A DNA stretch of 64,000 nucleotides from Burkholderiaceae bacterium (lineage in GTDB: Bacteria; Pseudomonadota; Gammaproteobacteria; Burkholderiales; Burkholderiaceae_C), in assembly GCA_913776825.1 (NCBI GenBank), contig CAJYPV010000008.1, forward strand, positions 1 to 64,000, in the 5' to 3' direction. The notes below the pieces were generated by a model. It was not told the origin of the DNA, did not search any database, and saw nothing but the letters and a program-made list of their open reading frames with translations. Positions 1-64,000 of the stretch are shown piece by piece. The stretch's first letter is position 1, and every line of letters begins with the position of its first letter. A program made the position numbers and the translations under genes.

Positions 1-303
1 GGCCGCGACATGGGCACGGTGATCTTTCCCGACGCGCCGCTGAAGGTCTACCTCACGGCCAGCGCCGAGCACCGCGCCGAGCGCCGCCATAAGCAATTGA
101 TTTCCAAAGGAATTCCCGCTATACTCGCCGACCTTCGCGCGGACCTGGAAGCGCGCGACGCCCGCGATTCGAACCGCAGCGTCGCCCCCCTCAAACCCGC
201 GCAGGACGCCCGCCTCCTGGACAACTCCTTCCTCAGCATCGATCAGTCGGTCGAGCAGGTGCTGGACTGGTGGCGGCAGGTGCAGCCCTTCGACAGGCAT
301 TAA
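1..303 (+). CDS. cmk: cytidylate kinase, C-terminal part (5' end outside window)
   Basis: The frame is open from base 1 and ends with TAA at 301-303, giving the last 100 residues of a P-loop nucleotide kinase. It reads [20 protein letters not shown], the region after the CMP-binding part of bacterial CMP/dCMP kinase, followed by the lid segment ([14 protein letters not shown]) and a C-terminal helix ending in [12 protein letters not shown]. The enzyme phosphorylates CMP and dCMP to the diphosphates with ATP. Its position directly before rpsA is the standard proteobacterial arrangement and supports the call. The ATP-binding N-terminus lies outside the window. Confidence 0.93.
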
Positions 304-511
304 GGCCATCGTCGGGCTCGGCGCCCCGGCCCTGCCGGGCGCGCCTTTCGCTCCAGCCAGGCTCCCCTCGCGCGTCAGCGCACCGGCCTGCTGGTTGTTC
401 AACCTCAACCCCCGGGCTTCACTGCCCACACCACCGGTTCCAGTCATAGAAACAGCCGCACGCGATGTTGCATGGGCGGCTGGAAACCTGGAGAGACCGG
501 AAGGAAACTCA

Positions 512-2200
512 ATGTCCGAATCTTTTGCCGCCCTCTTTGAAGAGTCCCTGAAGCGTTCCGAAATGCGCGCGGGCGAAGTGATCACCGCCGAGGTGGTCCG
601 CGTCGAGCACAACCACGTCGTGGTCAATGCCGGCCTGAAGTCCGAAGCCTACGTGCCGATCGACGAATTCAAGAACGACAAGGGCGAACTCGAAGTCCAG
701 GCCGGCGACTTCGTCTCCGTGGCCATCGGCTCCGTCGAGAACGGCTACGGCGACACCATCCTCTCGCGCGACACGGCCAAGCGTCTGGCTTCGTGGCTGG
801 CGCTCGAGAAGGCCCTGGAATCCGGTGAATTCGTCACCGGCACGACCAGCGGCAAGGTCAAGGGCGGCCTCACGGTGCTGGTCAACGGCATCCGCGCCTT
901 CCTGCCGGGCTCGCTGATCGACACCCGTCCGATCAAGGACCTGACTCCCTTCGAAAACAAGACGATGGAGTTCAAGGTCATCAAGCTCGACCGCAAGCGC
1001 AACAACGTCGTGCTGTCGCGCCGTGCCGTGGTCGAAGCCTCGATGGGCGAAGAGCGCGCCAAGCTGATGGAGACGCTGAAGGAAGGCGCCATCGTCCGCG
1101 GCGTGGTCAAGAACATCACCGAATACGGTGCCTTCGTCGACCTCGGCGGCATCGACGGCCTGCTGCACATCACCGACATGGCCTGGCGCCGTGTCCGTCA
1201 CCCGAGCGAAGTGGTGACGGTCGGCCAGGAACTGACCGCCAAGGTCCTGAAGTTCGACGCCGAGAAGAACCGCGTCTCGCTGGGTCTGAAGCAGCTGGGC
1301 GATGACCCGTGGTTCGGCGTGTCGCGCCGCTACCCGGCCAACACCCGCCTGTTCGGCAAGGTCACGAACATCGCCGACTACGGCGCGTTCGTCGAGATCG
1401 AACCCGGCATCGAAGGCCTGGTGCACGTCTCCGAAATGGACTGGACCAACAAGAACGTGGCCCCGTCCAAGGTCGTCTCCCTGGGCGACGAAGTGGAAGT
1501 CATGGTCCTGGAGATCGACGAAGACAAGCGTCGCATCTCGCTGGGCATGAAGCAGTGCCGCGCCAACCCGTGGGAAGAGTTCGCCGAGAACGTCAAGCGT
1601 GGCGACCGCGTCAAGGGCCCGATCAAGTCGATCACCGACTTCGGCGTGTTCGTGGGCCTGGCCCAGGGCATCGACGGCCTGGTGCACCTGTCCGACCTGT
1701 CGTGGAACGAGCCGGGTGAAACCGCCGTCCGCAACTACAAGAAGGGTCAGGAAGTCGACGCGATCGTGCTGGCTGTGGACGTCGAGCGCGAGCGCATCTC
1801 GCTGGGCATCAAGCAGCTGGATGGCGACCCGTTCACCACCTTCGTGTCGGTCAACGACCGCGGCATGACGATCACCGGCAAGGTCAAGACCGTCGACGCC
1901 CGTGGCGCCGAGATCGACCTGGGCGAAGACGTGACCGGCTACCTGCGCGCTTCGGAAATCTCCCGCGACCGCGTGGAAGATGCCCGCAATGTGCTGAAGG
2001 AAGGCGACGAAGTCTCGGCCGTCATCATCAACGTCGACCGCAAGGCTCGCAGCATCCAGCTGTCGATCAAGGCCAAGGACAACGCGGACGAGCAGCAAGC
2101 CATGCGCAGCCTGTCCCAGTCCAACGAGCGTGAAAACGCCGGCACCACCAGCCTGGGCGCCCTGCTGCGCGCCAAGCTGGACAACCAGAACAACGGCTGA
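512..2200 (+). CDS. rpsA: 30S ribosomal protein S1
   Basis: 562 residues starting [15 protein letters not shown], the typical betaproteobacterial S1 N-terminus. The frame stays open upstream to 395, but the ATG at 512 has an AAGGA Shine-Dalgarno about nine bases before it and fits the family start. Six S1 (OB-fold) repeats follow in order; the middle ones carry the signature '[20 protein letters not shown]' or '[10 protein letters not shown]' and end in 'RRISLGMKQ' or 'RISLGIKQL'. S1 binds the 30S subunit and mRNA and helps load weakly structured messages. The gene follows cmk after 208 bp, where I see no clear promoter, and precedes ihfB, as in most proteobacteria. Confidence 0.98.
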
Positions 2201-2351
2201 TCGTCCTCGGCCGCCCCTGTGGCGGCTGAACCGATCGTCGGGGATTTCACGCCGGTTGACGGATCGATGTCTGCATCGGTCCACTCTGCTGGGAATCCCT
2301 GTTCTGAGGCGGGACGGGCTGAGTTAGCCTGATCCCGCTGTGACACTCCTT

Positions 2352-2383
2352 CAACAGGCTCGCCACGCTGTGCGAGCCTGTTG
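2352..2383 (+). terminator. perfect 11-bp stem-loop between rpsA and ihfB
   Basis: CAACAGGCTCG at 2352-2362 pairs perfectly with CGAGCCTGTTG at 2373-2383 around a 10-nt loop, and the 3' side runs into TTCTTC. The stem ends 20 bases before the ihfB start codon at 2404 and 151 bases after the rpsA stop. There is no long U-tract, so it may be a weak terminator, an RNA-stability element or an attenuator that separates very high rpsA expression from ihfB. The pairing is seen directly; the role is inferred. Confidence 0.7.
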
Positions 2384-2403
2384 TTCTTCAGATGCCCACA
2401 ACG

Positions 2404-2724
2404 ATGACCCGCTCCGACCTGGTGGCCCATTTGTCCGAACGATTCGGCCAGCTCACCCAACGAGACACCGAATTCGCGGTCAAGACCATCCTGGACGCGA
2501 TGTCCGATGCCCTGGCCCGCGGCCACCGCATCGAGATCCGCGGTTTCGGCAGCTTTTCCATCAACCGCCGCCCGCCCCGCATGGGCCGCAATCCGCGCAG
2601 CGGCGAGCAAGTCCTGATCCCCGAAAAGCTGGTGCCCCACTTCAAGCCGGGCAAGGCCCTGCGCGAAGCAGTCGACGCCCAGCTGCCGGTCAGCGACACC
2701 CTGAGCGACACCGTCACCGAGTGA
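2404..2724 (+). CDS. ihfB: integration host factor subunit beta
   Basis: 106 residues starting [19 protein letters not shown]. An in-frame ATG lies four codons upstream at 2392, but the family normally begins MT(R/K)SDL, so 2404 is chosen. The HU/IHF fold signature is present: '[19 protein letters not shown]' is the beta-ribbon arm carrying the DNA-intercalating proline. IHF is a heterodimeric DNA-bending protein that acts at promoters, recombination sites and origins. The C-terminus extends a few residues past the usual end (TLSDTVTE). No convincing Shine-Dalgarno precedes the start; the strong hairpin at 2352-2383 sits just upstream and may affect translation. Confidence 0.96.
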
Positions 2725-2761
2725 CACGGACCACCCCGCGCGCGTGCCTAAAATGGGCCGC

Positions 2762-3049
2762 ATGCGAATCCTGGTCTGGCTCTTCCGTGCCTTCCTCTTC
2801 TTCACGCTCTTCGCCTTTGCGCTGAACAACAGCCAGGACGTGGTCGTCCACTGGTTCTTCGGCCAGGCCTGGCGTGCGCCCCTGGTGATCGTGGTGCTGC
2901 TGACCTTCGCGGTCGGATGCGCTTTTGGCGTGCTGGCCATGGTGCCCGCCTGGTGGCGCCACAAGCGGGCCGCCGCCCGTCAGCTGCCGCCGGCCGACGA
3001 TCTGCCGCCTCCCGCCTCTCCCGACCTGAAGCTCCCCGATGGAATTTGA
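2762..3049 (+). CDS. lapA: LapA-family inner-membrane protein (DUF1049)
   Basis: 95 residues. The start MRILVWLFRAFLFF is preferred to in-frame ATGs at 2744 and 2753 because it opens directly on the first membrane segment. There are two membrane helices (about residues 5-22 and 39-60), the conserved loop 'NNSQDVVVHWFFG' between them, and a Pro-rich cytoplasmic tail. LapA is a small partner of LapB in the LPS-assembly/LpxC-control module of the inner membrane. The 3' end overlaps lapB by 11 bp, which indicates translational coupling. Confidence 0.88.
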   Translation: MRILVWLFRAFLFFTLFAFALNNSQDVVVHWFFGQAWRAPLVIVVLLTFAVGCAFGVLAMVPAWWRHKRAAARQLPPADDLPPPASPDLKLPDGI

Positions 3050-4196
3050 ACTGAGCTGGCTGCTGATCGGCATTCCCCTGGTCTTCGGACTGGGCTGGCT
3101 CGCCTCCAAGCTGGACTCGCGCCAATGGAAGCGCGAGCAGAAGGACGCCCCCCGCGCGTATTTCAAGGGCTTGAACCTGCTGCTGAATGAACAGCAGGAC
3201 AAGGCGATCGACGCCTTCATCGAAGCGGTCCAGGCCGATCCCGACACCTCCGAGCTGCACTTCGCGCTTGGCAATCTGTTCCGCCGTCGCGGCGAATATG
3301 AGCGCGCGGTGCGGGTGCATCAGCATCTGCTCTCGCGCGGCGATCTGCCCAAGGCCGAACGGGACCGTGCCCAGTACGCGCTGGCGCAGGACTTCTTCAA
3401 GGCCGGCCTGTTCGACCGTGCCGAGTCCGCCTATGAAGCACTGAAGGGCACCGCGTTCGACCACGATGCCGCACTGGCGCTGCTGTCGCTGTATGAGCGC
3501 TCCCGCGAATGGGCCAAGGCGGCCGAGGTCTCGGAGCAGCTGGAAGCCAGCGGCACCGGCTCCTTTGCCGGCCGCATCGCCAATTACTGGTGCGAACTGG
3601 CGCTTGAAGCGCAGGCGCGCCAGAGCCCGGACGAAGCCCGCCGCTGGCTCAACCAGGCCCGCCAGCGCGCACCGCAAGCCGCGCGCGCTTATGTGCTGCT
3701 CGGTCAGACACTGGCCCGACAGGGCGATCAAGCCGGCGCGATGGCGATCTACGGTGACCTGCTGCGTGCCAATCCCGAGGCCTTCAATCTGGTGGCCCGC
3801 GATTACGCCCAGGCGGCACTCGCGACCCAATCGGAAGCCGCCGCGCTGAGCCTGCTGGAAGCCCACTACCGCCGCCATCCGAGCATGGCGCTGCTTCAGG
3901 CCATCGCGCTGCTGGAGCCCTCGCCGGAGGCCCAGCGCCGCCGCCTGGCCGATCACCTGCGCGTCGAACCGGCGCTGTCGGCCGCGACGCAGCTGCTGCA
4001 GCAGAGCCAGGCCCGTCAGGTGCCGCTGAATGAAGACGAGGCGCAACTCGTCGGCACCGCCCTGCAGCGCGCGGTGCGGCCGCTGCAGCGCTATCGCTGC
4101 GCCGCCTGCGGCTTCGAGTCGCAGCACTATTTCTGGCAATGCCCGGGCTGTCTGAGCTGGGACAGCTACCCGCCCCGCTGGGTCGAAGAGCTCTGA
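3039..4196 (+). CDS. lapB: lipopolysaccharide assembly protein B (TPR and rubredoxin-like)
   Basis: 385 residues, close to the 389 of E. coli LapB (YciM). An N-terminal membrane anchor (about residues 5-22) is followed by tetratricopeptide repeats, beginning with 'DAFIEAVQADPDTSELHFAL'. The C-terminal rubredoxin-type knuckle has CAAC and CPGC pairs (about residues 350-375, 'QHYFWQCPGCLSWDSYPPRW'). In the family LapB works with FtsH in proteolysis of LpxC, balancing LPS with phospholipid synthesis, and the metal knuckle packs on the TPRs. It overlaps lapA. Downstream genes for surface sugars and MsbA make the LPS context consistent. Confidence 0.95.
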   Translation: MEFELSWLLIGIPLVFGLGWLASKLDSRQWKREQKDAPRAYFKGLNLLLNEQQDKAIDAFIEAVQADPDTSELHFALGNLFRRRGEYERAVRVHQHLLSRGDLPKAERDRAQYALAQDFFKAGLFDRAESAYEALKGTAFDHDAALALLSLYERSREWAKAAEVSEQLEASGTGSFAGRIANYWCELALEAQARQSPDEARRWLNQARQRAPQAARAYVLLGQTLARQGDQAGAMAIYGDLLRANPEAFNLVARDYAQAALATQSEAAALSLLEAHYRRHPSMALLQAIALLEPSPEAQRRRLADHLRVEPALSAATQLLQQSQARQVPLNEDEAQLVGTALQRAVRPLQRYRCAACGFESQHYFWQCPGCLSWDSYPPRWVEEL

Positions 4197-4307
4197 TCGC
4201 GCGCCGGCCGCTCCCCGGCCCACGGGCGGCGACTGCCCGGAAGCTGATGGGGCGCTGAGTAGAATCTCGCACCCCAACGCCGCCCTCGGCGGCTCATCCT
4301 GCCCTCC

Positions 4308-5060
4308 ATGTCTACACGCCCTGATTCCCCGGACCAGCCCCGCGTCATCCTGTGCATGAAGTGGGGCACAAAGTACGGCCCGGAGTACGTCAACCGCCTG
4401 TACGGCATGGTGCGTCGGCATCTGCGCGGCGACTTCCGTTTCGTCTGCCTGACCGACCGCAGCGAGGGCATCCGGTCGGAGGTCGAGTGCCTGCCGATCC
4501 CCGCGCTCGCGTTGCCGCCCGGCATCCCGGAGCGCGGCTGGACCAAGCTCACCACCTTCGAGGCCGATCTGCACGGTCTCACCGGCACCGCCCTCTTCCT
4601 GGACCTGGACGTGGTGATCGTCGACGACATCACCCCGTTCTTCGAAGTCCCCGGCGAATTCCTGATCATTCACGACTGGAAGCGACCCTGGCGCATCACC
4701 GGCAACTCCTCGGTCTACCGCTTCACGCTGGGCGCGCATGCCGACGTGCTGGCGAAGTTCCGGCGCGACTTCGACACCATCCGCCAGACCTTCCGCAACG
4801 AACAGGCCTATCTGTCCGACGAGATCCACCGCCAGGGCCTGCTCAGCTACTGGGATGACCGTTGGTGCGCCAGCTTCAAGTACCACTGCATCCCGCGCTG
4901 GCCGCTGAACTATGTGCGTGCGCCGTTCATCCCCGCGGGCGCGCGCATCCTCATCTTCCATGGCGTGATGAATCCGCCGGATGCGCTGGCCGGCCGCAGC
5001 AATGGCAACTGGCGCCGCCCGTTGCCCGCGCCCTGGATCGCCGATCACTGGCGCGAGTAA
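4308..5060 (+). CDS. putative glycosyltransferase with DLD motif
   Basis: 250 residues, no signal peptide. The N-terminus 'RVILCMKWGTKYGPEYVNRL' is a first beta-strand and loop as in GT-A glycosyltransferases acting on nucleotide sugars. 'TALFLDLDVVIVDDI' contains a candidate metal-binding DxD (DLD, residues 99-101). Also present are 'GNSSVYRF' and 'RNEQAYLSDEI', where the NEQ..L pattern is common in family 8- and 32-like enzymes. Acceptor and donor cannot be read from the sequence. It is the first of a run of surface-sugar genes; a second transferase follows after 110 bp. Confidence 0.75.
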   Translation: MSTRPDSPDQPRVILCMKWGTKYGPEYVNRLYGMVRRHLRGDFRFVCLTDRSEGIRSEVECLPIPALALPPGIPERGWTKLTTFEADLHGLTGTALFLDLDVVIVDDITPFFEVPGEFLIIHDWKRPWRITGNSSVYRFTLGAHADVLAKFRRDFDTIRQTFRNEQAYLSDEIHRQGLLSYWDDRWCASFKYHCIPRWPLNYVRAPFIPAGARILIFHGVMNPPDALAGRSNGNWRRPLPAPWIADHWRE

Positions 5061-5170
5061 GACCGACCCGGCCCCTCCGCTGATGTGCGCGGCCTGACCC
5101 CCTCCCCGCCCTTCACGGAGCCTGCCGTCGCCTTCTGTGTCGACCCCGACGTCCACGCACCTTCCACGCC

Positions 5171-6265
5171 ATGAGCGCCTCCTCCACTTCCTCGACGTCC
5201 GCCGCGCGAGCGCCCGGCGCCACCTCGGCCGACAGCGCCCAGGCATCGACCGCGCCGCCGCCGTGGCTCTCGGTGCTGATCCCCGTCTACAACGTCGAGG
5301 ACTACCTGCGCGAATGTCTGACCTCGGTCCTGTCGCAGGCCGACGAAGGCGTGGAAGTGCTGATGGTGGATGACTGCTCCACCGATGGCTCCGCCGCGCT
5401 GATGCGCGAACTGGCGTCGCAACACCCCCGGGTCCGCTGCCTGTTTCACGAGACCAACCAGGGGCTGTCCGGCGCACGCAACACGCTGCTGCATGCCGCG
5501 TCGGGCGACTACGTCTGGTTCCTGGATTCCGACGACTACCTGATGCCTGGCGCCATCGCCGGCCTGCGCGCCGTGGCGATGCAGCATTCACCGGCGATGG
5601 TGATGTGTGATTTCCGCATGGTGCGCACGACGACCAAGCGCAAGCATCGTTGGCGCGGCGAGTTTCACAAGCGGACCTTCTTCGGTCCGGAGCGCCGCCT
5701 GCTCAGCGACCCGTCGGTGCTGTTCCTGGGCCTGTTCGAAGCCGGACAGATGCACAGTTGGTCCAAGATCGCCAAGCGCTGCGTCTGGGGCGAGCAACTG
5801 CGGTTTCCGGTCGGTCGCTATTTCGAGGACATGGCCACCACGCCCTTCCTCGGCTTGCTGGCCCCCACCTACTGGTACGAGCCGGCCGTCTGGGTGGCCT
5901 ATCGCCAGCGCGAGGGCTCGATCCTTCACACGCCCAACCTGAAGAAGGCGGAGCATCTCGCGAATGCGATGAACGGGCTGCGCGAGGCCGCCGCCAAGGT
6001 GACGCTCAATGAGGCGGCGCGGTTTGCCTGGGCGCATTTCCTGGCGCGCAACTTCATTGGCGCGGCGCGAATGGCCCATCGGGCCGACCCAGCCGGCGCC
6101 CCGGCACTGATCGCGCACTACCGCACCGAGTTCGAACGGTCTTCCCCGCTGTCCGTGCCGGCGCTGCAGTGGTGCTACTTGCGGCGCGGCTGGTGGGCGC
6201 GGGCGATGCGTCTGCACCATTGGCTCGCCCGCGTGCATGGCGCCAAGAAAAGCGGCAAACGCTGA
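5171..6265 (+). CDS. glycosyltransferase family 2
   Basis: 364 residues. A Ser/Ala-rich lead of about 32 residues precedes the GT-A core 'WLSVLIPVYNVEDYLRECL'. The nucleotide-binding 'VLMVDDCSTDGS' (about 63-74), 'NQGLSGARN' (96-104) and the DxD-type 'WFLDSDDYL' (about 116-124) are all in place, so it should be catalytically competent. Such enzymes transfer one sugar from a UDP- or dTDP-sugar to a lipid-linked or LPS acceptor at the inner face of the membrane. The C-terminal half resembles capsule/O-antigen transferases; the acceptor is unknown. It converges with the GT4 gene at 6331. Confidence 0.9.
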   Translation: MSASSTSSTSAARAPGATSADSAQASTAPPPWLSVLIPVYNVEDYLRECLTSVLSQADEGVEVLMVDDCSTDGSAALMRELASQHPRVRCLFHETNQGLSGARNTLLHAASGDYVWFLDSDDYLMPGAIAGLRAVAMQHSPAMVMCDFRMVRTTTKRKHRWRGEFHKRTFFGPERRLLSDPSVLFLGLFEAGQMHSWSKIAKRCVWGEQLRFPVGRYFEDMATTPFLGLLAPTYWYEPAVWVAYRQREGSILHTPNLKKAEHLANAMNGLREAAAKVTLNEAARFAWAHFLARNFIGAARMAHRADPAGAPALIAHYRTEFERSSPLSVPALQWCYLRRGWWARAMRLHHWLARVHGAKKSGKR

Positions 6266-6270
6266 CCCGC

Positions 6271-6298
6271 CGTCTGCCGTCTGCCGTCTGCCGTCTGC
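6271..6298. repeat. four tandem copies of a 7-nt unit (CGTCTGC)
   Basis: Four perfect head-to-tail copies lie in the short gap between two convergent glycosyltransferase genes. A 7-nt period cannot be coding in register, so length changes here would be neutral for the proteins. I see no further role. Confidence 0.9.
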
Positions 6299-6330
6299 CA
6301 TTCGCCAGCCGCCACGCGGGTGACGAGGGC

Positions 6331-7464
6331 TCAGAGCGACATCAGCAGCGCCTCGTAGCGCTCCGTCATCCGTTCCACGCTGTGCTCCTCGATGGCGCGG
6401 GCCCGGGCCGCGTCGCCCAGTCGCGCGGCCAGCACGGGGTCACGCAGCAGCCGCTCCAGCGCATTGGCCAAGGCCTCGGGATTCGATTCCGGCACCAGCA
6501 AGCCGGTCTGACCGTCCTCCAGCACGCCCTCCACGCCCGGCACCAGCGACGCGACGCAGGCGCAGCCCGCCGCCATCGCCTCCAGCAAGGCCAGCGGCAT
6601 GCCTTCCCAATGGGTGGACAGCACGAAGATCCGCTGGCTCATCAACAGGCCCGGCATGTCGCCGTGGTGGCCGAGGAAGCGGACCTGATCATCCAGGCCC
6701 AGCGAGGTCGCCAGCCGCTGCGCCACCTCCCGATGCGCGGACTTGCCGCCACCGGCCAGATGCAGCGTCGGCCGCAGGCCTCGCTCGCGCAACAGCGCGA
6801 TCGCGCGGATCAGCGTGGGCTGGTCCTTCTGACGGGCGAAGCGGGCGGACATCACGATGCCGGCCTCTCGCGCCTCCGACGGATGCGCCGGTGCCTGGGC
6901 GAAGCGATCCAGTCGGATGCCGTTGGGGATCGCCATCGTCAGCGCTGCCGGCATACCCAGGGTCACCAACTGCCGCCGCACGCCTTCGGACACGCCCACC
7001 AGCTTCGCACTGCGTTGGCTCAGCGCCAGCGCTTGGGCCCGCTTGCCGCGCGTGTAGCGCTCACGGGCGTTGTGCTCCACCTGCACCAGCGTCGGCACGC
7101 CCGCCGCCAGACCAGCGCGACGCCCCAGCAGATGCTCCGGAAAGCCATGGGCCACCAGCACCTGTGGACGCAGCCTCAGGCACAAACGCCGCAGGGACCA
7201 GATCGTCGCCAGATGAGCCCAGCCCGGCACCACATGCACCGCCAAGCCCTGATCCCGCAGCGCCTGCAGCTTGGCGCGATTCGCCGGGCTGTCGGTGTTG
7301 CGCTTGCGGCGCAGGACCAGCACCGGCTCGATGCGCGCGCTCTTGAGCTGCGCGACGCACAGGTCGATCGCGACCTGCGTCGCCCCGGAAAAGCCACCGG
7401 TCACAAAATGCAGCACGCGACGCCGACCCTCGGGCATCGGCAATGGAGAAGAAGGCGAAACCAT
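6331..7464 (-). CDS. glycosyltransferase family 4 (GT-B fold)
   Basis: 377 residues, the only minus-strand gene of the polysaccharide block. The N-domain starts 'RRVLHFVTGGFSGATQVAID'. The C-terminal nucleotide-sugar site has the family motif 'HWEGMPLALLEAMAAG' (E-x7-E type) followed by 'GLLVPESNPEALANAL'. 'IPNGIRLDRF' and 'SARFARQKDQPTLIRAI' are the usual GT4 landmarks. A second in-frame ATG ten codons in (MPEGRRRV) could be the true start. The likely role is addition of a sugar to an LPS core, O-antigen or exopolysaccharide unit. It is divergent from glf, with a 172-bp shared upstream region. Confidence 0.9.
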   Translation of the reverse strand: MVSPSSPLPMPEGRRRVLHFVTGGFSGATQVAIDLCVAQLKSARIEPVLVLRRKRNTDSPANRAKLQALRDQGLAVHVVPGWAHLATIWSLRRLCLRLRPQVLVAHGFPEHLLGRRAGLAAGVPTLVQVEHNARERYTRGKRAQALALSQRSAKLVGVSEGVRRQLVTLGMPAALTMAIPNGIRLDRFAQAPAHPSEAREAGIVMSARFARQKDQPTLIRAIALLRERGLRPTLHLAGGGKSAHREVAQRLATSLGLDDQVRFLGHHGDMPGLLMSQRIFVLSTHWEGMPLALLEAMAAGCACVASLVPGVEGVLEDGQTGLLVPESNPEALANALERLLRDPVLAARLGDAARARAIEEHSVERMTERYEALLMSL

Positions 7465-7636
7465 CGGGGCAGTTTATTCGCCGGCGGCGTCTCGCGAATC
7501 GACGCCCGAGCGCCCATGCCTCATGGCGACTGACCTCGATGTAAGGCATGCGAAATGCCGCCAGTTCTTGGAGTGCACGCGATCAACTCGCGCCACAATC
7601 CCATCCACCCTAGAGCAGGCCTCGCGCCCCCACGTG

Positions 7637-8740
7637 ATGAAGACTGACTACCTGATTGTCGGAGCCGGCTTTTCCGGGGCCGTGTGCGCACGTGTGCTGG
7701 CGGACGCCGGCAAGACGGTGCATCTGATCGACAAGCGGCCGCACATCGGCGGCAATGCGTTCGACCAGCGCGATGCGCACGGGGTGCTGATCCATCCCTA
7801 CGGGCCGCACATCTTCCACACCAATGCGAAGAAGGTGTTCGAGTTCCTCTCGCGCTTCACCACCTGGCGCTTTTATGAGCATCGGGTGCTGGCGCAGGTC
7901 GGCGAGCAGTTGCTGCCGATCCCGATCAACCGCACCACGATCAACCAGCTGTATGGCCTGTCGCTGACCGAAGACGAGGTCCAGGGCTATCTGGAGACGG
8001 TGCGCGAGCCACGCGACCCGCTGCGCACCAGCGAGGATGTGGTGCTCAACAGCGTCGGCCCGGACCTGTGTGACAAGTTCTTCCGGGGCTACACCCGCAA
8101 GCAATGGGGGCTGGAGCTGTCACAGCTGTCCGCCGGTGTCGCGGCCCGGATTCCGACCCGCAGCAACGACGATGACCGCTACTTCAGCGACAGCTTCCAG
8201 TTCATGCCCGCCGACGGCTACACCCGGCTGTTCGAGCGGATGCTGGACCATCCCGGCATCACCGTGCGCACCGGTGTGGACTTCCAATCCGTCCGCGCGG
8301 ATGTCGGCGACGCGCATGTGATCTACACCGGCCCGATCGACGCCTACTTCGACCACTGCTACGGCGCGCTGCCCTACCGCAGCTTGCGCTTCGATCATCA
8401 GCATCTGCCCGAGACCGAGCAGTTCCAACCGGTGGGCACGGTCAACTATCCGAACGACCACGACTACACCCGCATCACCGAGTTCAAGCACCTCACCGGT
8501 GAGACCCATGCTGGCACCTCGATCGTGCGGGAGTATCCGCAGGCCGAGGGCGATCCCTACTACCCGGTGCCGCGTCCGGAAAACGAGGCGCTCTACAAGC
8601 GCTATGCCGAGCTCGCCGAGCAAGCGCAGGGCGTCACCTTCGTTGGCCGGCTGGCGCAATACCGCTACTACAACATGGACCAGATCGTCGCCGCGGCGCT
8701 CAAGACGGCGCAGGATCTGCTGGCACCGCCCAGCGCGTGA
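7637..8740 (+). CDS. glf: UDP-galactopyranose mutase
   Basis: 367 residues, matching the length of E. coli Glf. The frame is open upstream to 7271, but MKTDYLIVGAGFSGAVCARV begins directly on the FAD-binding strand. GxGxxG (VGAGFSG), 'HLIDKRPHIGGNAFD', 'HPYGPHIFHTNAKKVFEF' and 'KQWGLELSQL' are diagnostic. The enzyme is a flavoprotein that interconverts UDP-galactopyranose and UDP-galactofuranose; the furanose form feeds galactofuranosyl transferases making O-antigen or capsule. It implies that one of the neighbouring transferases uses UDP-Galf. Confidence 0.97.
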   Translation: MKTDYLIVGAGFSGAVCARVLADAGKTVHLIDKRPHIGGNAFDQRDAHGVLIHPYGPHIFHTNAKKVFEFLSRFTTWRFYEHRVLAQVGEQLLPIPINRTTINQLYGLSLTEDEVQGYLETVREPRDPLRTSEDVVLNSVGPDLCDKFFRGYTRKQWGLELSQLSAGVAARIPTRSNDDDRYFSDSFQFMPADGYTRLFERMLDHPGITVRTGVDFQSVRADVGDAHVIYTGPIDAYFDHCYGALPYRSLRFDHQHLPETEQFQPVGTVNYPNDHDYTRITEFKHLTGETHAGTSIVREYPQAEGDPYYPVPRPENEALYKRYAELAEQAQGVTFVGRLAQYRYYNMDQIVAAALKTAQDLLAPPSA

Positions 8741-8908
8741 GCCGGCGGTTGGTGGCCCGCGCCGGTTCGTGCCGGCGCGTCGCCGTTGCCCGTATCCTGC
8801 CGGGCGGCCGGCTCATGGCCGCTGTCTGGCCACGCCGCTCTTGCCTCTGATGCCGCTCGCATGGCCCGCCGCAGCGGGCGCCGCACCTTCTTCATTCCTG
8901 ATTCCTCC

Positions 8909-9916
8909 GTGACTGCTCCGATCCCCGCGTCTTCCTCCGCGCCCACTCCGTCCACGCCCCTGGTCCAGCCCGAACGCCAGGCGGCGTCGCTGGACGCGAG
9001 CGCCGGCCTGCCCACCCGACCGGTCGTGCTCGTCTCCTGGGATGGCCACAGCACGCCGCTGGCGCTGATCCACCTGGATGCCACACCGGAATTCGACTGG
9101 GTGCTGTTCGATTACACCGGTCGGCAAGCCGCCGGTCCGCGGACGCTGCGCGGTCAATCGGTCACCGTGCTGTCCGCAGCCACCGAGTGCAAGGGCGAGA
9201 TTTATCACCACCTCGCCGAGCACCTTGCCGAGCCGCTCGCCAAGCCGTCTGCTGACCTGCCGGCCGCCGCGCTGGACGCTCATCCATCGGCATCGGGATC
9301 GACCGCTGCCAGCGCGACACACGCAGCGCCGCCCGAATACGTCTCGCTGATCGACGACGACATCCTGATCTCGGTCAGCCAGCTCAACACCGCGCTGCAC
9401 CTGGGACGCGTCGAGCGACTGGATGTGTTCTCGCCGTCGCTCAGCCACGACAGCCCGTTCTCGCATCAATGGATGCGCCATCAGCCCAACCGCGTGTACC
9501 GCGAGGTGGATTGGGTGGAAGTGATGATGCCGTTCTATCGCGGCGATCTGTTCCTCGCCGGCCGGGCGCATTACCGCGACAACATTTCGTCCTGGGGCAT
9601 CGACCGCTTCCTGATCCCGACGCTGCAACAGCTGCGCGGCCAGACCCGCACCGCCCTGCTCGATGCCGTCATGGCCAGCCATCGGCGGCCGGTGACCAGC
9701 GGCGGCAAGGTCTACCGCAACGGCCGCACCGCCTGGCAGGAGCGCCAGGTGCTGCGCCAGGCCAGCCTGGACCTGATCGATCAGCAGCAACCGGCGCTGC
9801 GGCAATCCGCGTGGTTTCATCGCCTCTTCATTGCCCGCGAGACGCACAACAAATGGCAGCGGCTGAAGCGGCGCCTGGCGCGACCGGTCGCCGACTGGCT
9901 CGACGCCTGGTCCTGA
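8909..9916 (+). CDS. putative glycosyltransferase-like protein (DUF707-like)
   Basis: About 335 residues from a GTG at 8909; an ATG at 8861 and one at 8786 are also in frame, so the start is uncertain. A Pro/Ala-rich lead precedes 'TRPVVLVSWDGHSTPLALIH'. The core 'YVSLIDDDILISVSQLN' (acidic DDD), 'SPSLSHDSPFSHQW' and 'VDWVEVMMPFYRGDLF' recalls the D-D-D / SLS.DS..SH / VE.M.P pattern of DUF707-type putative glycosyltransferases. The Ala/Ser-rich stretch before the DDD motif looks like an insertion. It sits between glf and msbA, so it probably acts on the same surface glycan. The family call is from memory. Confidence 0.6.
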   Translation: MTAPIPASSSAPTPSTPLVQPERQAASLDASAGLPTRPVVLVSWDGHSTPLALIHLDATPEFDWVLFDYTGRQAAGPRTLRGQSVTVLSAATECKGEIYHHLAEHLAEPLAKPSADLPAAALDAHPSASGSTAASATHAAPPEYVSLIDDDILISVSQLNTALHLGRVERLDVFSPSLSHDSPFSHQWMRHQPNRVYREVDWVEVMMPFYRGDLFLAGRAHYRDNISSWGIDRFLIPTLQQLRGQTRTALLDAVMASHRRPVTSGGKVYRNGRTAWQERQVLRQASLDLIDQQQPALRQSAWFHRLFIARETHNKWQRLKRRLARPVADWLDAWS

Positions 9917-10075
9917 CCCCGCTTCGACGCAGGAGGCATCGATCACACCGCATCGCGCCGGGCTCGCGTCAGGCCATCGGCGCCGATGGATCGGGGGCGC
10001 GGATCAGTTCGTGATCCGGCACAATCGCTGTCCTCCTCCCATCCGGCTCCTCCCGGGGCCGACGCTGCTGCCCTC

Positions 10076-11875
10076 ATGACCGCTCCCGATCCCCGAAAGG
10101 CCGCCCCCGAACCGCTCGGGCCGACCGCTCGCCGGCTGTGGCCGTTCCTCAGACCCCATCAACTGGGGCTGGTGCTGACCTTCGTGGCCTACCTGATGGT
10201 GGCGCTGACCGAGCCGCTGATTCCGCAGATCCTGGGCTATGCGCTGGGCGAAGGCTTCAGCCCCAAGGCCGGCGGCGCCAACAGCGGGATGCCGGCCGTC
10301 AATCTGGACATCAAGTACAGCTTCCCGATCTGGATGGTGCCGGTGGTGCTGATCGGACTGTTCGCGGTGCGCGGGCTGTTCAGCTTCTTCGGCCAGTACA
10401 TGCTGAACTGGACCATCTCCCGCACGGTGATGGGCATCCGCGCCGCGCTGCTGCAGGTGCTGCTGCGGGCCGATGCACGCGTTTACACCAGCCTGCAGCC
10501 CGCGACCGCCGTCACCAAGATCGTCAACGATCCGCAGCATGTGGTGACCCTGATCGCCGGCGCGCTGGTCACGCTGCTGCGAGATGGCCTGCCCGCGATC
10601 GCGCTGATGGGCTATCTCTTCTATCTGAACTGGCAGCTCACGCTGCTGTCGATGATCACCGTGCCGGGTCTGGCCTTCGTGGTGCGACGGGTCAACCGCC
10701 GCGTGCGCCGCATGGGCACCTGGGCCTATGACGCGCAACTGCGGCTGGTGTCGGTGATCGAGGACGTCACCCGCGCCTGGCGCGTGGTGCGCAGCTTCGA
10801 TGCGGCCGACTATGAACGCCAGCGCTTCTCCGATCGCGCCAAGGAAGTGCAGCGCAGTGCCCTCAAGACCGCGGCGGCCAATGCCATGGCGCAGCCGCTG
10901 TCGCAGTTGATGGCCAGCATCGGCATCTCGCTGATCGTCAGCCTGGCGCTCTATCAGTCGCGGGTGAATCACACCGGCGTCGGCGAATTCGCCGGCTTCG
11001 TCACCGCGCTGCTGCTGATGAGCTCGCGCTTGCGCCATCTGTCGGATGTGATGCAGCCGATCACCAATGCGCTGGTCGTGGCGCGCGGCTGCATGAGCAT
11101 GCTGGACCTGCCCGCCGAGCCCGATACCGGCACCCGAGAGCTGACGCAGGCCCGCGGCGACATCGTCCTGCGCCAGGTCACCCTGCGCTATCCGGGCGCC
11201 AACCGCGATGCGCTGTCCGCGCTGGATCTGCACATCCCCGCCGGCCGCACCACCGCGCTGGTCGGCAGCTCGGGCGCGGGCAAGAGCTCGGTCGTCAATC
11301 TGCTGATGGGCTTCGAACGTCCGGACGCTGGCGAAGTGCTGTTCGATGGCGTCGCCATCGATGAGCTGACCAAGGCCAACCTGCGCCGACAGTTCGCGGT
11401 GGTCTCGCAGGACATCGTGCTCTTCGATGCATCGGTGGCGGACAACATCGCCTATGCCCAGCCGCGCGACGACGCCAAGCTGGAACAGGTGCTGCGCGCC
11501 GCCGCGTTGTGGGATTTCGTGCAGGCGCTGCCGGAAGGCCTGAACACCTCGGTCGGCGCGAATGGCAGCAAGTTCTCCGGCGGCCAGCGTCAGCGCCTGG
11601 CGATTGCGCGCGCGCTGTACAAGGACGCGCCGGTCTGGATCTTCGATGAGGCCACCTCCGCCCTGGACACCGAAAGCGAGCGGGCCGTGCAACAGGCGCT
11701 GGAGCAATGGCAGGGCCGCAAGACGCTGATCGTGATCGCGCATCGGCTGTCCACCATTCGCCGCGCCGATGCGATCCAGGTGATGAGCGACGGCCGGGTG
11801 GTCGAACACGGTACCCACGACGAGCTGATGAGCCGGGACGGCGCCTACGCCGGGATGGTCAAGGCGCAGCACTGA
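10076..11875 (+). CDS. msbA: lipid A export ABC transporter MsbA (permease/ATPase)
   Basis: 599 residues starting MTAPDPRKAAPEPLGPT; the frame stays open upstream but the match begins here. An N-terminal six-helix exporter domain (about 30-330) is fused to an ABC ATPase with Walker A 'VGSSGAGKSSVVNLL', signature 'SGGQRQRLAIARAL', Walker B 'PVWIFDEATSALD' and the H-loop 'IVIAHRLSTIRRAD'. MsbA works as a homodimer that flips lipid A-core across the inner membrane. The placement after the sugar-transfer genes fits. Other lipid or glycan cargo cannot be excluded from sequence alone. Confidence 0.92.
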   Translation: MTAPDPRKAAPEPLGPTARRLWPFLRPHQLGLVLTFVAYLMVALTEPLIPQILGYALGEGFSPKAGGANSGMPAVNLDIKYSFPIWMVPVVLIGLFAVRGLFSFFGQYMLNWTISRTVMGIRAALLQVLLRADARVYTSLQPATAVTKIVNDPQHVVTLIAGALVTLLRDGLPAIALMGYLFYLNWQLTLLSMITVPGLAFVVRRVNRRVRRMGTWAYDAQLRLVSVIEDVTRAWRVVRSFDAADYERQRFSDRAKEVQRSALKTAAANAMAQPLSQLMASIGISLIVSLALYQSRVNHTGVGEFAGFVTALLLMSSRLRHLSDVMQPITNALVVARGCMSMLDLPAEPDTGTRELTQARGDIVLRQVTLRYPGANRDALSALDLHIPAGRTTALVGSSGAGKSSVVNLLMGFERPDAGEVLFDGVAIDELTKANLRRQFAVVSQDIVLFDASVADNIAYAQPRDDAKLEQVLRAAALWDFVQALPEGLNTSVGANGSKFSGGQRQRLAIARALYKDAPVWIFDEATSALDTESERAVQQALEQWQGRKTLIVIAHRLSTIRRADAIQVMSDGRVVEHGTHDELMSRDGAYAGMVKAQH

Positions 11876-12046
11876 GCGGCGGCGCGCCGGTCCGCGCGTC
11901 GCGTCGCGTCGCGAACACCGCAGTGCCTGGCGGTGCGGATCGAGCGCCCGGCTCATGTGTCAGCGTTGACAAGAAGTGGCTAAGTCGGCGACACGTCGGT
12001 CCGCTTCAATGCGCGCCATGGCCCAACCGGGCTTTTGGAGCGCTTC

Positions 12047-12985
12047 ATGACCACCTATCGCCACGCCAAGTCCCTGACCGCCGCACGCCACCACGCCAGC
12101 CACGATCTGCACGACCACGATCTCGGCCTCGCGCATGACCTGGACGTGCTGGCCCGACAACAGCAACTGCCGCGACGTCGCGCACTGGGCCTGCTGGCCG
12201 GATTGGCCGGCGTCGGCAGCCTCGGGCTGATCGGCTGCGGCGGTGGCGGCAGCGATACGGGCACCAGCGTCACCGGCAGCACCGGCAGTTCGGGCAGCGG
12301 GACCGGCACCACCACCGGCACCGGCACCGTGACCTCCTGCAGCGTCATCCCGGAAGAGACCGCCGGCCCCTATCCGGGCGACGGCTCCAACAGCGCCGCC
12401 AATGGCGTGGCCAATGTCCTGGCGCTGTCGGGCGTCGTGCGCAGCGACCTCCGCACCAGCATCGGATCGGCCAGCGGCACCGCCGATGGCGTGGCGCTCA
12501 CCGTCACGCTGCGCCTGGTCAACACCGGCAACAGCTGCGCGGACCTGTCCGGCTATGCGATCTACCTGTGGCATTGCGACCGGCTGGGCCGCTACTCGAT
12601 GTACAGCAGCGGCGTCACCGCCGAGAACTACCTGCGCGGCGTGCAGGTCACCGGCAGCGACGGCACCGTCAGCTTCACCACCATCTTCCCTGGCTGCTAT
12701 GCGGGCCGCATGCCTCACATGCATTTCGAGATCTACCGCAGCGCCAGCACCGCCACCTCCTACACGCAAAAGCTCAAGACCTCGCAACTGGCCCTGCCGA
12801 CCGATGTCTGCTCGACCGTCTACACCTCGGCCAGCGGCTACACCAGCAGCCTGACCAACTTCAATCAGATGAGCTTCGCCACCGACAACGTCTTCAGCGA
12901 TGGCGTCACCACCCAGATGGCCAGCGTGAGCGGCAGCGTCGCGGCGGGTTATGCCGCGTCGTTGGTGGTGGGCATCGCGGCGTGA
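12047..12985 (+). CDS. intradiol ring-cleavage dioxygenase-like exported lipoprotein
   Basis: 312 residues; GGAG six bases before the ATG at 12047 supports this start over a TTG at 12035. A His-rich lead is followed by a twin-arginine stretch (RRR at 43-45), a hydrophobic core and a lipobox LIGC (61-64), then a Gly/Ser/Thr-rich linker to about residue 95. The catalytic domain starts 'IPEETAGPYPGDGS'. The four non-haem iron ligands of this superfamily are in place: Y183 (LGRYSMY), Y218 (PGCYAGR), H224 and H226 (PHMHFEI). Cytoplasmic relatives cleave catechols or protocatechuate; a Tat-exported, lipid-anchored form suggests an extracytoplasmic aromatic substrate, which is not identifiable here. 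Confidence 0.85.
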   Translation: MTTYRHAKSLTAARHHASHDLHDHDLGLAHDLDVLARQQQLPRRRALGLLAGLAGVGSLGLIGCGGGGSDTGTSVTGSTGSSGSGTGTTTGTGTVTSCSVIPEETAGPYPGDGSNSAANGVANVLALSGVVRSDLRTSIGSASGTADGVALTVTLRLVNTGNSCADLSGYAIYLWHCDRLGRYSMYSSGVTAENYLRGVQVTGSDGTVSFTTIFPGCYAGRMPHMHFEIYRSASTATSYTQKLKTSQLALPTDVCSTVYTSASGYTSSLTNFNQMSFATDNVFSDGVTTQMASVSGSVAAGYAASLVVGIAA

Positions 12986-12993
12986 ACGGCGGA

Positions 12994-13053
12994 GCCAATG
13001 ACAGGGTGAATGACAGGGTGAAGGGCAGCGTGAATGAGCGCGTGACGGCGAGC
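12994..13053. repeat. five degenerate 12-nt tandem units
   Basis: Units of the type GTGAATGACAGG run head to tail from 12994, decaying toward the 3' end (two near-identical copies, then three diverged). They fill much of the gap between the dioxygenase stop and the response-regulator Shine-Dalgarno. A 12-nt period keeps one reading frame open, which is why the upstream frame of the regulator gene is long. I do not regard it as coding. Confidence 0.7.
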
Positions 13054-13128
13054 CCGGCGGGCGAGCCGGCTCGTGTATCGTCCACCGACGGGATGGCGCC
13101 ACGGCCGATCCCGGTGGTGGAGGAACGC

Positions 13129-13833
13129 ATGACCCGTTGCCTGGTGGTCGATGACGACGCGGAGATCCGCACGTCGCTTCAGGAATATCTGCAGAAATTC
13201 GGTGTGACGGTGCAGGTCGCGGCGGACGGCCGCGAGATGCGCCGCCTGATGGGCACGCAGGTGATCGACGTGGTCGTGCTGGATCTGATGCTGCCCGACG
13301 AGAACGGTCTCAGCCTGTGCCAGTGGAGCCAGCAGCATCATCCGCAGGTGCCGGTGATCATGCTGACCGCGCACGGTGATCCGATCAGCCGCGTGCTGGG
13401 CCTGGAGATGGGCGCGGACGACTATCTCTCCAAGCCCTTCGAGCCCCGCGAGCTGGTGGCCCGCATCCATGCGATCCGGCGCCGCGCCAAACGCGGCGAG
13501 CACGAGGCCCAGGCGCGCCGCGAATTCCGCTTCGAAGGCTGGAGCTTCGACCGGCTGCTGCGCCAGCTGGTATCGCCACAGCAGGTGGTCGTCGCGCTGT
13601 CCAGCGCCGAGTACCGGATGCTCACCGCGCTGGTCGAGCGCCCCGGGCGGGTGCTCAGCCGCGAGCAACTGATCGAGCTGACCCGCGCGCCCGGCGTGGA
13701 GGTCAACGACCGCAGCGTGGACCTCACCATCTCCCGCCTGCGCCAGAAGCTGGGTGACTCCCCACGCGAGCCCCGACTGATCCGCACCCTGCGCGGTGAG
13801 GGCTATCTCTTCGACGCCCAGGTGCAGTCGTGA
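13129..13833 (+). CDS. OmpR-family response regulator
   Basis: 234 residues; GGAGG eight bases upstream fixes the ATG at 13129 although the frame is open further 5'. The receiver domain has the acidic pair D9/D10, phospho-acceptor D52 ('VVVLDLMLPDENG'), T80 and K102 ('LSKPFEPRE'). A C-terminal winged helix (about 135-232) carries 'VDLTISRLRQKLGD' and 'IRTLRGEGYLF'. It is the transcription-factor half of a two-component system; its stop codon overlaps the kinase start (GTGA). The stimulus and targets are unknown; the dioxygenase gene upstream is a candidate target. Confidence 0.95.
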   Translation: MTRCLVVDDDAEIRTSLQEYLQKFGVTVQVAADGREMRRLMGTQVIDVVVLDLMLPDENGLSLCQWSQQHHPQVPVIMLTAHGDPISRVLGLEMGADDYLSKPFEPRELVARIHAIRRRAKRGEHEAQARREFRFEGWSFDRLLRQLVSPQQVVVALSSAEYRMLTALVERPGRVLSREQLIELTRAPGVEVNDRSVDLTISRLRQKLGDSPREPRLIRTLRGEGYLFDAQVQS

Positions 13834-15143
13834 GCCCTGCCCGCCCGCTCCGTGCGCGGCTGCTCGCCCTGTCGCGGCGCCTCGTCGGCGACACACTGGC
13901 CTGGCGCATCTTCATCCTGTTGTGGGTCACGCTGGTGCTGGCGCAGGTCGCGGCCATCGGCACCATGCATTGGGTGCGCGGCTGGGATCTTGAAATTTCT
14001 CGCGTGCCCGTCGCCCCGGGGCTGCCGCCGATGCCCGGCCTGATGCCGGCCCCTCGCCACGCCCCCGACGACCGGCCCGACCCGCCGCCCCGACCCGCCG
14101 CGCGCCGCCACGTCGACGAGCCGGACGCGGGCGCTGCCCAGCCCGAGCCGTCAGCGGATCGATCCCCCGGCGCCTTCGATCCTCGCGGCGAGCCCGCCTT
14201 CGCCGATGGCGCTCCCGACGATCGCCGCGCCGCGCCTGGGCGCCCCGGTGGCTTCCGCGGTCTGAGCACGCGCGAGCTGCTGCTCGACTATGGCGTGCGT
14301 CTGCTGGTCACCGGCCTGGCCGCCTGGCTGGCGTCCCGCTGGCTGGCGCGGCCGATGCGGGAACTGGTGCGGGCGTCGCAGGCGCTGGGACGCAGTCTGG
14401 ATCAACAGACGCCGCTGCCGCTGCTGGATGAACAGCGCGGCACGCTGGAGGTGCGCGAATCGGCCCAGGTGTTCAACACCATGGCGCGGCAGTTGCGCCG
14501 CCAGTTCAATGAGCGGGGATTGATGGTCGCCGCCATCTCGCACGACCTGCGCACCCCGTTGACCCGTCTGCGCATGCGGCTGGAGACGCTGGACATCCCC
14601 GAGACCCAGCGGATGCGCTCGGTGGAGGACATCCGCGAGATGAATGCGCTGGTGGATGCGGTCATGGAACTGTTCCGCGGCGATGGCGCGGGTGCCTCCG
14701 AGCCGCTGCAGGAACTGGATCTGGCGGCGCTGGCGATGGCGCTCACCGACGACCGCATCGAGCAATCGCAACCGGTGCGATTCCTGTCGCCGGACACACC
14801 GGTGCTGGCCAAGGGCCAGCCGATGGCGTTGCGCCGCGTGCTGGGCAATCTGATCGATAACGCGCTGCGCTACGGCGTGCAAGCGGACGTCGAGGTGGGC
14901 CGCGATGGCGATGGGCCGTGGTTGCGGGTGAAGGACATCGGGCCCGGCATTCCACCCGATCAGCTCGAATCCGTCTTCGAGCCCTTCTACCGTCTGGAGG
15001 CCTCCCGCAACCGCCACACCGGCGGTGCCGGGCTGGGCCTCTACATCGCCCGAGAGCTGACCTTGCGCCAGCGCGGCTCGCTGGTACTGAGCAATCGGCC
15101 GGAAGGCGGGTTGGTCGCGGAATTGCGTTTGCGGGGCGAGTGA
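13830..15143 (+). CDS. sensor histidine kinase (EnvZ/OmpR type)
   Basis: 437 residues from a GTG that overlaps the regulator's stop. TM1 lies at about 25-45. A periplasmic segment (about 50-145) is extremely rich in Pro, Arg, Asp and Ala and looks disordered. TM2 is at about 153-171, then HAMP. The dimerisation/phospho-acceptor helix holds H238 ('ISHDLRTPLTRLR'), followed by the ATPase N-box ('NLIDNALRYG'), G1 ('DIGPGIP'), F-box ('EPFYRLE') and G2 ('GGAGLGLYIA'). All catalytic boxes are intact. The lack of a folded periplasmic domain argues against a classic ligand pocket; sensing may be through the membrane or a partner. Confidence 0.95.
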   Translation: MSPARPLRARLLALSRRLVGDTLAWRIFILLWVTLVLAQVAAIGTMHWVRGWDLEISRVPVAPGLPPMPGLMPAPRHAPDDRPDPPPRPAARRHVDEPDAGAAQPEPSADRSPGAFDPRGEPAFADGAPDDRRAAPGRPGGFRGLSTRELLLDYGVRLLVTGLAAWLASRWLARPMRELVRASQALGRSLDQQTPLPLLDEQRGTLEVRESAQVFNTMARQLRRQFNERGLMVAAISHDLRTPLTRLRMRLETLDIPETQRMRSVEDIREMNALVDAVMELFRGDGAGASEPLQELDLAALAMALTDDRIEQSQPVRFLSPDTPVLAKGQPMALRRVLGNLIDNALRYGVQADVEVGRDGDGPWLRVKDIGPGIPPDQLESVFEPFYRLEASRNRHTGGAGLGLYIARELTLRQRGSLVLSNRPEGGLVAELRLRGE

Positions 15144-15184
15144 GGCGCGCCTGATGGCGTCTGGTGCGCCACGCACGACCGCCT

Positions 15185-16375
15185 CTACCGCACCCGATAC
15201 ACCGCCGACACGCGCAGCCCCAGCAGCGTGAACCCATGCAGTGCCGCACAGCCCAGCAACCAGGGCCCGAGCGGCTGATCGCCCGCCAGACGCCCGGACA
15301 GCCACAGCGTGAACGGCATGCCGAGCTTGAACAGCGATCCGGTCAGACCGGACACGCGACCGATGAAGGCGCTGTCGGTACTCTCCTGCCGATAGCCCCA
15401 GACGCAGACATTGCCGATCACCGTCGCGCCGCTGTAGACCGTGAGCGCGGCGATCAAGGGCAACAGGTCGGTGAGCCTGGCCAGGGCTACGATGCCCAGG
15501 GCTTCCACGCTCAGGCTCATCAGCATCAAGCGACCCAGCCCCAGCCGAGCGCGCAATCGGCTGCACCAGGCCCCACCGGCGATGCCGCCCAGGCCGGCCA
15601 GCGCGTAGATCAGGCCCAGCGTGTCCGGGCCCCAGCCCAGCTCATCCCGCGCGCGAAACAGGAACAGCACCTCCACCACGCCCGCGCTGATGTTGATGAG
15701 CACCACCAGCCAGCTCAGCTGCCACAGCGGCCGGTTGGCCCGCAGCACGCGAACGCCCTCGCGCCAGTCCTGCCAGTAGCCGGCCGCCACGACCGTGCGC
15801 CGGGACAGGCTCAGCCCGCGCAGCAGCAGGGCCGCCGCCAGCAGCGCCAGCATCGGCACCCAGATGCCCGAGGACAGGCGCCAGGACACCAGCCATCCGG
15901 CGAGCGCGGGCCCCACCACTGCCGCCACTTGGCTGACCACGGTCAGTTGCCCGGTGGCCGGCAGCAGCAGCCGCTCGGGCAGCATCTCCTTGACCAGCCC
16001 CATGCGGCAGATCGCATACAGGTAGTTGAGCGCCATCAGCAGGAAAGTGCTGCACAGGAACAGCGGCAGCAGCGACGCGCCGCTGCGCAACAACGCGGCC
16101 TGCACACCCAGCAGCAACACCATGCCGATCATCGCGCGCCGCGCCCAGCGGCCGCGGTCGATGCGATCCACCCACACACCGATGAACATGGCCAGCAACA
16201 GATTGGGCAGCAATTCGATGGCGCGCAGCGTGGTCATCACCGAGACCGAGCGCGTCAGCTCATAGAAGATCAGCGGCAGCGCCAGTTGATAGACCTGGGT
16301 GCCGATGACGAAACTGGCCGAGGACAGATAAAGCCGACGGAAACCGGGGTGGTGCCAAAGCGTGGAGGCGTTCAT
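15185..16375 (-). CDS. major facilitator superfamily transporter
   Basis: 396 residues starting MNASTLWHHPGFRRLYLSS; the frame continues upstream but the start at 16375 begins the first helix region and leaves the divergent promoter free. About twelve hydrophobic segments are visible. The loop between helices 2 and 3 ('IGVWVDRIDRGRWARR') is the MFS A-motif, and the overall pattern resembles the MFS_3 group that includes the enterobactin exporter EntS. Substrate unknown; efflux is likelier than uptake for this group. It is divergently paired with an SgrR-type regulator, an arrangement reminiscent of sgrR-setA in enterobacteria. Confidence 0.88.
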   Translation of the reverse strand: MNASTLWHHPGFRRLYLSSASFVIGTQVYQLALPLIFYELTRSVSVMTTLRAIELLPNLLLAMFIGVWVDRIDRGRWARRAMIGMVLLLGVQAALLRSGASLLPLFLCSTFLLMALNYLYAICRMGLVKEMLPERLLLPATGQLTVVSQVAAVVGPALAGWLVSWRLSSGIWVPMLALLAAALLLRGLSLSRRTVVAAGYWQDWREGVRVLRANRPLWQLSWLVVLINISAGVVEVLFLFRARDELGWGPDTLGLIYALAGLGGIAGGAWCSRLRARLGLGRLMLMSLSVEALGIVALARLTDLLPLIAALTVYSGATVIGNVCVWGYRQESTDSAFIGRVSGLTGSLFKLGMPFTLWLSGRLAGDQPLGPWLLGCAALHGFTLLGLRVSAVYRVR

Positions 16376-16425
16376 CGCGGGGGTGGATAGGGGCGGGAGA
16401 CAAGAACGCCGGCGAGTGTCCGGGT

Positions 16426-16472
16426 AAAGCGGAATCGATAAGCGGACAGAATGGCGGATCGATTTCCGCTTT
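16426..16472. promoter_or_regulatory. long inverted repeat in divergent promoter (candidate operator)
   Basis: AAAGCGGAATCGAT at 16426-16439 is mirrored by ATCGATTTCCGCTTT at 16458-16472; the arms match at 14 positions with a single extra T in the right arm, separated by 18 bp. The element lies between the MFS start (16375) and the regulator start (16483) and covers the expected regulator promoter. It is AT-richer than its surroundings. It is the best candidate in the window for a regulator-binding site; the binding is inferred. Confidence 0.65.
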
Positions 16473-16482
16473 TCGACACCCG

Positions 16483-18234
16483 ATGCCCCGCCGCCCTGCC
16501 GCCCCGCCTTCGACCGCATCGACACCCACCCAACAACTGGTCGAGCAGTACCTTCGCCTGGCCGAGGGCCAGGTCTTGCTCACCACGGTCGCCATGACAC
16601 TGTCGGAGGTGTCCCAGCGCCTGTGCTGCGGCGAGCGCAATGCGCGGCTGCTGCTGAGCCGCATGCAGGGGCTGGGTTGGGTGAGCTGGACGCCGGGACG
16701 CGGACGAGGACGCGTCTCCACCCTGCGGCTGCGCCAGGACCCTGGCGCGCTGCGCATCGGGCACCTGCGACGTCTGTTGGATCAAGGGCAGATGGAAGCG
16801 GCCTTCAGCGGATTGCCGCAGCAGGCGCGCGCTCGCATCAAGGAGGCCTTGCCGGCGTTTCTGGGCGGCACGCCGGGCGGCGCGCTGCGCATGCCCTTCT
16901 ATCGACCGCTGCATGCGCTGGATCCGCAGCAGGTCACGCGCCGCACGGAGGCGCATCTGGTCGGTCAGATCTTCGAGGGTCTGACGCGTTATGACCGCGA
17001 CACCGAATCGATCCGGCCCGCATTGGCCCATCACTGGGAACGCCACCAGGACGGCCGCCAATGGCGGCTCTGGCTGCGACCCGGGCTGCGCTTTCAAGAT
17101 GGTCGGCCCTTGCGCGCGCAGGATGTGAAAGCGACCCTGCTGCGCCTGCGTGACGCACCGGGTCCCCATCGCTTGCTGATGTCGCACCTGCGATCCCTGA
17201 CGCTCAAGGGCCAGCGCATCGACATCGCGCTCGACTCGCCCGACCAGCTGTTCCTCCACCGTCTGGCGGCGAGTTGTTGCGTCATCCTTCCAGAGGACGA
17301 TTGGCGGCGCGAGGACTTCGCCCGGCTGCCGATCGGCGCGGGCGCCTTCCGCCTCGTGCGCAACAACGAGCACCGCGCGACGCTCGCCGCCTTCGACGGC
17401 TATTGGGGCGAGCGGGCGCTGCTGGATGAGATCGACCTGTGGGTCGTGCCGCCTGGCAGTCCGTTGCCCGCGGTGGACTTGAAACTGGGCCGTCCGTCTG
17501 CGGCGGGACGCGCGCCGAGCGATGCCCCGTGGCACCGACTGGCGCAGATGGAACAGGGCTGCGAGCATGTCCTGCTGAATCCGGCGCGGACCCACTTCGC
17601 ATCGGCGGCCGCGCGGCGTGCGGTGGGTCACTGGCTGCGGACCCACGTGGCCTTGCACACCTTGGGCGATCGCCACATCCCGGCCGTCGGTTGGCTGCCA
17701 GGCTGGCAACACCTGCCCCCGCCCGGCCAACGACCGGTGCCACCGCCGGCGCTGCCGCGCCAGTTGCGCCTGGTGACCTATCAACTGGATGACCTGATCA
17801 CCTTGGCTCGCAGCGTCAAAGCCGCCTGCGAGTCGGCCGGTTCAACGGCCACGCTGGAAATCCTCTCCGCCCCGGATTTCGTGAAGCGGGACTGGGCGTC
17901 CTGGGCCGACCTGGCGATCTCGGGCGAGGTACTCGGCGATGACATCGCGTTCGGTCAGTACCGGTGCCTTGCCGGGGGCTCTCTCTTCCACACCTGGATC
18001 GGCGCGGGCATGGCGCGGTCGCTTGCCGCCACATGCGCGCGCGTCGCCGCCGACAGCGATCCCGAGCAGCGCCTGCAGCACATGGCGCGCGCCTTCGCCG
18101 GACTGGCCGACGCCGGCGTGGTGCTGCCGATGCGCCACATCCACCAGCAGCTCGAGCATGCGCCGCATCTGGGCGGTGTCTCGCTGGCGCGTTGCGGCTG
18201 GATGGACTTCAAGAAGCTCTGGCTGCCGGATTGA
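16483..18234 (+). CDS. SgrR-family transcriptional regulator (HTH + solute-binding domain)
   Basis: 583 residues, near the 551 of E. coli SgrR. The N-terminal 110 residues form a DNA-binding region ('LSEVSQRLCCGERNARLLLSR' reads as a helix-turn-helix). A domain like extracytoplasmic solute-binding family 5 follows, beginning 'FYRPLHALDPQQVTRRTEAH' and containing 'LVGQIFEGLTRYD' and 'RPALAHHWERHQDGRQW'. There is no signal peptide, as expected for a cytoplasmic regulator. In SgrR the binding-protein domain is thought to sense a small molecule. The gene is divergent from an MFS transporter across a long inverted repeat, which suggests ligand-controlled expression of the transporter. Confidence 0.88.
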   Translation: MPRRPAAPPSTASTPTQQLVEQYLRLAEGQVLLTTVAMTLSEVSQRLCCGERNARLLLSRMQGLGWVSWTPGRGRGRVSTLRLRQDPGALRIGHLRRLLDQGQMEAAFSGLPQQARARIKEALPAFLGGTPGGALRMPFYRPLHALDPQQVTRRTEAHLVGQIFEGLTRYDRDTESIRPALAHHWERHQDGRQWRLWLRPGLRFQDGRPLRAQDVKATLLRLRDAPGPHRLLMSHLRSLTLKGQRIDIALDSPDQLFLHRLAASCCVILPEDDWRREDFARLPIGAGAFRLVRNNEHRATLAAFDGYWGERALLDEIDLWVVPPGSPLPAVDLKLGRPSAAGRAPSDAPWHRLAQMEQGCEHVLLNPARTHFASAAARRAVGHWLRTHVALHTLGDRHIPAVGWLPGWQHLPPPGQRPVPPPALPRQLRLVTYQLDDLITLARSVKAACESAGSTATLEILSAPDFVKRDWASWADLAISGEVLGDDIAFGQYRCLAGGSLFHTWIGAGMARSLAATCARVAADSDPEQRLQHMARAFAGLADAGVVLPMRHIHQQLEHAPHLGGVSLARCGWMDFKKLWLPD

Positions 18235-18421
18235 TCGAGCGTCGCTGCGGTGTGGCGCTGGGCGAGCGCTGGCACGTTGCCGGTCAACGATCGGGCTTGG
18301 TGCGAAGGCGTCGCTTCTGATGCACCGCGTTCACCCACGCGCAGGCGGCGATCGGCTCGGCGTGCGTTGATGGCGCCGCGTCCGACCGCGCACAAGGCCA
18401 CCGACGCCTTGACGGCCGCGC

Positions 18422-18697
18422 TCAATGACACCGCTGGGTCCGTTCCCGCCAAGCGACATAGGTGCCAAGTCCCACCACGCACAGCCCGTACACCCCAGCT
18501 ACGGCACTTGCGCGCCAGAGGGCCTCTCCGGTTGGATAACGATCCAGCATCAGCAACGCATTGATGCTGAACATCGCCAGCAGATAGGCCGCGAACTTCA
18601 GACGGCCCGGTGCGGTCAGGAAGGAGGCCGCATAACGGACCATCAGGACGACAAACGGGCCGCCGTTGAGAATGAACTGGAGTTCGAAGTGGCTCAT
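18422..18697 (-). CDS. small hypothetical membrane protein
   Basis: 91 residues starting MSHFELQFILNGGPFVVLMV. Hydrophobic segments at about 8-28, 33-50 and 62-83, with Arg-rich ends (YVAWRERTQRCH), suggest two or three membrane helices. No family recognised. It is an isolated minus-strand gene between the regulator and the patatin gene, with about 190 bp on either side in which I see nothing else. Confidence 0.6.
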   Translation of the reverse strand: MSHFELQFILNGGPFVVLMVRYAASFLTAPGRLKFAAYLLAMFSINALLMLDRYPTGEALWRASAVAGVYGLCVVGLGTYVAWRERTQRCH

Positions 18698-18888
18698 GGG
18701 AAGGTGATGGGGAGGACGTCGCTGCTTTGCGCCTCGTGAGATCAGCGCCAGCGCAACTTGCGTGAGAACTCCTGACGGCGTGGTTCCGGCTTGAACCGTG
18801 CGTTCACTCTCCCGAGTTCAACGCATCCACTCCCATCGCGCGTGGCGCCGCCACGTCACCGGAACTGCAGCCAGGCGACGAGTCGCGC

Positions 18889-20184
18889 TCAGGCCACCAA
18901 CCGCGGCGGCCCGGGCGGATTCGGCGGCACCTGCAGCGCGAAGCCGCCGGCGCGCTTGCGCATGGTCGCGGGATCCACTTGCGGGGCCTGGGCGGGCCAG
19001 CCGAAGAAGCGCTGGATGTCACTGCGGCGTGCCAGCGTGTCCGCCATGCCCAGGGTGATCAGCTCGCTGGTGTATTCCGGCTCGAACAGCAGATAGCTGA
19101 CCAGCGCCGAGCCGCTGGCGGTGGCGCCCTCACCCGAGACACCCACGCTGCGCAGCAACGCGCGGATCGGCGCCGGCAGCGCGCCCTGACGCTCCGCCGC
19201 CAGCGAATCCAGCGGACGGCTCGGCGCGATCACCAGCGCCTCGATCGGGCGCAGCGGCGTGTTGCGCCGCGCCTCGCCGGAGAGCAACGACAGCGTGTGA
19301 TTGATGCGCTGCATCCGCTCGATGTCGACCGCCAGCGCATCCAGAAAAATGTTGGACAAGGCATGACCCGCGATCTGCGCCATGCTCGGATGGCCCTGCG
19401 GCATCGGGCTGTCGGCGCCCTCCCCGCCGGTCTCATGCATGCGGCCTGCCCCGATGATCAGCACCTTCTCCGCGCCCAGATGCACCGCCGGGGAGATCGG
19501 CGCGGTCTGCCGCATCGAGCCATCGCCGAACCACTCCACCGCGCCTCGCAGCGGCAGCGGCTCGGACGGAAAGATGAACGGGATCGCGGACGACGCCATC
19601 AGATGCTCGACGCTCAGCCGCTCGGTCTGCACGGCCAGGCGCTGGGTGCGCACCCACGGCTCGTGATGCTGACGCGATTGATAGAAGGTCACATGGTGGC
19701 CGGAGGTGTAGCTGGAGCCCGTCACCGCGAGCGCTTCCAGGTGGCCTTGCGCCAGCATCTCGTCGAGCCGATCCATCTGGAGCCAGCGTGACAGCAAACC
19801 GCGCAGCGGCGCGTTGTCCAGCAGGCTGCGCGGCCGGGTGCGGCGCCACCGGGCAACGGCCCAACCGAGGCTCATCATCGTCAGCCAGCGCGCACCGGTG
19901 CGGATCACGCCGAAGGCATCGGCGGTGTAGACCTGGTCGACATGGATGTTCTGCCAGATGTACATCAGGCCATCGACCGCAGAGCAGAAATCATCCGCCT
20001 GACAGGCCAGCGTGGCCGCGTTGATCGCGCCGGCCGAGGTGCCGGAAATGACCTTGAACGGGTTGTCCCCGGTCGCACAGGCATCCCGGCGCAGTTGCGC
20101 GATCGCCGCCAGCACGCCCACCTGGTAGGCCGCGCGGGCGCCGCCTCCGGTGAGGATCAGGCCGGTCGTGGGCTGCGCATCCAT
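18889..20184 (-). CDS. patatin-like phospholipase
   Basis: 431 residues. The oxyanion-hole glycine loop 'LILTGGGARAAYQVG' opens the protein at residue 9, the nucleophile elbow G-T-S-A-G (about 48-52) follows in 'VISGTSAGAINAATL', and the Asp of the Ser-Asp dyad is in 'WFGDGSMRQTAPISPAVHLGA'. All elements of an active acyl hydrolase are present, with no signal peptide. Family members hydrolyse phospholipids or neutral lipids in the cytoplasm or at the inner membrane, and some are secreted toxins. Nothing nearby suggests a toxin role. Confidence 0.93.
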   Translation of the reverse strand: MDAQPTTGLILTGGGARAAYQVGVLAAIAQLRRDACATGDNPFKVISGTSAGAINAATLACQADDFCSAVDGLMYIWQNIHVDQVYTADAFGVIRTGARWLTMMSLGWAVARWRRTRPRSLLDNAPLRGLLSRWLQMDRLDEMLAQGHLEALAVTGSSYTSGHHVTFYQSRQHHEPWVRTQRLAVQTERLSVEHLMASSAIPFIFPSEPLPLRGAVEWFGDGSMRQTAPISPAVHLGAEKVLIIGAGRMHETGGEGADSPMPQGHPSMAQIAGHALSNIFLDALAVDIERMQRINHTLSLLSGEARRNTPLRPIEALVIAPSRPLDSLAAERQGALPAPIRALLRSVGVSGEGATASGSALVSYLLFEPEYTSELITLGMADTLARRSDIQRFFGWPAQAPQVDPATMRKRAGGFALQVPPNPPGPPRLVA

Positions 20185-20304
20185 AGGCGTCGAGCTTACG
20201 CCCGAGCCGCCGTTTCGATCCAGTCCGCAGCCCCGTCAAATGGGGGATATCGGCGGCTGGGAGCGGCACAATCGGGCTTCCTCCGACCGATCGAAAGCCC
20301 CCTC

Positions 20305-20778
20305 ATGCCGGCCCGCCTGCTGTGGACGCTGCTGTTTCGCCTTGGCCTGCTGCTGGCATTTTTCAGCCTGCTGCGCTGGCTGTTCCTGAACGGCGCCGGG
20401 CTGCTGACGATTCCCTCCATCGCCATCGGCGTGACGCTCGCGTCGGTGCTGCTCCCCAAGCCGCTGATCGCGACCGCCTCGGTGTTCAAGCGGTGGTGGC
20501 GCGAACGGCTCTGGGCCGGCGAAGCCGGTCGCTGGCACGCCTTTCGCGGCGTGCCGATCGCGGTGCGTCACCTGGACGGCGTCGCCTGGGTGCGCTGCAG
20601 CGATGTGGCCAAGGTCTGGGACGTACCGCTGCCGCCCGACCAGCCCGCCCGGCAGTCCCTCCCCGGTGAATGGGGTGACTTCGCCCGCGCCGCGCTGGTG
20701 CGCAAGGTGCTGATGCGGATGGAGCCCATGCCCGATCCGCGTCGGGCCGCATTCCTGCAGTGGTTGGCAGCGTTGTAG
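20305..20778 (+). CDS. small hypothetical membrane protein, possibly Na+/H+ antiporter subunit E-like
   Basis: 157 residues starting MPARLLWTLLFRLGLLLAFF. Two membrane helices (about 8-27 and 34-52) are followed by a soluble tail with several Trp residues. The N-terminal half loosely recalls MnhE/MrpE-type proteins (paired helices, 'IPSIAIGVTLASVLLPKP'), but the other Mrp subunits are absent, so I do not assign it. It is divergent from the patatin gene with a gap of about 120 bp. Confidence 0.5.
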   Translation: MPARLLWTLLFRLGLLLAFFSLLRWLFLNGAGLLTIPSIAIGVTLASVLLPKPLIATASVFKRWWRERLWAGEAGRWHAFRGVPIAVRHLDGVAWVRCSDVAKVWDVPLPPDQPARQSLPGEWGDFARAALVRKVLMRMEPMPDPRRAAFLQWLAAL

Positions 20779-20815
20779 CCGACGACCGCGCTGAAGCGTC
20801 GTCAGGGCGGCGTTA

Positions 20816-20892
20816 GAGCGCCGTCCGAGCGCCGCTTGAGCGCCGCTTGAGCGCCGCTTGAGCGCCGTCAGAGCGCCGTCAGAGCGCCGACT
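20816..20892. repeat. seven tandem 11-nt units overlapping the end of the M50 gene
   Basis: Seven head-to-tail copies of GAGCGCCG followed by a variable triplet (TCC, CTT, CTT, CTT, TCA, TCA, ACT) run from 20816 to 20892. The last units contain the minus-strand stop codon (20879-20881) and final codons of the M50/HlyD gene. Because 11 is not a multiple of three, loss or gain of a unit would shift the reading frame at the extreme C-terminus. Confidence 0.92.
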
Positions 20893-22993
20893 CACGCTGC
20901 CACAGCGCCGCCGCCCATCGCACCGCGCGGCCGACCCACGGCAGGCGCTCGCCTTGCAGGTGCACGGTCCCGGGCACCTCGCGGACGAGCGTGGTCGCCG
21001 CCTCGTCGCAGCCTTCCAATCGCAGATGGAAGGTGGGCCGCAGCGGCACCAGCTTGCCGTCTTCCGGCCGACGGTGCACCGCCACGCCGCCGCCATAGAC
21101 ATCGGCGGCAGCCGGTTGGTCCAGCGTCGCCACCTGCACCGGATCCACCCGGGTCAGCCGGCAGCTGCGTCCGGACTTCTCCAGCGCCGCCGGCACGAAA
21201 TGGCCGGTCTGTCCCAGCTTGAGCGCATCGAGCACGGCCTCGTCCACATAGGCGTCGACGCGGCTGCCCTCCCGACCCGCCACCGTCAGCAGTCGCTCGC
21301 CGGGCGCGATCCAGGCGGCGGAACGCAAATCTTCCGGCACTTCGGCCAACCAGCCGTCGAACGGCGCGCGCACCACGAGCTGATCGCGCTGCTCGCGCAG
21401 CCCCTGCACCGAACTGACGGCCGCTTCCCATTGCTTGCGCAGCGCGGGGCCGGCCTCGCGCAGCTTGTCGTCGAAAGGCTGCTGGCTGAGCTGCCATTGC
21501 AGTTGCTGCTCCTGCAGCGCGGCCTGCTGCAGTCGCATGTCCAGATCGGGCGATCGCAATTGCAGCAGCACATCCCCGGCCTTCACCGCGCGCCCTTCCC
21601 TGGGCACCTCGCCCACCACCTGCGAGGCATAGGCCGCCGCCACCGTCTGCACCTGCAGCGGCGCCAGCACGGCCGGCGCGCGGATCGATTCCGCCCAGGG
21701 CCACACCAGCACCAGCACCACACCGCCGAGGATCAACAGGCTGCGCCGCGTGGCACGGTTCCAGGCGAAGCGACCGCGCTGGCGCCAGGCCGACATCTCC
21801 CGCCAGATCGGCCGTGCGATGAACCAGCCCAGTTCGACCGCCAGCAGCACCAGCCCCAAGGCCTTGAAAAACGCGTGATAGACCAGCAAGGCGATCCCGA
21901 AGAACAGCACCAGCCGATACAGCCAGGTGGCGAAGGCGAAGACCACCAGCGCCCGCTCACGGCCAGGATGGAAGCGCTCGGGCGGCGGATCGCCCCAACC
22001 GAACAGACGTTCGCGCAGCCACCAGCGACCGATGGCGAAGGACCGCTCATGCAGGTTGGGCATGTTGACCGCGTCGGAGAGCAGGAAGTAGCCGTCGAAG
22101 CGCATGAACGGACTGGCGTTGATCGTCACCGTCAGCAACCAGGTGGTGGTGGCCAGCAGGAAGGCGCCGGAACGGATCGGCGCCCAGCCCGGCGTGTCGG
22201 GCAGCAGGCTCCAGGCCAGCAGCGCCACCGAGGCCAGCGCGATCTCGCTCATCATGCCGGCGCCACCGATCAGCAGCCGCTGTCGTCGCGAGGTCAGCTT
22301 CCAGGCCTCGTTGGTATCGGTGTAGAGCACCGGCCACATCACCAGAAACGCCACGCCCATCGTGGGCACGCGGCAGCCGAAATGGGTGGCGGTGAAGGCA
22401 TGGCCCAGCTCATGCAGCACCTTGGCACCGCTGAGCGCGATGCCGATGGCGAGCAGCCCTTCCCAATTGGCATAGCTCGTCAGCGTGTGGGTGAACTCGT
22501 CCCAACGGCGCGCCGCCAGCACCAGTCCCAGCAGCGTCAGCCCGGCCGTCAGTGCCCAGAACGAGGGCTGGTAAGCCCATCGCACCCAGCGACTCATGCG
22601 CTGCAGCCAACGCATCGGCTGCAGCACCGGCACGCGGAAAAACAAGTAATGCTTGAGCAGCCACTGCGAAGGCGACAAGCGCATCGCCTGCGCCTGCCGG
22701 GTCAGGCGCTCGGTGTCGGCCACGCGGCTGGCCACCAGCAGATGATTGGCCTGCAGCATGGTCACCAGGCCTTCCACATCGTCGGGCGTCACGTCGAGGG
22801 TGGTCTCGCGGTGCACCGCGTCGATCAGCGCCTCCATCGAGCCCAGCGACCAGCGCGACAGCAGCTCGAAGGCCGGCCAGCTCAGCGAGAAGAAGCGGTT
22901 GCTGGCCGGGTCATGCAAGGTCCAGGTGGGCGAGCCGTCGGTCGCCTCGGGGCCGGGATGCAGGGCCAGGTCTTGCCGAAGAACGGGCCACAT
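20879..22993 (-). CDS. PqqD-like/M50 site-2 protease/HlyD fusion, exporter component
   Basis: 704 residues from the ATG at 22993, which overlaps the upstream stop as TGATG; an ATG at 23008 is also possible. The N-terminal 95 residues ('NRFFSLSWPAFELLSRW' to 'TMLQANHLL') look like a PqqD/RRE-type winged helix. Membrane helices follow, with the zinc-protease motif HELGH (about 194-198) and the second M50 motif NASPFMRFDG about 100 residues later, so the protease looks active. After a helix near 'ILGGVVLVLVWPWA', the last 270 residues form a HlyD-type lipoyl/hairpin adaptor ('VGEVPREGRAVKAGDVLLQL'). It is the last gene of the minus-strand export locus. The combined role is inferred. Confidence 0.8.
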   Translation of the reverse strand: MWPVLRQDLALHPGPEATDGSPTWTLHDPASNRFFSLSWPAFELLSRWSLGSMEALIDAVHRETTLDVTPDDVEGLVTMLQANHLLVASRVADTERLTRQAQAMRLSPSQWLLKHYLFFRVPVLQPMRWLQRMSRWVRWAYQPSFWALTAGLTLLGLVLAARRWDEFTHTLTSYANWEGLLAIGIALSGAKVLHELGHAFTATHFGCRVPTMGVAFLVMWPVLYTDTNEAWKLTSRRQRLLIGGAGMMSEIALASVALLAWSLLPDTPGWAPIRSGAFLLATTTWLLTVTINASPFMRFDGYFLLSDAVNMPNLHERSFAIGRWWLRERLFGWGDPPPERFHPGRERALVVFAFATWLYRLVLFFGIALLVYHAFFKALGLVLLAVELGWFIARPIWREMSAWRQRGRFAWNRATRRSLLILGGVVLVLVWPWAESIRAPAVLAPLQVQTVAAAYASQVVGEVPREGRAVKAGDVLLQLRSPDLDMRLQQAALQEQQLQWQLSQQPFDDKLREAGPALRKQWEAAVSSVQGLREQRDQLVVRAPFDGWLAEVPEDLRSAAWIAPGERLLTVAGREGSRVDAYVDEAVLDALKLGQTGHFVPAALEKSGRSCRLTRVDPVQVATLDQPAAADVYGGGVAVHRRPEDGKLVPLRPTFHLRLEGCDEAATTLVREVPGTVHLQGERLPWVGRAVRWAAALWQRESAL

Positions 22994-24327
22994 CACCAGC
23001 CCAGCCATTGCCGGGCGACGGCCAGCGGCCGCCGCAGCGCCACGTACACCAGCGGCGCCCAGCCGCCCTGCAGCCGCGCGGTGCCCAGTTGCCCGATGCG
23101 CGGCGCCGCCTGGCCGGTCTGGAAGACCGCCTTCACCCGATACGCCAGAAAGCCCTCGCGGGTCACTTCGGCGCGGTAGGCAACGCTCTGCACCTGCGCT
23201 TCATAGGACTTCAGCGGCGCGCCTTGCGGATACATCGTCAGCACATCGCCGGGCGAGATCGGCAGCAGATCTGCGGCGGGCACCCAGGCGACCAGCTCCA
23301 CCTTGGCCGGATCGGCCACCAGCAGCACCCGTTCGCCGAGCGTGACCGCCTTGCCGAGCCAATCATTGGCATCGGCGAAGACCGCGATGCCGGCGCGATC
23401 GGACTTGACCTGCACCCGGGCGAGCTGCTCGGCGGTGTAGTCCATCTCGACGACTTTCTCCTGCACCTTGCCGAGCCGCAGGGCCACCTCGGCCCGGTTC
23501 TTGTCGTTGGTGACGGCCGCCTGCGCGGACTGGCGATATTCCTCCTGCGCGGTGTCGACCGCCTTGCGGGCGACTTCCATGCGGGCCCGCAGGGCCGTCG
23601 TGTCCAGGCTGAACAGCGGCGTGCCGGGCTGCACCGGCTGATTGGGCCGGATGTCGAAACGGTCGATCACGCCGTCCAGCGGCGCGCGCACCATGAAGGG
23701 TTCCTGCGGGACCACTTCAGCCTGCGCCAGCACCGTCAGCCGCACCGGGCACAAACAAGCCAGCACCAGGCCGGCCAGCACCAGCCGCCGCAGCTTGCCC
23801 TGCTTCCAGGGCCGCCACAGCCGCTCGCGCCAGGATCGCTGCGGATGGAAGCCCTGCAGCGCATGGCCATAGGCATGCACCAGCTCCTGCAGCAGGGCGA
23901 TCTCATGCGCGGTCCAGGCCTCGTCGCGGGCCAGCAGCAGGCCGGCGTCGGCCGGCTGTCCGTCGCGGCCCATCGGCAGCCACAGCGCATGCGCGGGCAG
24001 CCAATGGTCCCAGTCGCCGCGCACCCGGTCAGGCAGGGTGGTCACGGCAACCTCGCCGGCCGGCACCGCCTCACGCATCAGATGACGGCACAGCAGCGTC
24101 AGCCACTGCACATAGGGCGCTTGCGGATCGGGCTCCGGCGGACCGGACACCGCCGCCACCTGCCCCAGCCCGGAGGCCGTCCACAGCGCCGACTGGCGGT
24201 ACGGCACCAGTTGCAGCGTCTCGTTGACGATCACGAAGCCCAGCGACTGCACCGTCGCTGCGTCCCGCGCCCGCCGCTGCAACTGCAGCAGGCTGACCAG
24301 CGGGGTCGCTCGTTCAACCGCGTTCAT
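22993..24327 (-). CDS. GAF-like/HlyD periplasmic adaptor protein
   Basis: 444 residues. Residues 1-165 look like a cytoplasmic GAF-type domain ('QSLGFVIVNETLQLVPYRQS'). One membrane helix ('RLVLAGLVLACLCPVRLTVL', about 182-202) leads to a HlyD-family adaptor: a split lipoyl domain ('MVRAPLDGVIDRFDIRPNQP'), a helical hairpin (about 245-300) and a beta-barrel region ending near 'GQLGTARLQGGW'. Such adaptors bridge an inner-membrane unit to TolC. Its stop overlaps the M50 gene start, so the two are probably made together. A GAF-like module ahead of an adaptor is unusual and suggests ligand-gated or assembly control; no ligand can be read. Confidence 0.82.
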   Translation of the reverse strand: MNAVERATPLVSLLQLQRRARDAATVQSLGFVIVNETLQLVPYRQSALWTASGLGQVAAVSGPPEPDPQAPYVQWLTLLCRHLMREAVPAGEVAVTTLPDRVRGDWDHWLPAHALWLPMGRDGQPADAGLLLARDEAWTAHEIALLQELVHAYGHALQGFHPQRSWRERLWRPWKQGKLRRLVLAGLVLACLCPVRLTVLAQAEVVPQEPFMVRAPLDGVIDRFDIRPNQPVQPGTPLFSLDTTALRARMEVARKAVDTAQEEYRQSAQAAVTNDKNRAEVALRLGKVQEKVVEMDYTAEQLARVQVKSDRAGIAVFADANDWLGKAVTLGERVLLVADPAKVELVAWVPAADLLPISPGDVLTMYPQGAPLKSYEAQVQSVAYRAEVTREGFLAYRVKAVFQTGQAAPRIGQLGTARLQGGWAPLVYVALRRPLAVARQWLGW

Positions 24328-24342
24328 CGACCCGCCCGCCGA

Positions 24343-25098
24343 TCACGGCCGTTGCGCAAACACGGCCCAGCCGCTCATGCCCGGCAACAGGCCCGGCTGG
24401 CTGCCGTCCATCACGCCGAACACCGCGACCGTCTGGCTCACCGGATCGATCTGCGCGCCCAGGCGCTGGACCTTGGCCGGATAGCGCTTGCCGAGTTCCT
24501 CGACATCCACCTGGAAGCTCACGCCCGGCTTCAGCCAGGCCAGCCATTTGGACGGGACGATCAGTTGCACCTCCAGCTGACCGGTCTCCACGATGTCCAG
24601 CAAGGGATTGCCGGCATTCACATACTGATGCGCCGCGACATGCCGACGCGCCACCCGGCCGGTGAACGGCGCGCTGATGCCGCAACGGCTCACCAGCAGC
24701 TTGGCGCTGGCGAGTTCCGCCTGCGCTTCCTTCAAACGCGCCTGCGCCTGTTCCACTTCCAGCCGGCCGATCGAGTTGAGCTCCGCCATCCGCTGGTTGG
24801 ACTGCACCACGGCGCTGGTCGCTTCGGTCGCGGCCTCGGCCTTGCGGACCTGGCTTTGGTAGAGCGAGCAATCCAGCCCCACCAGTTGTTCTCCGGCGCG
24901 GAAGGCATCGCCTTCCCGCAGCCGCAGCGAGGCCACACGGCCCGGAATCTCCGACGCCACCGTCACCGCATTGCGCGCCGCCAGTTGGGCGCGGATCCGG
25001 CCCTCCTTGTCGGTGGCCGGGTGGGTCGTCTGCGCCATGGCGCCCAGGCTGATCAGCAGGCCCATCAGCGGCCAGGCTCGCCCCATCCCTCTCGTCAT
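24343..25098 (-). CDS. RND-type periplasmic adaptor (membrane fusion protein)
   Basis: 251 residues, shorter than most adaptors (350-400). A signal peptide ('RAWPLMGLLISLGAMAQ') is followed by a lipoyl half ('TVASEIPGRVASLRLREGDA'), a short coiled hairpin (about 80-135), the second lipoyl half ('ISAPFTGRVARRHVAAHQYV') and a barrel domain ending 'LLPGMSGWAVFAQRP'. There is no membrane helix beyond the signal. It overlaps the TolC gene by four bases (ATGA) and lies 15 bp before the GAF-HlyD gene. No RND pump is encoded here, so this adaptor probably serves the same export complex. Confidence 0.85.
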   Translation of the reverse strand: MTRGMGRAWPLMGLLISLGAMAQTTHPATDKEGRIRAQLAARNAVTVASEIPGRVASLRLREGDAFRAGEQLVGLDCSLYQSQVRKAEAATEATSAVVQSNQRMAELNSIGRLEVEQAQARLKEAQAELASAKLLVSRCGISAPFTGRVARRHVAAHQYVNAGNPLLDIVETGQLEVQLIVPSKWLAWLKPGVSFQVDVEELGKRYPAKVQRLGAQIDPVSQTVAVFGVMDGSQPGLLPGMSGWAVFAQRP

Positions 25099-26612
25099 GC
25101 ACCGCCCTCGGGATTCATCGTCTTGGTCCAGTTCTGCTCGGAGGCGCGCACCGCCTCGCCCAGGCTCTTCAGGTCATGCGCCGGCACCGATTCCGGCAGC
25201 GGGTCCAGGCCCAGCGTGGCGATCAACTGGCCATAGGCGCCCTGCAGCGCGCCGTAGCTTTGATAGAGACGCAGCTCCGACATCATCGCGGTCGCGGCCG
25301 CGCGGATTTCGTCCAGCTTGCCCTGGCTGTTGGCACTGGCCGCATTGCGGGTGTAGGTCAGGATGCGCTGCTCGACCGTGTTCATCTGCTCGACCAGCTC
25401 GAACTGCTTGAGGCGGCCCTGATAGTCCAGGCGCGCCACATGCACCTGGGTCAGCACCGCCATGTTCAGCGCCAGGCGCTGCTGGCGCACCACATCCAGT
25501 TGCGCCTGGGCCAGGCCGCGGATGTTGCTGGCATTCAGCACATTCATCAGGTTCCAGCCCACCCGCAGGCCGGCATCGCCCCACTGGCGGTTCACCAGGA
25601 AGCTGTTGCTGTCGTAATGGCCGCCGATGCTGACTTCCAGTCCCGGCAGCAGACGCGCCAGCGCCTTGCGGGTTTCCAGGACGCCGATGCGCTCGTTGTA
25701 TTGCGCTTCGACCAGCTCCGGCCGGCGCAGCAGCGCGGCCTCTTCCATGCCGGCGGCCGGCAGGCTGATGCGCGGCGCCTGCATCGCACCGGGCACCGCC
25801 ACGGTGAAGGTCTGGCCGGGCTCCAGGTTCATGATCGACGCCAGCTTCGGCTTGGCCTGCGACAGCTCATCCCGCACGGCCTCGAGCTGACGCACGATGT
25901 CCAGCAGCTGACGTTGATAGTTCAGCGCTTCCAGCGGCGAACGCAGCTTCTCGATCTCGACCTTGCGCGAATCCTCCAGCGCCTGGCGGGAGAGCTGCAG
26001 CACCGGCTCGATCTTGCCTTCCAGACGTTGCGCACCCACCGCCTGCCAATAGGCCAGCGAGGTCTGCTGCATCAGCAGATGCAGCACCTTGCGGCGGCGC
26101 TCTTCCGCCACCAGCACGCGGTCGGCCTGCTGACGGGCATTGAAATAGCTGACGCCGAAGTCCAGCACATTCCAGCTCAGGGTGAGGTCGGCGGTGCTGC
26201 GCTCGCGGTCGGTGGAGGTCGACGGCTCCAGCGACTGGCGACCGCTCAGCACGCTCAGCGACGACGAGGCCAGTTCGTTGTCGCGCCAGTTGTAGCCGGC
26301 CGAGAGGGCCAGCTTGGGCAGCAGGTCGGTCCGGCTCATGTCGAGCTGGCGCTGCGACACCGCCGCTTCCATCAGCTTGATGCGGTGATCCAGGTTGTAC
26401 TTGATGGCGCGGGCCATCGCCTCTTCCAGCGACACCGGCCCCTGCACCGGCTCCTGCTGCTGGGTGAGCAGCACGCGGTCCGCCTTGACCACCTCCTGGC
26501 GCTCCTGCGCGGTCAGGGCCTGCGGGCTGACCGCACAACCGGTCAAACCAACGGCCGTCACGGCGGCCAGGGCGGCCATCAGCCGGGTGGGTCGGGGTTG
26601 GAAACGCTTCAT
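25095..26612 (-). CDS. TolC-family outer-membrane channel lipoprotein
   Basis: 505 residues preceded by AGGAGG. The signal peptide ends in a lipobox LTGC (about 23-26). The body has the two long repeats of outer-membrane efflux proteins: 'SLEEAMARAIKYNLDHRIKL' opens the first and a related helix ('LSRQALEDSRKVEIEKLRS') the second. The C-terminal part is helix-rich ('YTRNAASANSQGKLDEIRAA'). TolC-type trimers form the outer-membrane exit duct of tripartite exporters. It lies 129 bp downstream of the giant surface protein gene on the same strand and is coupled to the adaptor gene, so the giant protein is the obvious candidate cargo. Confidence 0.88.
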   Translation of the reverse strand: MKRFQPRPTRLMAALAAVTAVGLTGCAVSPQALTAQERQEVVKADRVLLTQQQEPVQGPVSLEEAMARAIKYNLDHRIKLMEAAVSQRQLDMSRTDLLPKLALSAGYNWRDNELASSSLSVLSGRQSLEPSTSTDRERSTADLTLSWNVLDFGVSYFNARQQADRVLVAEERRRKVLHLLMQQTSLAYWQAVGAQRLEGKIEPVLQLSRQALEDSRKVEIEKLRSPLEALNYQRQLLDIVRQLEAVRDELSQAKPKLASIMNLEPGQTFTVAVPGAMQAPRISLPAAGMEEAALLRRPELVEAQYNERIGVLETRKALARLLPGLEVSIGGHYDSNSFLVNRQWGDAGLRVGWNLMNVLNASNIRGLAQAQLDVVRQQRLALNMAVLTQVHVARLDYQGRLKQFELVEQMNTVEQRILTYTRNAASANSQGKLDEIRAAATAMMSELRLYQSYGALQGAYGQLIATLGLDPLPESVPAHDLKSLGEAVRASEQNWTKTMNPEGGA

Positions 26613-26741
26613 TGCAAAACTCCTCCTGAATACTCTTCTTGGATCGACCGAATCACATCGAGGACCGGCGCCGCGATCGCCTCGAGGGCCGCGGTCCCGT
26701 CGGGCCGGGCCATCCCGTGGCGATCAGCGTCGGGCCGGCGC

Positions 26742-29700
26742 TCACACCACCTTGGCGACCGCACGCGCCAGGTGCTGCAGCAGGCTGCTGCGCTCCGCCT
26801 GACGCGCGCCTGCGCCGTGTTGATCAAACTGCGCGGACAAGCCGGACCGGCCCGCCGGCGCCGCGGATGCCGTGATTGCCGAAGCACTCGCCAGATCGGC
26901 CTCCGCATCCGCCGCGCTCATCTGCGCAGCGGCGATGGCCAGCCAGGCCTCGTCACGCGCTGCCGGTGCCGCGGCGACCGCCGGCGTGGCATCACGCTCC
27001 GGCGGGACCCATTGGGCGCCAGTGCGGGCCGCGGGGCCGACATTGATCTCGATGCGCGACACCGCCCGGTTGCCCTTCGAATCGACCGCGACGAACTCGA
27101 CGATCAAGCGCTGATTGAGACCCGGTGGCGGATTGCCGACCAGCGTGCCGGTGACCGGATCGAAACGCAGCCAGGCCGGCAGCGGTCGACCATTGCCTTG
27201 CCGCACGTCGACCGTCACCAGCGCGTCCTTGTCGCTGTGGGTGAACAGCGAAGCCGGCAAGGCGATGTTGAGCGGCCGACCGGCCTCGACGGCAAAGCCG
27301 CCCAGCGACGGCATGGCCTGCAGACCGCTGCTGCTGCTGTTGCCCAGCTCGATGTAGGAACGCTGCGCCGGTGGCGGGCTGCTGTTGTCCAACACGATGC
27401 GGGAGCCACCCGTGGCCAGCGAATCGGCCAGCAGCGGTCGATCACCAAAGATCGGCAGATCGCTCGACACCACATTGCTGCTGGTGCGTGGCACGGCCGA
27501 CAGCGTCGGCAGCTCGCTCTGTCCGAGCACCGGGCCGCCGGTGAAGGTGATGGGCGCGGACCACGGCACTTCCACGGTGGTGGTCGTTTCCGGCACCAGC
27601 GGCGGAGGCGGTGTCGGCACCAACGGCGGCGGTGGCGAGACGAGCGTGAAGGCCGTGCTGTCGGCACCGGCCGTCAGCGCATTGCAGGCCAGGTCGGCGA
27701 TGCCGGTGCCGGTCGATTTGAGCTGCAGCTGCACGCTGCCGTCGCCGCCCAGACCACCGACCTCGACGCGGTAGGTGCGGCCATCGACCTGCACCACCGA
27801 CAGGATCTCGCCGGTGGCGCTGTCGGTGCGGATCAGCGCGAAGTCGGCCAGGTCCACGCCGCTCACGTTTTCGGAGAAGGTGACCAGGAAACTCGCCGAG
27901 CCCGTCAGCGGCGAGCTGCCGTCCGCCAGGGCGATGCTGCGCACGACCGGCGTCACCGCATCGATGCGCACCGCGCTGGCATCCGGGACGCCGTTGAGGC
28001 TGCGCGTGGCCTCGTTGCCGACCGCGTCACGCAGGCGCGCGCCGTTGGCATCGATCGACGTGGCCAGCGTGATGCCATTGGCATCCTGCTGGCCCGTGGA
28101 CACGGTGAAGCGGAACACCAGCGCGGTCGAGCCGGAGCCCGACACATAGTTGGCGAAGGCGGTGCTGCCGTCGTCCAGCGTGACCGCCAGGCGCGGCGCG
28201 CCGGTGCTGGCATCGACCGTCACCGTTTCGGTGAAGTGCACGGTGAAATCGAGCGCCTGACCGGCGACATAGGTGCCGGCCGCAGGCAGATCGACGCGGC
28301 TGACGGTCGGCACGACGCCATCCACCTGCAGCGCATGGCTGCCGGACAAGGCATTCGCGCCGCCCGGTGCGGGCAGATCCAGCAGCGCATCGAACTGGGT
28401 GGCGCTGCGCACGGTCGCGCCGTTGAGCACCAGCGCGGCGTTGGAGGCGTAATCGAGTCGCGCGCTGACATCGCCGGCCTGCACCACATACGAGAAGGTC
28501 AGCGTGTCGGTGCCGGAGCCCGAGACATACACCGCGCGACGGTCCACGTCGCCGGTTTCCAGCAGCAGCGTCGGCGTGCCGCCGGTGGTGTCCACCGTCA
28601 CGACCTGATCGAAGCGGACGGTGGTGGTGATGGTGTCACCGACCTTGTAGCCGCCATCCGGCAGATTGGTGCTGACCAGCGAGACCACCGGATTGGTCGC
28701 CTCCACGGTCACCGCGATCACATCGGTCGCGGTGCGGGCCGGGCCGCCGGAGTTGCCCAGGTCGTCGGTCGTGATCTGCAGGCTGGCCGCGCCGACGAAG
28801 CCCGCGGTCGGTGCGAAGCGCAGGCCGTTGAGCGCGGCATTCACATCGGCCAGGTTGCCCTGGAAGGTCATGGTGGCATCGCCGGTGCCGGTGCCGACCG
28901 AGAAGCTCAGGCCGGTGGTGCCGGACAGGCTCAGCGTGCCCTGGCTGGCGGTCAGCGTGATCTGCATCAGGCCGGTGCCCGCATCCATGTCGGCGATGGC
29001 GATCGGATTGCCTTGCGCGAAGCCGAACACCAGCGCGGCATCGCGGTACATCTGCTGCGGCGGCGGCACGGCCTGCAGCGGCGTGTCGTTGGTGCTGGTG
29101 ATGCTGATCGAGCGGGTGACCGTGTTGCTGTCGATGGTGCCGTCATTGACGGTGACGCTGACCACGCGCGTGGCGGTGTTGGGCGCTTCCGACGCGTTGA
29201 AGTAGACGATCGACTGCAGCGCGGCCTGCCACTGGGCGGCGCTGGCGGTCGCGCCGGCCGAGCTCAGGCTGAGCACGCCGGTGCTGGCGTCGAAGCTGCC
29301 GACGATGTTGCCGAAGACGCCCGGATCGGTGTTGGCGAAGCCCAGTTGGTCTTCGCCGCTCTGGAAGTTGCCGGTGATCGCCACCACGGCGCTCGCCAGG
29401 CCCGGGTTGTCCAGATCGCTCACGGTCAGTCCAACGCCGATGCTCACCGGCAATGCCGGGGCGTTGTCGAGCTCGACGAAATTCACCGTGCCACCGCCGC
29501 CGGCCAGCACCGGCGTGTCGTTGACGGCAGTGACGGTGACGTCGCGAGTCGCCGTCAGACTGGCGCTGAGGCCATCGTCGACGGTGAAGCTCACGGTGCG
29601 GGTGGCGACATCCGGCGATTCGCTGCTGTTGTCGTAGGTGACCGAGCGCAGCGCGGCCCGCCATTGCGCCACGGTGGCCGTTGCACCGGCCGAGCTCAGC

Positions 29701-32700
29701 GAGAGCACACCGGTGCTGGCGTCGTAGCTGGCCGTGATGTTGCCGTACAGCCCGGCGTTGTTGTTGGTGAAGCTCAGCAGGTCTTCACCCGGGCGGAAGT
29801 TGCCGGTGATCGCGACGGTGCCACTGGCCAGGGTCGGGTTGTCCAGGTCGTTCAGCGTCAGCCCGCCATCGACGACCACCGGCGTGCTCGCGGTGTTGTT
29901 GCCCTCGGTGAAGCTGGCGTTGCCGCCGCTGGTGACCAGGTCCGGCCGGTTGTTCACGGCGACGACGTCGATGTCGCGCGTCGCCACGGCGCTGACCTTC
30001 TGACCGTCATTCACCTGGAAGGACAAGGTGCGGGTGGCGGTGTCCGGGTTGTTGGAGACGTTGGCGAAGTAGACCGCCCGCAGCGCCGACTGCCACTGCG
30101 AGACCGTGGCCGTACTGCCGGCCGAGGTCATCGTCAGCACGCCGGTGCCGGCGTTGTAGCTGGCGGTGATGTTGCCGTAGGTCACCGAGCTCGTGTTTGT
30201 GAACAGCAGCAGGTCTTCACCCAGACGCGGATTGCCGGTGAAGCTCACCGTGGCCGACGACAAGGTGGCGTTGTCCAGGTCGGAAACCAGCAAGCCCGGG
30301 GCGACGCTCGTCGGCGCGCCACCCTCGGTGAACATGCCGGAGCCGGAGCCGGCGTCGATGAGCGGCGTCTGGTCCACGGCCGTGACCGTCACATTCCGAG
30401 TCGCGGTCGGGCTGCTGTCGGTGCCGTCGAAGGCCACGAAGTTGATGGTGCGCGTGGCGGTGTTGGGGGACACCGCCGTGTTGGTGAAGTAGACCTGCCG
30501 CAGCGCGGCCTGCCATTGGGTCAGCGTGGCCGTGGACCCCGACGAGGTCATCGTCAGCTCGCCGGTGCCGGCGTTGTAGCTGGCGGCGACGTTGCCGTAG
30601 AGCGCGGAATTGTTGTTGATGAAGATGAGCTGATCTTGTCCGGCGGCGAAACCGACTCCGATGCGGACGGTGGCCGAGCTCAAGGTGGCGTTGTCGAGGT
30701 CGGAGAGCGTCAGTCCAGCATCGATCTTCACCGGCGTCGCCGTGGTGTTGTCGCCCGCGACGAAACTCGTGCTGCCGCCGGACGTGGTCAGCACAGGCGC
30801 ATCGTTCACCGGCACCACCGTCACGGCGCTACTCAGCAGGTTGACGGCGGTATCGGTGCCGCCATTGGCGGTGCCGCCGTTGTCCCGCAGGAAGGAGATC
30901 GACGCCCCACGCGAGCCACCCGTCGGGTTGTCGCTGCTGTTGCGGTAGCTGATGCCGTTGAGGACTGACAGCAGGGACGCGCTGTCGATCGTCGTTCCAG
31001 CCGCCACGCTGACGGTGGCCACGCCGCCCGATACGCTGACGCTGACCTGCAAGCCGCGGTTGAGGGTCGAGAGACTGGTGCCATTGGTCAGCAGCACGGT
31101 CGACCCATCGATGGAGAGGGTCTCGCTCGCACCGTCGCTCACGCCGGAGATCTGAAGGCCGAAGGAATTGAACGACTGCAGCTGCTCGACCGGGCTCACG
31201 GCACTGACATTGAACAGGGCGACCGCGCTGCTCCCTTCGGTGAAGACGGGCGATTGACCCGAGCCGGTCAGGGTGGGCGCGTCGTTCACCGCATTGAACT
31301 GCACGGTGGAGTTGTAGGTGGTCGACACACCGCCGCCGCCATCCTTGAGGGTCCACGCCACGGTCCGCGTCGCTGTGAGCGGATCGGTGAGATCGTCGTT
31401 GCGAAAGACGATGTTGCGGATCAAGGCTTGGACGGCGGCGGGCGTGGCATTGCTGGTCAAGGCGAAATTCAGCGGGTTGGTCCCGTTCCCGCCGGAGAAA
31501 GTCGCGAAGGCCACATTGCCGTAGCTGACGGTGTTGCCGCTGACGCTGATCTGACCGGTGCCCGTGCCCTGATTGACCACCTCAATGAAGTCATGGCTGT
31601 TGGAAACGCCGCCGACGAGCTGCACGCTCAGCTGGCCATTGGCGAAATTGGCACTGTCGACGTCCGTCACCGCCGCATTGCCGCCCACATCGAGATAGAC
31701 CGCCGGGCCTTTCTCCACATAGGTCGCGACATCGCCGCCGATCCCGCTGATCACCGGTGCGGTGCTGGGGGGGATCGCGGTCGCAATCAGCAGGTCATCG
31801 ATCGCGATGGAGATGTTCGTGTCGCCGTTGGTTCGGACGATGCGGACCTCGTCCAGATAGTTCCAGGCATTGCCGCTCACGGAGGCGATGTTGCCGCCCG
31901 TCCCATTGTCGCCCGCCGTGAAGTCGTGCCGAGCGCCCGCCACCTCCTGACCATTCAGATAGCCGACCAGGGTGTAATCGGTGGCGTTGCTCAGATAGAA
32001 CTCGGTGGTGATGGAGACAAACCGGAATTTGTCTGTAGATGTCGCCGACTTGAGCGAAGCGGCAGCATCACCGGTGACGTTCTCGAAAGTGCCGTTGAAC
32101 AGCAGGGCCTTGTCGTTGGCGTTGTTCACCAGACCGGTTTCGATCGTCTGGTTGGTATAGAAGAGGGTGCCCCCTGTATCCGGATTGCCGAAGCGATTCA
32201 GCAGCGAGAATGTCCAGCCCTCGAAGGTGCTGGACGGTCCGGACACATAGTTGTATCCGGAACCGTCGAGGGTGACCGTGTCGAAAATCTGCGATGTGGG
32301 GGCGACCAGCACGCCCGCATAAGCGCTGAACGCCGGCCCCGACAGCCCGGCGGTCTCGATCTGACCCACCGCGCGTTCGAGCGTCCAGTTGCCGCCGGCG
32401 GCGGTCCCCCCGGTGTTGTCCGTGGAGCCGGCCACATCCGCGCCAGTCAAGGCCGCGACTTGCGAGAGCAAGGCCTGACCCTCGTTGCCCGCACCGACCT
32501 TGCAGCCATACAACATCAGATCGCCATCGGGCGAGAGCGTGCTGCCGATGGCTTTCAGCGCGTCGGCATGCGCGGCGAGCGTTTCAGAGTTCAGCCAGAC
32601 ACTGCCGGCCTTGACCGCACCGGGACTGCCGTGGGAGATCAGCGAGATCGAATCAATGTCATGACGGCCCGACAGATAGCTCGCCATCTGGGCAAAGCCA

Positions 32701-33080
32701 TCCTTGCCGGCATCGAGCATCACCACTTCCACGCCAGCGGGAATGCCTTGAGCCAGCGACTCGGCGTTCTCGACCTGGCGGTCGATGAACACCACCTCAT
32801 GGCGCGTCGGTTCCGCAGGCGCGGCCACTGCGGCCGCGGCGGCAGTGACGGCAGCGGTCCGATCGGCCTGAGCCAGATCCGCGGCCGCATGGGTGGCCTC
32901 GGTCGCATGGGCGGCATCCGCCACCACACCGACGGCAGCCACCGAGGCGTCGAACATCAACCGGGGTTCCAACGCCATCATCAGCGGCGCGCTGGAGGAG
33001 CGGCGACCGCGCGGTGAAGGACGTGTGGTGTCAGGCAGTGCACGGGCCGTGTGGGCGTGCAGGTCCTTCGGTTGCGTCAT
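26742..33080 (-). CDS. giant DUF4347/cadherin-like repeat surface protein
   Basis: 2112 residues; GGGAGG precedes the ATG. There is no Sec signal peptide. Instead the N-terminus carries a LEPRLMFDA motif at 37-45, as in the LEPR-type heads of other large exported proteins. Residues about 90-260 form a DUF4347 domain with 'SLISHGSPG' and 'LMLYGCKVG'. A lectin-like segment (about 265-450) follows. Then come cadherin-like repeats, four of them about 143 residues each ('GLTLNDLDNPTLASGTVAI', 'YGNITASYNAGTGVL'), three Ig-like modules ('VVTVDTTGGTPTLLLETGD') and a C-terminal dystroglycan-type module ('AWLRFDPVTGTLVGN'). No RTX nonapeptides are seen. The predicted role is an adhesin or matrix protein exported by the TolC/adaptor/M50 proteins encoded just downstream. 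Confidence 0.85.
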   Translation of the reverse strand: MTQPKDLHAHTARALPDTTRPSPRGRRSSSAPLMMALEPRLMFDASVAAVGVVADAAHATEATHAAADLAQADRTAAVTAAAAAVAAPAEPTRHEVVFIDRQVENAESLAQGIPAGVEVVMLDAGKDGFAQMASYLSGRHDIDSISLISHGSPGAVKAGSVWLNSETLAAHADALKAIGSTLSPDGDLMLYGCKVGAGNEGQALLSQVAALTGADVAGSTDNTGGTAAGGNWTLERAVGQIETAGLSGPAFSAYAGVLVAPTSQIFDTVTLDGSGYNYVSGPSSTFEGWTFSLLNRFGNPDTGGTLFYTNQTIETGLVNNANDKALLFNGTFENVTGDAAASLKSATSTDKFRFVSITTEFYLSNATDYTLVGYLNGQEVAGARHDFTAGDNGTGGNIASVSGNAWNYLDEVRIVRTNGDTNISIAIDDLLIATAIPPSTAPVISGIGGDVATYVEKGPAVYLDVGGNAAVTDVDSANFANGQLSVQLVGGVSNSHDFIEVVNQGTGTGQISVSGNTVSYGNVAFATFSGGNGTNPLNFALTSNATPAAVQALIRNIVFRNDDLTDPLTATRTVAWTLKDGGGGVSTTYNSTVQFNAVNDAPTLTGSGQSPVFTEGSSAVALFNVSAVSPVEQLQSFNSFGLQISGVSDGASETLSIDGSTVLLTNGTSLSTLNRGLQVSVSVSGGVATVSVAAGTTIDSASLLSVLNGISYRNSSDNPTGGSRGASISFLRDNGGTANGGTDTAVNLLSSAVTVVPVNDAPVLTTSGGSTSFVAGDNTTATPVKIDAGLTLSDLDNATLSSATVRIGVGFAAGQDQLIFINNNSALYGNVAASYNAGTGELTMTSSGSTATLTQWQAALRQVYFTNTAVSPNTATRTINFVAFDGTDSSPTATRNVTVTAVDQTPLIDAGSGSGMFTEGGAPTSVAPGLLVSDLDNATLSSATVSFTGNPRLGEDLLLFTNTSSVTYGNITASYNAGTGVLTMTSAGSTATVSQWQSALRAVYFANVSNNPDTATRTLSFQVNDGQKVSAVATRDIDVVAVNNRPDLVTSGGNASFTEGNNTASTPVVVDGGLTLNDLDNPTLASGTVAITGNFRPGEDLLSFTNNNAGLYGNITASYDASTGVLSLSSAGATATVAQWRAALRSVTYDNSSESPDVATRTVSFTVDDGLSASLTATRDVTVTAVNDTPVLAGGGGTVNFVELDNAPALPVSIGVGLTVSDLDNPGLASAVVAITGNFQSGEDQLGFANTDPGVFGNIVGSFDASTGVLSLSSAGATASAAQWQAALQSIVYFNASEAPNTATRVVSVTVNDGTIDSNTVTRSISITSTNDTPLQAVPPPQQMYRDAALVFGFAQGNPIAIADMDAGTGLMQITLTASQGTLSLSGTTGLSFSVGTGTGDATMTFQGNLADVNAALNGLRFAPTAGFVGAASLQITTDDLGNSGGPARTATDVIAVTVEATNPVVSLVSTNLPDGGYKVGDTITTTVRFDQVVTVDTTGGTPTLLLETGDVDRRAVYVSGSGTDTLTFSYVVQAGDVSARLDYASNAALVLNGATVRSATQFDALLDLPAPGGANALSGSHALQVDGVVPTVSRVDLPAAGTYVAGQALDFTVHFTETVTVDASTGAPRLAVTLDDGSTAFANYVSGSGSTALVFRFTVSTGQQDANGITLATSIDANGARLRDAVGNEATRSLNGVPDASAVRIDAVTPVVRSIALADGSSPLTGSASFLVTFSENVSGVDLADFALIRTDSATGEILSVVQVDGRTYRVEVGGLGGDGSVQLQLKSTGTGIADLACNALTAGADSTAFTLVSPPPPLVPTPPPPLVPETTTTVEVPWSAPITFTGGPVLGQSELPTLSAVPRTSSNVVSSDLPIFGDRPLLADSLATGGSRIVLDNSSPPPAQRSYIELGNSSSSGLQAMPSLGGFAVEAGRPLNIALPASLFTHSDKDALVTVDVRQGNGRPLPAWLRFDPVTGTLVGNPPPGLNQRLIVEFVAVDSKGNRAVSRIEINVGPAARTGAQWVPPERDATPAVAAAPAARDEAWLAIAAAQMSAADAEADLASASAITASAAPAGRSGLSAQFDQHGAGARQAERSSLLQHLARAVAKVV

Positions 33081-33297
33081 GGCGCCTCCCTCGTGATATC
33101 AGCGTTTTTGGTTTGCAACTGAATCATACGCAGCAGGACGTTTCGGAGCCATCCGAGAACGCCCGCCCTGGACCAAGATCAGCAAAAGTCTGAGATCGAG
33201 CGAGACATTCGCGCCACAACCTCGGCTCTCCGGACTGCCGCCGAATCAGGGTCTACCCTAACTCCACCCCGCCACCTGCCCGCGCATCACAAACAAC
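33081..33297 (-). promoter_or_regulatory. AT-richer leader/promoter region of the giant surface protein
   Basis: These 217 bp upstream of the DUF4347 gene are clearly poorer in GC than the surroundings. On the minus strand a TATGAT hexamer (about 33124-33129) lies some 45 bp before the start codon, but I see no good -35 partner, so the promoter type is open. No open frame here looks like a gene. The palindromic repeats begin directly upstream. Confidence 0.35.
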
Positions 33298-33899
33298 GCA
33301 TCGGGCCGGTCAAGCCCGTGGCCCGCGGAGCGAATGAGGAGCGCCTGAGCGAAGCGGGCCGCGGGCTTGGCCGGCCTCGCTCGGTGTCACGAATGGCGCG
33401 TGAGCGCGAGGGACCGCCCCGCCTGTCCGTTCAGGCGTTTCACATTCACTCCCAGGCGGGGCGGCCCCTCGCGCTCGAATCACCGAGCGGATCGGGCCTT
33501 GGGCCTTCGCTTGACGTCGCGCGTCACGATGGACTCGCGGTGTGGGTCGTCTGCGCATCGGGCCGGTCAAGCCCGCGGCCCGCGGAGCGAATGCGGAGCG
33601 CCTGAGCGAAGCGGGCCGCGGGCTTGGCCGGCCCCGCTCGGTGCCACGAATGGCGCATGAGCGCGAGGGACCGCCCCGCCTGTCCGTTCAGGCGTTTCAC
33701 ATTCACTCCCAGGCGGGGCGGCCCCTCGCGCTCGAATCACCGAGCGGATCGGGCCTTGGGTCTTCGCGTGACGTAGCGCATCACGATGGATTCGCGGTCT
33801 GGTCGTCTGTGCATCGGGCCGGTCAAGCCCGCGGCTCGCGGAGCGAATGCGGAGCGCCTGAGCGAAGCGGGCCGCGGGCTTGGCCGGCCCCGCTCGGTG
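33298..33899. repeat. 2.3 tandem copies of a ~257-bp palindromic unit
   Basis: Unit 1 starts at 33298, unit 2 at 33555 and a truncated unit 3 covers 33811-33899; copies differ at only a few positions. Each full unit holds two large near-perfect palindromes. In unit 2 these are 23-bp arms at 33561-33583 and 33611-33633, and 24-bp arms at 33659-33682 and 33710-33733, each with one mismatch. The truncated copy keeps only the first palindrome. The block lies between the 3' end of dnaE and the leader of the giant surface protein, both minus strand. Open frames inside it are products of GC bias. Confidence 0.92.
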
Positions 33900-33926
33900 G
33901 TCCGAACGTCGTGTGATCCCGCCCGA

Positions 33927-36900
33927 TCACCCGCCCGCGTCGTAAACGATCTCAGCCGGCGCGAGCTTCTTCAACGCCTCATCGCTGGGCCAGAACTTGC
34001 CCGCGCCCCCCAGCCCCAGCTCGGCCACGGCGCCATCGCGCCGGATGGGAATGCGCAGTTCCAGTCCCTGGCTGATGACGCCCTGCTCGGTCTCGACCTG
34101 CTTGGCCGGCCAATGCTTGACCAGTTCCAGCACCGAAGCCGCCGGCAGATTCGGCGCCGTGCGCAGGAAGCGGCCGAAGCGCGCGCGCGCCGCAGGAAGA
34201 CCGAAGACCTGCTGGATGTTCATCCGGAGGCCGCCCGAGAACCGGTCGTTCTGCACCTTGCCGATGGCGATGATCAGCTCATCCTCCACCAGCAGTTCCT
34301 TGTGGAGGTTCAGCAGCTCATCATTGGCCACCGCCTCGATCGCATCGGTCTTGTCGTCCAGCTTGAAGATGCCGACCCGCCCGCGCTGCCCGTTGATGAC
34401 CCGCAGATCGCTGACGATGCCCGCCACCACCACCGGCTCGCGGCTGTCCTGCAGATCGACGATGCGACGCTTGACCATCTTGCGCAGCTCGGTCTCGCAT
34501 TGGTCGAACAGGTGACCGGACAGGTAGAAGCCGATCGCCGTCTTCTCCAGGCTCAGCCGCTCCTTGATGCCCCAGGGCTCGACCTGCACCAGATCCGGCT
34601 CGGCCGTCGACGATCCGTGGGTGTCGTCGAAGTCGAACAGGCCCCCCTGGTTGACGTTCTGCGCCAGGTTGTCCGCATAGGTGTAGCCCAGCGCCACGCT
34701 CGCCAGCAGTCGCGCACGGTCCGGCTCCAGCGCGTCGAAACCGCCCGCCTTGATCAGCGCTTCCACCACCCGCTTGTTGACCGCCTTGCGGTCCACCCGC
34801 GCGCAGAAGTCGAAGAAGCTCTTGAACGGACCGCCTTCATGGCGCGCCCGCACGATGGCTTCGATCGCGCCCTGCCCCGTGCCCTTGATGGCGCCGAGGC
34901 CGTAGTTGATCAGCTTGTTGTTGATCGGCTCGAAACGGTACACGCCCAGGTTCACATTGGGCGGCTGGAAGGCGATGCCGAACAGCTTGGCATCGTTGAG
35001 CAACACCTTGAGCTTGTCGGTGTCGTCCATTTCAATGGTCATGTTCGCGGCGAAGAACTCGGCCGTGAAATGCACCTTCAACCAGGCGGTGTGATACGCC
35101 AGCAGCGAGTACGCGGCCGCATGCGACTTGTTGAAGCCGTAGCCCGCGAACTTCTCCATCAGGTCGAAGACTTCGTCCGCCTTGGCCTCGCTGATGCCCT
35201 TCTGCGCCGCGCCCTCGCGGAAGATCAGCCGGTGCTTGGCCATCTCCTCGGGCTTCTTCTTGCCCATCGCGCGGCGCAGCATGTCCGCGCCTCCGAGGCT
35301 GTAGCCGCCCAGCACCTGGGCGGTCTGCATCACCTGCTCCTGATAGACCATGATCCCGTAGGTCTCGGAGAGCACCGGCTCGGTCAGCGGATGCGGATAC
35401 TCGACCACCTCCTTGCCGTGCTTGCGGGCCACGAAGGTCGGGATCAGGTCCATCGGACCCGGTCGGTACAGCGCGTTCAGCGCGATCAGGTCTTCCAGCC
35501 GGGAGGGCTTGGCCTCCTTCAGCATCTTCTGCATGCCGGTGGATTCAAACTGGAACACCGACTCGGTCAGGCCGTCGGAGAACAGTTTGTAGACCTTGGG
35601 ATCGGCCAGCGGAATCGTCTCGAAGGCGAAGTCCTTCTGCGCCGGATGGCGCGCGACGATGAAGTCCTTGGCCAGCTCCAGGATGGTCAGCGTGGCCAGA
35701 CCCAGGAAGTCGAACTTCACCAGGCCGATCGCCTCCACGTCGTCCTTGTCGTACTGGCTGACCGCCGAGGTCGACCCCGGCTGCTGGTACTGCGGGCAGA
35801 AGTCGGTGATCTTGCCCGGCGCGATCAGCACGCCGCCGGCATGCATGCCGATGTTGCGCACCATGCCCTCGACCCGGGTGGCGAGCTTCAGCAGCTCGGC
35901 GATTTCTTCGTCGGCCTTCTCGCGCTCTTCCAGCTCCGGCGCTTCCTTGCGGGCGTAGATGATGCCGCCGTCCGGATCGGCCGGCACCGGTGCCAGCGTC
36001 ACCGTCTTGCCGGGCGGCGCAGGAATCAGCTTGGCGATCGAGTCGACCTGGCCGAAGCCCATGCCCAGCACCCGGCCGATGTCGCGCAGCGCTGCCTTGG
36101 CGGCCATGGTGCCGAAGGTGGCGATCTGGCTCACCGCCGGACGGCCGTACTTGTCCTTCACATATTCGATGACCCGGTCCCGATTGCCCTGGCAGAAGTC
36201 GATGTCGAAGTCAGGCATCGACACCCGTTCCGGGTTCAGGAAACGCTCGAACAGCAGGTTGTATTGCAGCGGGTCCAGGTCGGTGATCAGCAGCACATAA
36301 GCGACCAGCGAGCCCGCGCCCGAGCCCCGTCCCGGGCCGACCGGACAGCCGTTGTTCTTCGCCCAGCGGATGAAGTCACCCACGATGAGGAAGTAGCCCG
36401 GGAAGCCCATCTTGATGATGGTCTCCAGCTCGAATTCGAGCCGCTCGACATAACGCGGCCGCACCGCATCGCGCTTGGCCTCGTCCGGAAACAGCAGGCG
36501 CAGCCGGTCTTCCAGGCCCTCGTAGGACAACTGGCGGAAGTACTGCTCCATCGGCAGCGGCGTGCCGTCGGCCTGGATGGGCGTCGGGAAGTTAGGCAGC
36601 TGCGGCTTGCCCAGCACCAGCGTCAGGCTGCAGCGCCGGGCGATCTCGACCGTGTTGGCAATCGCGCTGGGGATGTCGGCGAACAGCCGCTCCATCTCCG
36701 CCTGGGTCTTGAAATGCTGGCTCGGCAGGAAGCGCTTGATGCGCTTGGGATTGGCCAGCGTCTCGCCATCGGCCACGCAGACGCGCGCCTCATGCGCTTC
36801 GAAATCCTCTTCCTCCAGGAATTGGATCGGATGCGTCGCCACCACCGGCAGCCCCGCCTTGGCCGCCAGCGGCACCAGCTGGCGCACCAGCGCTTCCTGG

Positions 36901-37421
36901 CCCGGCAGGCCGGCGCGCTGCAGCTCGATGTAGAAGCGGTTGGGGAAGATGGCCGACAGCCGCCGCGCCCAGTCCAGCGCCCTGGCCGGATCACCCGCCA
37001 CCAGCGCCTGGCCGATCGGGCCGAACTGCATGCCGCCCAGGCAGATCAGGCCCTCGTTGAGCTCCTGCATCCATTCCATCTTCAGCAGCGCCTGATTGCG
37101 CTGCACGTTCTGGATCCAGCCGCGCGAGAGCAGCTCGCTCAGGTTCAGATAGCCCTGGGTGCTCTGCACCAGCAGCAGCACCCGGCTGGGCGGCTTGTCG
37201 CTGCTGTCGGGCTCGACCCAGACCTCGGCCCCCAGGATCGGCTTCACGCCCTTCTTGCGGCAGGCGTTGTAGAACTTCACTCCGCCGAACATGTTGGCCA
37301 GATCGGTCAGGCCCAGGGCCACCTGGCCGTCCTTGGCGGCCGCCTTGGCGGCGTCGTCGATGCGCAGGGTGCCGTCGACGACAGAAAACTCGGTATGAAT
37401 GCGGAGATGAACGAAAGCCAT
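33927..37421 (-). CDS. dnaE: DNA polymerase III subunit alpha
   Basis: 1164 residues, the usual length. The frame is open further upstream, but MAFVHLRIHTEFSVVDGTLR is the conserved start, with the PHP-domain HxxxH. The catalytic palm has 'MPDFDIDFCQGNRDRVIEYV' with the metal-binding aspartates. 'YQEQVMQTAQVLGGYSLGGA' and 'GYGFNKSHAAAYSLLAYHTA' are standard DnaE1 motifs, and an OB-fold region ('EPVVVAGIVSDLRV') lies near the C-terminus. It is the replicative polymerase of the holoenzyme. It is transcribed toward the palindromic repeats, which may provide its 3' end. Confidence 0.98.
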   Translation of the reverse strand: MAFVHLRIHTEFSVVDGTLRIDDAAKAAAKDGQVALGLTDLANMFGGVKFYNACRKKGVKPILGAEVWVEPDSSDKPPSRVLLLVQSTQGYLNLSELLSRGWIQNVQRNQALLKMEWMQELNEGLICLGGMQFGPIGQALVAGDPARALDWARRLSAIFPNRFYIELQRAGLPGQEALVRQLVPLAAKAGLPVVATHPIQFLEEEDFEAHEARVCVADGETLANPKRIKRFLPSQHFKTQAEMERLFADIPSAIANTVEIARRCSLTLVLGKPQLPNFPTPIQADGTPLPMEQYFRQLSYEGLEDRLRLLFPDEAKRDAVRPRYVERLEFELETIIKMGFPGYFLIVGDFIRWAKNNGCPVGPGRGSGAGSLVAYVLLITDLDPLQYNLLFERFLNPERVSMPDFDIDFCQGNRDRVIEYVKDKYGRPAVSQIATFGTMAAKAALRDIGRVLGMGFGQVDSIAKLIPAPPGKTVTLAPVPADPDGGIIYARKEAPELEEREKADEEIAELLKLATRVEGMVRNIGMHAGGVLIAPGKITDFCPQYQQPGSTSAVSQYDKDDVEAIGLVKFDFLGLATLTILELAKDFIVARHPAQKDFAFETIPLADPKVYKLFSDGLTESVFQFESTGMQKMLKEAKPSRLEDLIALNALYRPGPMDLIPTFVARKHGKEVVEYPHPLTEPVLSETYGIMVYQEQVMQTAQVLGGYSLGGADMLRRAMGKKKPEEMAKHRLIFREGAAQKGISEAKADEVFDLMEKFAGYGFNKSHAAAYSLLAYHTAWLKVHFTAEFFAANMTIEMDDTDKLKVLLNDAKLFGIAFQPPNVNLGVYRFEPINNKLINYGLGAIKGTGQGAIEAIVRARHEGGPFKSFFDFCARVDRKAVNKRVVEALIKAGGFDALEPDRARLLASVALGYTYADNLAQNVNQGGLFDFDDTHGSSTAEPDLVQVEPWGIKERLSLEKTAIGFYLSGHLFDQCETELRKMVKRRIVDLQDSREPVVVAGIVSDLRVINGQRGRVGIFKLDDKTDAIEAVANDELLNLHKELLVEDELIIAIGKVQNDRFSGGLRMNIQQVFGLPAARARFGRFLRTAPNLPAASVLELVKHWPAKQVETEQGVISQGLELRIPIRRDGAVAELGLGGAGKFWPSDEALKKLAPAEIVYDAGG

Positions 37422-37539
37422 CCCGGGATTGTAGGGAGTCACCCGGGGCCGGCCGGCCATACCCGGCGACACCGATGCCGTTTCGGGCGCCCACCGGACG
37501 CTATGCTGCGGACCCATCGAACACTCCCGGAGCGGATGG

Positions 37540-38715
37540 ATGAAGCCCTTGTCGTCGTTGCCGTCGTTGCCGTCGTTGCCGTCGTTGTTGCCGTCAACGT
37601 CATCCCAGCGGTCATCCGCCCGCGCCTCGTCGCACGCAGGCCGCCCGGCGTCGCGGCTGTTCACGTGGACGTCCTCCCTGCTGGCCCTCGCGCTGACCGC
37701 CCCGCTGCTGGCCCACGCCGCCGATGGCGCCGCCACCGCGCCGACCGCCCCCGCCGCCGCGCCCGCCAAGGCCAGCCGCGCCGCCGCTGCCCGGCCCGCC
37801 GCCAGCGCCGCGCCCGCCCGGCAGCCGCCGACGAGCGCAGACATCATCGCCACCGCGCCCGCCAGCGCCTGGCGCGATGTCGCCCCCGAGAACCTGCTGT
37901 GGATGAAGCTGCCGCAGGGCGAGGTCTTCATCGAGCTGGCCCCTCGATTCGCACCGCGCCATGTGGACAACATCCGCGCGCTGGCCCGTGGCGGCTATTT
38001 CGATGGCCTGGCCATCCTGCGCGTCCAGGACAACTACGTGACCCAGTGGGGCGACCCCAAGGCCGATGACGAGGACACCGGCCTGAAGGGGCAGGGCAAA
38101 CCCTTCCCGGCCGGCGCGGCGACGCATCTGCCGGCCGAGTTCTCCATTCCGCTCAAGGGCCTGCCGCTGACCGTGCTGCCGGACACCGACGGCTGGGCGC
38201 CGCGCGCCGGCCATGTGGACGGCTTCCCCGTCGCCGCCGACCCCAAGACCGGCCGCGCCTGGCTGGCCCATTGCTATGCCACCGTGGGCGCAGGTCGCGG
38301 CAACGCGGTGGACTCCAGCACCGGCGCCGAGCTCTATGCCGTCATCGGCCATGCGCCGCGCGGGCTGGACCTGAACATCACCGTGGTCGGCCGCGTGCTC
38401 AAGGGCATGGAATTCCTCGCCGCACTGCCGCGTGGCGGCGCCCGCATGGGCTTCTACGACAAGCCGGAGCAGCGCGTCGTGATCGAGCAGGTCGCCCTGG
38501 CCGCAGCGCTGCCGCCCGACCAGCGCCCCGCCCTGCAGGTGCTGCGCACCGACACCGCCACCTGGCAGGAACTGCTGGAAGCCCGCCGCCATCGTGGCGG
38601 CTGGTTCGTGCACAGCCCGGAGCACACCGAGATCTGCAGCGCCAGCGCGCCGATGCGGATCAAGCCGACCGATGTGAAGCTGGAGCGCACGCCCTCGCCG
38701 GCACAGCGGCAGTGA
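37540..38715 (+). CDS. exported cyclophilin-type peptidyl-prolyl isomerase
   Basis: 391 residues. The N-terminal 60 residues hold a low-complexity Ser/Leu/Pro lead and a hydrophobic signal ('[20 protein letters not shown]'). A 40-residue Ala/Pro linker follows. The cyclophilin fold begins near '[20 protein letters not shown]' with '[20 protein letters not shown]', 'NYVTQWGDP' and '[18 protein letters not shown]'. A long insertion (about 175-235) separates the usual strands, as in other large periplasmic cyclophilins, which catalyse proline isomerisation of exported proteins. It is divergent from dnaE with a gap of about 118 bp. Confidence 0.82.
37554..37595. repeat. 9-nt tandem repeat in the cyclophilin signal region
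   Basis: Three perfect copies of GTCGTTGCC at 37554-37580, then a degenerate continuation, encode a SLP-SLP-SLP run just after the start codon. Unit changes keep the reading frame and would only alter the length of the N-terminal lead. Placed within the first 20 codons, it could also be a wrongly assigned start, with translation beginning further in. Confidence 0.8.
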
Positions 38716-38901
38716 CGACCCGGGCGGTGGGGCCGATCCCGGCTTCACCGCGCGCTCAATGGCGCCGAACGGCTGCGGGGGGCGCCCTACAATCCGCGGT
38801 TTTCCGATGCGCACGAGCCGCCTCGGCGGCCCGACCGCCCGGCCCGTCGTGCGCTTGCTGCGCTTCCTGCGTGACTGGCATTTTTTCGTCGTGATCCCGT
38901 C

Positions 38902-39711
38902 GTGAATCCCTCCCGACCCGCCATCCTCAACATCTCCTGCTACCTGTTCGTCGCCATCGAGGCGCCGCACAGCCTGCGCGACCTGCTCCACACCCGCGCC
39001 CAGGCGCTGGGCCTCAAGGGCACGGTGCTGATCGCGGAGGAAGGCATCAACCTGTTCCTGGCCGGTGCCGAGCAGGACGTCAAGGCCTGGGTCGAGGCGC
39101 TGCGTGAGGATCCCCGTTTCGCCGCCCTCGCGCCGAAGGAAAGCTGGAGCGAGAGCGTCCCGTTCCGCAAGCTGCTGGTGAAGGTCAAGCCGGAGATCAT
39201 CCGGATGAACCACCCCACCATCCGCCCGGATCAGGCGCCCCGCGCGCCCGCCCTGCCCGCCGCCACGCTCAAGCGCTGGCTCGACCAGGGCCATGACGAC
39301 GACGGCCGCCCGGTCGTGACGCTGGACACCCGCAATGCGTTTGAAGTCGATGTCGGCGCCTTCGACGGCGCGATCGACTGGCGCATCACCAAGTTCAGCG
39401 AATTCCCGGATGCCGTGCGCGCCCACCGCGAGGAACTGGCCGGCAAGACCATCGTCAGCTACTGCACCGGCGGCATCCGCTGCGAGAAGGCCGCGCTTTA
39501 CCTGGCCCAGCAAGACCTCGATGCGCCGGTCTATCAGCTGGAAGGCGGCATCCTGAAGTACTTCGAGGAAGTCGGCGGCGCCCACTATCACGGCGACTGT
39601 TTCGTGTTCGACGAGCGCCGTGCGGTTGATCCCGCGCTGGCGCCCGCCCCGATCGACGGCGCGGTCGACGCGCTGGGGCTGGCCGCCGCGCTGGCGCCCA
39701 AGGCGGCCTGA
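38902..39711 (+). CDS. trhO: tRNA uridine(34) hydroxylase (rhodanese family)
   Basis: 269 residues from a GTG. The N-terminal acylphosphatase-like domain ('[20 protein letters not shown]', '[17 protein letters not shown]') is followed by a rhodanese domain with the catalytic loop '[16 protein letters not shown]'. '[20 protein letters not shown]' and '[16 protein letters not shown]' are diagnostic of the YceA/TrhO group. TrhO hydroxylates U34 of certain tRNAs toward 5-oxyacetyl or methoxy-uridine. The upstream 185-bp gap holds a TACAAT hexamer at 38788 and an 8-bp inverted repeat (38809-38816 with 38847-38854). Confidence 0.95.
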
Positions 39712-39745
39712 GTGCCGATCCGCAGCCGGGCGAGGCCGCAACCCC

Positions 39746-40747
39746 GTGCGTGACCATCTTCTGATCGACCGCCCCACCGTCGGCGCGCGGCTGATGAAGC
39801 TGCTCGGCTTCGCGGTGCTGGCCTCCGCGATCCTGGCCATGGCCTTCCGCGCGCCGGACCGCTCGCTCGAAAGCCTGGTCGCGCGCTGGGGTGCGCCGCC
39901 GTCCGACTTCATCGAACTCCCGCTGCCCGACGGCCGGGTGCAACTGGTCCATCTGCGCGATCAAGGTCCCAAGACCGACACCGTCCCGCTGGTCCTGCTG
40001 CACGGCACCGCCGCGAGCCTGCACACCTGGGAAGGCTGGGTCAAGACGCTCAGCGCCGAACGGCGGGTCATCACGCTGGACCTGCCCGGCTTCGGCCTGA
40101 CCGGCCCGGCCGTCACCGGCGATTACAGCGATGAGCGCTATGTCGAGCTCCTCCACACCCTGCTGAATCACCTGGCGCTGCGCCATGTGGTGCTGGGCGG
40201 CAACTCGATGGGCGGCGGCATCGCCTGGCAGTACGCCGCGCGGTATCCCGAGGCGGTGCGGGCGCTGATTTTGGTCGATGCCGCCGGGCTGGACCTGCCC
40301 AGCGTGTCGGTGCCAGCCGGCTTCCAGTTGCCGCGCTGGCCGCTGCTGCACTCGCTGGCCGGCGTCTTCCTGCCCCGGCCGCTGGTGGACCGCGGCGTGC
40401 GGGAGGTCTATGGCGATCCCGCCAAGGTCAGCGCCGCGCTGGTGGACCGCTACTTCGAGCTCACCCTGCGCGAAGGCAACCGCGAAGCGCTGGCGCAGCG
40501 GCTGTCGCAGCGCACGCCGGGTCGGCATGTCGACTGGCTGCCCGGGATCCAGGCGCCGACGCTGATCCTGTGGGGCGATCAGGACCGCCTGATCCCGCCC
40601 GCGGCCGCCGAGATCTTCCATCAGCAACTGCCGCACAGCCAGGTGCAACGGTTCCCGGCGCTGGGCCATGTGCCGCAGGAAGAGGACCCCGTGTCCACCG
40701 TCGCGGCGGTCCAGGCGTTTCTGAACTCTCCTCTCTATAACCCTTAG
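39746..40747 (+). CDS. alpha/beta hydrolase with N-terminal membrane anchor
   Basis: 333 residues from a GTG at 39746 (GAGG upstream); an ATG at 39794 is an alternative that removes 16 residues. A hydrophobic segment ('LLGFAVLASAILAMAF') suggests a membrane anchor. The fold landmarks are 'PLVLLHGTAASLHTWEGW' (oxyanion HG), the nucleophile elbow 'LGGNSMGGGIAW' (G-N-S-M-G), the acid in 'LILWGDQDRLIPP' and the catalytic His in 'ALGHVPQEEDP'. It is therefore a probable active Ser-Asp-His esterase or C-C hydrolase of unknown substrate. It follows trhO by 34 bp and may share its transcript. Confidence 0.88.
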   Translation: MRDHLLIDRPTVGARLMKLLGFAVLASAILAMAFRAPDRSLESLVARWGAPPSDFIELPLPDGRVQLVHLRDQGPKTDTVPLVLLHGTAASLHTWEGWVKTLSAERRVITLDLPGFGLTGPAVTGDYSDERYVELLHTLLNHLALRHVVLGGNSMGGGIAWQYAARYPEAVRALILVDAAGLDLPSVSVPAGFQLPRWPLLHSLAGVFLPRPLVDRGVREVYGDPAKVSAALVDRYFELTLREGNREALAQRLSQRTPGRHVDWLPGIQAPTLILWGDQDRLIPPAAAEIFHQQLPHSQVQRFPALGHVPQEEDPVSTVAAVQAFLNSPLYNP

Positions 40748-40844
40748 GCCGCCACGCTTGCGGCATTGCAACAATCCAGCGTCGGATCTCACCGGATCCA
40801 CATCCCCTACGAATCCTGCCAACCCCAAGGAACAAGGAGTCTTC

Positions 40845-41639
40845 ATGCAACGACGTCAACTGATCGCCCGCGCTGCCCTGACGGTCTGCGCCCTGCTGGC
40901 CACCGCCGGCGCGCATGCCCAATCGCCCGATTGGAAGAAGATCCGCATCGGCGTCGAAGGCGCCTACCCGCCCTTCTCCGAAGTGGGCGCCGACGGCAAG
41001 CTCAAGGGCTTCGAGATCGACCTCGCCAATGCCCTGTGCGCCGAAATGAAGGCCGAGTGCACCCTGGTGCAACAGGACTTCGACGGCCTGATCCCGGCGC
41101 TGCAGTCGCGCAAGATCGACGCGATCATTGCCTCGATGTCCATCACCGACGAGCGTCAGAAGGTGATCGCGTTCTCGTCGCCCTACTACACCGTGCCGGC
41201 CCGCTTCTCGGCCAAGTCCGGTGCCAAGTTCGACTTCAGCCCGGCCGGCCTGAAGGGCAAGAAGATCGGCGTGCAGCGCGCCACCATCCATGAGAAGTTT
41301 GTCGACGCCACCTTCAAGCAAAGCGAGATCGTGCGCTACGCCACCCAGGACCAGGCCTTCCTGGACCTGAAGTCGGGCCGCGTGGACCTGACGCTGTCGG
41401 ACATGGTCGCCGCCGACCTGGGCTTCCTGAAGACGCCCGCGGGCAAGGGCTTCGAGCTGGTGGGCCCGGAGTACAACGATCCGAAGTATTTCGGCGTCGG
41501 TGTGGGCGTGGGCCTGCGCAAGGCTGACGACAAGACGCTGGCCAAGAAGTTCAACGACGCGATCGCGGCGGTGAAGGCCAACGGCACGTTCAAGAAGCTC
41601 AACGACAAGTACTTCCAGTACGACATCTCTGTGAAGTAA
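40845..41639 (+). CDS. basic-amino-acid ABC transporter substrate-binding protein
   Basis: 264 residues; AAGGAG precedes the ATG. A signal peptide ('LIARAALTVCALLATAGAHA') is followed by 'KIRIGVEGAYPPFSEVGADG' and 'GFEIDLANALCAEMKAECTL', the family-3 binding-protein signature. 'AIIASMSITDERQKVIAFSS' contains the ligand-contact MSIT segment seen in HisJ/ArgT-like lysine-arginine-ornithine-histidine binders. It delivers an amino acid to the permease pair encoded downstream. A block of hairpin repeats separates it from those genes, so it is probably expressed more strongly than they are. Confidence 0.92.
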   Translation: MQRRQLIARAALTVCALLATAGAHAQSPDWKKIRIGVEGAYPPFSEVGADGKLKGFEIDLANALCAEMKAECTLVQQDFDGLIPALQSRKIDAIIASMSITDERQKVIAFSSPYYTVPARFSAKSGAKFDFSPAGLKGKKIGVQRATIHEKFVDATFKQSEIVRYATQDQAFLDLKSGRVDLTLSDMVAADLGFLKTPAGKGFELVGPEYNDPKYFGVGVGVGLRKADDKTLAKKFNDAIAAVKANGTFKKLNDKYFQYDISVK

Positions 41640-41656
41640 GGCTCCCCCCCTACCGG

Positions 41657-41876
41657 CTGCGCCGGCCCCCTCAAGGGGGCGAGACCGATGGACCGGCGGA
41701 GCCGGTCCATGGTCTCCGTTGGACTTGTCGCTGCGCTCCGTTTCGGTCTTGGCGTGTTGAGGCGATGGCTTCCCGCGTGCCGACTGCGCCGGGCCGCTGA
41801 AGGGGCGACACCGATGGGCCGGCGGAGCCGGTCCATGGTCTCTGTTGGACTTGTCGCTGCGCTCCGGTTTGTTCTT
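41657..41876. repeat. two ~93-bp REP-like direct repeats with hairpins, between binding-protein and permease genes
   Basis: Copy 1 (41657-41750) and copy 2 (41784-41876) are about 85-90% alike by eye. Each contains the palindrome CCGGCGGAGCCGG, extended to GGACCGGC/GCCGGTCC in copy 1 (41690-41708). Copy 1 also has a CCCCCTCAAGGGGG hairpin near 41666-41679. They fill the 289-bp gap between the periplasmic-protein stop and the first permease gene. REP elements are classically found at this site in the hisJ-hisQ operon of enterobacteria, where they stabilise the upstream mRNA. Confidence 0.85.
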
Positions 41877-41928
41877 GCCAATTCCGCATGGTTCGGGGCT
41901 GCGGTGGCAGCCATTTTTAGGTCGTTCA

Positions 41929-42618
41929 ATGAACCTTCACGGATTCCTGCCCAGCCTGCTGCAGGGCGCGCTGTTGACGCTGGCGGTGGCGCTCAGCTCG
42001 ATGGCCCTGGCCATGGTGCTCGGCCTGATAGGCGCCATGGCCAAACTCTCCGCCTGGCGCGCCGCCCGGTGGATCGCAACCATCTACACCACGCTGATCC
42101 GCGGCGTGCCCGATCTGGTGCTGATGCTGCTGATCTTCTTCGGCGGTCAGGTCGCCGTGAATGCGATCGCGGAATCCCTCGGCGCCGAACCGATCGACGT
42201 GAATCCCTTCATCGCCGGCGTGATCACCATCGGCTTCATCTTCGGCGCCTACCTCACCGAAGCCTTCCGCGGCGCCTTCCTCGCCGTGCCGCCCGGCCAG
42301 CGCGAAGCCGGCCTCGCCTACGGCATGAGCGCCCGACAAATCGCCTGGCGCATCACCTTCCCCCAAATGTTCCGCCATGCCCTGCCCGGACTCTCCAACA
42401 ACTGGCTGGTGCTGATCAAAAGCACCGCCATCGTGTCGGTCATCGGCCTGCATGACCTGATGACCCGCGGCGCCCAGGCCGCCGGCGCCACCCGCGAACC
42501 CTTCATCTTCTACCTCGCCGTCGCGCTCATCTACCTCGGCTTCACCACCGTCTCCGAGCTGCTCGTCGATCAACTCCAACGCCGCCTCTCCGTGGGCGTG
42601 CGCCGCCACTCGCTGTGA
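41929..42618 (+). CDS. basic-amino-acid ABC transporter permease (HisQ-like)
   Basis: 229 residues starting MNLHGFLPSLLQGALLTLAV; the frame runs back into the repeat block but that part is not protein-like. It has about five membrane helices and the permease EAA loop 'AYLTEAFRGAFLAVPPGQRE AG' before 'MFRHALPGLSNNWLVLIKST'. HisQ/HisM-type subunits form the heterodimeric channel that meets the ATPase HisP. 'RGVPDLVLMLLIFFGGQ' is typical of the HisQ branch. It has a weak Shine-Dalgarno, consistent with lower expression than the binding protein. HisM follows after 121 bp. Confidence 0.92.
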   Translation: MNLHGFLPSLLQGALLTLAVALSSMALAMVLGLIGAMAKLSAWRAARWIATIYTTLIRGVPDLVLMLLIFFGGQVAVNAIAESLGAEPIDVNPFIAGVITIGFIFGAYLTEAFRGAFLAVPPGQREAGLAYGMSARQIAWRITFPQMFRHALPGLSNNWLVLIKSTAIVSVIGLHDLMTRGAQAAGATREPFIFYLAVALIYLGFTTVSELLVDQLQRRLSVGVRRHSL

Positions 42619-42739
42619 AGCCGATGTCTGCCCGTTGCCCGCGCTGCCCGCGCTCATCGCATTCATCGGCCCGGTCGGCCTCGTCCGCTCTGTCGGCCCA
42701 GATGACCGTCTCGTCCACCCCGTCTCGCCTGCCCACGCC

Positions 42740-43426
42740 ATGAATCTGGACGCCATCGTCGAGAACTTCCCGCGCTACCTCGAGGGCGCGCAGACCACCG
42801 TCGAGCTGCTGCTGATTTCGCTGCTGATCGGCCTGACCCTGGCCATCCCGCTGGCGGTGCTGCGCACGCTGCCGATCAAGTGGCTGTCCCGCACGATCTG
42901 GGTCTACACCTATGTCTTCCGCGGCACGCCAATGCTGGTGCAGCTGTTCCTGATCTATTACGGCCTCGGCCAGTTCGAGTGGATGCAGCAAAGCGCGCTC
43001 TGGCCGCTGTTCAGCTCGGCCTGGTTCTGCGCCTGCCTGACCTTCGTGCTGAACACCTGCGCTTACACCACCGAGATCATCGCCGGCTCGATCCGCGCGC
43101 TCCCCTATGGCGAGATCGAGGCCGCGAAGTCCCTCGGCATGAGCCGCTGGGTGATGCTGCGCCGCATCGTGCTGCCCGCCGCGTTGCGCCGCGCGCTGCC
43201 GGCCTACAGCAATGAAGCGATCTTCATGCTGCACGGCACCTCGCTGGCCAGCGTGGTGACGCTGATGGACCTGACCGGCGTGGCCCGCGGCATCAACTCG
43301 ACCTACTACATTCCCTTCGAGGCCTTCATCACCGCCGCGCTGTTCTATTTCCTGCTGACGCTGATCCTGGTCGGTCTGTTCCACAAGGCCGAAGCCCGGT
43401 GGCTCAAGCCCCTGATGCCTCGTTGA
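42740..43426 (+). CDS. basic-amino-acid ABC transporter permease (HisM-like)
   Basis: 228 residues starting MNLDAIVENFPRYLEGAQTT. 'FRGTPMLVQLFLIYYGLGQF' and the EAA loop 'TTEIIAGSIRALPYGEIEAA' followed by 'RRIVLPAALRRALPAYSNEA' are HisM hallmarks. It is the second half of the permease heterodimer with the preceding gene. The 117 bp after it contain only degenerate GCTGATGC-type repeats before the next gene. Confidence 0.92.
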   Translation: MNLDAIVENFPRYLEGAQTTVELLLISLLIGLTLAIPLAVLRTLPIKWLSRTIWVYTYVFRGTPMLVQLFLIYYGLGQFEWMQQSALWPLFSSAWFCACLTFVLNTCAYTTEIIAGSIRALPYGEIEAAKSLGMSRWVMLRRIVLPAALRRALPAYSNEAIFMLHGTSLASVVTLMDLTGVARGINSTYYIPFEAFITAALFYFLLTLILVGLFHKAEARWLKPLMPR

Positions 43427-43569
43427 AGCCTCGTTGATGCGCTGCTGATGCGCTGCTGACGCTCTGATGGCTCGTTGCTGTTTCGTGCGGCCTCGCGGCT
43501 GCTTCGCCAACGCGCCGAGCCGGCGCCGCGTCGCAGCGCCCGATGCCCTCCCCTGACGGATTCCTGATC

Positions 43570-44691
43570 ATGCAAGTCCAGACCCATCCCCTTCCCAGCC
43601 CCACGCCCGGCACCCAGCGCGAGCTGGTCTCGCTGCACTACGGCCGCGCCGGCCAGGGCCCCAAGGTCTATGTCCAGGCCTCGCTGCATGCCGATGAACT
43701 GCCCGGCATGCTCACCGCCTGGCATCTGCGCCAGCAGCTCGACCGCCTGGAGGCCGATGGCCAGATCCAGGGCGAGATCATCCTGGTGCCGATGGCCAAT
43801 CCGATCGGCCTGTCCCAATGGTGGCTGCAGTCCCACCTGGGCCGCTTCGAGTCGATGTCCGGCGAGAACTTCAATCGCCACTATCCCGAGTTCATCGACG
43901 CCGCTGCCCGTTCCGCCGAATCGCGCCTGGGCAGCGACCCGGCCCGCAATGTGCAGGTGCTGCGCTCCGCATTGAAGACCGAGATCCAGTCCGCCCCGGC
44001 CGACACCGAGTTGCAGGCGCTGCGCAAGACGCTGATGCTGATGGCCTGCGATGCCGACATCGTGCTGGACCTGCACTGCGATGCGCAGGCGCTGATGCAC
44101 CTCTACACCGAGACGCCTTGCTGGCCGCAGTGCGAGCCGCTGGCCGCCTATCTGGGCGCCTCGGTGACGCTGCTGGCCACCGACTCCGGCGACAACCCGT
44201 TCGACGAGGCCTGCTCCCAGGTCTGGTGGAAATGGGCCCGTCATTTCGGCGACCGTTTCCCGATTCCGCAGGCCTGCCTGTCGGTGACGGTGGAACTGCG
44301 CGGTCAGCAGGATGTGCACCATGGCCTGGCCGCGCGCGATGCGCAAGCGCTGGTGGACTTCCTCCGCCATCGCGGCGTCATCGCCGGCGAAGCGCCGCCG
44401 GTGCCCGCGCCGGTGGGGGATGCGCGACCGCTGGCCGGCTGCATGCCGGTCAAGACGCCGGTCGGCGGCGTGCTGACCTTCCTGCGTGAAGTCGGCGAGG
44501 TCGTGTCCGAAGGCGATGTCATCGCCCAGGTGATCGACCCGATCGCCGGCACCGTCACTGATCTGAAGAGCCCGGTCGATGGCCTGCTCTTCGCCCGCGA
44601 CACCCTGCGCCTGGCCACCGCCGGCGCGAAGGTCGCCAAGGTGGCCGGGCGCGAAGCCCTGCGCACCGGAAAACTGTTGGGAGCCCGTTGA
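43570..44691 (+). CDS. succinylglutamate desuccinylase/aspartoacylase-family protein (M14-like)
   Basis: 373 residues from the ATG at 43570; an in-frame ATG at 43543 would add nine residues. The zinc site H..E is in '[20 protein letters not shown]' and a later His in '[19 protein letters not shown]'; '[11 protein letters not shown]' holds the likely catalytic Glu. The C-terminal 90 residues resemble a lipoyl/barrel fold ('[20 protein letters not shown]'). Relatives remove an acyl group from N-acyl amino acids. Its position inside a basic-amino-acid ABC operon, one base overlapping the ATPase gene, suggests that the imported compound is, or becomes, an N-acylated amino acid. Confidence 0.88.
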
Positions 44692-45461
44692 TGTCCGCCG
44701 CCAGCCTTGTTGTCGACAACCTGCACAAACGCTACGGCGAGCGCGAGGTGCTCAAGGGCGTGTCGCTGTCCGCCAAGCCCGGAGACGTGATCACCCTGAT
44801 CGGCTCCAGCGGCTCCGGCAAAAGCACCTTCCTGCGCTGCCTCAACCTGCTGGAGCAGCCCCATGAGGGCACGCTCTCGCTCGGCGACGAGACCCTGCGC
44901 CTGGCCCGCGACCGCGATGGCAGCCTCAAGGCCGTCGACGCGGCACAACTGCAGCGCTGGCGCGCCCGGCTGGCCATGGTGTTCCAGAACTTCAACCTCT
45001 GGGCCCATCGCACCGTGCTGGAAAACGTGATCGAGGCGCCGGTGCATGTGCTGCGCCAGCCCCGCGCCGAAGCCATCGAGAAAGCGCGCGCGCTGCTGGC
45101 CCGCGTCGGCGTGGCCCATCGCCAGGATGTCTATCCGGCGCAGCTCTCCGGCGGCGAGCAGCAGCGGGTGGCCATCGCCCGCGCGCTGGCGGTCGAACCC
45201 GAGGTCATGCTGTTCGATGAACCGACCTCGGCGCTGGACCCGGAACTGGTCGGCGAAGTGCTCAAGGTGATGCGCGATCTGGCCGCCGAAGGCCGCACGA
45301 TGATCGTCGTCACCCATGAAATGGGATTTGCGCGCGAGGTCTCCTCCCACACCATGTTCCTGCACCAGGGACGCGTGGAAGAGCAAGGCGATCCGCGAGA
45401 AGTGCTGTCCCGCCCGCAGAGCGAGCGGCTCAAGGCCTTCCTCAGCGGCGGCCTGAAGTAA
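44691..45461 (+). CDS. basic-amino-acid ABC transporter ATP-binding protein (HisP-like)
   Basis: 256 residues; the ATG shares one base with the preceding stop (TGATG). Walker A '[20 protein letters not shown]', Q-loop '[20 protein letters not shown]', signature '[20 protein letters not shown]', Walker B '[20 protein letters not shown]' and H-loop '[20 protein letters not shown]' are all intact. It is the energy subunit for the HisQ/HisM-like permeases. It is the last gene of the uptake operon; the paralogue array starts 245 bp later. Confidence 0.96.
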
Positions 45462-45589
45462 GTTCCACCGCGCGGGGCGCATCGCGCCACCGCGCGGCCT
45501 CCACCACGTCAAGCGCAAGGCCTGGCACCGGCCTGCCTCCCCTGACGCGGGCCGGGAATCGGCTCGGAGCGCCGACGCCCGCGCACCTC

Positions 45590-45621
45590 GAACCCGGGCG
45601 AAGACCCTCACACTGATCCGG
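45590..45621 (+). promoter_or_regulatory. array promoter element A (GAACC-N17-ACTGATCCGG)
   Basis: GAACC at 45590-45594 and ACTGATCCGG at 45612-45621 are exactly 17 bp apart. The same pair with the same spacing precedes genes B, C and D. It resembles an ECF-sigma -35/-10 pair; with CACTGA read as CACNNA at 16 bp it approaches the hrp box (GGAACC-N15/16-CCACNNA), lacking the first G. It lies 95 bp before the start of gene A. Confidence 0.7.
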
Positions 45622-45706
45622 CTCGACCGCCGCCCACCCGCGCAGCGCCCCGGGGCTGCGCGACGCCCCGCCCTGGCGGCCGTCTTCTCATTCAGGAGAC
45701 CGCGCC

Positions 45707-47431
45707 ATGTGGAGCCGCTTCACCACCAGTTGTCCGGATCTGTCCGCCTTCAGTGGGTGGCGGTCCGATCAGACCGGCACCGCCGACGCGCGCGGGAGCC
45801 ACGGCGATGGCGATGGCGATGGCGACGCTGCAACAAGCTCCACGGACAGGCCGGCTTGCCCCGACGCGGCGCCGTGCCCGTCCTCCGACTCATCCGCCGC
45901 CTGCGCTTCCTCGTCAGCGCAGGTGGAGCCGGCCGTCGAGGCGACCCCGGCGGCAACCCACACCCTCCAACGTCCCGTCGCCTCACCGGCGAGCACGCAC
46001 CGCGTCATCCTGTCGCGAGCACAGCGGCGCGAGCCCGACGATGCGCCTCGCGCCGCGATGGCGCAGGCCCGACGCATGCTGCTCGATCCGGACACACCGG
46101 CTGCCTTGAGGACCAAGCTCGAACGCTGGACCCGCCCGCATGCCGAATGGGCGGAGGATCTGACCTCGCGATTCGCCCATCATTTCCGCCCCCTGGCCGA
46201 GCAGGCCGGACCCCGGATGGCGACGCGCTTCGACAGCGACATCCTGCCGAGCCTGCGCGAAGCGGCGGTGGTCTGCGTCGCCCTGGGTCTGTATCGCCTG
46301 CCCGCCGTGCGCCGAAGTCTGGATCAGAATTTCAGGTTCGATTGGAAAGAGGCACGCGCGGGGCGCATCGCCCATTCGGCGAGGTTCCTGGCGGAACTCC
46401 TCATGGTCGCTGCGTGGTCGATCGCTTTGCTGGAGCGTGGACGTAGCCTGGGCCGGCGCGCGGAGTTGGGGCTCATCACCCAAGGCCCAGATAACCCGTT
46501 GGGATGGACCGCCGCCGCTGGGCTGATGACTGCAGCACCAGCGATTGCCTGGGTGGACAGCTTGATGGTACGCGGACGGCTCCAACTGGAAGACCACCGG
46601 CTGCTGAAGCCGGAGACTCGATTCCGCAACGTCCTGGCGCAGCGGTTGAATGAGGACCAGATGCGCGGTCCACGCCACACGGCCTGGCGTGAAGCCTGCA
46701 CCGTGCTGCTGGGCAGCGCGCTCTTGCGCGCAGCGGCTTTGCCGGCCCTCCAGCAGTTCCTGATCTCCCGCCGAACGCCCATGGACGTCGCGGCTTATGC
46801 GTCGCTGCATATGCTGTTGGACTTCATCGTCTTGCGCCAACTCGTGCCGACGCGCCTGAACCGGCAGCGCCTGCCGCCGTCGCTCTCGCTGTCCAGGGAC
46901 TTCCGCGCCTTGTCCGCCACCCAGTTCCCGGCTTGGGCCCTGCACCACCACCAAACCTCCCGTGGCAGCCGCCAACGGCTGCGGGCCTTCCTGGTCGCCG
47001 TCGGCGCCGGCCTGTGGCGCCCCTCCACCTACGTGCGAGCCGCAGCGGGAGTCACGCCGTTCCTGCTCGCCCACGACCTCGCCCTGGCGCTGCTGCCGCC
47101 ACCTGTCGGCGCAGCCAATTTCCACCGTCCGGCGTCCGCCGACCATCGCTTGAGGCCCGGGGCCATCTCCGGCCTCGAGGCCATGCTCCTGGGCATCTGG
47201 GCCAGCCTGCTGAGCGCGGCCAGCATCGTGACCGCCCAAGGCGTCCGTGCCTGGGCGGAACGGACGCTGGACCCCGTCACCGAACGATGGCTGCGGCGTG
47301 CCAGTCACGCGCTGTGCGCCCGCCTCTCGTCGCGAGACGAGCGCGACACCCTGAGCGTTCGCCTCTCTGAAGCCGACCGCCCCGATCCCGCGCGGGAGGC
47401 CGCACGTCTGCGCCACGGTCACCCCGCCTGA
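45707..47431 (+). CDS. paralogue array gene A: unknown membrane-associated protein
   Basis: 574 residues, no recognised family. The start (MWSRFTTSCPDLSAFSGW) is preceded by CAGGAG and shared with B and D. Residues 20-110 are Ser/Ala/Asp-rich and disordered, with a GDGDGDGD run from hexanucleotide repeats. The family core follows: 'LLDPDTPAALRTKLERW' (125-141), 'FRPLAEQAGPR' (160-170), 'PSLREAAVVCVALGL' (181-195), 'LLKPETRFRNVLAQRL' (299-314), 'ALSATQFPAWA' (401-411) and 'WRPSTYVRAAAG' (437-448). Hydrophobic stretches lie at 226-243, 266-288, 330-350, 443-465 and 487-512, the last followed by 'RAWAERTLDPVTERW'. There is no Sec signal. It is the simplest member, with a short tail. Confidence 0.75.
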   Translation: MWSRFTTSCPDLSAFSGWRSDQTGTADARGSHGDGDGDGDAATSSTDRPACPDAAPCPSSDSSAACASSSAQVEPAVEATPAATHTLQRPVASPASTHRVILSRAQRREPDDAPRAAMAQARRMLLDPDTPAALRTKLERWTRPHAEWAEDLTSRFAHHFRPLAEQAGPRMATRFDSDILPSLREAAVVCVALGLYRLPAVRRSLDQNFRFDWKEARAGRIAHSARFLAELLMVAAWSIALLERGRSLGRRAELGLITQGPDNPLGWTAAAGLMTAAPAIAWVDSLMVRGRLQLEDHRLLKPETRFRNVLAQRLNEDQMRGPRHTAWREACTVLLGSALLRAAALPALQQFLISRRTPMDVAAYASLHMLLDFIVLRQLVPTRLNRQRLPPSLSLSRDFRALSATQFPAWALHHHQTSRGSRQRLRAFLVAVGAGLWRPSTYVRAAAGVTPFLLAHDLALALLPPPVGAANFHRPASADHRLRPGAISGLEAMLLGIWASLLSAASIVTAQGVRAWAERTLDPVTERWLRRASHALCARLSSRDERDTLSVRLSEADRPDPAREAARLRHGHPA

Positions 47432-47438
47432 CGCCCTT

Positions 47439-47470
47439 GAACCGCGCACATGAGCCCTTCACTGACTTTG
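47439..47470 (+). promoter_or_regulatory. array promoter element B (GAACC-N17-ACTGAC)
   Basis: GAACC at 47439-47443, 17 bp, then ACTGAC at 47461, starting only eight bases after the stop of gene A. The left half reads TTGAACCGCG, identical to that of element D. The downstream TCCGG of the other copies is not kept here. The start of gene B is 125 bp from ACTGA. Confidence 0.65.
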
Positions 47471-47585
47471 TCGATGGGCTGCGCTTGGGGTGATGGCACC
47501 CGCACCGCCCGGCGATCGGCTTCGCCGTCGAACACGATCGCGCCCGTCAATGCCCACGCCCGTTTCCTTCTCCAGGAGCCCCCTC

Positions 47586-49766
47586 ATGCGCAGCCAATTC
47601 AGCGCCAGTTGCCCGGACCTGTCCGGTGCGTCGGCCTGGCGTACCGACCCCTCTCCTGAGCCTGCCGGGCAGGCAGACGGCCGCTCGACCGATCCGCACG
47701 CTCAGGACGACCTCCATCGGAACGCCCCGAACGACGGACCCGAGCGCAGCGAGTCGGACCGAGGCCGCCCTTCACGCGACGCGTCCGCGCCTGCGTCGGC
47801 ATCGCACGGCGAAACACGCGGCGAAACACGCGCCAGGTCACGCCACGATTCGCGACCCACCGGTCGCAACGATCCTGGCGCGGGTCCCTCCGGCTTGTGC
47901 GGACGCCGCGCCGCGCTGCCCATCGATCACGACGTCGAGCGCGCCGTCGAGCCCGATGCCGCCTGCTACCAGTCGCCCCCCAACCTGGACGACATCTTCC
48001 GCCCCGGCGGCCGTCGACGGCGTGTGCTGTGGCGGGCCGACGAGATGCCCGGATTGACCCGGATGAGCGCCCGGCTCCTGGCCAAGGACCCGCGCATGCC
48101 CGAACCCATGCGGGCCGTCCTGCACGAATGGAGGCCGGACCAGACGCGCCGGGCCAATGCCCTGCTCGGTCAGTTCCAGAAGGCCTTCCAGGGGCTGGCG
48201 ACACCGGGGAACGTGCGACACCTGCCGGACTTCGATTTCAATTCGGACGTGCTGATGGACCTGCGGGACTCGGCCGTGCTGTGCGTGGCCGCCGGGCTGG
48301 ACCAGATGGAATCGGTGCAAGCGGCGCTGGACCATCGATTCAGCCAGGAGCGCCAGGTGCATCTGCTCACGCCCATGCTCCAGATTCCCACGCTGTTGTT
48401 GGCCTGGTTCGTGCCCGTGATGACGCTGGGGCTGGCGTCGCATCTCAACGAGCAGGCACCCGCCGCCAACACCTCCGCCGCATCCCGCCTGCAGGACAGC
48501 CTGTGGTCGGCCTCCGCGAGCCTGATGGGCGCAGCACCGCTGCTCGCCGCGCTGGACAGCCTGATGGACGGCATCTGGCACGCGCTTCCCAAGTCCAGGC
48601 TGCTGCGGCCGGACACTGAATTCAACAACCCGCTGGCCACGCAACTGCAGCGGGCGTCGCTGCACACCGACGTGTTCGACGCCAGCTTCGACGGACTGAA
48701 CAAGGTCGCGTGGGGCGCCATCCTCCGCGCCGGCGTGAACGCGGCGGCGGTCGCCACATGGCCATCGACCTTCAAGCTCACACCGCTGCTGGTCCTGGAT
48801 CTCGCGCTGGAGCAGGTCAGCCAGGTCATGGTGCCCAGCCTGATGCGCCGCCAATTGCCGCTGGACACGCCATCGCGCCAGCAGCGCCATCTCATGGCGC
48901 TGTCGACGGACGAATTCGGTCCGTGGCTGGCTCACCCCGAACCCGCCCCCATGCCGAACGGCAAGCAGCTTCCCTCCGCCTTCGCCGAGAGTCTTCGCGG
49001 CATGACCCGCCCGTCGGTGATCGCCCGCGCCGCCTTGGTGGTGGCACCGGCTTTCGCGCTGCGGGGCTTCGCGATGTCAGGCTGGCTGGGGGCGAAGGCG
49101 GCGCCCGGCACACCGACCGCCTCGCCCGGCGAGCCCACGGCCGAGCCGTCGCTGGAGCTGGACCCCTTGTCGGTGTATCTCATCAGCACGGCCGCCTCCG
49201 TGATCACCGGCGCAAGCGTGATCCTGGCGCAGATCGTGCGCCGAGCGGCCGAGCGGCATCTCGACCCCGTGATGGAACCCTGGATGGAACGGACTCGCCA
49301 GGCGCTGCATCACGGGGTGCAACAACTGCGGCAGGCCCTGTGGCGCCATTCCGATGACGCTGCGGCGACGGACCCCGAAGATCCAACAGGCCCCTCCGCC
49401 GCGGCCCTCGAACGGATCGGCGACCACCAAGCCGCCCTCGGCGACCTGGATCTCGACGAAGAGGCCCTCGTGAGCGACTCGGAGCGCGACGACGCGGCCG
49501 TCACCCGGCCGCTGCTTCGTGCCGACTCGCCGCGCCCTGAAGGGGCCACGCTGCGCATCGTGTCGGAGACCGACACCGCGACGAGCCCACGCCGCGCCGC
49601 CGCGCATCCGCCCGCGTTCCGTGCCGAGACGCCGCACCGCGCCATGCAACTGGCACAGGCCCGCGCTCGCGCGGAACCGGAGGCGCCACGGCGCGAATCG
49701 ATCGCGCTGTCGCAGTCGCGACTGGATCGCCTGGATGATCCGACCCTGCGCGAATCGCACCTCTGA
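47586..49766 (+). CDS. paralogue array gene B: unknown membrane-associated protein
   Basis: 726 residues from the ATG at 47586 (CAGGAG upstream); an open frame 5' of it is not conserved. The N-terminus MRSQFSASCPDLSGASAW matches A and D. Residues 20-140 are disordered and Arg/Ser/Asp-rich. Core motifs: 'LLAKDPRMPEPMRAVLHEW' (164-182), 'LRDSAVLCVAAGL' (226-238), 'LLRPDTEFNNPLATQL' (339-354), 'ALSTDEFGPWL' (438-448) and 'TRPSVIARAALVVAP' (474-488). Hydrophobic segments lie at about 264-285, 309-330, 480-500 and 527-551; the last is followed by 'RRAAERHLDPVMEPW'. A 150-residue acidic then Arg-rich tail follows. No family recognised. Confidence 0.75.
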   Translation: MRSQFSASCPDLSGASAWRTDPSPEPAGQADGRSTDPHAQDDLHRNAPNDGPERSESDRGRPSRDASAPASASHGETRGETRARSRHDSRPTGRNDPGAGPSGLCGRRAALPIDHDVERAVEPDAACYQSPPNLDDIFRPGGRRRRVLWRADEMPGLTRMSARLLAKDPRMPEPMRAVLHEWRPDQTRRANALLGQFQKAFQGLATPGNVRHLPDFDFNSDVLMDLRDSAVLCVAAGLDQMESVQAALDHRFSQERQVHLLTPMLQIPTLLLAWFVPVMTLGLASHLNEQAPAANTSAASRLQDSLWSASASLMGAAPLLAALDSLMDGIWHALPKSRLLRPDTEFNNPLATQLQRASLHTDVFDASFDGLNKVAWGAILRAGVNAAAVATWPSTFKLTPLLVLDLALEQVSQVMVPSLMRRQLPLDTPSRQQRHLMALSTDEFGPWLAHPEPAPMPNGKQLPSAFAESLRGMTRPSVIARAALVVAPAFALRGFAMSGWLGAKAAPGTPTASPGEPTAEPSLELDPLSVYLISTAASVITGASVILAQIVRRAAERHLDPVMEPWMERTRQALHHGVQQLRQALWRHSDDAAATDPEDPTGPSAAALERIGDHQAALGDLDLDEEALVSDSERDDAAVTRPLLRADSPRPEGATLRIVSETDTATSPRRAAAHPPAFRAETPHRAMQLAQARARAEPEAPRRESIALSQSRLDRLDDPTLRESHL

Positions 49767-49813
49767 GCGCGCGACGACCTGAGCACGCAGCAGAAATCGG
49801 CGTCCATCCGGAA

Positions 49814-49845
49814 GAACCGCGCCCAGGGCCTCGGTACTGATCCGG
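49814..49845 (+). promoter_or_regulatory. array promoter element C (GAACC-N17-ACTGATCCGG)
   Basis: GAACC at 49814-49818 and ACTGATCCGG at 49836-49845, spacing 17. The left half reads GAACCGCG as in B and D. It lies 93 bp before the gene C start. Here the bases before ACTGA are GT rather than CAC, the weakest match to an hrp box among the four. Confidence 0.68.
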
Positions 49846-49928
49846 CGGGACTGCCGCATTTCAGACCCGTGCGGACGACCCACCCTCATCCTCCACGGCG
49901 GCGGTCGATCTTCAACAGGAAAGCGCCC

Positions 49929-52412
49929 ATGTGGAGCAACCTCCATCCCTACCGCTCGATTCCCGACGAGCACCGTTCCTGGCCTTCTGTGGGACCGAAC
50001 GACACGGCGCCTGCCGCGCCTCCCGCGTCTCAGGCAGCGCCATCGACCGAGCCCTCGGCCGACGCCTCGCACCTTCCGCCGGGCCGCCGTCAATCGCATC
50101 CGGTGCTGCATCGTCCGGCGCGTCGCGCTTCCTGGCCCGACGACACCGCCCTCGCCCGCCTGCGTGGGCCCGCACCGTCCCAGGTCGATACCGCACGGCC
50201 AGCACGCCTACGCGATGACGCGATCGCGCCATCGCCTGGCGACGAATCCAACGTCTCGGCGCGCCACATCCCGGCCAGCAACTCCCCCGAAGGCTTTGCC
50301 GTGCTGACGGAGATCATGTGCCTCAGCCCGCGCTTGCCGGCCGAGCTGAAGGCGCTGCTCAGCCAGCCGTCGACGGAGCGCTGCATGCGCGCTCATCTGT
50401 TGCAGTGCCAGTTCGAACGGACCTTCCGGCCGCTGGCGGAGCAGGCCGGCCCGGTCGCGCTGCACACCTTCAACACCGAGGGCCTGCCCGCGCTGCGTCA
50501 GGCAGCGCTGGTCTGTGCCGCCCTGGAGCTCGACCACCTGCCCACCCTGCAGCGCTGGCTGGATCAAGGGCTGCGCGCGGATCAACGATTTCATCGCTAT
50601 GCGCCGTTGTTCAAGCTGCCGGCACTGGCCTTGGGATGGCTGTTCGCGGCGACCGCGATGATGGCCGCGCCCGAGCTGCCGGCCAAGACGAGGTCCGAGA
50701 GGCCGGCCTGCGCCGCGACATCGGCCGACGGACAGGTCGATTGGTTGTGCGACGTGCGCAAGCAAAGCGAACAGCAGTGGCTGGGCTGGATGGCGCTGAT
50801 GGCGGCCGCGCCGCTGATGGGTCTGCTGGACAGCGTGCTGGACGCAGGCTGGCGATCGCTGCGAACCCCGGGCCTGCTGGACCGCGATGTGCACTTCAAC
50901 AACGAGCTGGCCGAGGCCTTGCACGCGCGGCCCGACCGGCCCGACCGCTCCGAACGCGCCGAGGCCCTGCGCGACGGCCTCACCGGCTTGGCCCTGGCCG
51001 CGGGCCTGCGGGTGGGTGGCGGCGTGGCCGCCACCGCAGCCTTGCCGCACGGCCTGCGCATGCGCAGTTTTCTCGGCCTGGACGCGGCCGCCGAAGCGCT
51101 GACGCAAATCATGCTGCCGCATGCCGGGAGAAGCCTGAGAAGCTGGACCGATCCGTCGTCGCCCGAGACCCATCTGCAGGCGCTCTCCAGCGATCGCTTC
51201 ATGGACTGGGCCACGCGGTCGTCGGCCACCCATCCGAGCGTGGCGGAACAGCTCCGCACCGCGCTCGGCGCGATGGTTGGCAGCCTGGCTCGTCCTTCCA
51301 CCTGGGTGCGCGCCGCGCTCGCCCTCGCGCCCAGCATGGCGATCCGTGGCTTGTCGTTGTATGCGATGCCGTATCCGGGCGGGCCGCATGTGGAGCACCT
51401 GTTCAATGCTGACCGGAGCACGGCCGACGAGGGCCCGCCGATCGATCCGCTGATCGCGGCGATCGCCAGCAGCATGGGTGCGCTGTCGCTGACCTGCGCG
51501 GCCGTCGCGGCCGTCCCGGTGCGCCGCTGGGCGGAGCGCGTGCTGGACCCGGCGGCCCGAACCTGGACCGATCACGCCTGGCAGCAGATCGGCCGCGGCC
51601 ACCGCCGTGTGGCCGACGCGCTGGGGCTGCATCGCGCAGGCGCCTCGGCGTCCGCCGATCGGGACATCGAGCTGTCGCTGCTTCGCCGCGCGTCGATCCT
51701 GTCCGATGAGGGCGTCGGCGTGCCGTCAGCGCTGAGCGCCTCACCCGACACGCGTCCGGACGAGCCGCTGTCGCTGCGCTCGACCCCATCGGAACCTTCG
51801 GGACGATCCGCCGGATCGGCGCAGACGTCATCCGTCGAGCCGTCCGGTCTCGCGGAAACCGTCCGCCCTGCCTCCCCGTCACCCTCCACCATCTCGAGGT
51901 CGACGTCGACGACCTCATCGCGATGGGACGTGCCTGAACACGCGATGCCATCGCATCGGTCGACGCCCTCGATGCGCTCGACCTGGTCGTTCCAGTCTGC
52001 GCGGTCGGACCAGCCGCTGCTGTCGGGGCGATCGATGGAGGCCGAGCCGGCTGCCGTCGTCAATCCGGTGTTCGCGCGGCGCGGCGCACGACTCACGAGC
52101 GTCGAAGGCCGCAGCGCCCGACCGGATCGCCCACCGCCGACGAGCCCGGCCATCGATCCCCAGGCCGCGCCAGCGACCACGGCGCGCGACGTCCCGCGTC
52201 CCGGTCGATCCTCCGCACCGCGATGGCCGGGACGCGTGGCCGGTCCCGGCGCCAGCGCTGCCAACGCTGCCAGCGAGAGCGGGCCGCGCGACCTCACTGA
52301 ACGCGCGTCCCTGAGCGCGTCGGACGCGCGACGGGCGGCCGTCTGGATCCGTCTCGCCCCGGACCGAGCCAGCATCGACGAGGCCGGCTCGGAGGCCGAA
52401 AGCCTGGTCTGA
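49929..52412 (+). CDS. paralogue array gene C: unknown membrane-associated protein, longest member
   Basis: 827 residues from the ATG at 49929 (AGGA upstream). It keeps MWS and the Trp at 18, but the SCPxLS box is lost. Residues 20-115 are Pro/Ala/Arg-rich. Core: 'FRPLAEQAGPVALHTF' (166-181), 'PALRQAALVCAAL' (187-199), 'LLDRDVHFNNELAEAL' (316-331), 'ALSSDRFMDWA' (418-428) and 'ARPSTWVRAALALAP' (454-468). The DDPxTP box is degenerate here. Hydrophobic stretches lie at about 226-248, 284-306, 350-372, 458-482 and 505-530, the last followed by 'RRWAERVLDPAARTW'. Residues 560-827 form a very long Ser/Pro/Arg tail, the longest disordered part in the array. Confidence 0.74.
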   Translation: MWSNLHPYRSIPDEHRSWPSVGPNDTAPAAPPASQAAPSTEPSADASHLPPGRRQSHPVLHRPARRASWPDDTALARLRGPAPSQVDTARPARLRDDAIAPSPGDESNVSARHIPASNSPEGFAVLTEIMCLSPRLPAELKALLSQPSTERCMRAHLLQCQFERTFRPLAEQAGPVALHTFNTEGLPALRQAALVCAALELDHLPTLQRWLDQGLRADQRFHRYAPLFKLPALALGWLFAATAMMAAPELPAKTRSERPACAATSADGQVDWLCDVRKQSEQQWLGWMALMAAAPLMGLLDSVLDAGWRSLRTPGLLDRDVHFNNELAEALHARPDRPDRSERAEALRDGLTGLALAAGLRVGGGVAATAALPHGLRMRSFLGLDAAAEALTQIMLPHAGRSLRSWTDPSSPETHLQALSSDRFMDWATRSSATHPSVAEQLRTALGAMVGSLARPSTWVRAALALAPSMAIRGLSLYAMPYPGGPHVEHLFNADRSTADEGPPIDPLIAAIASSMGALSLTCAAVAAVPVRRWAERVLDPAARTWTDHAWQQIGRGHRRVADALGLHRAGASASADRDIELSLLRRASILSDEGVGVPSALSASPDTRPDEPLSLRSTPSEPSGRSAGSAQTSSVEPSGLAETVRPASPSPSTISRSTSTTSSRWDVPEHAMPSHRSTPSMRSTWSFQSARSDQPLLSGRSMEAEPAAVVNPVFARRGARLTSVEGRSARPDRPPPTSPAIDPQAAPATTARDVPRPGRSSAPRWPGRVAGPGASAANAASESGPRDLTERASLSASDARRAAVWIRLAPDRASIDEAGSEAESLV

Positions 52413-52510
52413 CGACCGTGGCAACGGCATCGCACCAGCGGGCATGACGCCGAGCGCCATCGCCCGCGTCGTCCCTCGCGATCGACACCGCCGCGAGGGG
52501 CCCACACCTT

Positions 52511-52542
52511 GAACCGCGCCGGGGAGGCTCACACTGATCCGG
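52511..52542 (+). promoter_or_regulatory. array promoter element D (GAACC-N17-ACTGATCCGG)
   Basis: GAACC at 52511-52515 and ACTGATCCGG at 52533-52542, spacing 17; TCAC precedes TGATCC as in element A. It lies 104 bp before gene D and probably drives D through H, because no comparable element is seen before E-H. Confidence 0.7.
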
Positions 52543-52636
52543 GGCCTCATCGGCGCATCGGTGGCGCGGGTGCTCATGCAGCGTTCTCGCCCGCCGTCTC
52601 GACCTCTCTCCTCTCTCACGCACCAGGAGCGTCTTC

Positions 52637-54616
52637 ATGTGGAGTGCCTACAGCGTCAGCTGTCCCCAACTGTCACAGCTCGGCGCATGGGATGCGCCGC
52701 TGCCCTCCTGGCCCGATTCGCCGCCCGAGCCTGAAGCGCCCTTGCTCGACGTGCATGAGCGCTTCGAGACGCTCTATCGCCTGCGTGGCCGGCAAGGGCC
52801 GAACTCGCTGCGCGCGATCGCCGCCAAGGTGGTGGAGATGCAGGCCGATCCGGACACGCCCGCGCGGCTGCGGCCCTTGCTCGGCAAGTGGACGTCGGAA
52901 CACGGACGAAAGGCAGTCGCGTTGCTCGTCGAATTCCGCAATGAATTCCAGGCGCTCTCGCTGGAGAACGCCGGCGGTCGTCCGGACAACTTCGAGCGGG
53001 ACACGCTGCCCTCCCTGTATGAGGCCGCCATCGTCTGCGTGGCCCTCGGCATGGACCGCATGCCCGCGATTCGCGACTGGCTTCACCGGCATCTGAAGGC
53101 CGACCAGCGACGGCTGCGTCACGGCGGCGTGTTCAAGACCCCGGTTCACGCGCTGGCCTGGACCATCGCCGGTGCGTTCATGGCGTCGGCCCCCTCGCTC
53201 AAGGCCTTGCGAGGGGACGATGCCGCATTCGCCCTGGAGGGTCCGAACGGCAGGCCCTGGCTGCCCGCCACCGCCGTGCTGGCCGCCACGCCGCTGCTGG
53301 CGTGGCTGGACAGCGTGCTGGATGCGGGATGGGCTCACCTCGAGCATGAGCAGTTGCTGCAGCGCGATGAGTTCTTCGGCAATGAGCTTGCCGCGCGCCT
53401 GCACGAACAGCACAGCGTTTCCGAGCAGCGGGCCGCCCTGCATGACGCGCTGAGCGGCCTGATCGCGGGCGTCCTGATGCGTGTCGGCGTGGGCGCGGCC
53501 TGGGCAGCCGGTCAGCCAGGCGGCATTCGGGCGGCCGAGCATGTGGCGCTGAGCGCCATGCTGGAAACCTTCGCGTTCGGGATAGCGCCCAGCGTGTGGC
53601 GCAGCTTCTTTCCCTTGCAGGACCACGGCGCGTCGCACGCCCATTTGAGGGCGCTCTCCAGCACCCGATTCACGCCGTGGGCGTTCCGGACCATGGAGCC
53701 GGGCCAAGGTCAGTCGGCGCGATTCCGTTCGACGGGCGCCGCCATGCTTCGGCAGGCCTTGAAGCCGTCCACCCTGGTGCGGGCGGCCCTGTTGATCGCG
53801 CCGACCCTCGCCGCTCGCAGCGTGGTGCTCAACGTCCTGCCCTATCCGGCGGGGCTCAACACGCAGCACGAATCCAGTCCGGACCCGACGACGCAGTCCC
53901 TGGGACCGACGATCGATCCGGCATTGGCCGCGCTGACCGGCGCGGCGGCCACGATGCTGGCAACGGCCGCGCTCTATGCGTCCCCGTTCCTTCGCAATAC
54001 CCTGGCGCGCACCCTGGACCCGGCCGTCGAGCGACTCGCCCAGCGGGTCTTTCAGTCGGTGGCCCATGGCGGACAACGGCTCGCCGCCGCCCTCGGCTGG
54101 CCGGGCACGGACACGCCGCCTGAGCCAGGGACCCACACCGGCACCGGCACCGGCACCAGCCACAGAGACAGCACCGACAACGCCATCGAGATGACCGCGC
54201 TGAGTCGCCCGTCATTCCCGTTTCCCCCGGGACGGTCGGTCATCCGTGCGGCGCCGCCGACCTCCTCCGGCGCCACGGGCATCGCCGCTGGCCCGCATCG
54301 CGCGCCACGGGGCCTGCCTTCATCGCGGACCGCGGCAACGGCCCCAGCCTCGACCTCGGCCTCCGCATCAGCCGCGCCTCGCGGGCGAGGCCAGCCGGAT
54401 CGGCCCGGCCCTGCACGCCCCTCGATGGTTTCGGACCCGACGGCGCAACTGCGCCCCTCGGCCCCCTCAGCGCTCACGGTGCACGCCGCGCCCGCAAACC
54501 GCTCCACGCGCGCCGCGCCGTCGACCCGCTGGACGCGGGCCGAGGTCCATGCGCCGCCTGGCCGCGAGCCGTTGCTCCTGAACCTGTCGGACGACGACGA
54601 CGAGACCGGCGTGTGA
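52637..54616 (+). CDS. paralogue array gene D: unknown membrane-associated protein
   Basis: 659 residues, CAGGAG upstream. The N-terminus MWSAYSVSCPQLSQLGAW matches A and B, and the first disordered segment is much shorter (20-45). Core: 'MQADPDTPARLRPLLGKW' (68-85), 'LPSLYEAAIVCVALGM' (124-139), 'LLQRDEFFGNELAARL' (240-255), 'ALSSTRFTPWA' (339-349) and 'LKPSTLVRAALLIAP' (375-389). Hydrophobic regions lie at about 170-186, 210-230, 272-292, 380-402 and 427-450, the last followed by 'LARTLDPAVERL'. The tail (480-659) has a GTGTGT run and Ser/Arg/Pro-rich sequence ending in an acidic LSDDDDETGV. Its stop overlaps an in-frame GTG that could begin gene E. Confidence 0.75.
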   Translation: MWSAYSVSCPQLSQLGAWDAPLPSWPDSPPEPEAPLLDVHERFETLYRLRGRQGPNSLRAIAAKVVEMQADPDTPARLRPLLGKWTSEHGRKAVALLVEFRNEFQALSLENAGGRPDNFERDTLPSLYEAAIVCVALGMDRMPAIRDWLHRHLKADQRRLRHGGVFKTPVHALAWTIAGAFMASAPSLKALRGDDAAFALEGPNGRPWLPATAVLAATPLLAWLDSVLDAGWAHLEHEQLLQRDEFFGNELAARLHEQHSVSEQRAALHDALSGLIAGVLMRVGVGAAWAAGQPGGIRAAEHVALSAMLETFAFGIAPSVWRSFFPLQDHGASHAHLRALSSTRFTPWAFRTMEPGQGQSARFRSTGAAMLRQALKPSTLVRAALLIAPTLAARSVVLNVLPYPAGLNTQHESSPDPTTQSLGPTIDPALAALTGAAATMLATAALYASPFLRNTLARTLDPAVERLAQRVFQSVAHGGQRLAAALGWPGTDTPPEPGTHTGTGTGTSHRDSTDNAIEMTALSRPSFPFPPGRSVIRAAPPTSSGATGIAAGPHRAPRGLPSSRTAATAPASTSASASAAPRGRGQPDRPGPARPSMVSDPTAQLRPSAPSALTVHAAPANRSTRAAPSTRWTRAEVHAPPGREPLLLNLSDDDDETGV

Positions 54617-54726
54617 AGCGCCGCGCGGTGCGCCGCTGCCGCGCGTCTTCATTCGCCCGATCACCAGGGTGTCCCGTCAGGCGCCATGGCCCCACCCCTC
54701 GATTGCCCCTCGCGGGCCCCTCATCG

Positions 54727-56148
54727 ATGTACCGATTGCCCGCCGCGTCCAGCGTCGTCTCTGCAGCGCGTCCAGCGCCCGATGCCCCGCCCGCCGCCGC
54801 CGGCCGGCTGCAACGGACGACTTCGGCCACCATGCTGTCGATCCAGCGGCAGGCCCTGCTGGACGATCCGCTCACGCCGGCCTCGCTGCGCGAACGACTG
54901 CGCTGCTGGGCCCAGGATCAGGACGAGGAGGCGGCCGAGCTGGTCGACCATTGGCGCACCCAGTTCTGGCCGCTGGCGAAGGCCGAAGGCTGGCGCGAAG
55001 GCGACCATCGGGACGACATCGAGCCCACGCTGTTTCGGGCCGCTGCGCTGTTCGTGGCCGCGGGGCTGTCCACCCCCGAACTCGCCCGGGCGCAACTCGC
55101 GATGAGCCAGGCGCGGGATGAGGACCTGGACGACGCCGCGCGCTTTCTCGGCACCCTGGTGGGTCACTGCCTTCCAGCGATGGCCACCTGGTTTCAACGC
55201 GCAGGCCGCGCGATCACGCATCGCGCGGTCGACCCGGACACCGCCGCGTCGCCAGGCCCGATGCGCTGGCTCGATGCCGCGACCCCTGCCGCCTGCGGCG
55301 CGCTGCAGGCCTGGGGCGAGTCGATGCGCGACGCGGTCAGCCGGTTGAGCCTGCTCGACCCGCGCGCCGACCTCGGCCCTGCGCTGGCGCGGCAACTCGA
55401 TCACCGTCTGCGGCGCACGCCGCTGGATCAGCGCACCGTGCGCAGCAATGTGCACTGGACCGCCCAGGTGGTCGGCCGCGGGCTGGCGCTGCCCGGCCTG
55501 ATCGAGGTCGCAGGACGCGTGCCCGACAGCCTGCGCGTCGGGCTGGACCTGCTGATCGAGCTCGCGGCTCAGCTCGCGGTGAGCAGTTGGCTGGAGCACG
55601 GCAGCCGACCGGCGCCGCCCTCGCCGGCCCAGTACAGCCTGTTGATGGTGTCCCAACGCGATCTGGCCCAGCGCGTGGACGCGCTGGCCTCGGTCGAGAT
55701 GATGCCGCATGCCGCCAGTGAGGTGGTGAGCCACGGGCTGCGGGCATCGCTCGGTCGGCCCGAGTTCGCCGCGCTGCTGCAAGCGCTGGTGGTGTGGGCC
55801 GGCTTCGCGGCTCAGGCGATGCTGATCGATCGCCATCCGCCGCCGATCGGCCTGGCCGCGCCGTCGCCGGGTGAGCCGCTGCGCGTCGATCCGCTCGTCA
55901 GCCCACGCGAAGCGATGGTCGAGGGTCTGCAGGTGGCGATGATCTCCAGCCTGATGACCTATGCCGCGCTCACCGCACGCGCGCATGCGCCGGCCTTGAA
56001 TTCCCGGGTCCATGCGGGCGTGGACCGACTGCGCCAATGGTGGCGGGGCGGTGTGGCCGCGTCAGGCGCGGTCGCGGCTGAAGGTCCGCCCAGCCGTCGC
56101 GGACGACCGCGCCCGACCGACATGCCGCCCTCGGGAGCAACGCGATGA
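54727..56148 (+). CDS. paralogue array gene E: unknown membrane-associated protein
   Basis: 473 residues from ATG 54727 (MYRLPAASSV, comparable to MYPLRSAASP of gene H). A GTG at 54613 overlapping gene D's stop would add 38 Arg-rich residues and give tight coupling, so the start is unsettled. Core: 'ALLDDPLTPASLRERLRCW' (43-61), 'FWPLAKAEGWREGDHRDDI' (80-98), 'PTLFRAAALFVAAGL' (100-114), 'LLDPRADLGPALARQL' (209-224), 'MVSQRDLAQRVDAL' (307-320), and 'LQVAMISSLMTYAALTARAH' (401-420) running into APA. It has the shortest tail of the array. It overlaps F by four bases. Confidence 0.72.
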   Translation: MYRLPAASSVVSAARPAPDAPPAAAGRLQRTTSATMLSIQRQALLDDPLTPASLRERLRCWAQDQDEEAAELVDHWRTQFWPLAKAEGWREGDHRDDIEPTLFRAAALFVAAGLSTPELARAQLAMSQARDEDLDDAARFLGTLVGHCLPAMATWFQRAGRAITHRAVDPDTAASPGPMRWLDAATPAACGALQAWGESMRDAVSRLSLLDPRADLGPALARQLDHRLRRTPLDQRTVRSNVHWTAQVVGRGLALPGLIEVAGRVPDSLRVGLDLLIELAAQLAVSSWLEHGSRPAPPSPAQYSLLMVSQRDLAQRVDALASVEMMPHAASEVVSHGLRASLGRPEFAALLQALVVWAGFAAQAMLIDRHPPPIGLAAPSPGEPLRVDPLVSPREAMVEGLQVAMISSLMTYAALTARAHAPALNSRVHAGVDRLRQWWRGGVAASGAVAAEGPPSRRGRPRPTDMPPSGATR

Positions 56149-58010
56149 TCCCCGCCCGCACTGGGCCACGCGGCTGGGATGCCGGCGCCTTCGGCCCGGC
56201 GGATATCGGCGCGATCCCGGACCGCGGCGATGCGTCCGCGGACGACCTCGATGCTCAGCAGCACGAGACCCACGAGGCGCCGATGTGGGACCGCGATGTC
56301 CGCCAGGGTCGCCGCGTGCAGAGCCATCACGACGATCGCAGCGACCGAGGCGATCGAAGCGATCGAAGCGATCGAAACGATTACCCATTCCGTGCCGCGC
56401 GTGCCGCTCGATCGCCGCATGCCCATGCCCATGCCCGCGGTCGACCTGCCGATCGCCGAGCAGACGTCGACGACGCGTCAGCCTCGGCTTCCGCACCGAT
56501 GGCGAACCCAAGCATCGCGGCGCAACAAGCCCGCGAGGCGGCCGTTCGGGCCCAGCTCCGCAACGAGTTCGCGCACGCGGCGATCGAACGGGCCGTGCGC
56601 GCCTTGATCGATGATCCGCTCACGCCGGTGACCGTGCGCGAGCGGTTGGCACGCCTCACGCCCGCCGACCGCGATCAGATTCAGCGCCTCACGTCCGATC
56701 TGGTGGAGGGCTTCCTGCCGGTGGCCGCCGCCGCTGAATGGACGGAACACGCCTACCGCGTCGAAGTCACACCCGCCTTGACCCGCGCGGCCGCGCTGAT
56801 GGTGGCGGTCGGCATCGGTCATACGGACCTCGTGGCCGCCCGCCTCGCCTTTCGTCATGCGCTCGACAAGGCATGCTTCAACCACGTGGCCAATTCGCTG
56901 CAGTATGCGGCGGGGCAAATCATGCCGAGTCTGTATATCTGGCTGGTCCGCCTCCTCGATGGCGCGTTGCGCATGTCGGGAGGGAATTATTCGACAGGCC
57001 CTGCCGGCAATCCCTTCTTCAACCGTGCGGCCTGGCCGACCGCATGCGCCGGCGCGATGGTCTGGTCGGAATCGGCGCGTGAAGACATGTTGGACGGGCG
57101 CCTGCTCGGCCCCCGACCGCAATTTGTCCATGCGCTGGCGCGCGAACTGGCCGCACGATTCAGGCTCGACGCATCCACCCAGCGCGACCAGCGCTGCAAT
57201 CGGCTCTGGATGCTGCAGATGATCGCGCATGTGTTCATGATCCCCGCCGCGGTCAGGGTCGCCGGGGGTGTGCCGGGGATGTTCCACGCGTCCCAGGAAA
57301 TGATGGCGGACCTGGCGTCCCGCACGGCCATGGCCTACCTGGACGACAAGCAGTGCCCACGGGACTTGCCCGCCCTGATGCCCTACAGCTTCCTGGCGCT
57401 GTCGCAACGCGACCTGGCGCAACGGATCGAGTCCCTGGCCAACACCGGCCCGGCGCAATGGAGCGAGACGACGATGGCTCGACGGCTGCTGCGCATGACG
57501 CTGAGCTTTGCGCGACCTTCCAGCGTGCTGGAAGGCCTTGTCGCCCTCGCCGGCCTGAGCCTTCAGGGCCTGCTCCTGGACCTCCGATCGCCGCCCTTCG
57601 GGCAGGCGCCGCTGGCGTCCAGCACCGGCATCGATGGCCATGCGGACACCGACCACGGCCGCTGGCCGCTCGACCACCCGGGACTGAATCAGCAGGTCAG
57701 CGCACGCGACAGCCTGTGGTTCGGCTTGATGCATGTGACCCTGTCCACGCTGACCAGCTACGCCCTGCTCACCGCACGGGCCCACGCGCCGGCGGTGAAC
57801 GCGGTCGTCGACCGCTGGCTGGAACGACTCGGCCAGTGGTGGCGGGCGGACGCCGAGACCCGCCCCGCCGACCTGGCGGTGTCCAGGGCGCCCAGGGCGC
57901 CGAGTCCGTCGAGTTCGTCGAGTCCGGCAAATCCACGCGGCAGGCCGCCGCGCACCGCCTACGTCCCGGGCCTCCACCGTCGGTCCGCGCCGGACCGTCG
58001 CGCGCCATGA
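56145..58010 (+). CDS. paralogue array gene F: unknown membrane-associated protein
   Basis: 621 residues; the ATG overlaps E's stop (ATGA). The first 135 residues are disordered and contain RSDRGDRSDRSDRND, encoded by 9-nt tandem repeats near 56341-56380, and HAHAHAR from CCCATG-type repeats. Core: 'ALIDDPLTPVTVRERLARL' (153-171), 'GFLPVAAAAEW' (189-199), 'PALTRAAALMVAVGI' (210-224), a 'LLGPRPQFVHALAREL' box, 'ALSQRDLAQRIESL', 'ARPSSVLEGLVALAG' and 'YALLTARAHAPAVN'. The tail ends 'TAYVPGLHRRSAPDRRAP', shared with gene H (AYIPGIHRQRA). It overlaps G by four bases. Confidence 0.74.
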   Translation: MIPARTGPRGWDAGAFGPADIGAIPDRGDASADDLDAQQHETHEAPMWDRDVRQGRRVQSHHDDRSDRGDRSDRSDRNDYPFRAARAARSPHAHAHARGRPADRRADVDDASASASAPMANPSIAAQQAREAAVRAQLRNEFAHAAIERAVRALIDDPLTPVTVRERLARLTPADRDQIQRLTSDLVEGFLPVAAAAEWTEHAYRVEVTPALTRAAALMVAVGIGHTDLVAARLAFRHALDKACFNHVANSLQYAAGQIMPSLYIWLVRLLDGALRMSGGNYSTGPAGNPFFNRAAWPTACAGAMVWSESAREDMLDGRLLGPRPQFVHALARELAARFRLDASTQRDQRCNRLWMLQMIAHVFMIPAAVRVAGGVPGMFHASQEMMADLASRTAMAYLDDKQCPRDLPALMPYSFLALSQRDLAQRIESLANTGPAQWSETTMARRLLRMTLSFARPSSVLEGLVALAGLSLQGLLLDLRSPPFGQAPLASSTGIDGHADTDHGRWPLDHPGLNQQVSARDSLWFGLMHVTLSTLTSYALLTARAHAPAVNAVVDRWLERLGQWWRADAETRPADLAVSRAPRAPSPSSSSSPANPRGRPPRTAYVPGLHRRSAPDRRAP

Positions 58011-59740
58011 TCCCCGCCGCAGCGGCCGGCGGCCGGGGCCAAGCGCCTGCCGATGAGCCTGAGGACGATCCCCCCGGCGCCCGTGCCGTGGTCGTCAGAC
58101 GCCATGACGCCGTGCGCGCCCTGATCGACGATCCGTTGACGCCGCCCGCGGTGCGCGCCTGTCTGATGGCCTGGACGCCCGATCAGCAGACCCGCGCCGA
58201 TCGGATCATGGCGCATCTGTTGACCGTCTGCCGGGAGCTCAGCGAGCGTGAGGGCATCGCGCCCAGGGTCTTCGATGAGCAGGTCGTGCCCACCCTGCAC
58301 CGGGCCGCAGTGCTGTTGGTGAGCGCCCGGCTGGACACTGCCGATCAGGTGGCCGAAGCCTTGTGGGCCAGCCATCTGCGCGACGAACATCTGCTGGACC
58401 CGACCGCCCGCTCGGGTCGCGGGGTGACGATCATGGTGCTGTGCACGCTGGCATTCAGCCTGGTGCATGTGGTCCAGACGGTGACCACGCCGCGCGAGAC
58501 CCTCCAGGACTTCCTGCGTCAGTCCCCGGCCAGCCATTGGCGTGACTGCAGCGCGCTGCGCGCGGCGGCCATCACGCTGGCGGATTCGACCGCCGACCGC
58601 CTGCTGGAAGGGCGACTGCTGCCTGCGCGGGCCGCGCTGACCCATCCCCTGGCAGCGGTGCTGGCGCGACGACGCGGCATCGACGCGAGCGGCGAGCGTG
58701 AGCTGCGCAGCGTCATCCGCACCGGGATGCAGGTGGCGGGCCGAGTGGTGCTGTTGCCCGCGTTGGCCGCCACCTTGGGGCCGATCACCAACATGGCGCG
58801 CTGGTGGGGCGACCTGGCCCTGTGGCTGGTGCTGGAATGGGCCAGTGCGGAGTTTCCGGAGATCGACGTCGCCACCCGACGGCTGAGCGTCGGCGACTAC
58901 TCGCTGTTGCTGCTGTCTCAACCCGACCTCGCCCGCCGCGTGGGGGCCCTGTCGGTGCTGAGCACGATGGAGTCTCCGCCGGACTCGCCGTCCTGGCTGA
59001 CCCTGCTGGGCGAGCGCCTTCGGGATCTGCCTCGCCCTTCCACGATCGCGCAGGCGCTGGTGCTGTGGGCCAGTTTCTACGCCGAGACGCAGCTGTTGTC
59101 CCAGCAGCCCTGGCCGGTGGGCGAGGTCCTGCCAAACGGAGAACGTCCGTCGTTATGGCGGCACTTGAACAGCGATACCCGCGACGGCTTCGACTGTCTG
59201 CTGCTGGGGGCCTTGAGCGTGGGCATCGGCACAGTGGGCACCTATGCCGCCCTGACCGTACGCGCGCATGCGCCCGCCATCGATGCAGGCGCCGCGGCGG
59301 TGGGGGATCGGTTGCGTCGATGGATCCTGAATGTGGCCGGGCAGACCCGCGCGGCCACGGACACGCCCCGCGCCGAGGCGACGCCGCCGGACCCGAGGTC
59401 CGCTCCGCCATCAGCCGATTCGCCGCCTGCTCGCCCCTACGGCACGCCCGGCCGCTCGCGGGCGTCGCTCACGGCCGCCTCCACGGCGAGCTCGACCTCG
59501 CCTCGTGAGCGTCGTGCGATGCAGGCGACGGGGGCCATTGCGCTGCCGGCCTCGCGCCGATCGTCTCCCTCACGCGTCGATGAGGCCTCGACCTCGAGCT
59601 CGACGTCGACCGCCGAGCGCCGCGCCCGACCCTCGCCACCTTCGGCGACAGACACCGCGGACGACGCCGCCCCCGACGACGCTGCCCGTCGCCCGCGCCT
59701 GCACCGGCATCGACGGCCCGATCGCGGCGGCGACCCATGA
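58007..59740 (+). CDS. paralogue array gene G: unknown membrane-associated protein
   Basis: 577 residues; ATGA overlap with F, and the start MIPAAAAGG resembles F's MIPARTGP. Core: 'ALIDDPLTPPAVRACLMAW' (38-56), 'PTLHRAAVLLVSARL' (95-109), then a 'LLPARAALTHPLAAVL' box, 'LLSQPDLARRVGAL', 'PRPSTIAQALVLWAS' and 'YAALTVRAHAPAID'. Hydrophobic stretches include 'GVTIMVLCTLAFSLVHVVQT', 'VVLLPALAATLGPI' and 'LLLGALSVGIGTVGTYAALT'. The 140-residue tail is Ser/Arg/Ala/Pro-rich with 'STASSTSPRERR' and 'STSSSTSTAERR' near-repeats. Gene H follows after 36 bp. Confidence 0.74.
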   Translation: MIPAAAAGGRGQAPADEPEDDPPGARAVVVRRHDAVRALIDDPLTPPAVRACLMAWTPDQQTRADRIMAHLLTVCRELSEREGIAPRVFDEQVVPTLHRAAVLLVSARLDTADQVAEALWASHLRDEHLLDPTARSGRGVTIMVLCTLAFSLVHVVQTVTTPRETLQDFLRQSPASHWRDCSALRAAAITLADSTADRLLEGRLLPARAALTHPLAAVLARRRGIDASGERELRSVIRTGMQVAGRVVLLPALAATLGPITNMARWWGDLALWLVLEWASAEFPEIDVATRRLSVGDYSLLLLSQPDLARRVGALSVLSTMESPPDSPSWLTLLGERLRDLPRPSTIAQALVLWASFYAETQLLSQQPWPVGEVLPNGERPSLWRHLNSDTRDGFDCLLLGALSVGIGTVGTYAALTVRAHAPAIDAGAAAVGDRLRRWILNVAGQTRAATDTPRAEATPPDPRSAPPSADSPPARPYGTPGRSRASLTAASTASSTSPRERRAMQATGAIALPASRRSSPSRVDEASTSSSTSTAERRARPSPPSATDTADDAAPDDAARRPRLHRHRRPDRGGDP

Positions 59741-59776
59741 TGTCCGTCCTTGAGGCGCCCTACCGGAAGGTCCCCG

Positions 59777-61540
59777 ATGTATCCGCTTCGCTCCGCCGCC
59801 TCGCCCCTCCCGGTCGCCGATGACGCGACGGGCTTTCCGACCGCGCCCGATGACCTGGACCGCCCGGACATCCTGAACACGCTCGCCAACGTGTCGCGAC
59901 CACGCGGCAGCCGAGGCGATCGTGCGTTGACGCGATCGGGCCGCGCGCCCGACGACCCCACCTCGGTCGCGCCGGCGCCTGCACCGCCGTCGCGGACCGC
60001 GTCGACGAGCGGGACCGACCTCCAGCCCTGCGTGGATGCGCTGCTGGATGACCCGGACCTGCCCGCCCCCCTGCGTCTGCGGCTGAACCAATGGGGCTCG
60101 TCCGAAGATCAACAGGCCCAGGCGATGGCCGAGATGCTGACGGAAGGTTTTCGCCCGCTGGCGACGGCGCTGGAATGGCCGGAGGCCGACTACCAGTCCG
60201 AGGTCGTGCCGGCCTTGAAGCGCGCGGCCGTGCTGCTGGTGGCGGCGAATCTGGAGGATCCCGTCACGGTCGCCGCGCGGCTGCTCGGCAGCTACCGGCG
60301 GGACGACGAACTCGACAATGTGGGCCGCTACCTGCTGTTCCTGGTCGGCGAATGCGTGCCCTCGATCCTGATCTGGACGCAGCGGCTGTTCAACTCGGCA
60401 TCGGCCGCCGAGGGCGGACAGCCCGACACCGCGTCGCTGCGGAGGCTGGCGTCGTCGGGATGGCTGGCACCGGCCCTGTGCGGCCTGCTGCACGCGACGG
60501 CCGTATCGATGCGCCAGGCCTGTCGACGCATCGCCCTGCTGGATCCGACCCCGCACTACACCCATGCGCTCGCGCGCCAACTGGAGCGGCGCTGGCGAGG
60601 CCCGGCCGAAGCGCAGCGGGATGTCGACGCCAATCTGCATTGGTTTCAGCAAATGGTCAGCCGCGTGCTGCTGACCCCCGGATTGGTGGCGCTGACGGGT
60701 CCATTGACCCACGACGCCCGGCTGACGATGGACTACGCGGTGAACCTGGTCAGCCTGGAGGCCCATGTGCTTTGGGGCGAGCGTCTGGGACGTCGCCCCA
60801 TGCCGCCCTTGCTCGATTACAGCCTTCTGGTCCTGTCGCAGCGGGACCTGCCGCAGCGCATCGAGCGTCTGGAGCGGCTGCACCAATTGCCCAAGCATCC
60901 GTTCGGGCGGTCCTCCGCGAGCGCGCCGTCGGCGTTCGGCTGGCCGCGCGCCAGCACCTGGCTGCATGCGGCGGTGGTCGGTGCCGGCCTGCTGGCGCAA
61001 TCGCTGTGGCTGGATCCGCCGCCGCTCAGCCGACGCTGGATGGCAGGCGCCAGCGGCGCTGACGCGGTCCATGCCGGGACGCCGACGGTCTCAGCGCCCT
61101 ATTCGGCCCGAGAAACGATGCTCGACGGCTTGCAGGTGGCGCTGATCTCGACGCTGCTGACCTACGCCACCCTCACCGTCCGCGCCCATGCGCCCGCGAT
61201 CGATGCCCGGGCCCGGGACGGCCTGGACCGGCTGCAGCAATGGTGGCAGGGGCCCGACGAGGCCTCGATGCGGGACCCGCCGCCGAATCGCCCGACTGGG
61301 GCGACGACCGGTCTCGCCCATGCCCCAGGTCGAGGGGACGCGGTGTCAGGCCGCGTGAGGCGCCGTCGAGCGCTGCCGGACACGACCGGAGCGCGGGGAG
61401 CGCTGGGAGCGGCCGACGGCGAGGATGGCGCCGGATCGGCAGCCGTGTTCCGCGCGAGCCGGTCGCCGAGCCCCGCCAACTCGGCCTACATCCCGGGCAT
61501 CCATCGCCAGCGCGCGACGGGCCGCGACCCGGCTCGCTGA
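59777..61540 (+). CDS. paralogue array gene H: unknown membrane-associated protein
   Basis: 587 residues from the ATG at 59777, preceded by GGAAGG; an upstream ATG at 59750 lacks this. The N-terminal 85 residues are disordered. Core: 'ALLDDPDLPAPLRLRLNQW' (88-106), 'GFRPLATALEWPEADY' (124-139), 'PALKRAAVLLVAANL' (145-159), 'LLDPTPHYTHALARQL' (254-269), 'VLSQRDLPQRIERLERL', 'PRASTWLHAAVVGAG' and 'LQVALISTLLTYATLTVRAH' running into APA. The tail ends near 'NSAYIPGIHRQRATGRDPAR'. It is the last gene of the array; acnA starts 209 bp downstream. Confidence 0.75.
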   Translation: MYPLRSAASPLPVADDATGFPTAPDDLDRPDILNTLANVSRPRGSRGDRALTRSGRAPDDPTSVAPAPAPPSRTASTSGTDLQPCVDALLDDPDLPAPLRLRLNQWGSSEDQQAQAMAEMLTEGFRPLATALEWPEADYQSEVVPALKRAAVLLVAANLEDPVTVAARLLGSYRRDDELDNVGRYLLFLVGECVPSILIWTQRLFNSASAAEGGQPDTASLRRLASSGWLAPALCGLLHATAVSMRQACRRIALLDPTPHYTHALARQLERRWRGPAEAQRDVDANLHWFQQMVSRVLLTPGLVALTGPLTHDARLTMDYAVNLVSLEAHVLWGERLGRRPMPPLLDYSLLVLSQRDLPQRIERLERLHQLPKHPFGRSSASAPSAFGWPRASTWLHAAVVGAGLLAQSLWLDPPPLSRRWMAGASGADAVHAGTPTVSAPYSARETMLDGLQVALISTLLTYATLTVRAHAPAIDARARDGLDRLQQWWQGPDEASMRDPPPNRPTGATTGLAHAPGRGDAVSGRVRRRRALPDTTGARGALGAADGEDGAGSAAVFRASRSPSPANSAYIPGIHRQRATGRDPAR

Positions 61541-61592
61541 GGCGCTGCCGCGGCCATTCCCTGCACGGGCCGGATTTGGGCGATTGGCGACC

Positions 61593-61627
61593 TGACCCCC
61601 AGGCACGTCACTCGCCCAATGGGGTCA
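61593..61627 (+). terminator. weak inverted repeat between array and acnA
   Basis: TGACCCC (61593-61599) and GGGGTCA (61621-61627) can pair across a 21-nt loop. There is no U-tract, so this is only a possible 3' end of the array transcript or an operator-like site in front of acnA. The remainder of the 209-bp gap shows nothing else I can support. Confidence 0.3.
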
Positions 61628-61749
61628 TCCGATTGCCGCGCAGTCGGGCCACAATCAGTCGGATCCGTTCGAATTCCTCGCGGAATGGCCGGCCGTGCAC
61701 GCGGGTGCGGGCCGAGCTTCCGCGCATCCACAAAGCCAAGGAGTGAGCC

Positions 61750-64000
61750 ATGCCCCACGCGTTTGCCAACACCGTCTCCAGCTTCAAGACCGCGTCGGGT
61801 CAGACCGGTCAGTTCTACTCGCTGCCGCGTCTGGCGGAACAATTTCCGTCGGTGTCGACCTTGCCGGTGTCGATCCGGCTGGTGCTGGAATCGGTGCTGC
61901 GCAACTGTGACGGCCAACGCGTGACCGCCGAGCATGTGCGGCAACTGGCCCACTGGCAGCCGAATGCACCGCGCAATGACGAGATCCCGTTCGTCGTCGC
62001 CCGGGTGGTGCTGCAGGACTTCACCGGCGTGCCGCTGCTGGCCGACCTGGCCGCGATGCGCAATGTGGCGGCCGCGCAGGGCAAGAACCCGAAGACCATC
62101 GAGCCGCTGGTGCCGGTGGATCTGGTGGTCGATCACTCCATCATGATCGATTACTTCGGCGACAAGTCCTCGCTGGACCTCAACATGAAGCTGGAATTCG
62201 AGCGCAATCGCGAGCGCTATGAATTCATGAAGTGGGGCATGCAGGCCTTCGACACCTTCGGCGTGGTGCCGCCCGGATTCGGCATCGTCCACCAGGTCAA
62301 CCTGGAATATCTGGCCCGCGGCGTGCACAAGACCAGCGGCGGCGACGGCGCCCCCGTCTACTACCCGGACACTTTGGTCGGGACCGACAGCCACACCACC
62401 ATGATCAACGGCGTGGGCGTGGTCGGCTGGGGCGTGGGCGGCATCGAGGCCGAAGCCGGCATGCTCGGCCAGCCGGTGTATTTCCTGACACCGGATGTGG
62501 TGGGCTTCGAGCTCACCGGCCGGCTGCGCGAGGGCGTGACGGCGACCGACCTGGTGCTGACCGTCACCGAGATCCTGCGCAAGGCCAAGGTGGTGGGCAA
62601 GTTCGTCGAGTTCTTCGGCGAAGGCACCGCCTCGCTGTCGGTGCCGGACCGCGCGACCATCGGCAACATGGCGCCCGAGTACGGCGCGACGATGGGCTTC
62701 TTCCCGGTCGATGAGCGCACCGTCGATTACTTCAAGGGCACCGGCCGCACCCAGGACGAGATCGAGGCCTTCGAGGCCTACTTCCGCGCGCAGGGCCTGT
62801 TCGGCGTGCCACGCGCCGGCGACATCCAGTACAGCCAGGTGGTCAAGCTGGATCTGGGCACGGTGGTGCCGTCGCTGGCCGGACCGAAGCGGCCGCAGGA
62901 CCGGATCGTCATCACCGATCTGGCCAAGACCTTCGCCAGCCTGTTCAGCAAGCCGGTGGCCGAGAACGGCTTCAACCAGCCCGCCTCGAAGCTGGACCAG
63001 CGCCATCCGCTCGGCGGCCAGCAGGCCGGCATCGACATCGGCAACGGCGATGTGCTGATCGCCGCCATCACCTCCTGCACCAACACCTCCAATCCCAGCG
63101 TGATGCTGGCCGCCGGCCTGCTCGCCAAGAAGGCGGTCTATGCCGGCTTGACGGTGCCCGCGCACATCAAGACCTCGCTCGCGCCCGGCTCGCGCATCGT
63201 GACCGAGTATCTGGAGAAGGCCGGCCTGCTGCCCTATCTGGAGAAGCTGGGCTTCTCGGTGGCGGCCTACGGTTGCACCACCTGCATCGGCAATGCGGGC
63301 GACCTCACGCCGGAGATCAATGACGCGATCGTCAGCAACGACCTGGTCTGCGCCGCGGTGCTGTCGGGCAACCGCAACTTCGAGGCCCGCATCCATCCCA
63401 ACATCAAGGCCAACTTCCTTGCCAGCCCGCCGCTGGTGGTGGCGTATGCCATCGCCGGCAATGTGACCCGCGATCTGATGACCGAGCCGGTGGGCCTGGG
63501 CACCGGCGGCAAGCCGGTCTATCTGGGCGACATCTGGCCGACCAGCGACGAGGTCCACACCCTGCTGAAGCTCGCGCTCAATCCGGACGCGTTCCGGGCC
63601 AACTATGCGAAGGTGAAGTCCGAGCCCGGCCCGCTGTGGGAAAAGATCAAGGGCGGCACCGGCCAGGTCTATGGCTGGCCCAAGAGCAGCTACATCGCGC
63701 AGCCGCCGTTCTTCAGCGGCTTCACCCAGACGCCGCAGGCGCAGGAGGTCGGCGTGCGCGGCGCACGGGTGATGGCGCTGTTCGGGGATTCGATCACCAC
63801 CGACCACATCTCGCCCGCCGGCGCGATCAAGGAAGCCTCGCCCGCGGGCAGCTACCTGAAGGAGCAAGGCGTGCTCAAGGCCGACTTCAACAGCTATGGC
63901 TCGCGCCGCGGCCACCATGAAGTCATGATGCGCGGCACCTTCGCCAATGTCCGGATCAAGAATCTGATGATCCCGACCAAGGACGATGGCTCCCGCGTGG
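61750..64000 (+). CDS. acnA: aconitate hydratase A (3' end outside window)
   Basis: 750 codons are visible, with AAGGAG six bases before the ATG; the frame is open at the right edge. Family AcnA/IRP-type landmarks: '[20 protein letters not shown]', '[12 protein letters not shown]', '[20 protein letters not shown]', the cluster ligands in '[20 protein letters not shown]' and '[12 protein letters not shown]'-type '[14 protein letters not shown]', and '[20 protein letters not shown]' opening the swivel domain. The 4Fe-4S enzyme interconverts citrate and isocitrate in the TCA cycle. The full protein should be about 900 residues, so about 150 C-terminal residues are missing. Confidence 0.97.

Follow-up and report, generated by a model that had tools for sequence, protein, structure and literature searches.

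What eight strongly diverged but related proteins do for the bacterium that encodes them in a single series is the question raised by a Roseateles genome in which eight ORFs (A-H, 473-827 amino acids with refined starts) follow one another on the + strand at 45707-61540. In the window (the whole stretch of DNA analysed, 64,000 nucleotides), they lie between an ABC transporter ATPase, whose name hisP is the label of the earlier note, and AcnA, as follows.

44688..45461, + strand: upstream flank, ABC transporter ATPase ("hisP"; PF00005, E 3.8e-33; 96.5% identical in R. amylovorans)
45590..45618, + strand: promoter-like box ahead of A, GAACC-N16-CACTGATC (leave-one-out matrix score 23.3)
45707..47431, + strand: gene A, A-D clade, 574 amino acids (core structure model, mean pLDDT 77.6)
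47439..47467, + strand: promoter-like box ahead of B, the weakest, GAACC-N16-CACTGACT (leave-one-out 12.6, under the shuffle maximum)
47586..49766, + strand: gene B, 726 amino acids, C-terminus ESHL (ribosome site; start matches database protein P0002)
49814..49842, + strand: promoter-like box ahead of C (leave-one-out 26.9)
49929..52412, + strand: gene C, 827 amino acids, C-terminus ESLV (ORF and ribosome site)
52511..52539, + strand: promoter-like box ahead of D, probably serving D-H (leave-one-out 32.9)
52637..54616, + strand: gene D, 659 amino acids, C-terminus ETGV (ORF and ribosome site)
54613..56148, + strand: gene E, E-H clade, 511 amino acids (overlapping GTG) or 473 amino acids (ATG 54727)
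56145..58010, + strand: gene F, 621 amino acids (start overlaps the E stop)
58007..59740, + strand: gene G, 577 amino acids (start overlaps the F stop; groups with R. amylovorans R1c, support 99/100)
59777..61540, + strand: gene H, 587 amino acids (ORF and start analysis)
61750..64000, + strand: downstream flank AcnA, running past the window end (NF009520, 1425.8 bits, full gene in L010)

The same-strand series of eight related genes described in the earlier note was confirmed by homology, by ribosome sites and by coding-type GC3 (0.77-0.84 across the ORFs, where 0.77 is that of G counted from an over-long start). Ribosome sites of the CAGGAG type back the starts of A (45707), B (47586), C (49929, with CAGGAA) and D (52637), the ATG starts of F and G overlap the stop of the preceding gene, E has two candidate starts (54613 or 54727), and that of H is most likely 59777; several of the starts fall downstream of the longest-ORF start, which corrects the first reading. 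Genes D-E-F-G-H are predicted to form one transcription unit. None of the gaps among the array genes exceeds 224 bp, and there are thus no immunity-sized neighbour genes on the array strand. The proposed setting between conserved genes holds for the flanking ABC ATPase and AcnA, but the content that follows hisP varies across the genus. Beyond the array, the window flanks carry transport, hydrolase, polymerase and export genes, with no link to type III secretion.

The eight proteins fall into two clades, as had been claimed, and these belong to one superfamily as judged from the sequences: hhalign aligns A-D with E-H over 387 columns (prob 98.6, E 1.2e-15), the E-H HMM picks up B (1.9e-18) and D (8.0e-10), and the A-D HMM picks up H (4.0e-13) and G (9.8e-10). 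The two groups are therefore not the unrelated families that the earlier note had allowed for. Core identity is 27-36% within A-D and 28-41% within E-H, and 16-24% across the two. Among the motifs, motif 4 is found in all eight in a relaxed form (LL and LA in 8/8, LLxP in 5/8), RAHAPA in all four E-H proteins and LDP in all four A-D proteins, while the DDP box survives literally in E-H only, since A, B and D have xDP and C has SP. The A-D clade alignment yielded no scannable stretch, and with neither HMM did a further member turn up elsewhere in the genome.

Relatives do occur in other genomes, and the notion of an array-only family had to be given up. R. amylovorans (G001) has three members (R1a, R1b, and R1c) at the hisP site, while the 3.8-4.2 kb downstream of hisP hold no family member in any of the 14 other congeners, so that the copy-number variation foreseen for this interval amounts to eight, three, and zero. 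Four of those 14 (G005, G010, G011, and G015) each have one distant copy at another genomic site, termed clade III, which belongs to the superfamily (hhalign prob 98.0, E 2.3e-13) and, because mutual core identity is 56-76%, evolves more slowly than the array; one distant relative was found in another genus. Clade III differs from A-H in its site, in being a single gene without an array and in a C-terminus that is not E-[ST]-x-[LV] (the G015 copy ends SRF), but a box similar to that of the array precedes three of the four genes. Clade III flanks were inspected by eye. Protein identity is 13-41% over all of these members (array, R. amylovorans and clade III), and the top array pairs of the window genome with R. 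amylovorans are only 38-41% identical, compared with 94-96% for the flanks (M14 93.6%, hisP 96.5%, the first 300 residues of AcnA 93.8%).

The family is described by none of the libraries searched, in agreement with the statement that it matches no nameable family. Pfam, NCBIfam, PHROGs (queried with six of the eight array genes and one clade III protein) and PADLOC gave no family model above the curated cut-off or E-value limit, PDB sequence profiles gave no match below E 0.2, and fold searches likewise pointed to no known family. Plasmid records contained no match for D, one clade III protein or the G278 protein, viral contigs contained no clade III relative, and a genome scan with clade III gave at least one locus among the matches listed. 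A fold search with the clade III structure model is meaningless because its mean pLDDT is 50. The model of the A core is better (mean pLDDT 77.6, pTM 0.74) and is all-helical, with a confident cap and a less confident part in which six hydrophobic helices make up three hairpins (block-mean pLDDT 41-90). These hairpins bear out, at that lower confidence, the membrane association inferred earlier, and A-H are predicted membrane proteins that would consist, from the N-terminus onward, of a disordered tail, the compact helical cap, the three hairpins, one long helix toward the C-terminus and a second disordered tail.

The two ends of the A-D-clade proteins are conserved in an unusual manner. The leader MWSxFxxSCPDLS is matched at 8-11 of its 13 positions among A, B, D, and R1a (C retains MWS alone), while only 2-6 of the next 40 residues are identical among the same four proteins, and the leader total over the five A-D-clade proteins was reached in none of 10,000 shuffles. 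Four of these five end in E-[ST]-x-[LV] (B ESHL, C ESLV, D ETGV, and R1a ETRL), as does one of 239 other picked ORFs, and these ends have the class I PDZ-ligand form (S/T-x-hydrophobic), which A, E-H, R1b, and R1c do not. The absence of a Sec signal was also upheld, as none of the eight has a Sec-like N-terminus (hydropathy maximum, 19-residue window, residues 1-60, of 0.73 or less).

The same genome contains a non-flagellar type III secretion system (T3SS) elsewhere, with SctV, SctQ, SctN, SctJ, and SctC passing the NCBIfam cut-offs (SctV with 822 bits compared with 692). We propose that A-H are putative type III effectors whose target is a host membrane in which they become embedded, a reading that we judge to stand an even chance. 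The proteins would be exported by the T3SS and insert into the membrane of a eukaryotic partner cell, where the leader may act as the export signal, the modeled hairpins would insert in the host membrane, and a eukaryotic PDZ scaffold could serve as docking site for the E-[ST]-x-[LV] C-termini of B, C, D, and R1a, with tandem duplication and divergence following changing hosts or host receptors. Counted in its favor are the homology, the divergence compared with the flanks, the leader, the C-termini, the lack of a Sec-like start and of immunity-sized neighbours, the T3SS genes and the hairpin model. Counting against it, the A-D leader was not found in E-H; serine makes up 12-16% of the first 50 residues of A-D, 10% of E, and 8% of H, but 2% of F and 0% of G, which is not how type III signals usually look; and the window flanks next to the array contained no recognisable T3SS chaperone or apparatus gene. 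The promoter-like box described below, which the T3SS cluster lacks and which occurs at one strong site in a congener with no family gene near it, also speaks against this reading, as do the members without a PDZ-like end and the lower confidence of the modeled hairpins. The presence of a T3SS does not discriminate, because 15 of 16 congeners, among them each of the six that have family members, carry an SctJ that passes the cut-off. A 615-residue candidate effector adjoining the T3SS was rejected as an array homologue (no homology, prob 0.3).

A comparable case is that of the EPEC effectors Map and EspI, whose C-termini bear class I PDZ motifs (TRL and TRV; PMC3015060). Map, EspI, and NleH1 share the S/T-x-hydrophobic C-terminus with B, C, D, and R1a, and the EPEC PDZ-motif effectors resemble the array proteins in lacking a Sec-like start and in having a type III system in the genome. 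There is, however, no known sequence similarity, A, E-H, R1b, and R1c are without the motif, and delivery of the array proteins is only predicted.

The box GAACC-N16-CACTGATC precedes A-D, three of the clade III genes and one copy in R. amylovorans (8 sites), and may be an ECF-sigma-type promoter. With the leave-one-out matrix, the maximum over 20 one-strand shuffles was 15.3, and the G015 site, which has a different spacing, was left aside. A site in the congener G002 reaches 25.3, level with the family sites, although no family protein was found in that genome and no family gene was seen within about 1.5 kb of the box; the C26 site, which matches the exact pattern, scores only 6.7. As the exact pattern was written from the sites themselves, seven of its nine matches are expected by construction. 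With one mismatch allowed, this genome has 18 matches compared with 8 for the reversed control, and a cursory look at adjoining genes suggests that the extra ones are mostly due to chance. The closest counterpart is the hrp box of Herbaspirillum rubrisubalbicans, recognized by the ECF sigma factor HrpL and given as GGAACC-N15-CCACTCAAT, which is like the array box (8 sites) in GAACC, spacing and the ACTxA core, but the leading G is missing at 8/8 array sites and the second box partly differs (PMC3487950). In Herbaspirillum, such boxes lie upstream of several hrp/hrc-region genes (PMC3487950), whereas in this genome a 53-kb stretch around the T3SS genes contains no box (best score 10.3 against the shuffle maximum of 15.3). 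Because the T3SS cluster lacks the box, the array genes are described as working like type III effectors rather than filed as members. No Ralstonia-type TTCG-N16-TTCG box was found in the upstream stretches of A-D, H, R1a and the four clade III genes, nor in the portion covered of the stretch upstream of R1b, and none of its 17 window matches is inside the array upstream gaps.

The main rival holds that A-H are resident inner-membrane proteins with disordered cytoplasmic ends, a family that is specific to this lineage, has been duplicated and serves, for example, in envelope stress or as phage receptor or decoy. Hydrophobic hairpins without a Sec signal, such as hydropathy indicates here, are normal in inner-membrane proteins, and a promoter-like box of their own that is absent from the T3SS cluster, together with a clade III of single genes at one site in four congeners, would also fit. 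We consider this explanation less probable, though a serious one, as 38-41% identity between neighboring species whose flanks are 94-96% identical would be unusual for such a protein, as would long disordered ends, a conserved extreme N-terminus of 13 residues that gives way to unconserved sequence, and the recurrent E-[ST]-x-[LV] end. It is improbable that the proteins are toxins, pore-forming or antibacterial, that leave the cell in a different way (by type VI secretion, by a contact-dependent route or by lysis) with the hairpins as helical pores; the alpha-pore subunits SmhB and AhlB are among the top Foldseek rows for the A-core model, yet at E 0.12 or worse. That A-H are merely spurious long frames in a region of 70% GC, where long ORFs overlap on both strands, is next to impossible given coding-type GC3, ribosome sites, protein conservation at 13-41% and a consistent structure model.

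The effector reading can be carried further, to a hypervariable tandem superfamily of membrane-embedding effectors found in no bacteria but Roseateles and its close relatives, which has a promoter code of its own, binds host PDZ scaffolds and uses the array to generate diversity toward host membrane targets, but in this complete form we think it rather unlikely. To our knowledge, host manipulation is not known of Roseateles, and among the open-licence papers listed for Roseateles and Mitsuaria none has a title or abstract on a study of type III secretion in this group. Even without secretion, proteins that are about 40% identical between species whose neighbor genes are 94-96% identical need a selective explanation. 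If they are delivered into the cells of other organisms, they would be a new set of host-manipulation proteins, and if the array is cargo of the T3SS, it would offer a first way of learning how these bacteria act on eukaryotes, along with a set of naturally diversified versions of a single fold.

The eight paralogous genes A-H lie in series on one strand, as the earlier note had described; eight ORFs run on the + strand from an ABC ATPase gene (there called hisP) to acnA, on contig C8, which is the window, of a 5.74 Mb genome. The flanks and the starts of the first four genes are as follows:

44688-45461, ABC ATPase, upstream flank of the array
45707, + strand, start of gene A, CAGGAG/CAGGAA-type site just 5'
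47586, + strand, start of gene B, CAGGAG/CAGGAA-type site just 5'
49929, + strand, start of gene C, CAGGAG/CAGGAA-type site just 5'
52637, + strand, start of gene D, CAGGAG/CAGGAA-type site just 5'
from 61750, AcnA, downstream flank of the array

Genes D-H are read as one transcription unit because four-base overlaps join D/E (with E taken from GTG), E/F and F/G, and only 36 bp separate G from H.

That A-D and E-H form one family, which could not be named from the sequence, was upheld on both counts. Profile comparison joined the two clades (probability 98.6, E 1.2e-15, 387 columns), and in whole-genome searches the E-H HMM recovered B and D while the A-D HMM recovered H and G, with neither detecting a copy outside the array in the window's genome. 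A tree of 15 cores separated E-H (support 100/100) and A-D (92/96), and set apart (100/100) a distant single-copy homologue, clade III, found at another site in four congeners (G005, G010, G011 and G015, loci read) and matched to the array profile by hhalign (clade III A7, prob 98.0). Pfam, NCBIfam (queried with seven of the eight genes, G left out), PHROGs (six of the eight) and PADLOC models gave no match, the top lines being at chance level (E 0.024 or worse). Against 5.8 billion proteins, with scoring limited to the 7,996-7,997 candidates that had the most words in common with the query, gene D matched only itself, the A-D profile matched P0003 in addition to B and D, and nine matches came up for a clade III protein, one of them named (Roseateles noduli); these searches may be lossy, since A and C from the same contig were absent from the results. 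Among named database entries P0003 is the nearest relative; it is annotated 'hypothetical protein [Roseateles amylovorans]', and on its account the genus is taken to be Roseateles.

At E <= 0.001, the A-D HMM matched 4 and the E-H HMM 6 of 16 genus genomes, and 10 of the 16 had no match to either. True array members, judged from the loci, occur in two of the 16, and the copy-number variation that the earlier note proposed to look for is present: eight copies in the window's genome, three in R. amylovorans (R1a, R1b and R1c) and none in the other 14 at this limit. A wider draw of 399 genomes of the taxonomic family, of low sensitivity (four candidates scored per genome) and including the genus only partly, matched three, the window's own, G015 and G278, a member of another genus whose 532-aa protein is a supported homologue of clade III (prob 97.0, E 1.2e-10). 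In L031:4351-6896, small genes a few kb from the G015 clade III gene may be a filamentous-phage remnant.

The M14-type gene 5' of hisP is kept in 16/16 congeners, and in the 14 genomes besides the window's and R. amylovorans the 3.8-4.2 kb pieces after hisP, which end short of acnA, encode no array protein (tblastn, E <= 1e-4). In the four clade III carriers (L101, L106, L107 and L111), a convergent ORF of ~340 aa and then a flagellin come next after hisP, a pair whose family scan, made on the G005 copy only, was strong but under curated cut-offs. In R. amylovorans, R1a lies between hisP and a similar convergent ORF, and R1b-R1c lie further along, ahead of acnA; its array genes flank a pair resembling that of the clade III congeners. 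Between this genome and the window's, M14 is 93.6%, hisP 96.5% and AcnA (first 300 residues) 93.8% identical, and the best array pairs share 38% (A/R1a), 39% (E/R1b) and 41% (G/R1c). Either the array copies diverged much faster than their neighbours or different members of a larger set survived; for G/R1c the former is favoured because the two group together (support 99/100).

A model of the A core (residues 110-545, 15 family rows; mean pLDDT 77.6, pTM 0.74) has a tight helical cap (model residues 11-100, block means 94-97) followed by six hydrophobic helices in three hairpins (~115-136/156-179, 221-239/249-270 and 336-353/380-401), which are less certain (block means 41-90), and a long C-terminal helix bearing RAWAERTLDP. 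PDB and viral fold searches gave no significant match, and modelling of clade III gave a poor result. A leader of 13 residues is common to A, B, D and R1a (8-11/13 identities) and precedes an unconserved stretch (2-6/40); C departs from this leader (2-3/13). Four of the five A-D clade proteins end in ESHL (B), ESLV (C), ETGV (D) or ETRL (R1a), compared with 1/239 of the remaining ORFs, which were picked mechanically (Fisher p 1.7e-7, on non-independent paralogues and on 244 ORFs with 226 distinct C-termini, some perhaps non-genes). These ends belong to the S/T-x-hydrophobic class, the class I PDZ motif, which PMC3015060 describes in EPEC Map, EspI and NleH1.

Elsewhere in the window, the - strand of 20879-33080 encodes a 2111-aa DUF4347 protein and, after it, an outer-membrane efflux protein, two fusion proteins of HlyD type and an M50-peptidase/HlyD protein ending in ESAL; this locus appears to be devoted to exporting a giant surface protein. 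Just 5' of the DUF4347 gene lies a tandem repeat (33297-33899, period 257, 2.4 copies, 95% matches).

By-eye alignment of upstream regions revealed a common promoter-like box, GAACC-N16-[CTG]ACT[GA]A. Its core pattern, written from the very sites found, occurs exactly four times in the window, both strands counted, each time 115-147 bp 5' of the ATG of one of genes A-D, and the box recurs upstream of R1a and the clade III genes of G005, G010 and G011, with only a degenerate form in G015. Leave-one-out scores were 18.5-33.1 for seven sites and 12.6 for B, whose box is not significant by itself because it falls below the maximum (15.3) of 20 one-strand shuffles of the window. Across the 16 genus genomes the exact pattern had nine matches, seven defining sites and two others, and the reversed pattern none. 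One extra site (G002:C48:186795-186823, L067) scores 25.3 in a genome with no detected family member, the nearest clear gene being a convergent ORF, presumably CoA-ligase-like; the other, on C26 (L063), has a full matrix score of 6.7 and may be chance. The box is rare and tied mostly to the family, without exclusivity. It resembles the Herbaspirillum HrpL promoter, given in PMC3487950 as GGAACC-N15-CCACTCAAT, but lacks the first G.

At the C26 site (9272-10481, - strand), a Ser-rich ORF of 67 aa begins 88 bp after the simple pattern; next come an ORF of 74 aa rich in Met and Gly and a protein of 92 aa with sigma-70 region 4 only (PF08281). C9 (L064) carries, at ~5484-7054, a tandem pair of genes similar to each other, ~240-250 aa each, the first without a Pfam match, that possibly belong to the same regulon; a box-like site ~70 bp before the first gene's likely ATG scores 12.0, below the shuffle maximum.

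In the window's genome, C21 encodes the flagellar protein FlhA, and a distinct, non-flagellar type III secretion (T3SS) set lies on C32, where, in the part of the apparatus scanned, SctV, SctQ, SctN, SctJ and SctC exceed NCBIfam cut-offs. HrpD5 (291.9 vs 300 bits), HrpB1 (106.4 vs 123.85) and HrpB2 (54.6 vs 93.3, yet above Pfam's cut-off) fall under theirs, and an OmpR-type regulator and a weak CesT-like chaperone (E 0.002) are also present. SctJ exceeds its cut-off in 15/16 congeners, the exception, G004, having no family member. In L065 (C32, 2407-4820, - strand), near the T3SS genes, a 615-aa protein adjoining the chaperone and with a long Ser/Pro/Thr-rich N-terminus and a hydrophobic C-terminal part is a candidate effector or translocator, without homology to the array proteins.

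We see about an even chance that A-H are a predicted membrane-embedding effector family. This reading is weakened by the absence of the box from the 53 kb scanned around the T3SS cluster and by the poor N-termini of F and G; its main rival, which we consider rather unlikely, is that A-H are a resident membrane-protein family. The effector family is favoured jointly by the lack of a Sec-like start, on which the earlier note was right, conservation at the very N-terminus ahead of a disordered spacer, the hydrophobic hairpins, rapid tandem diversification, a candidate C-terminal docking motif of eukaryotic type, the lack of immunity genes and the T3SS that the genome carries.
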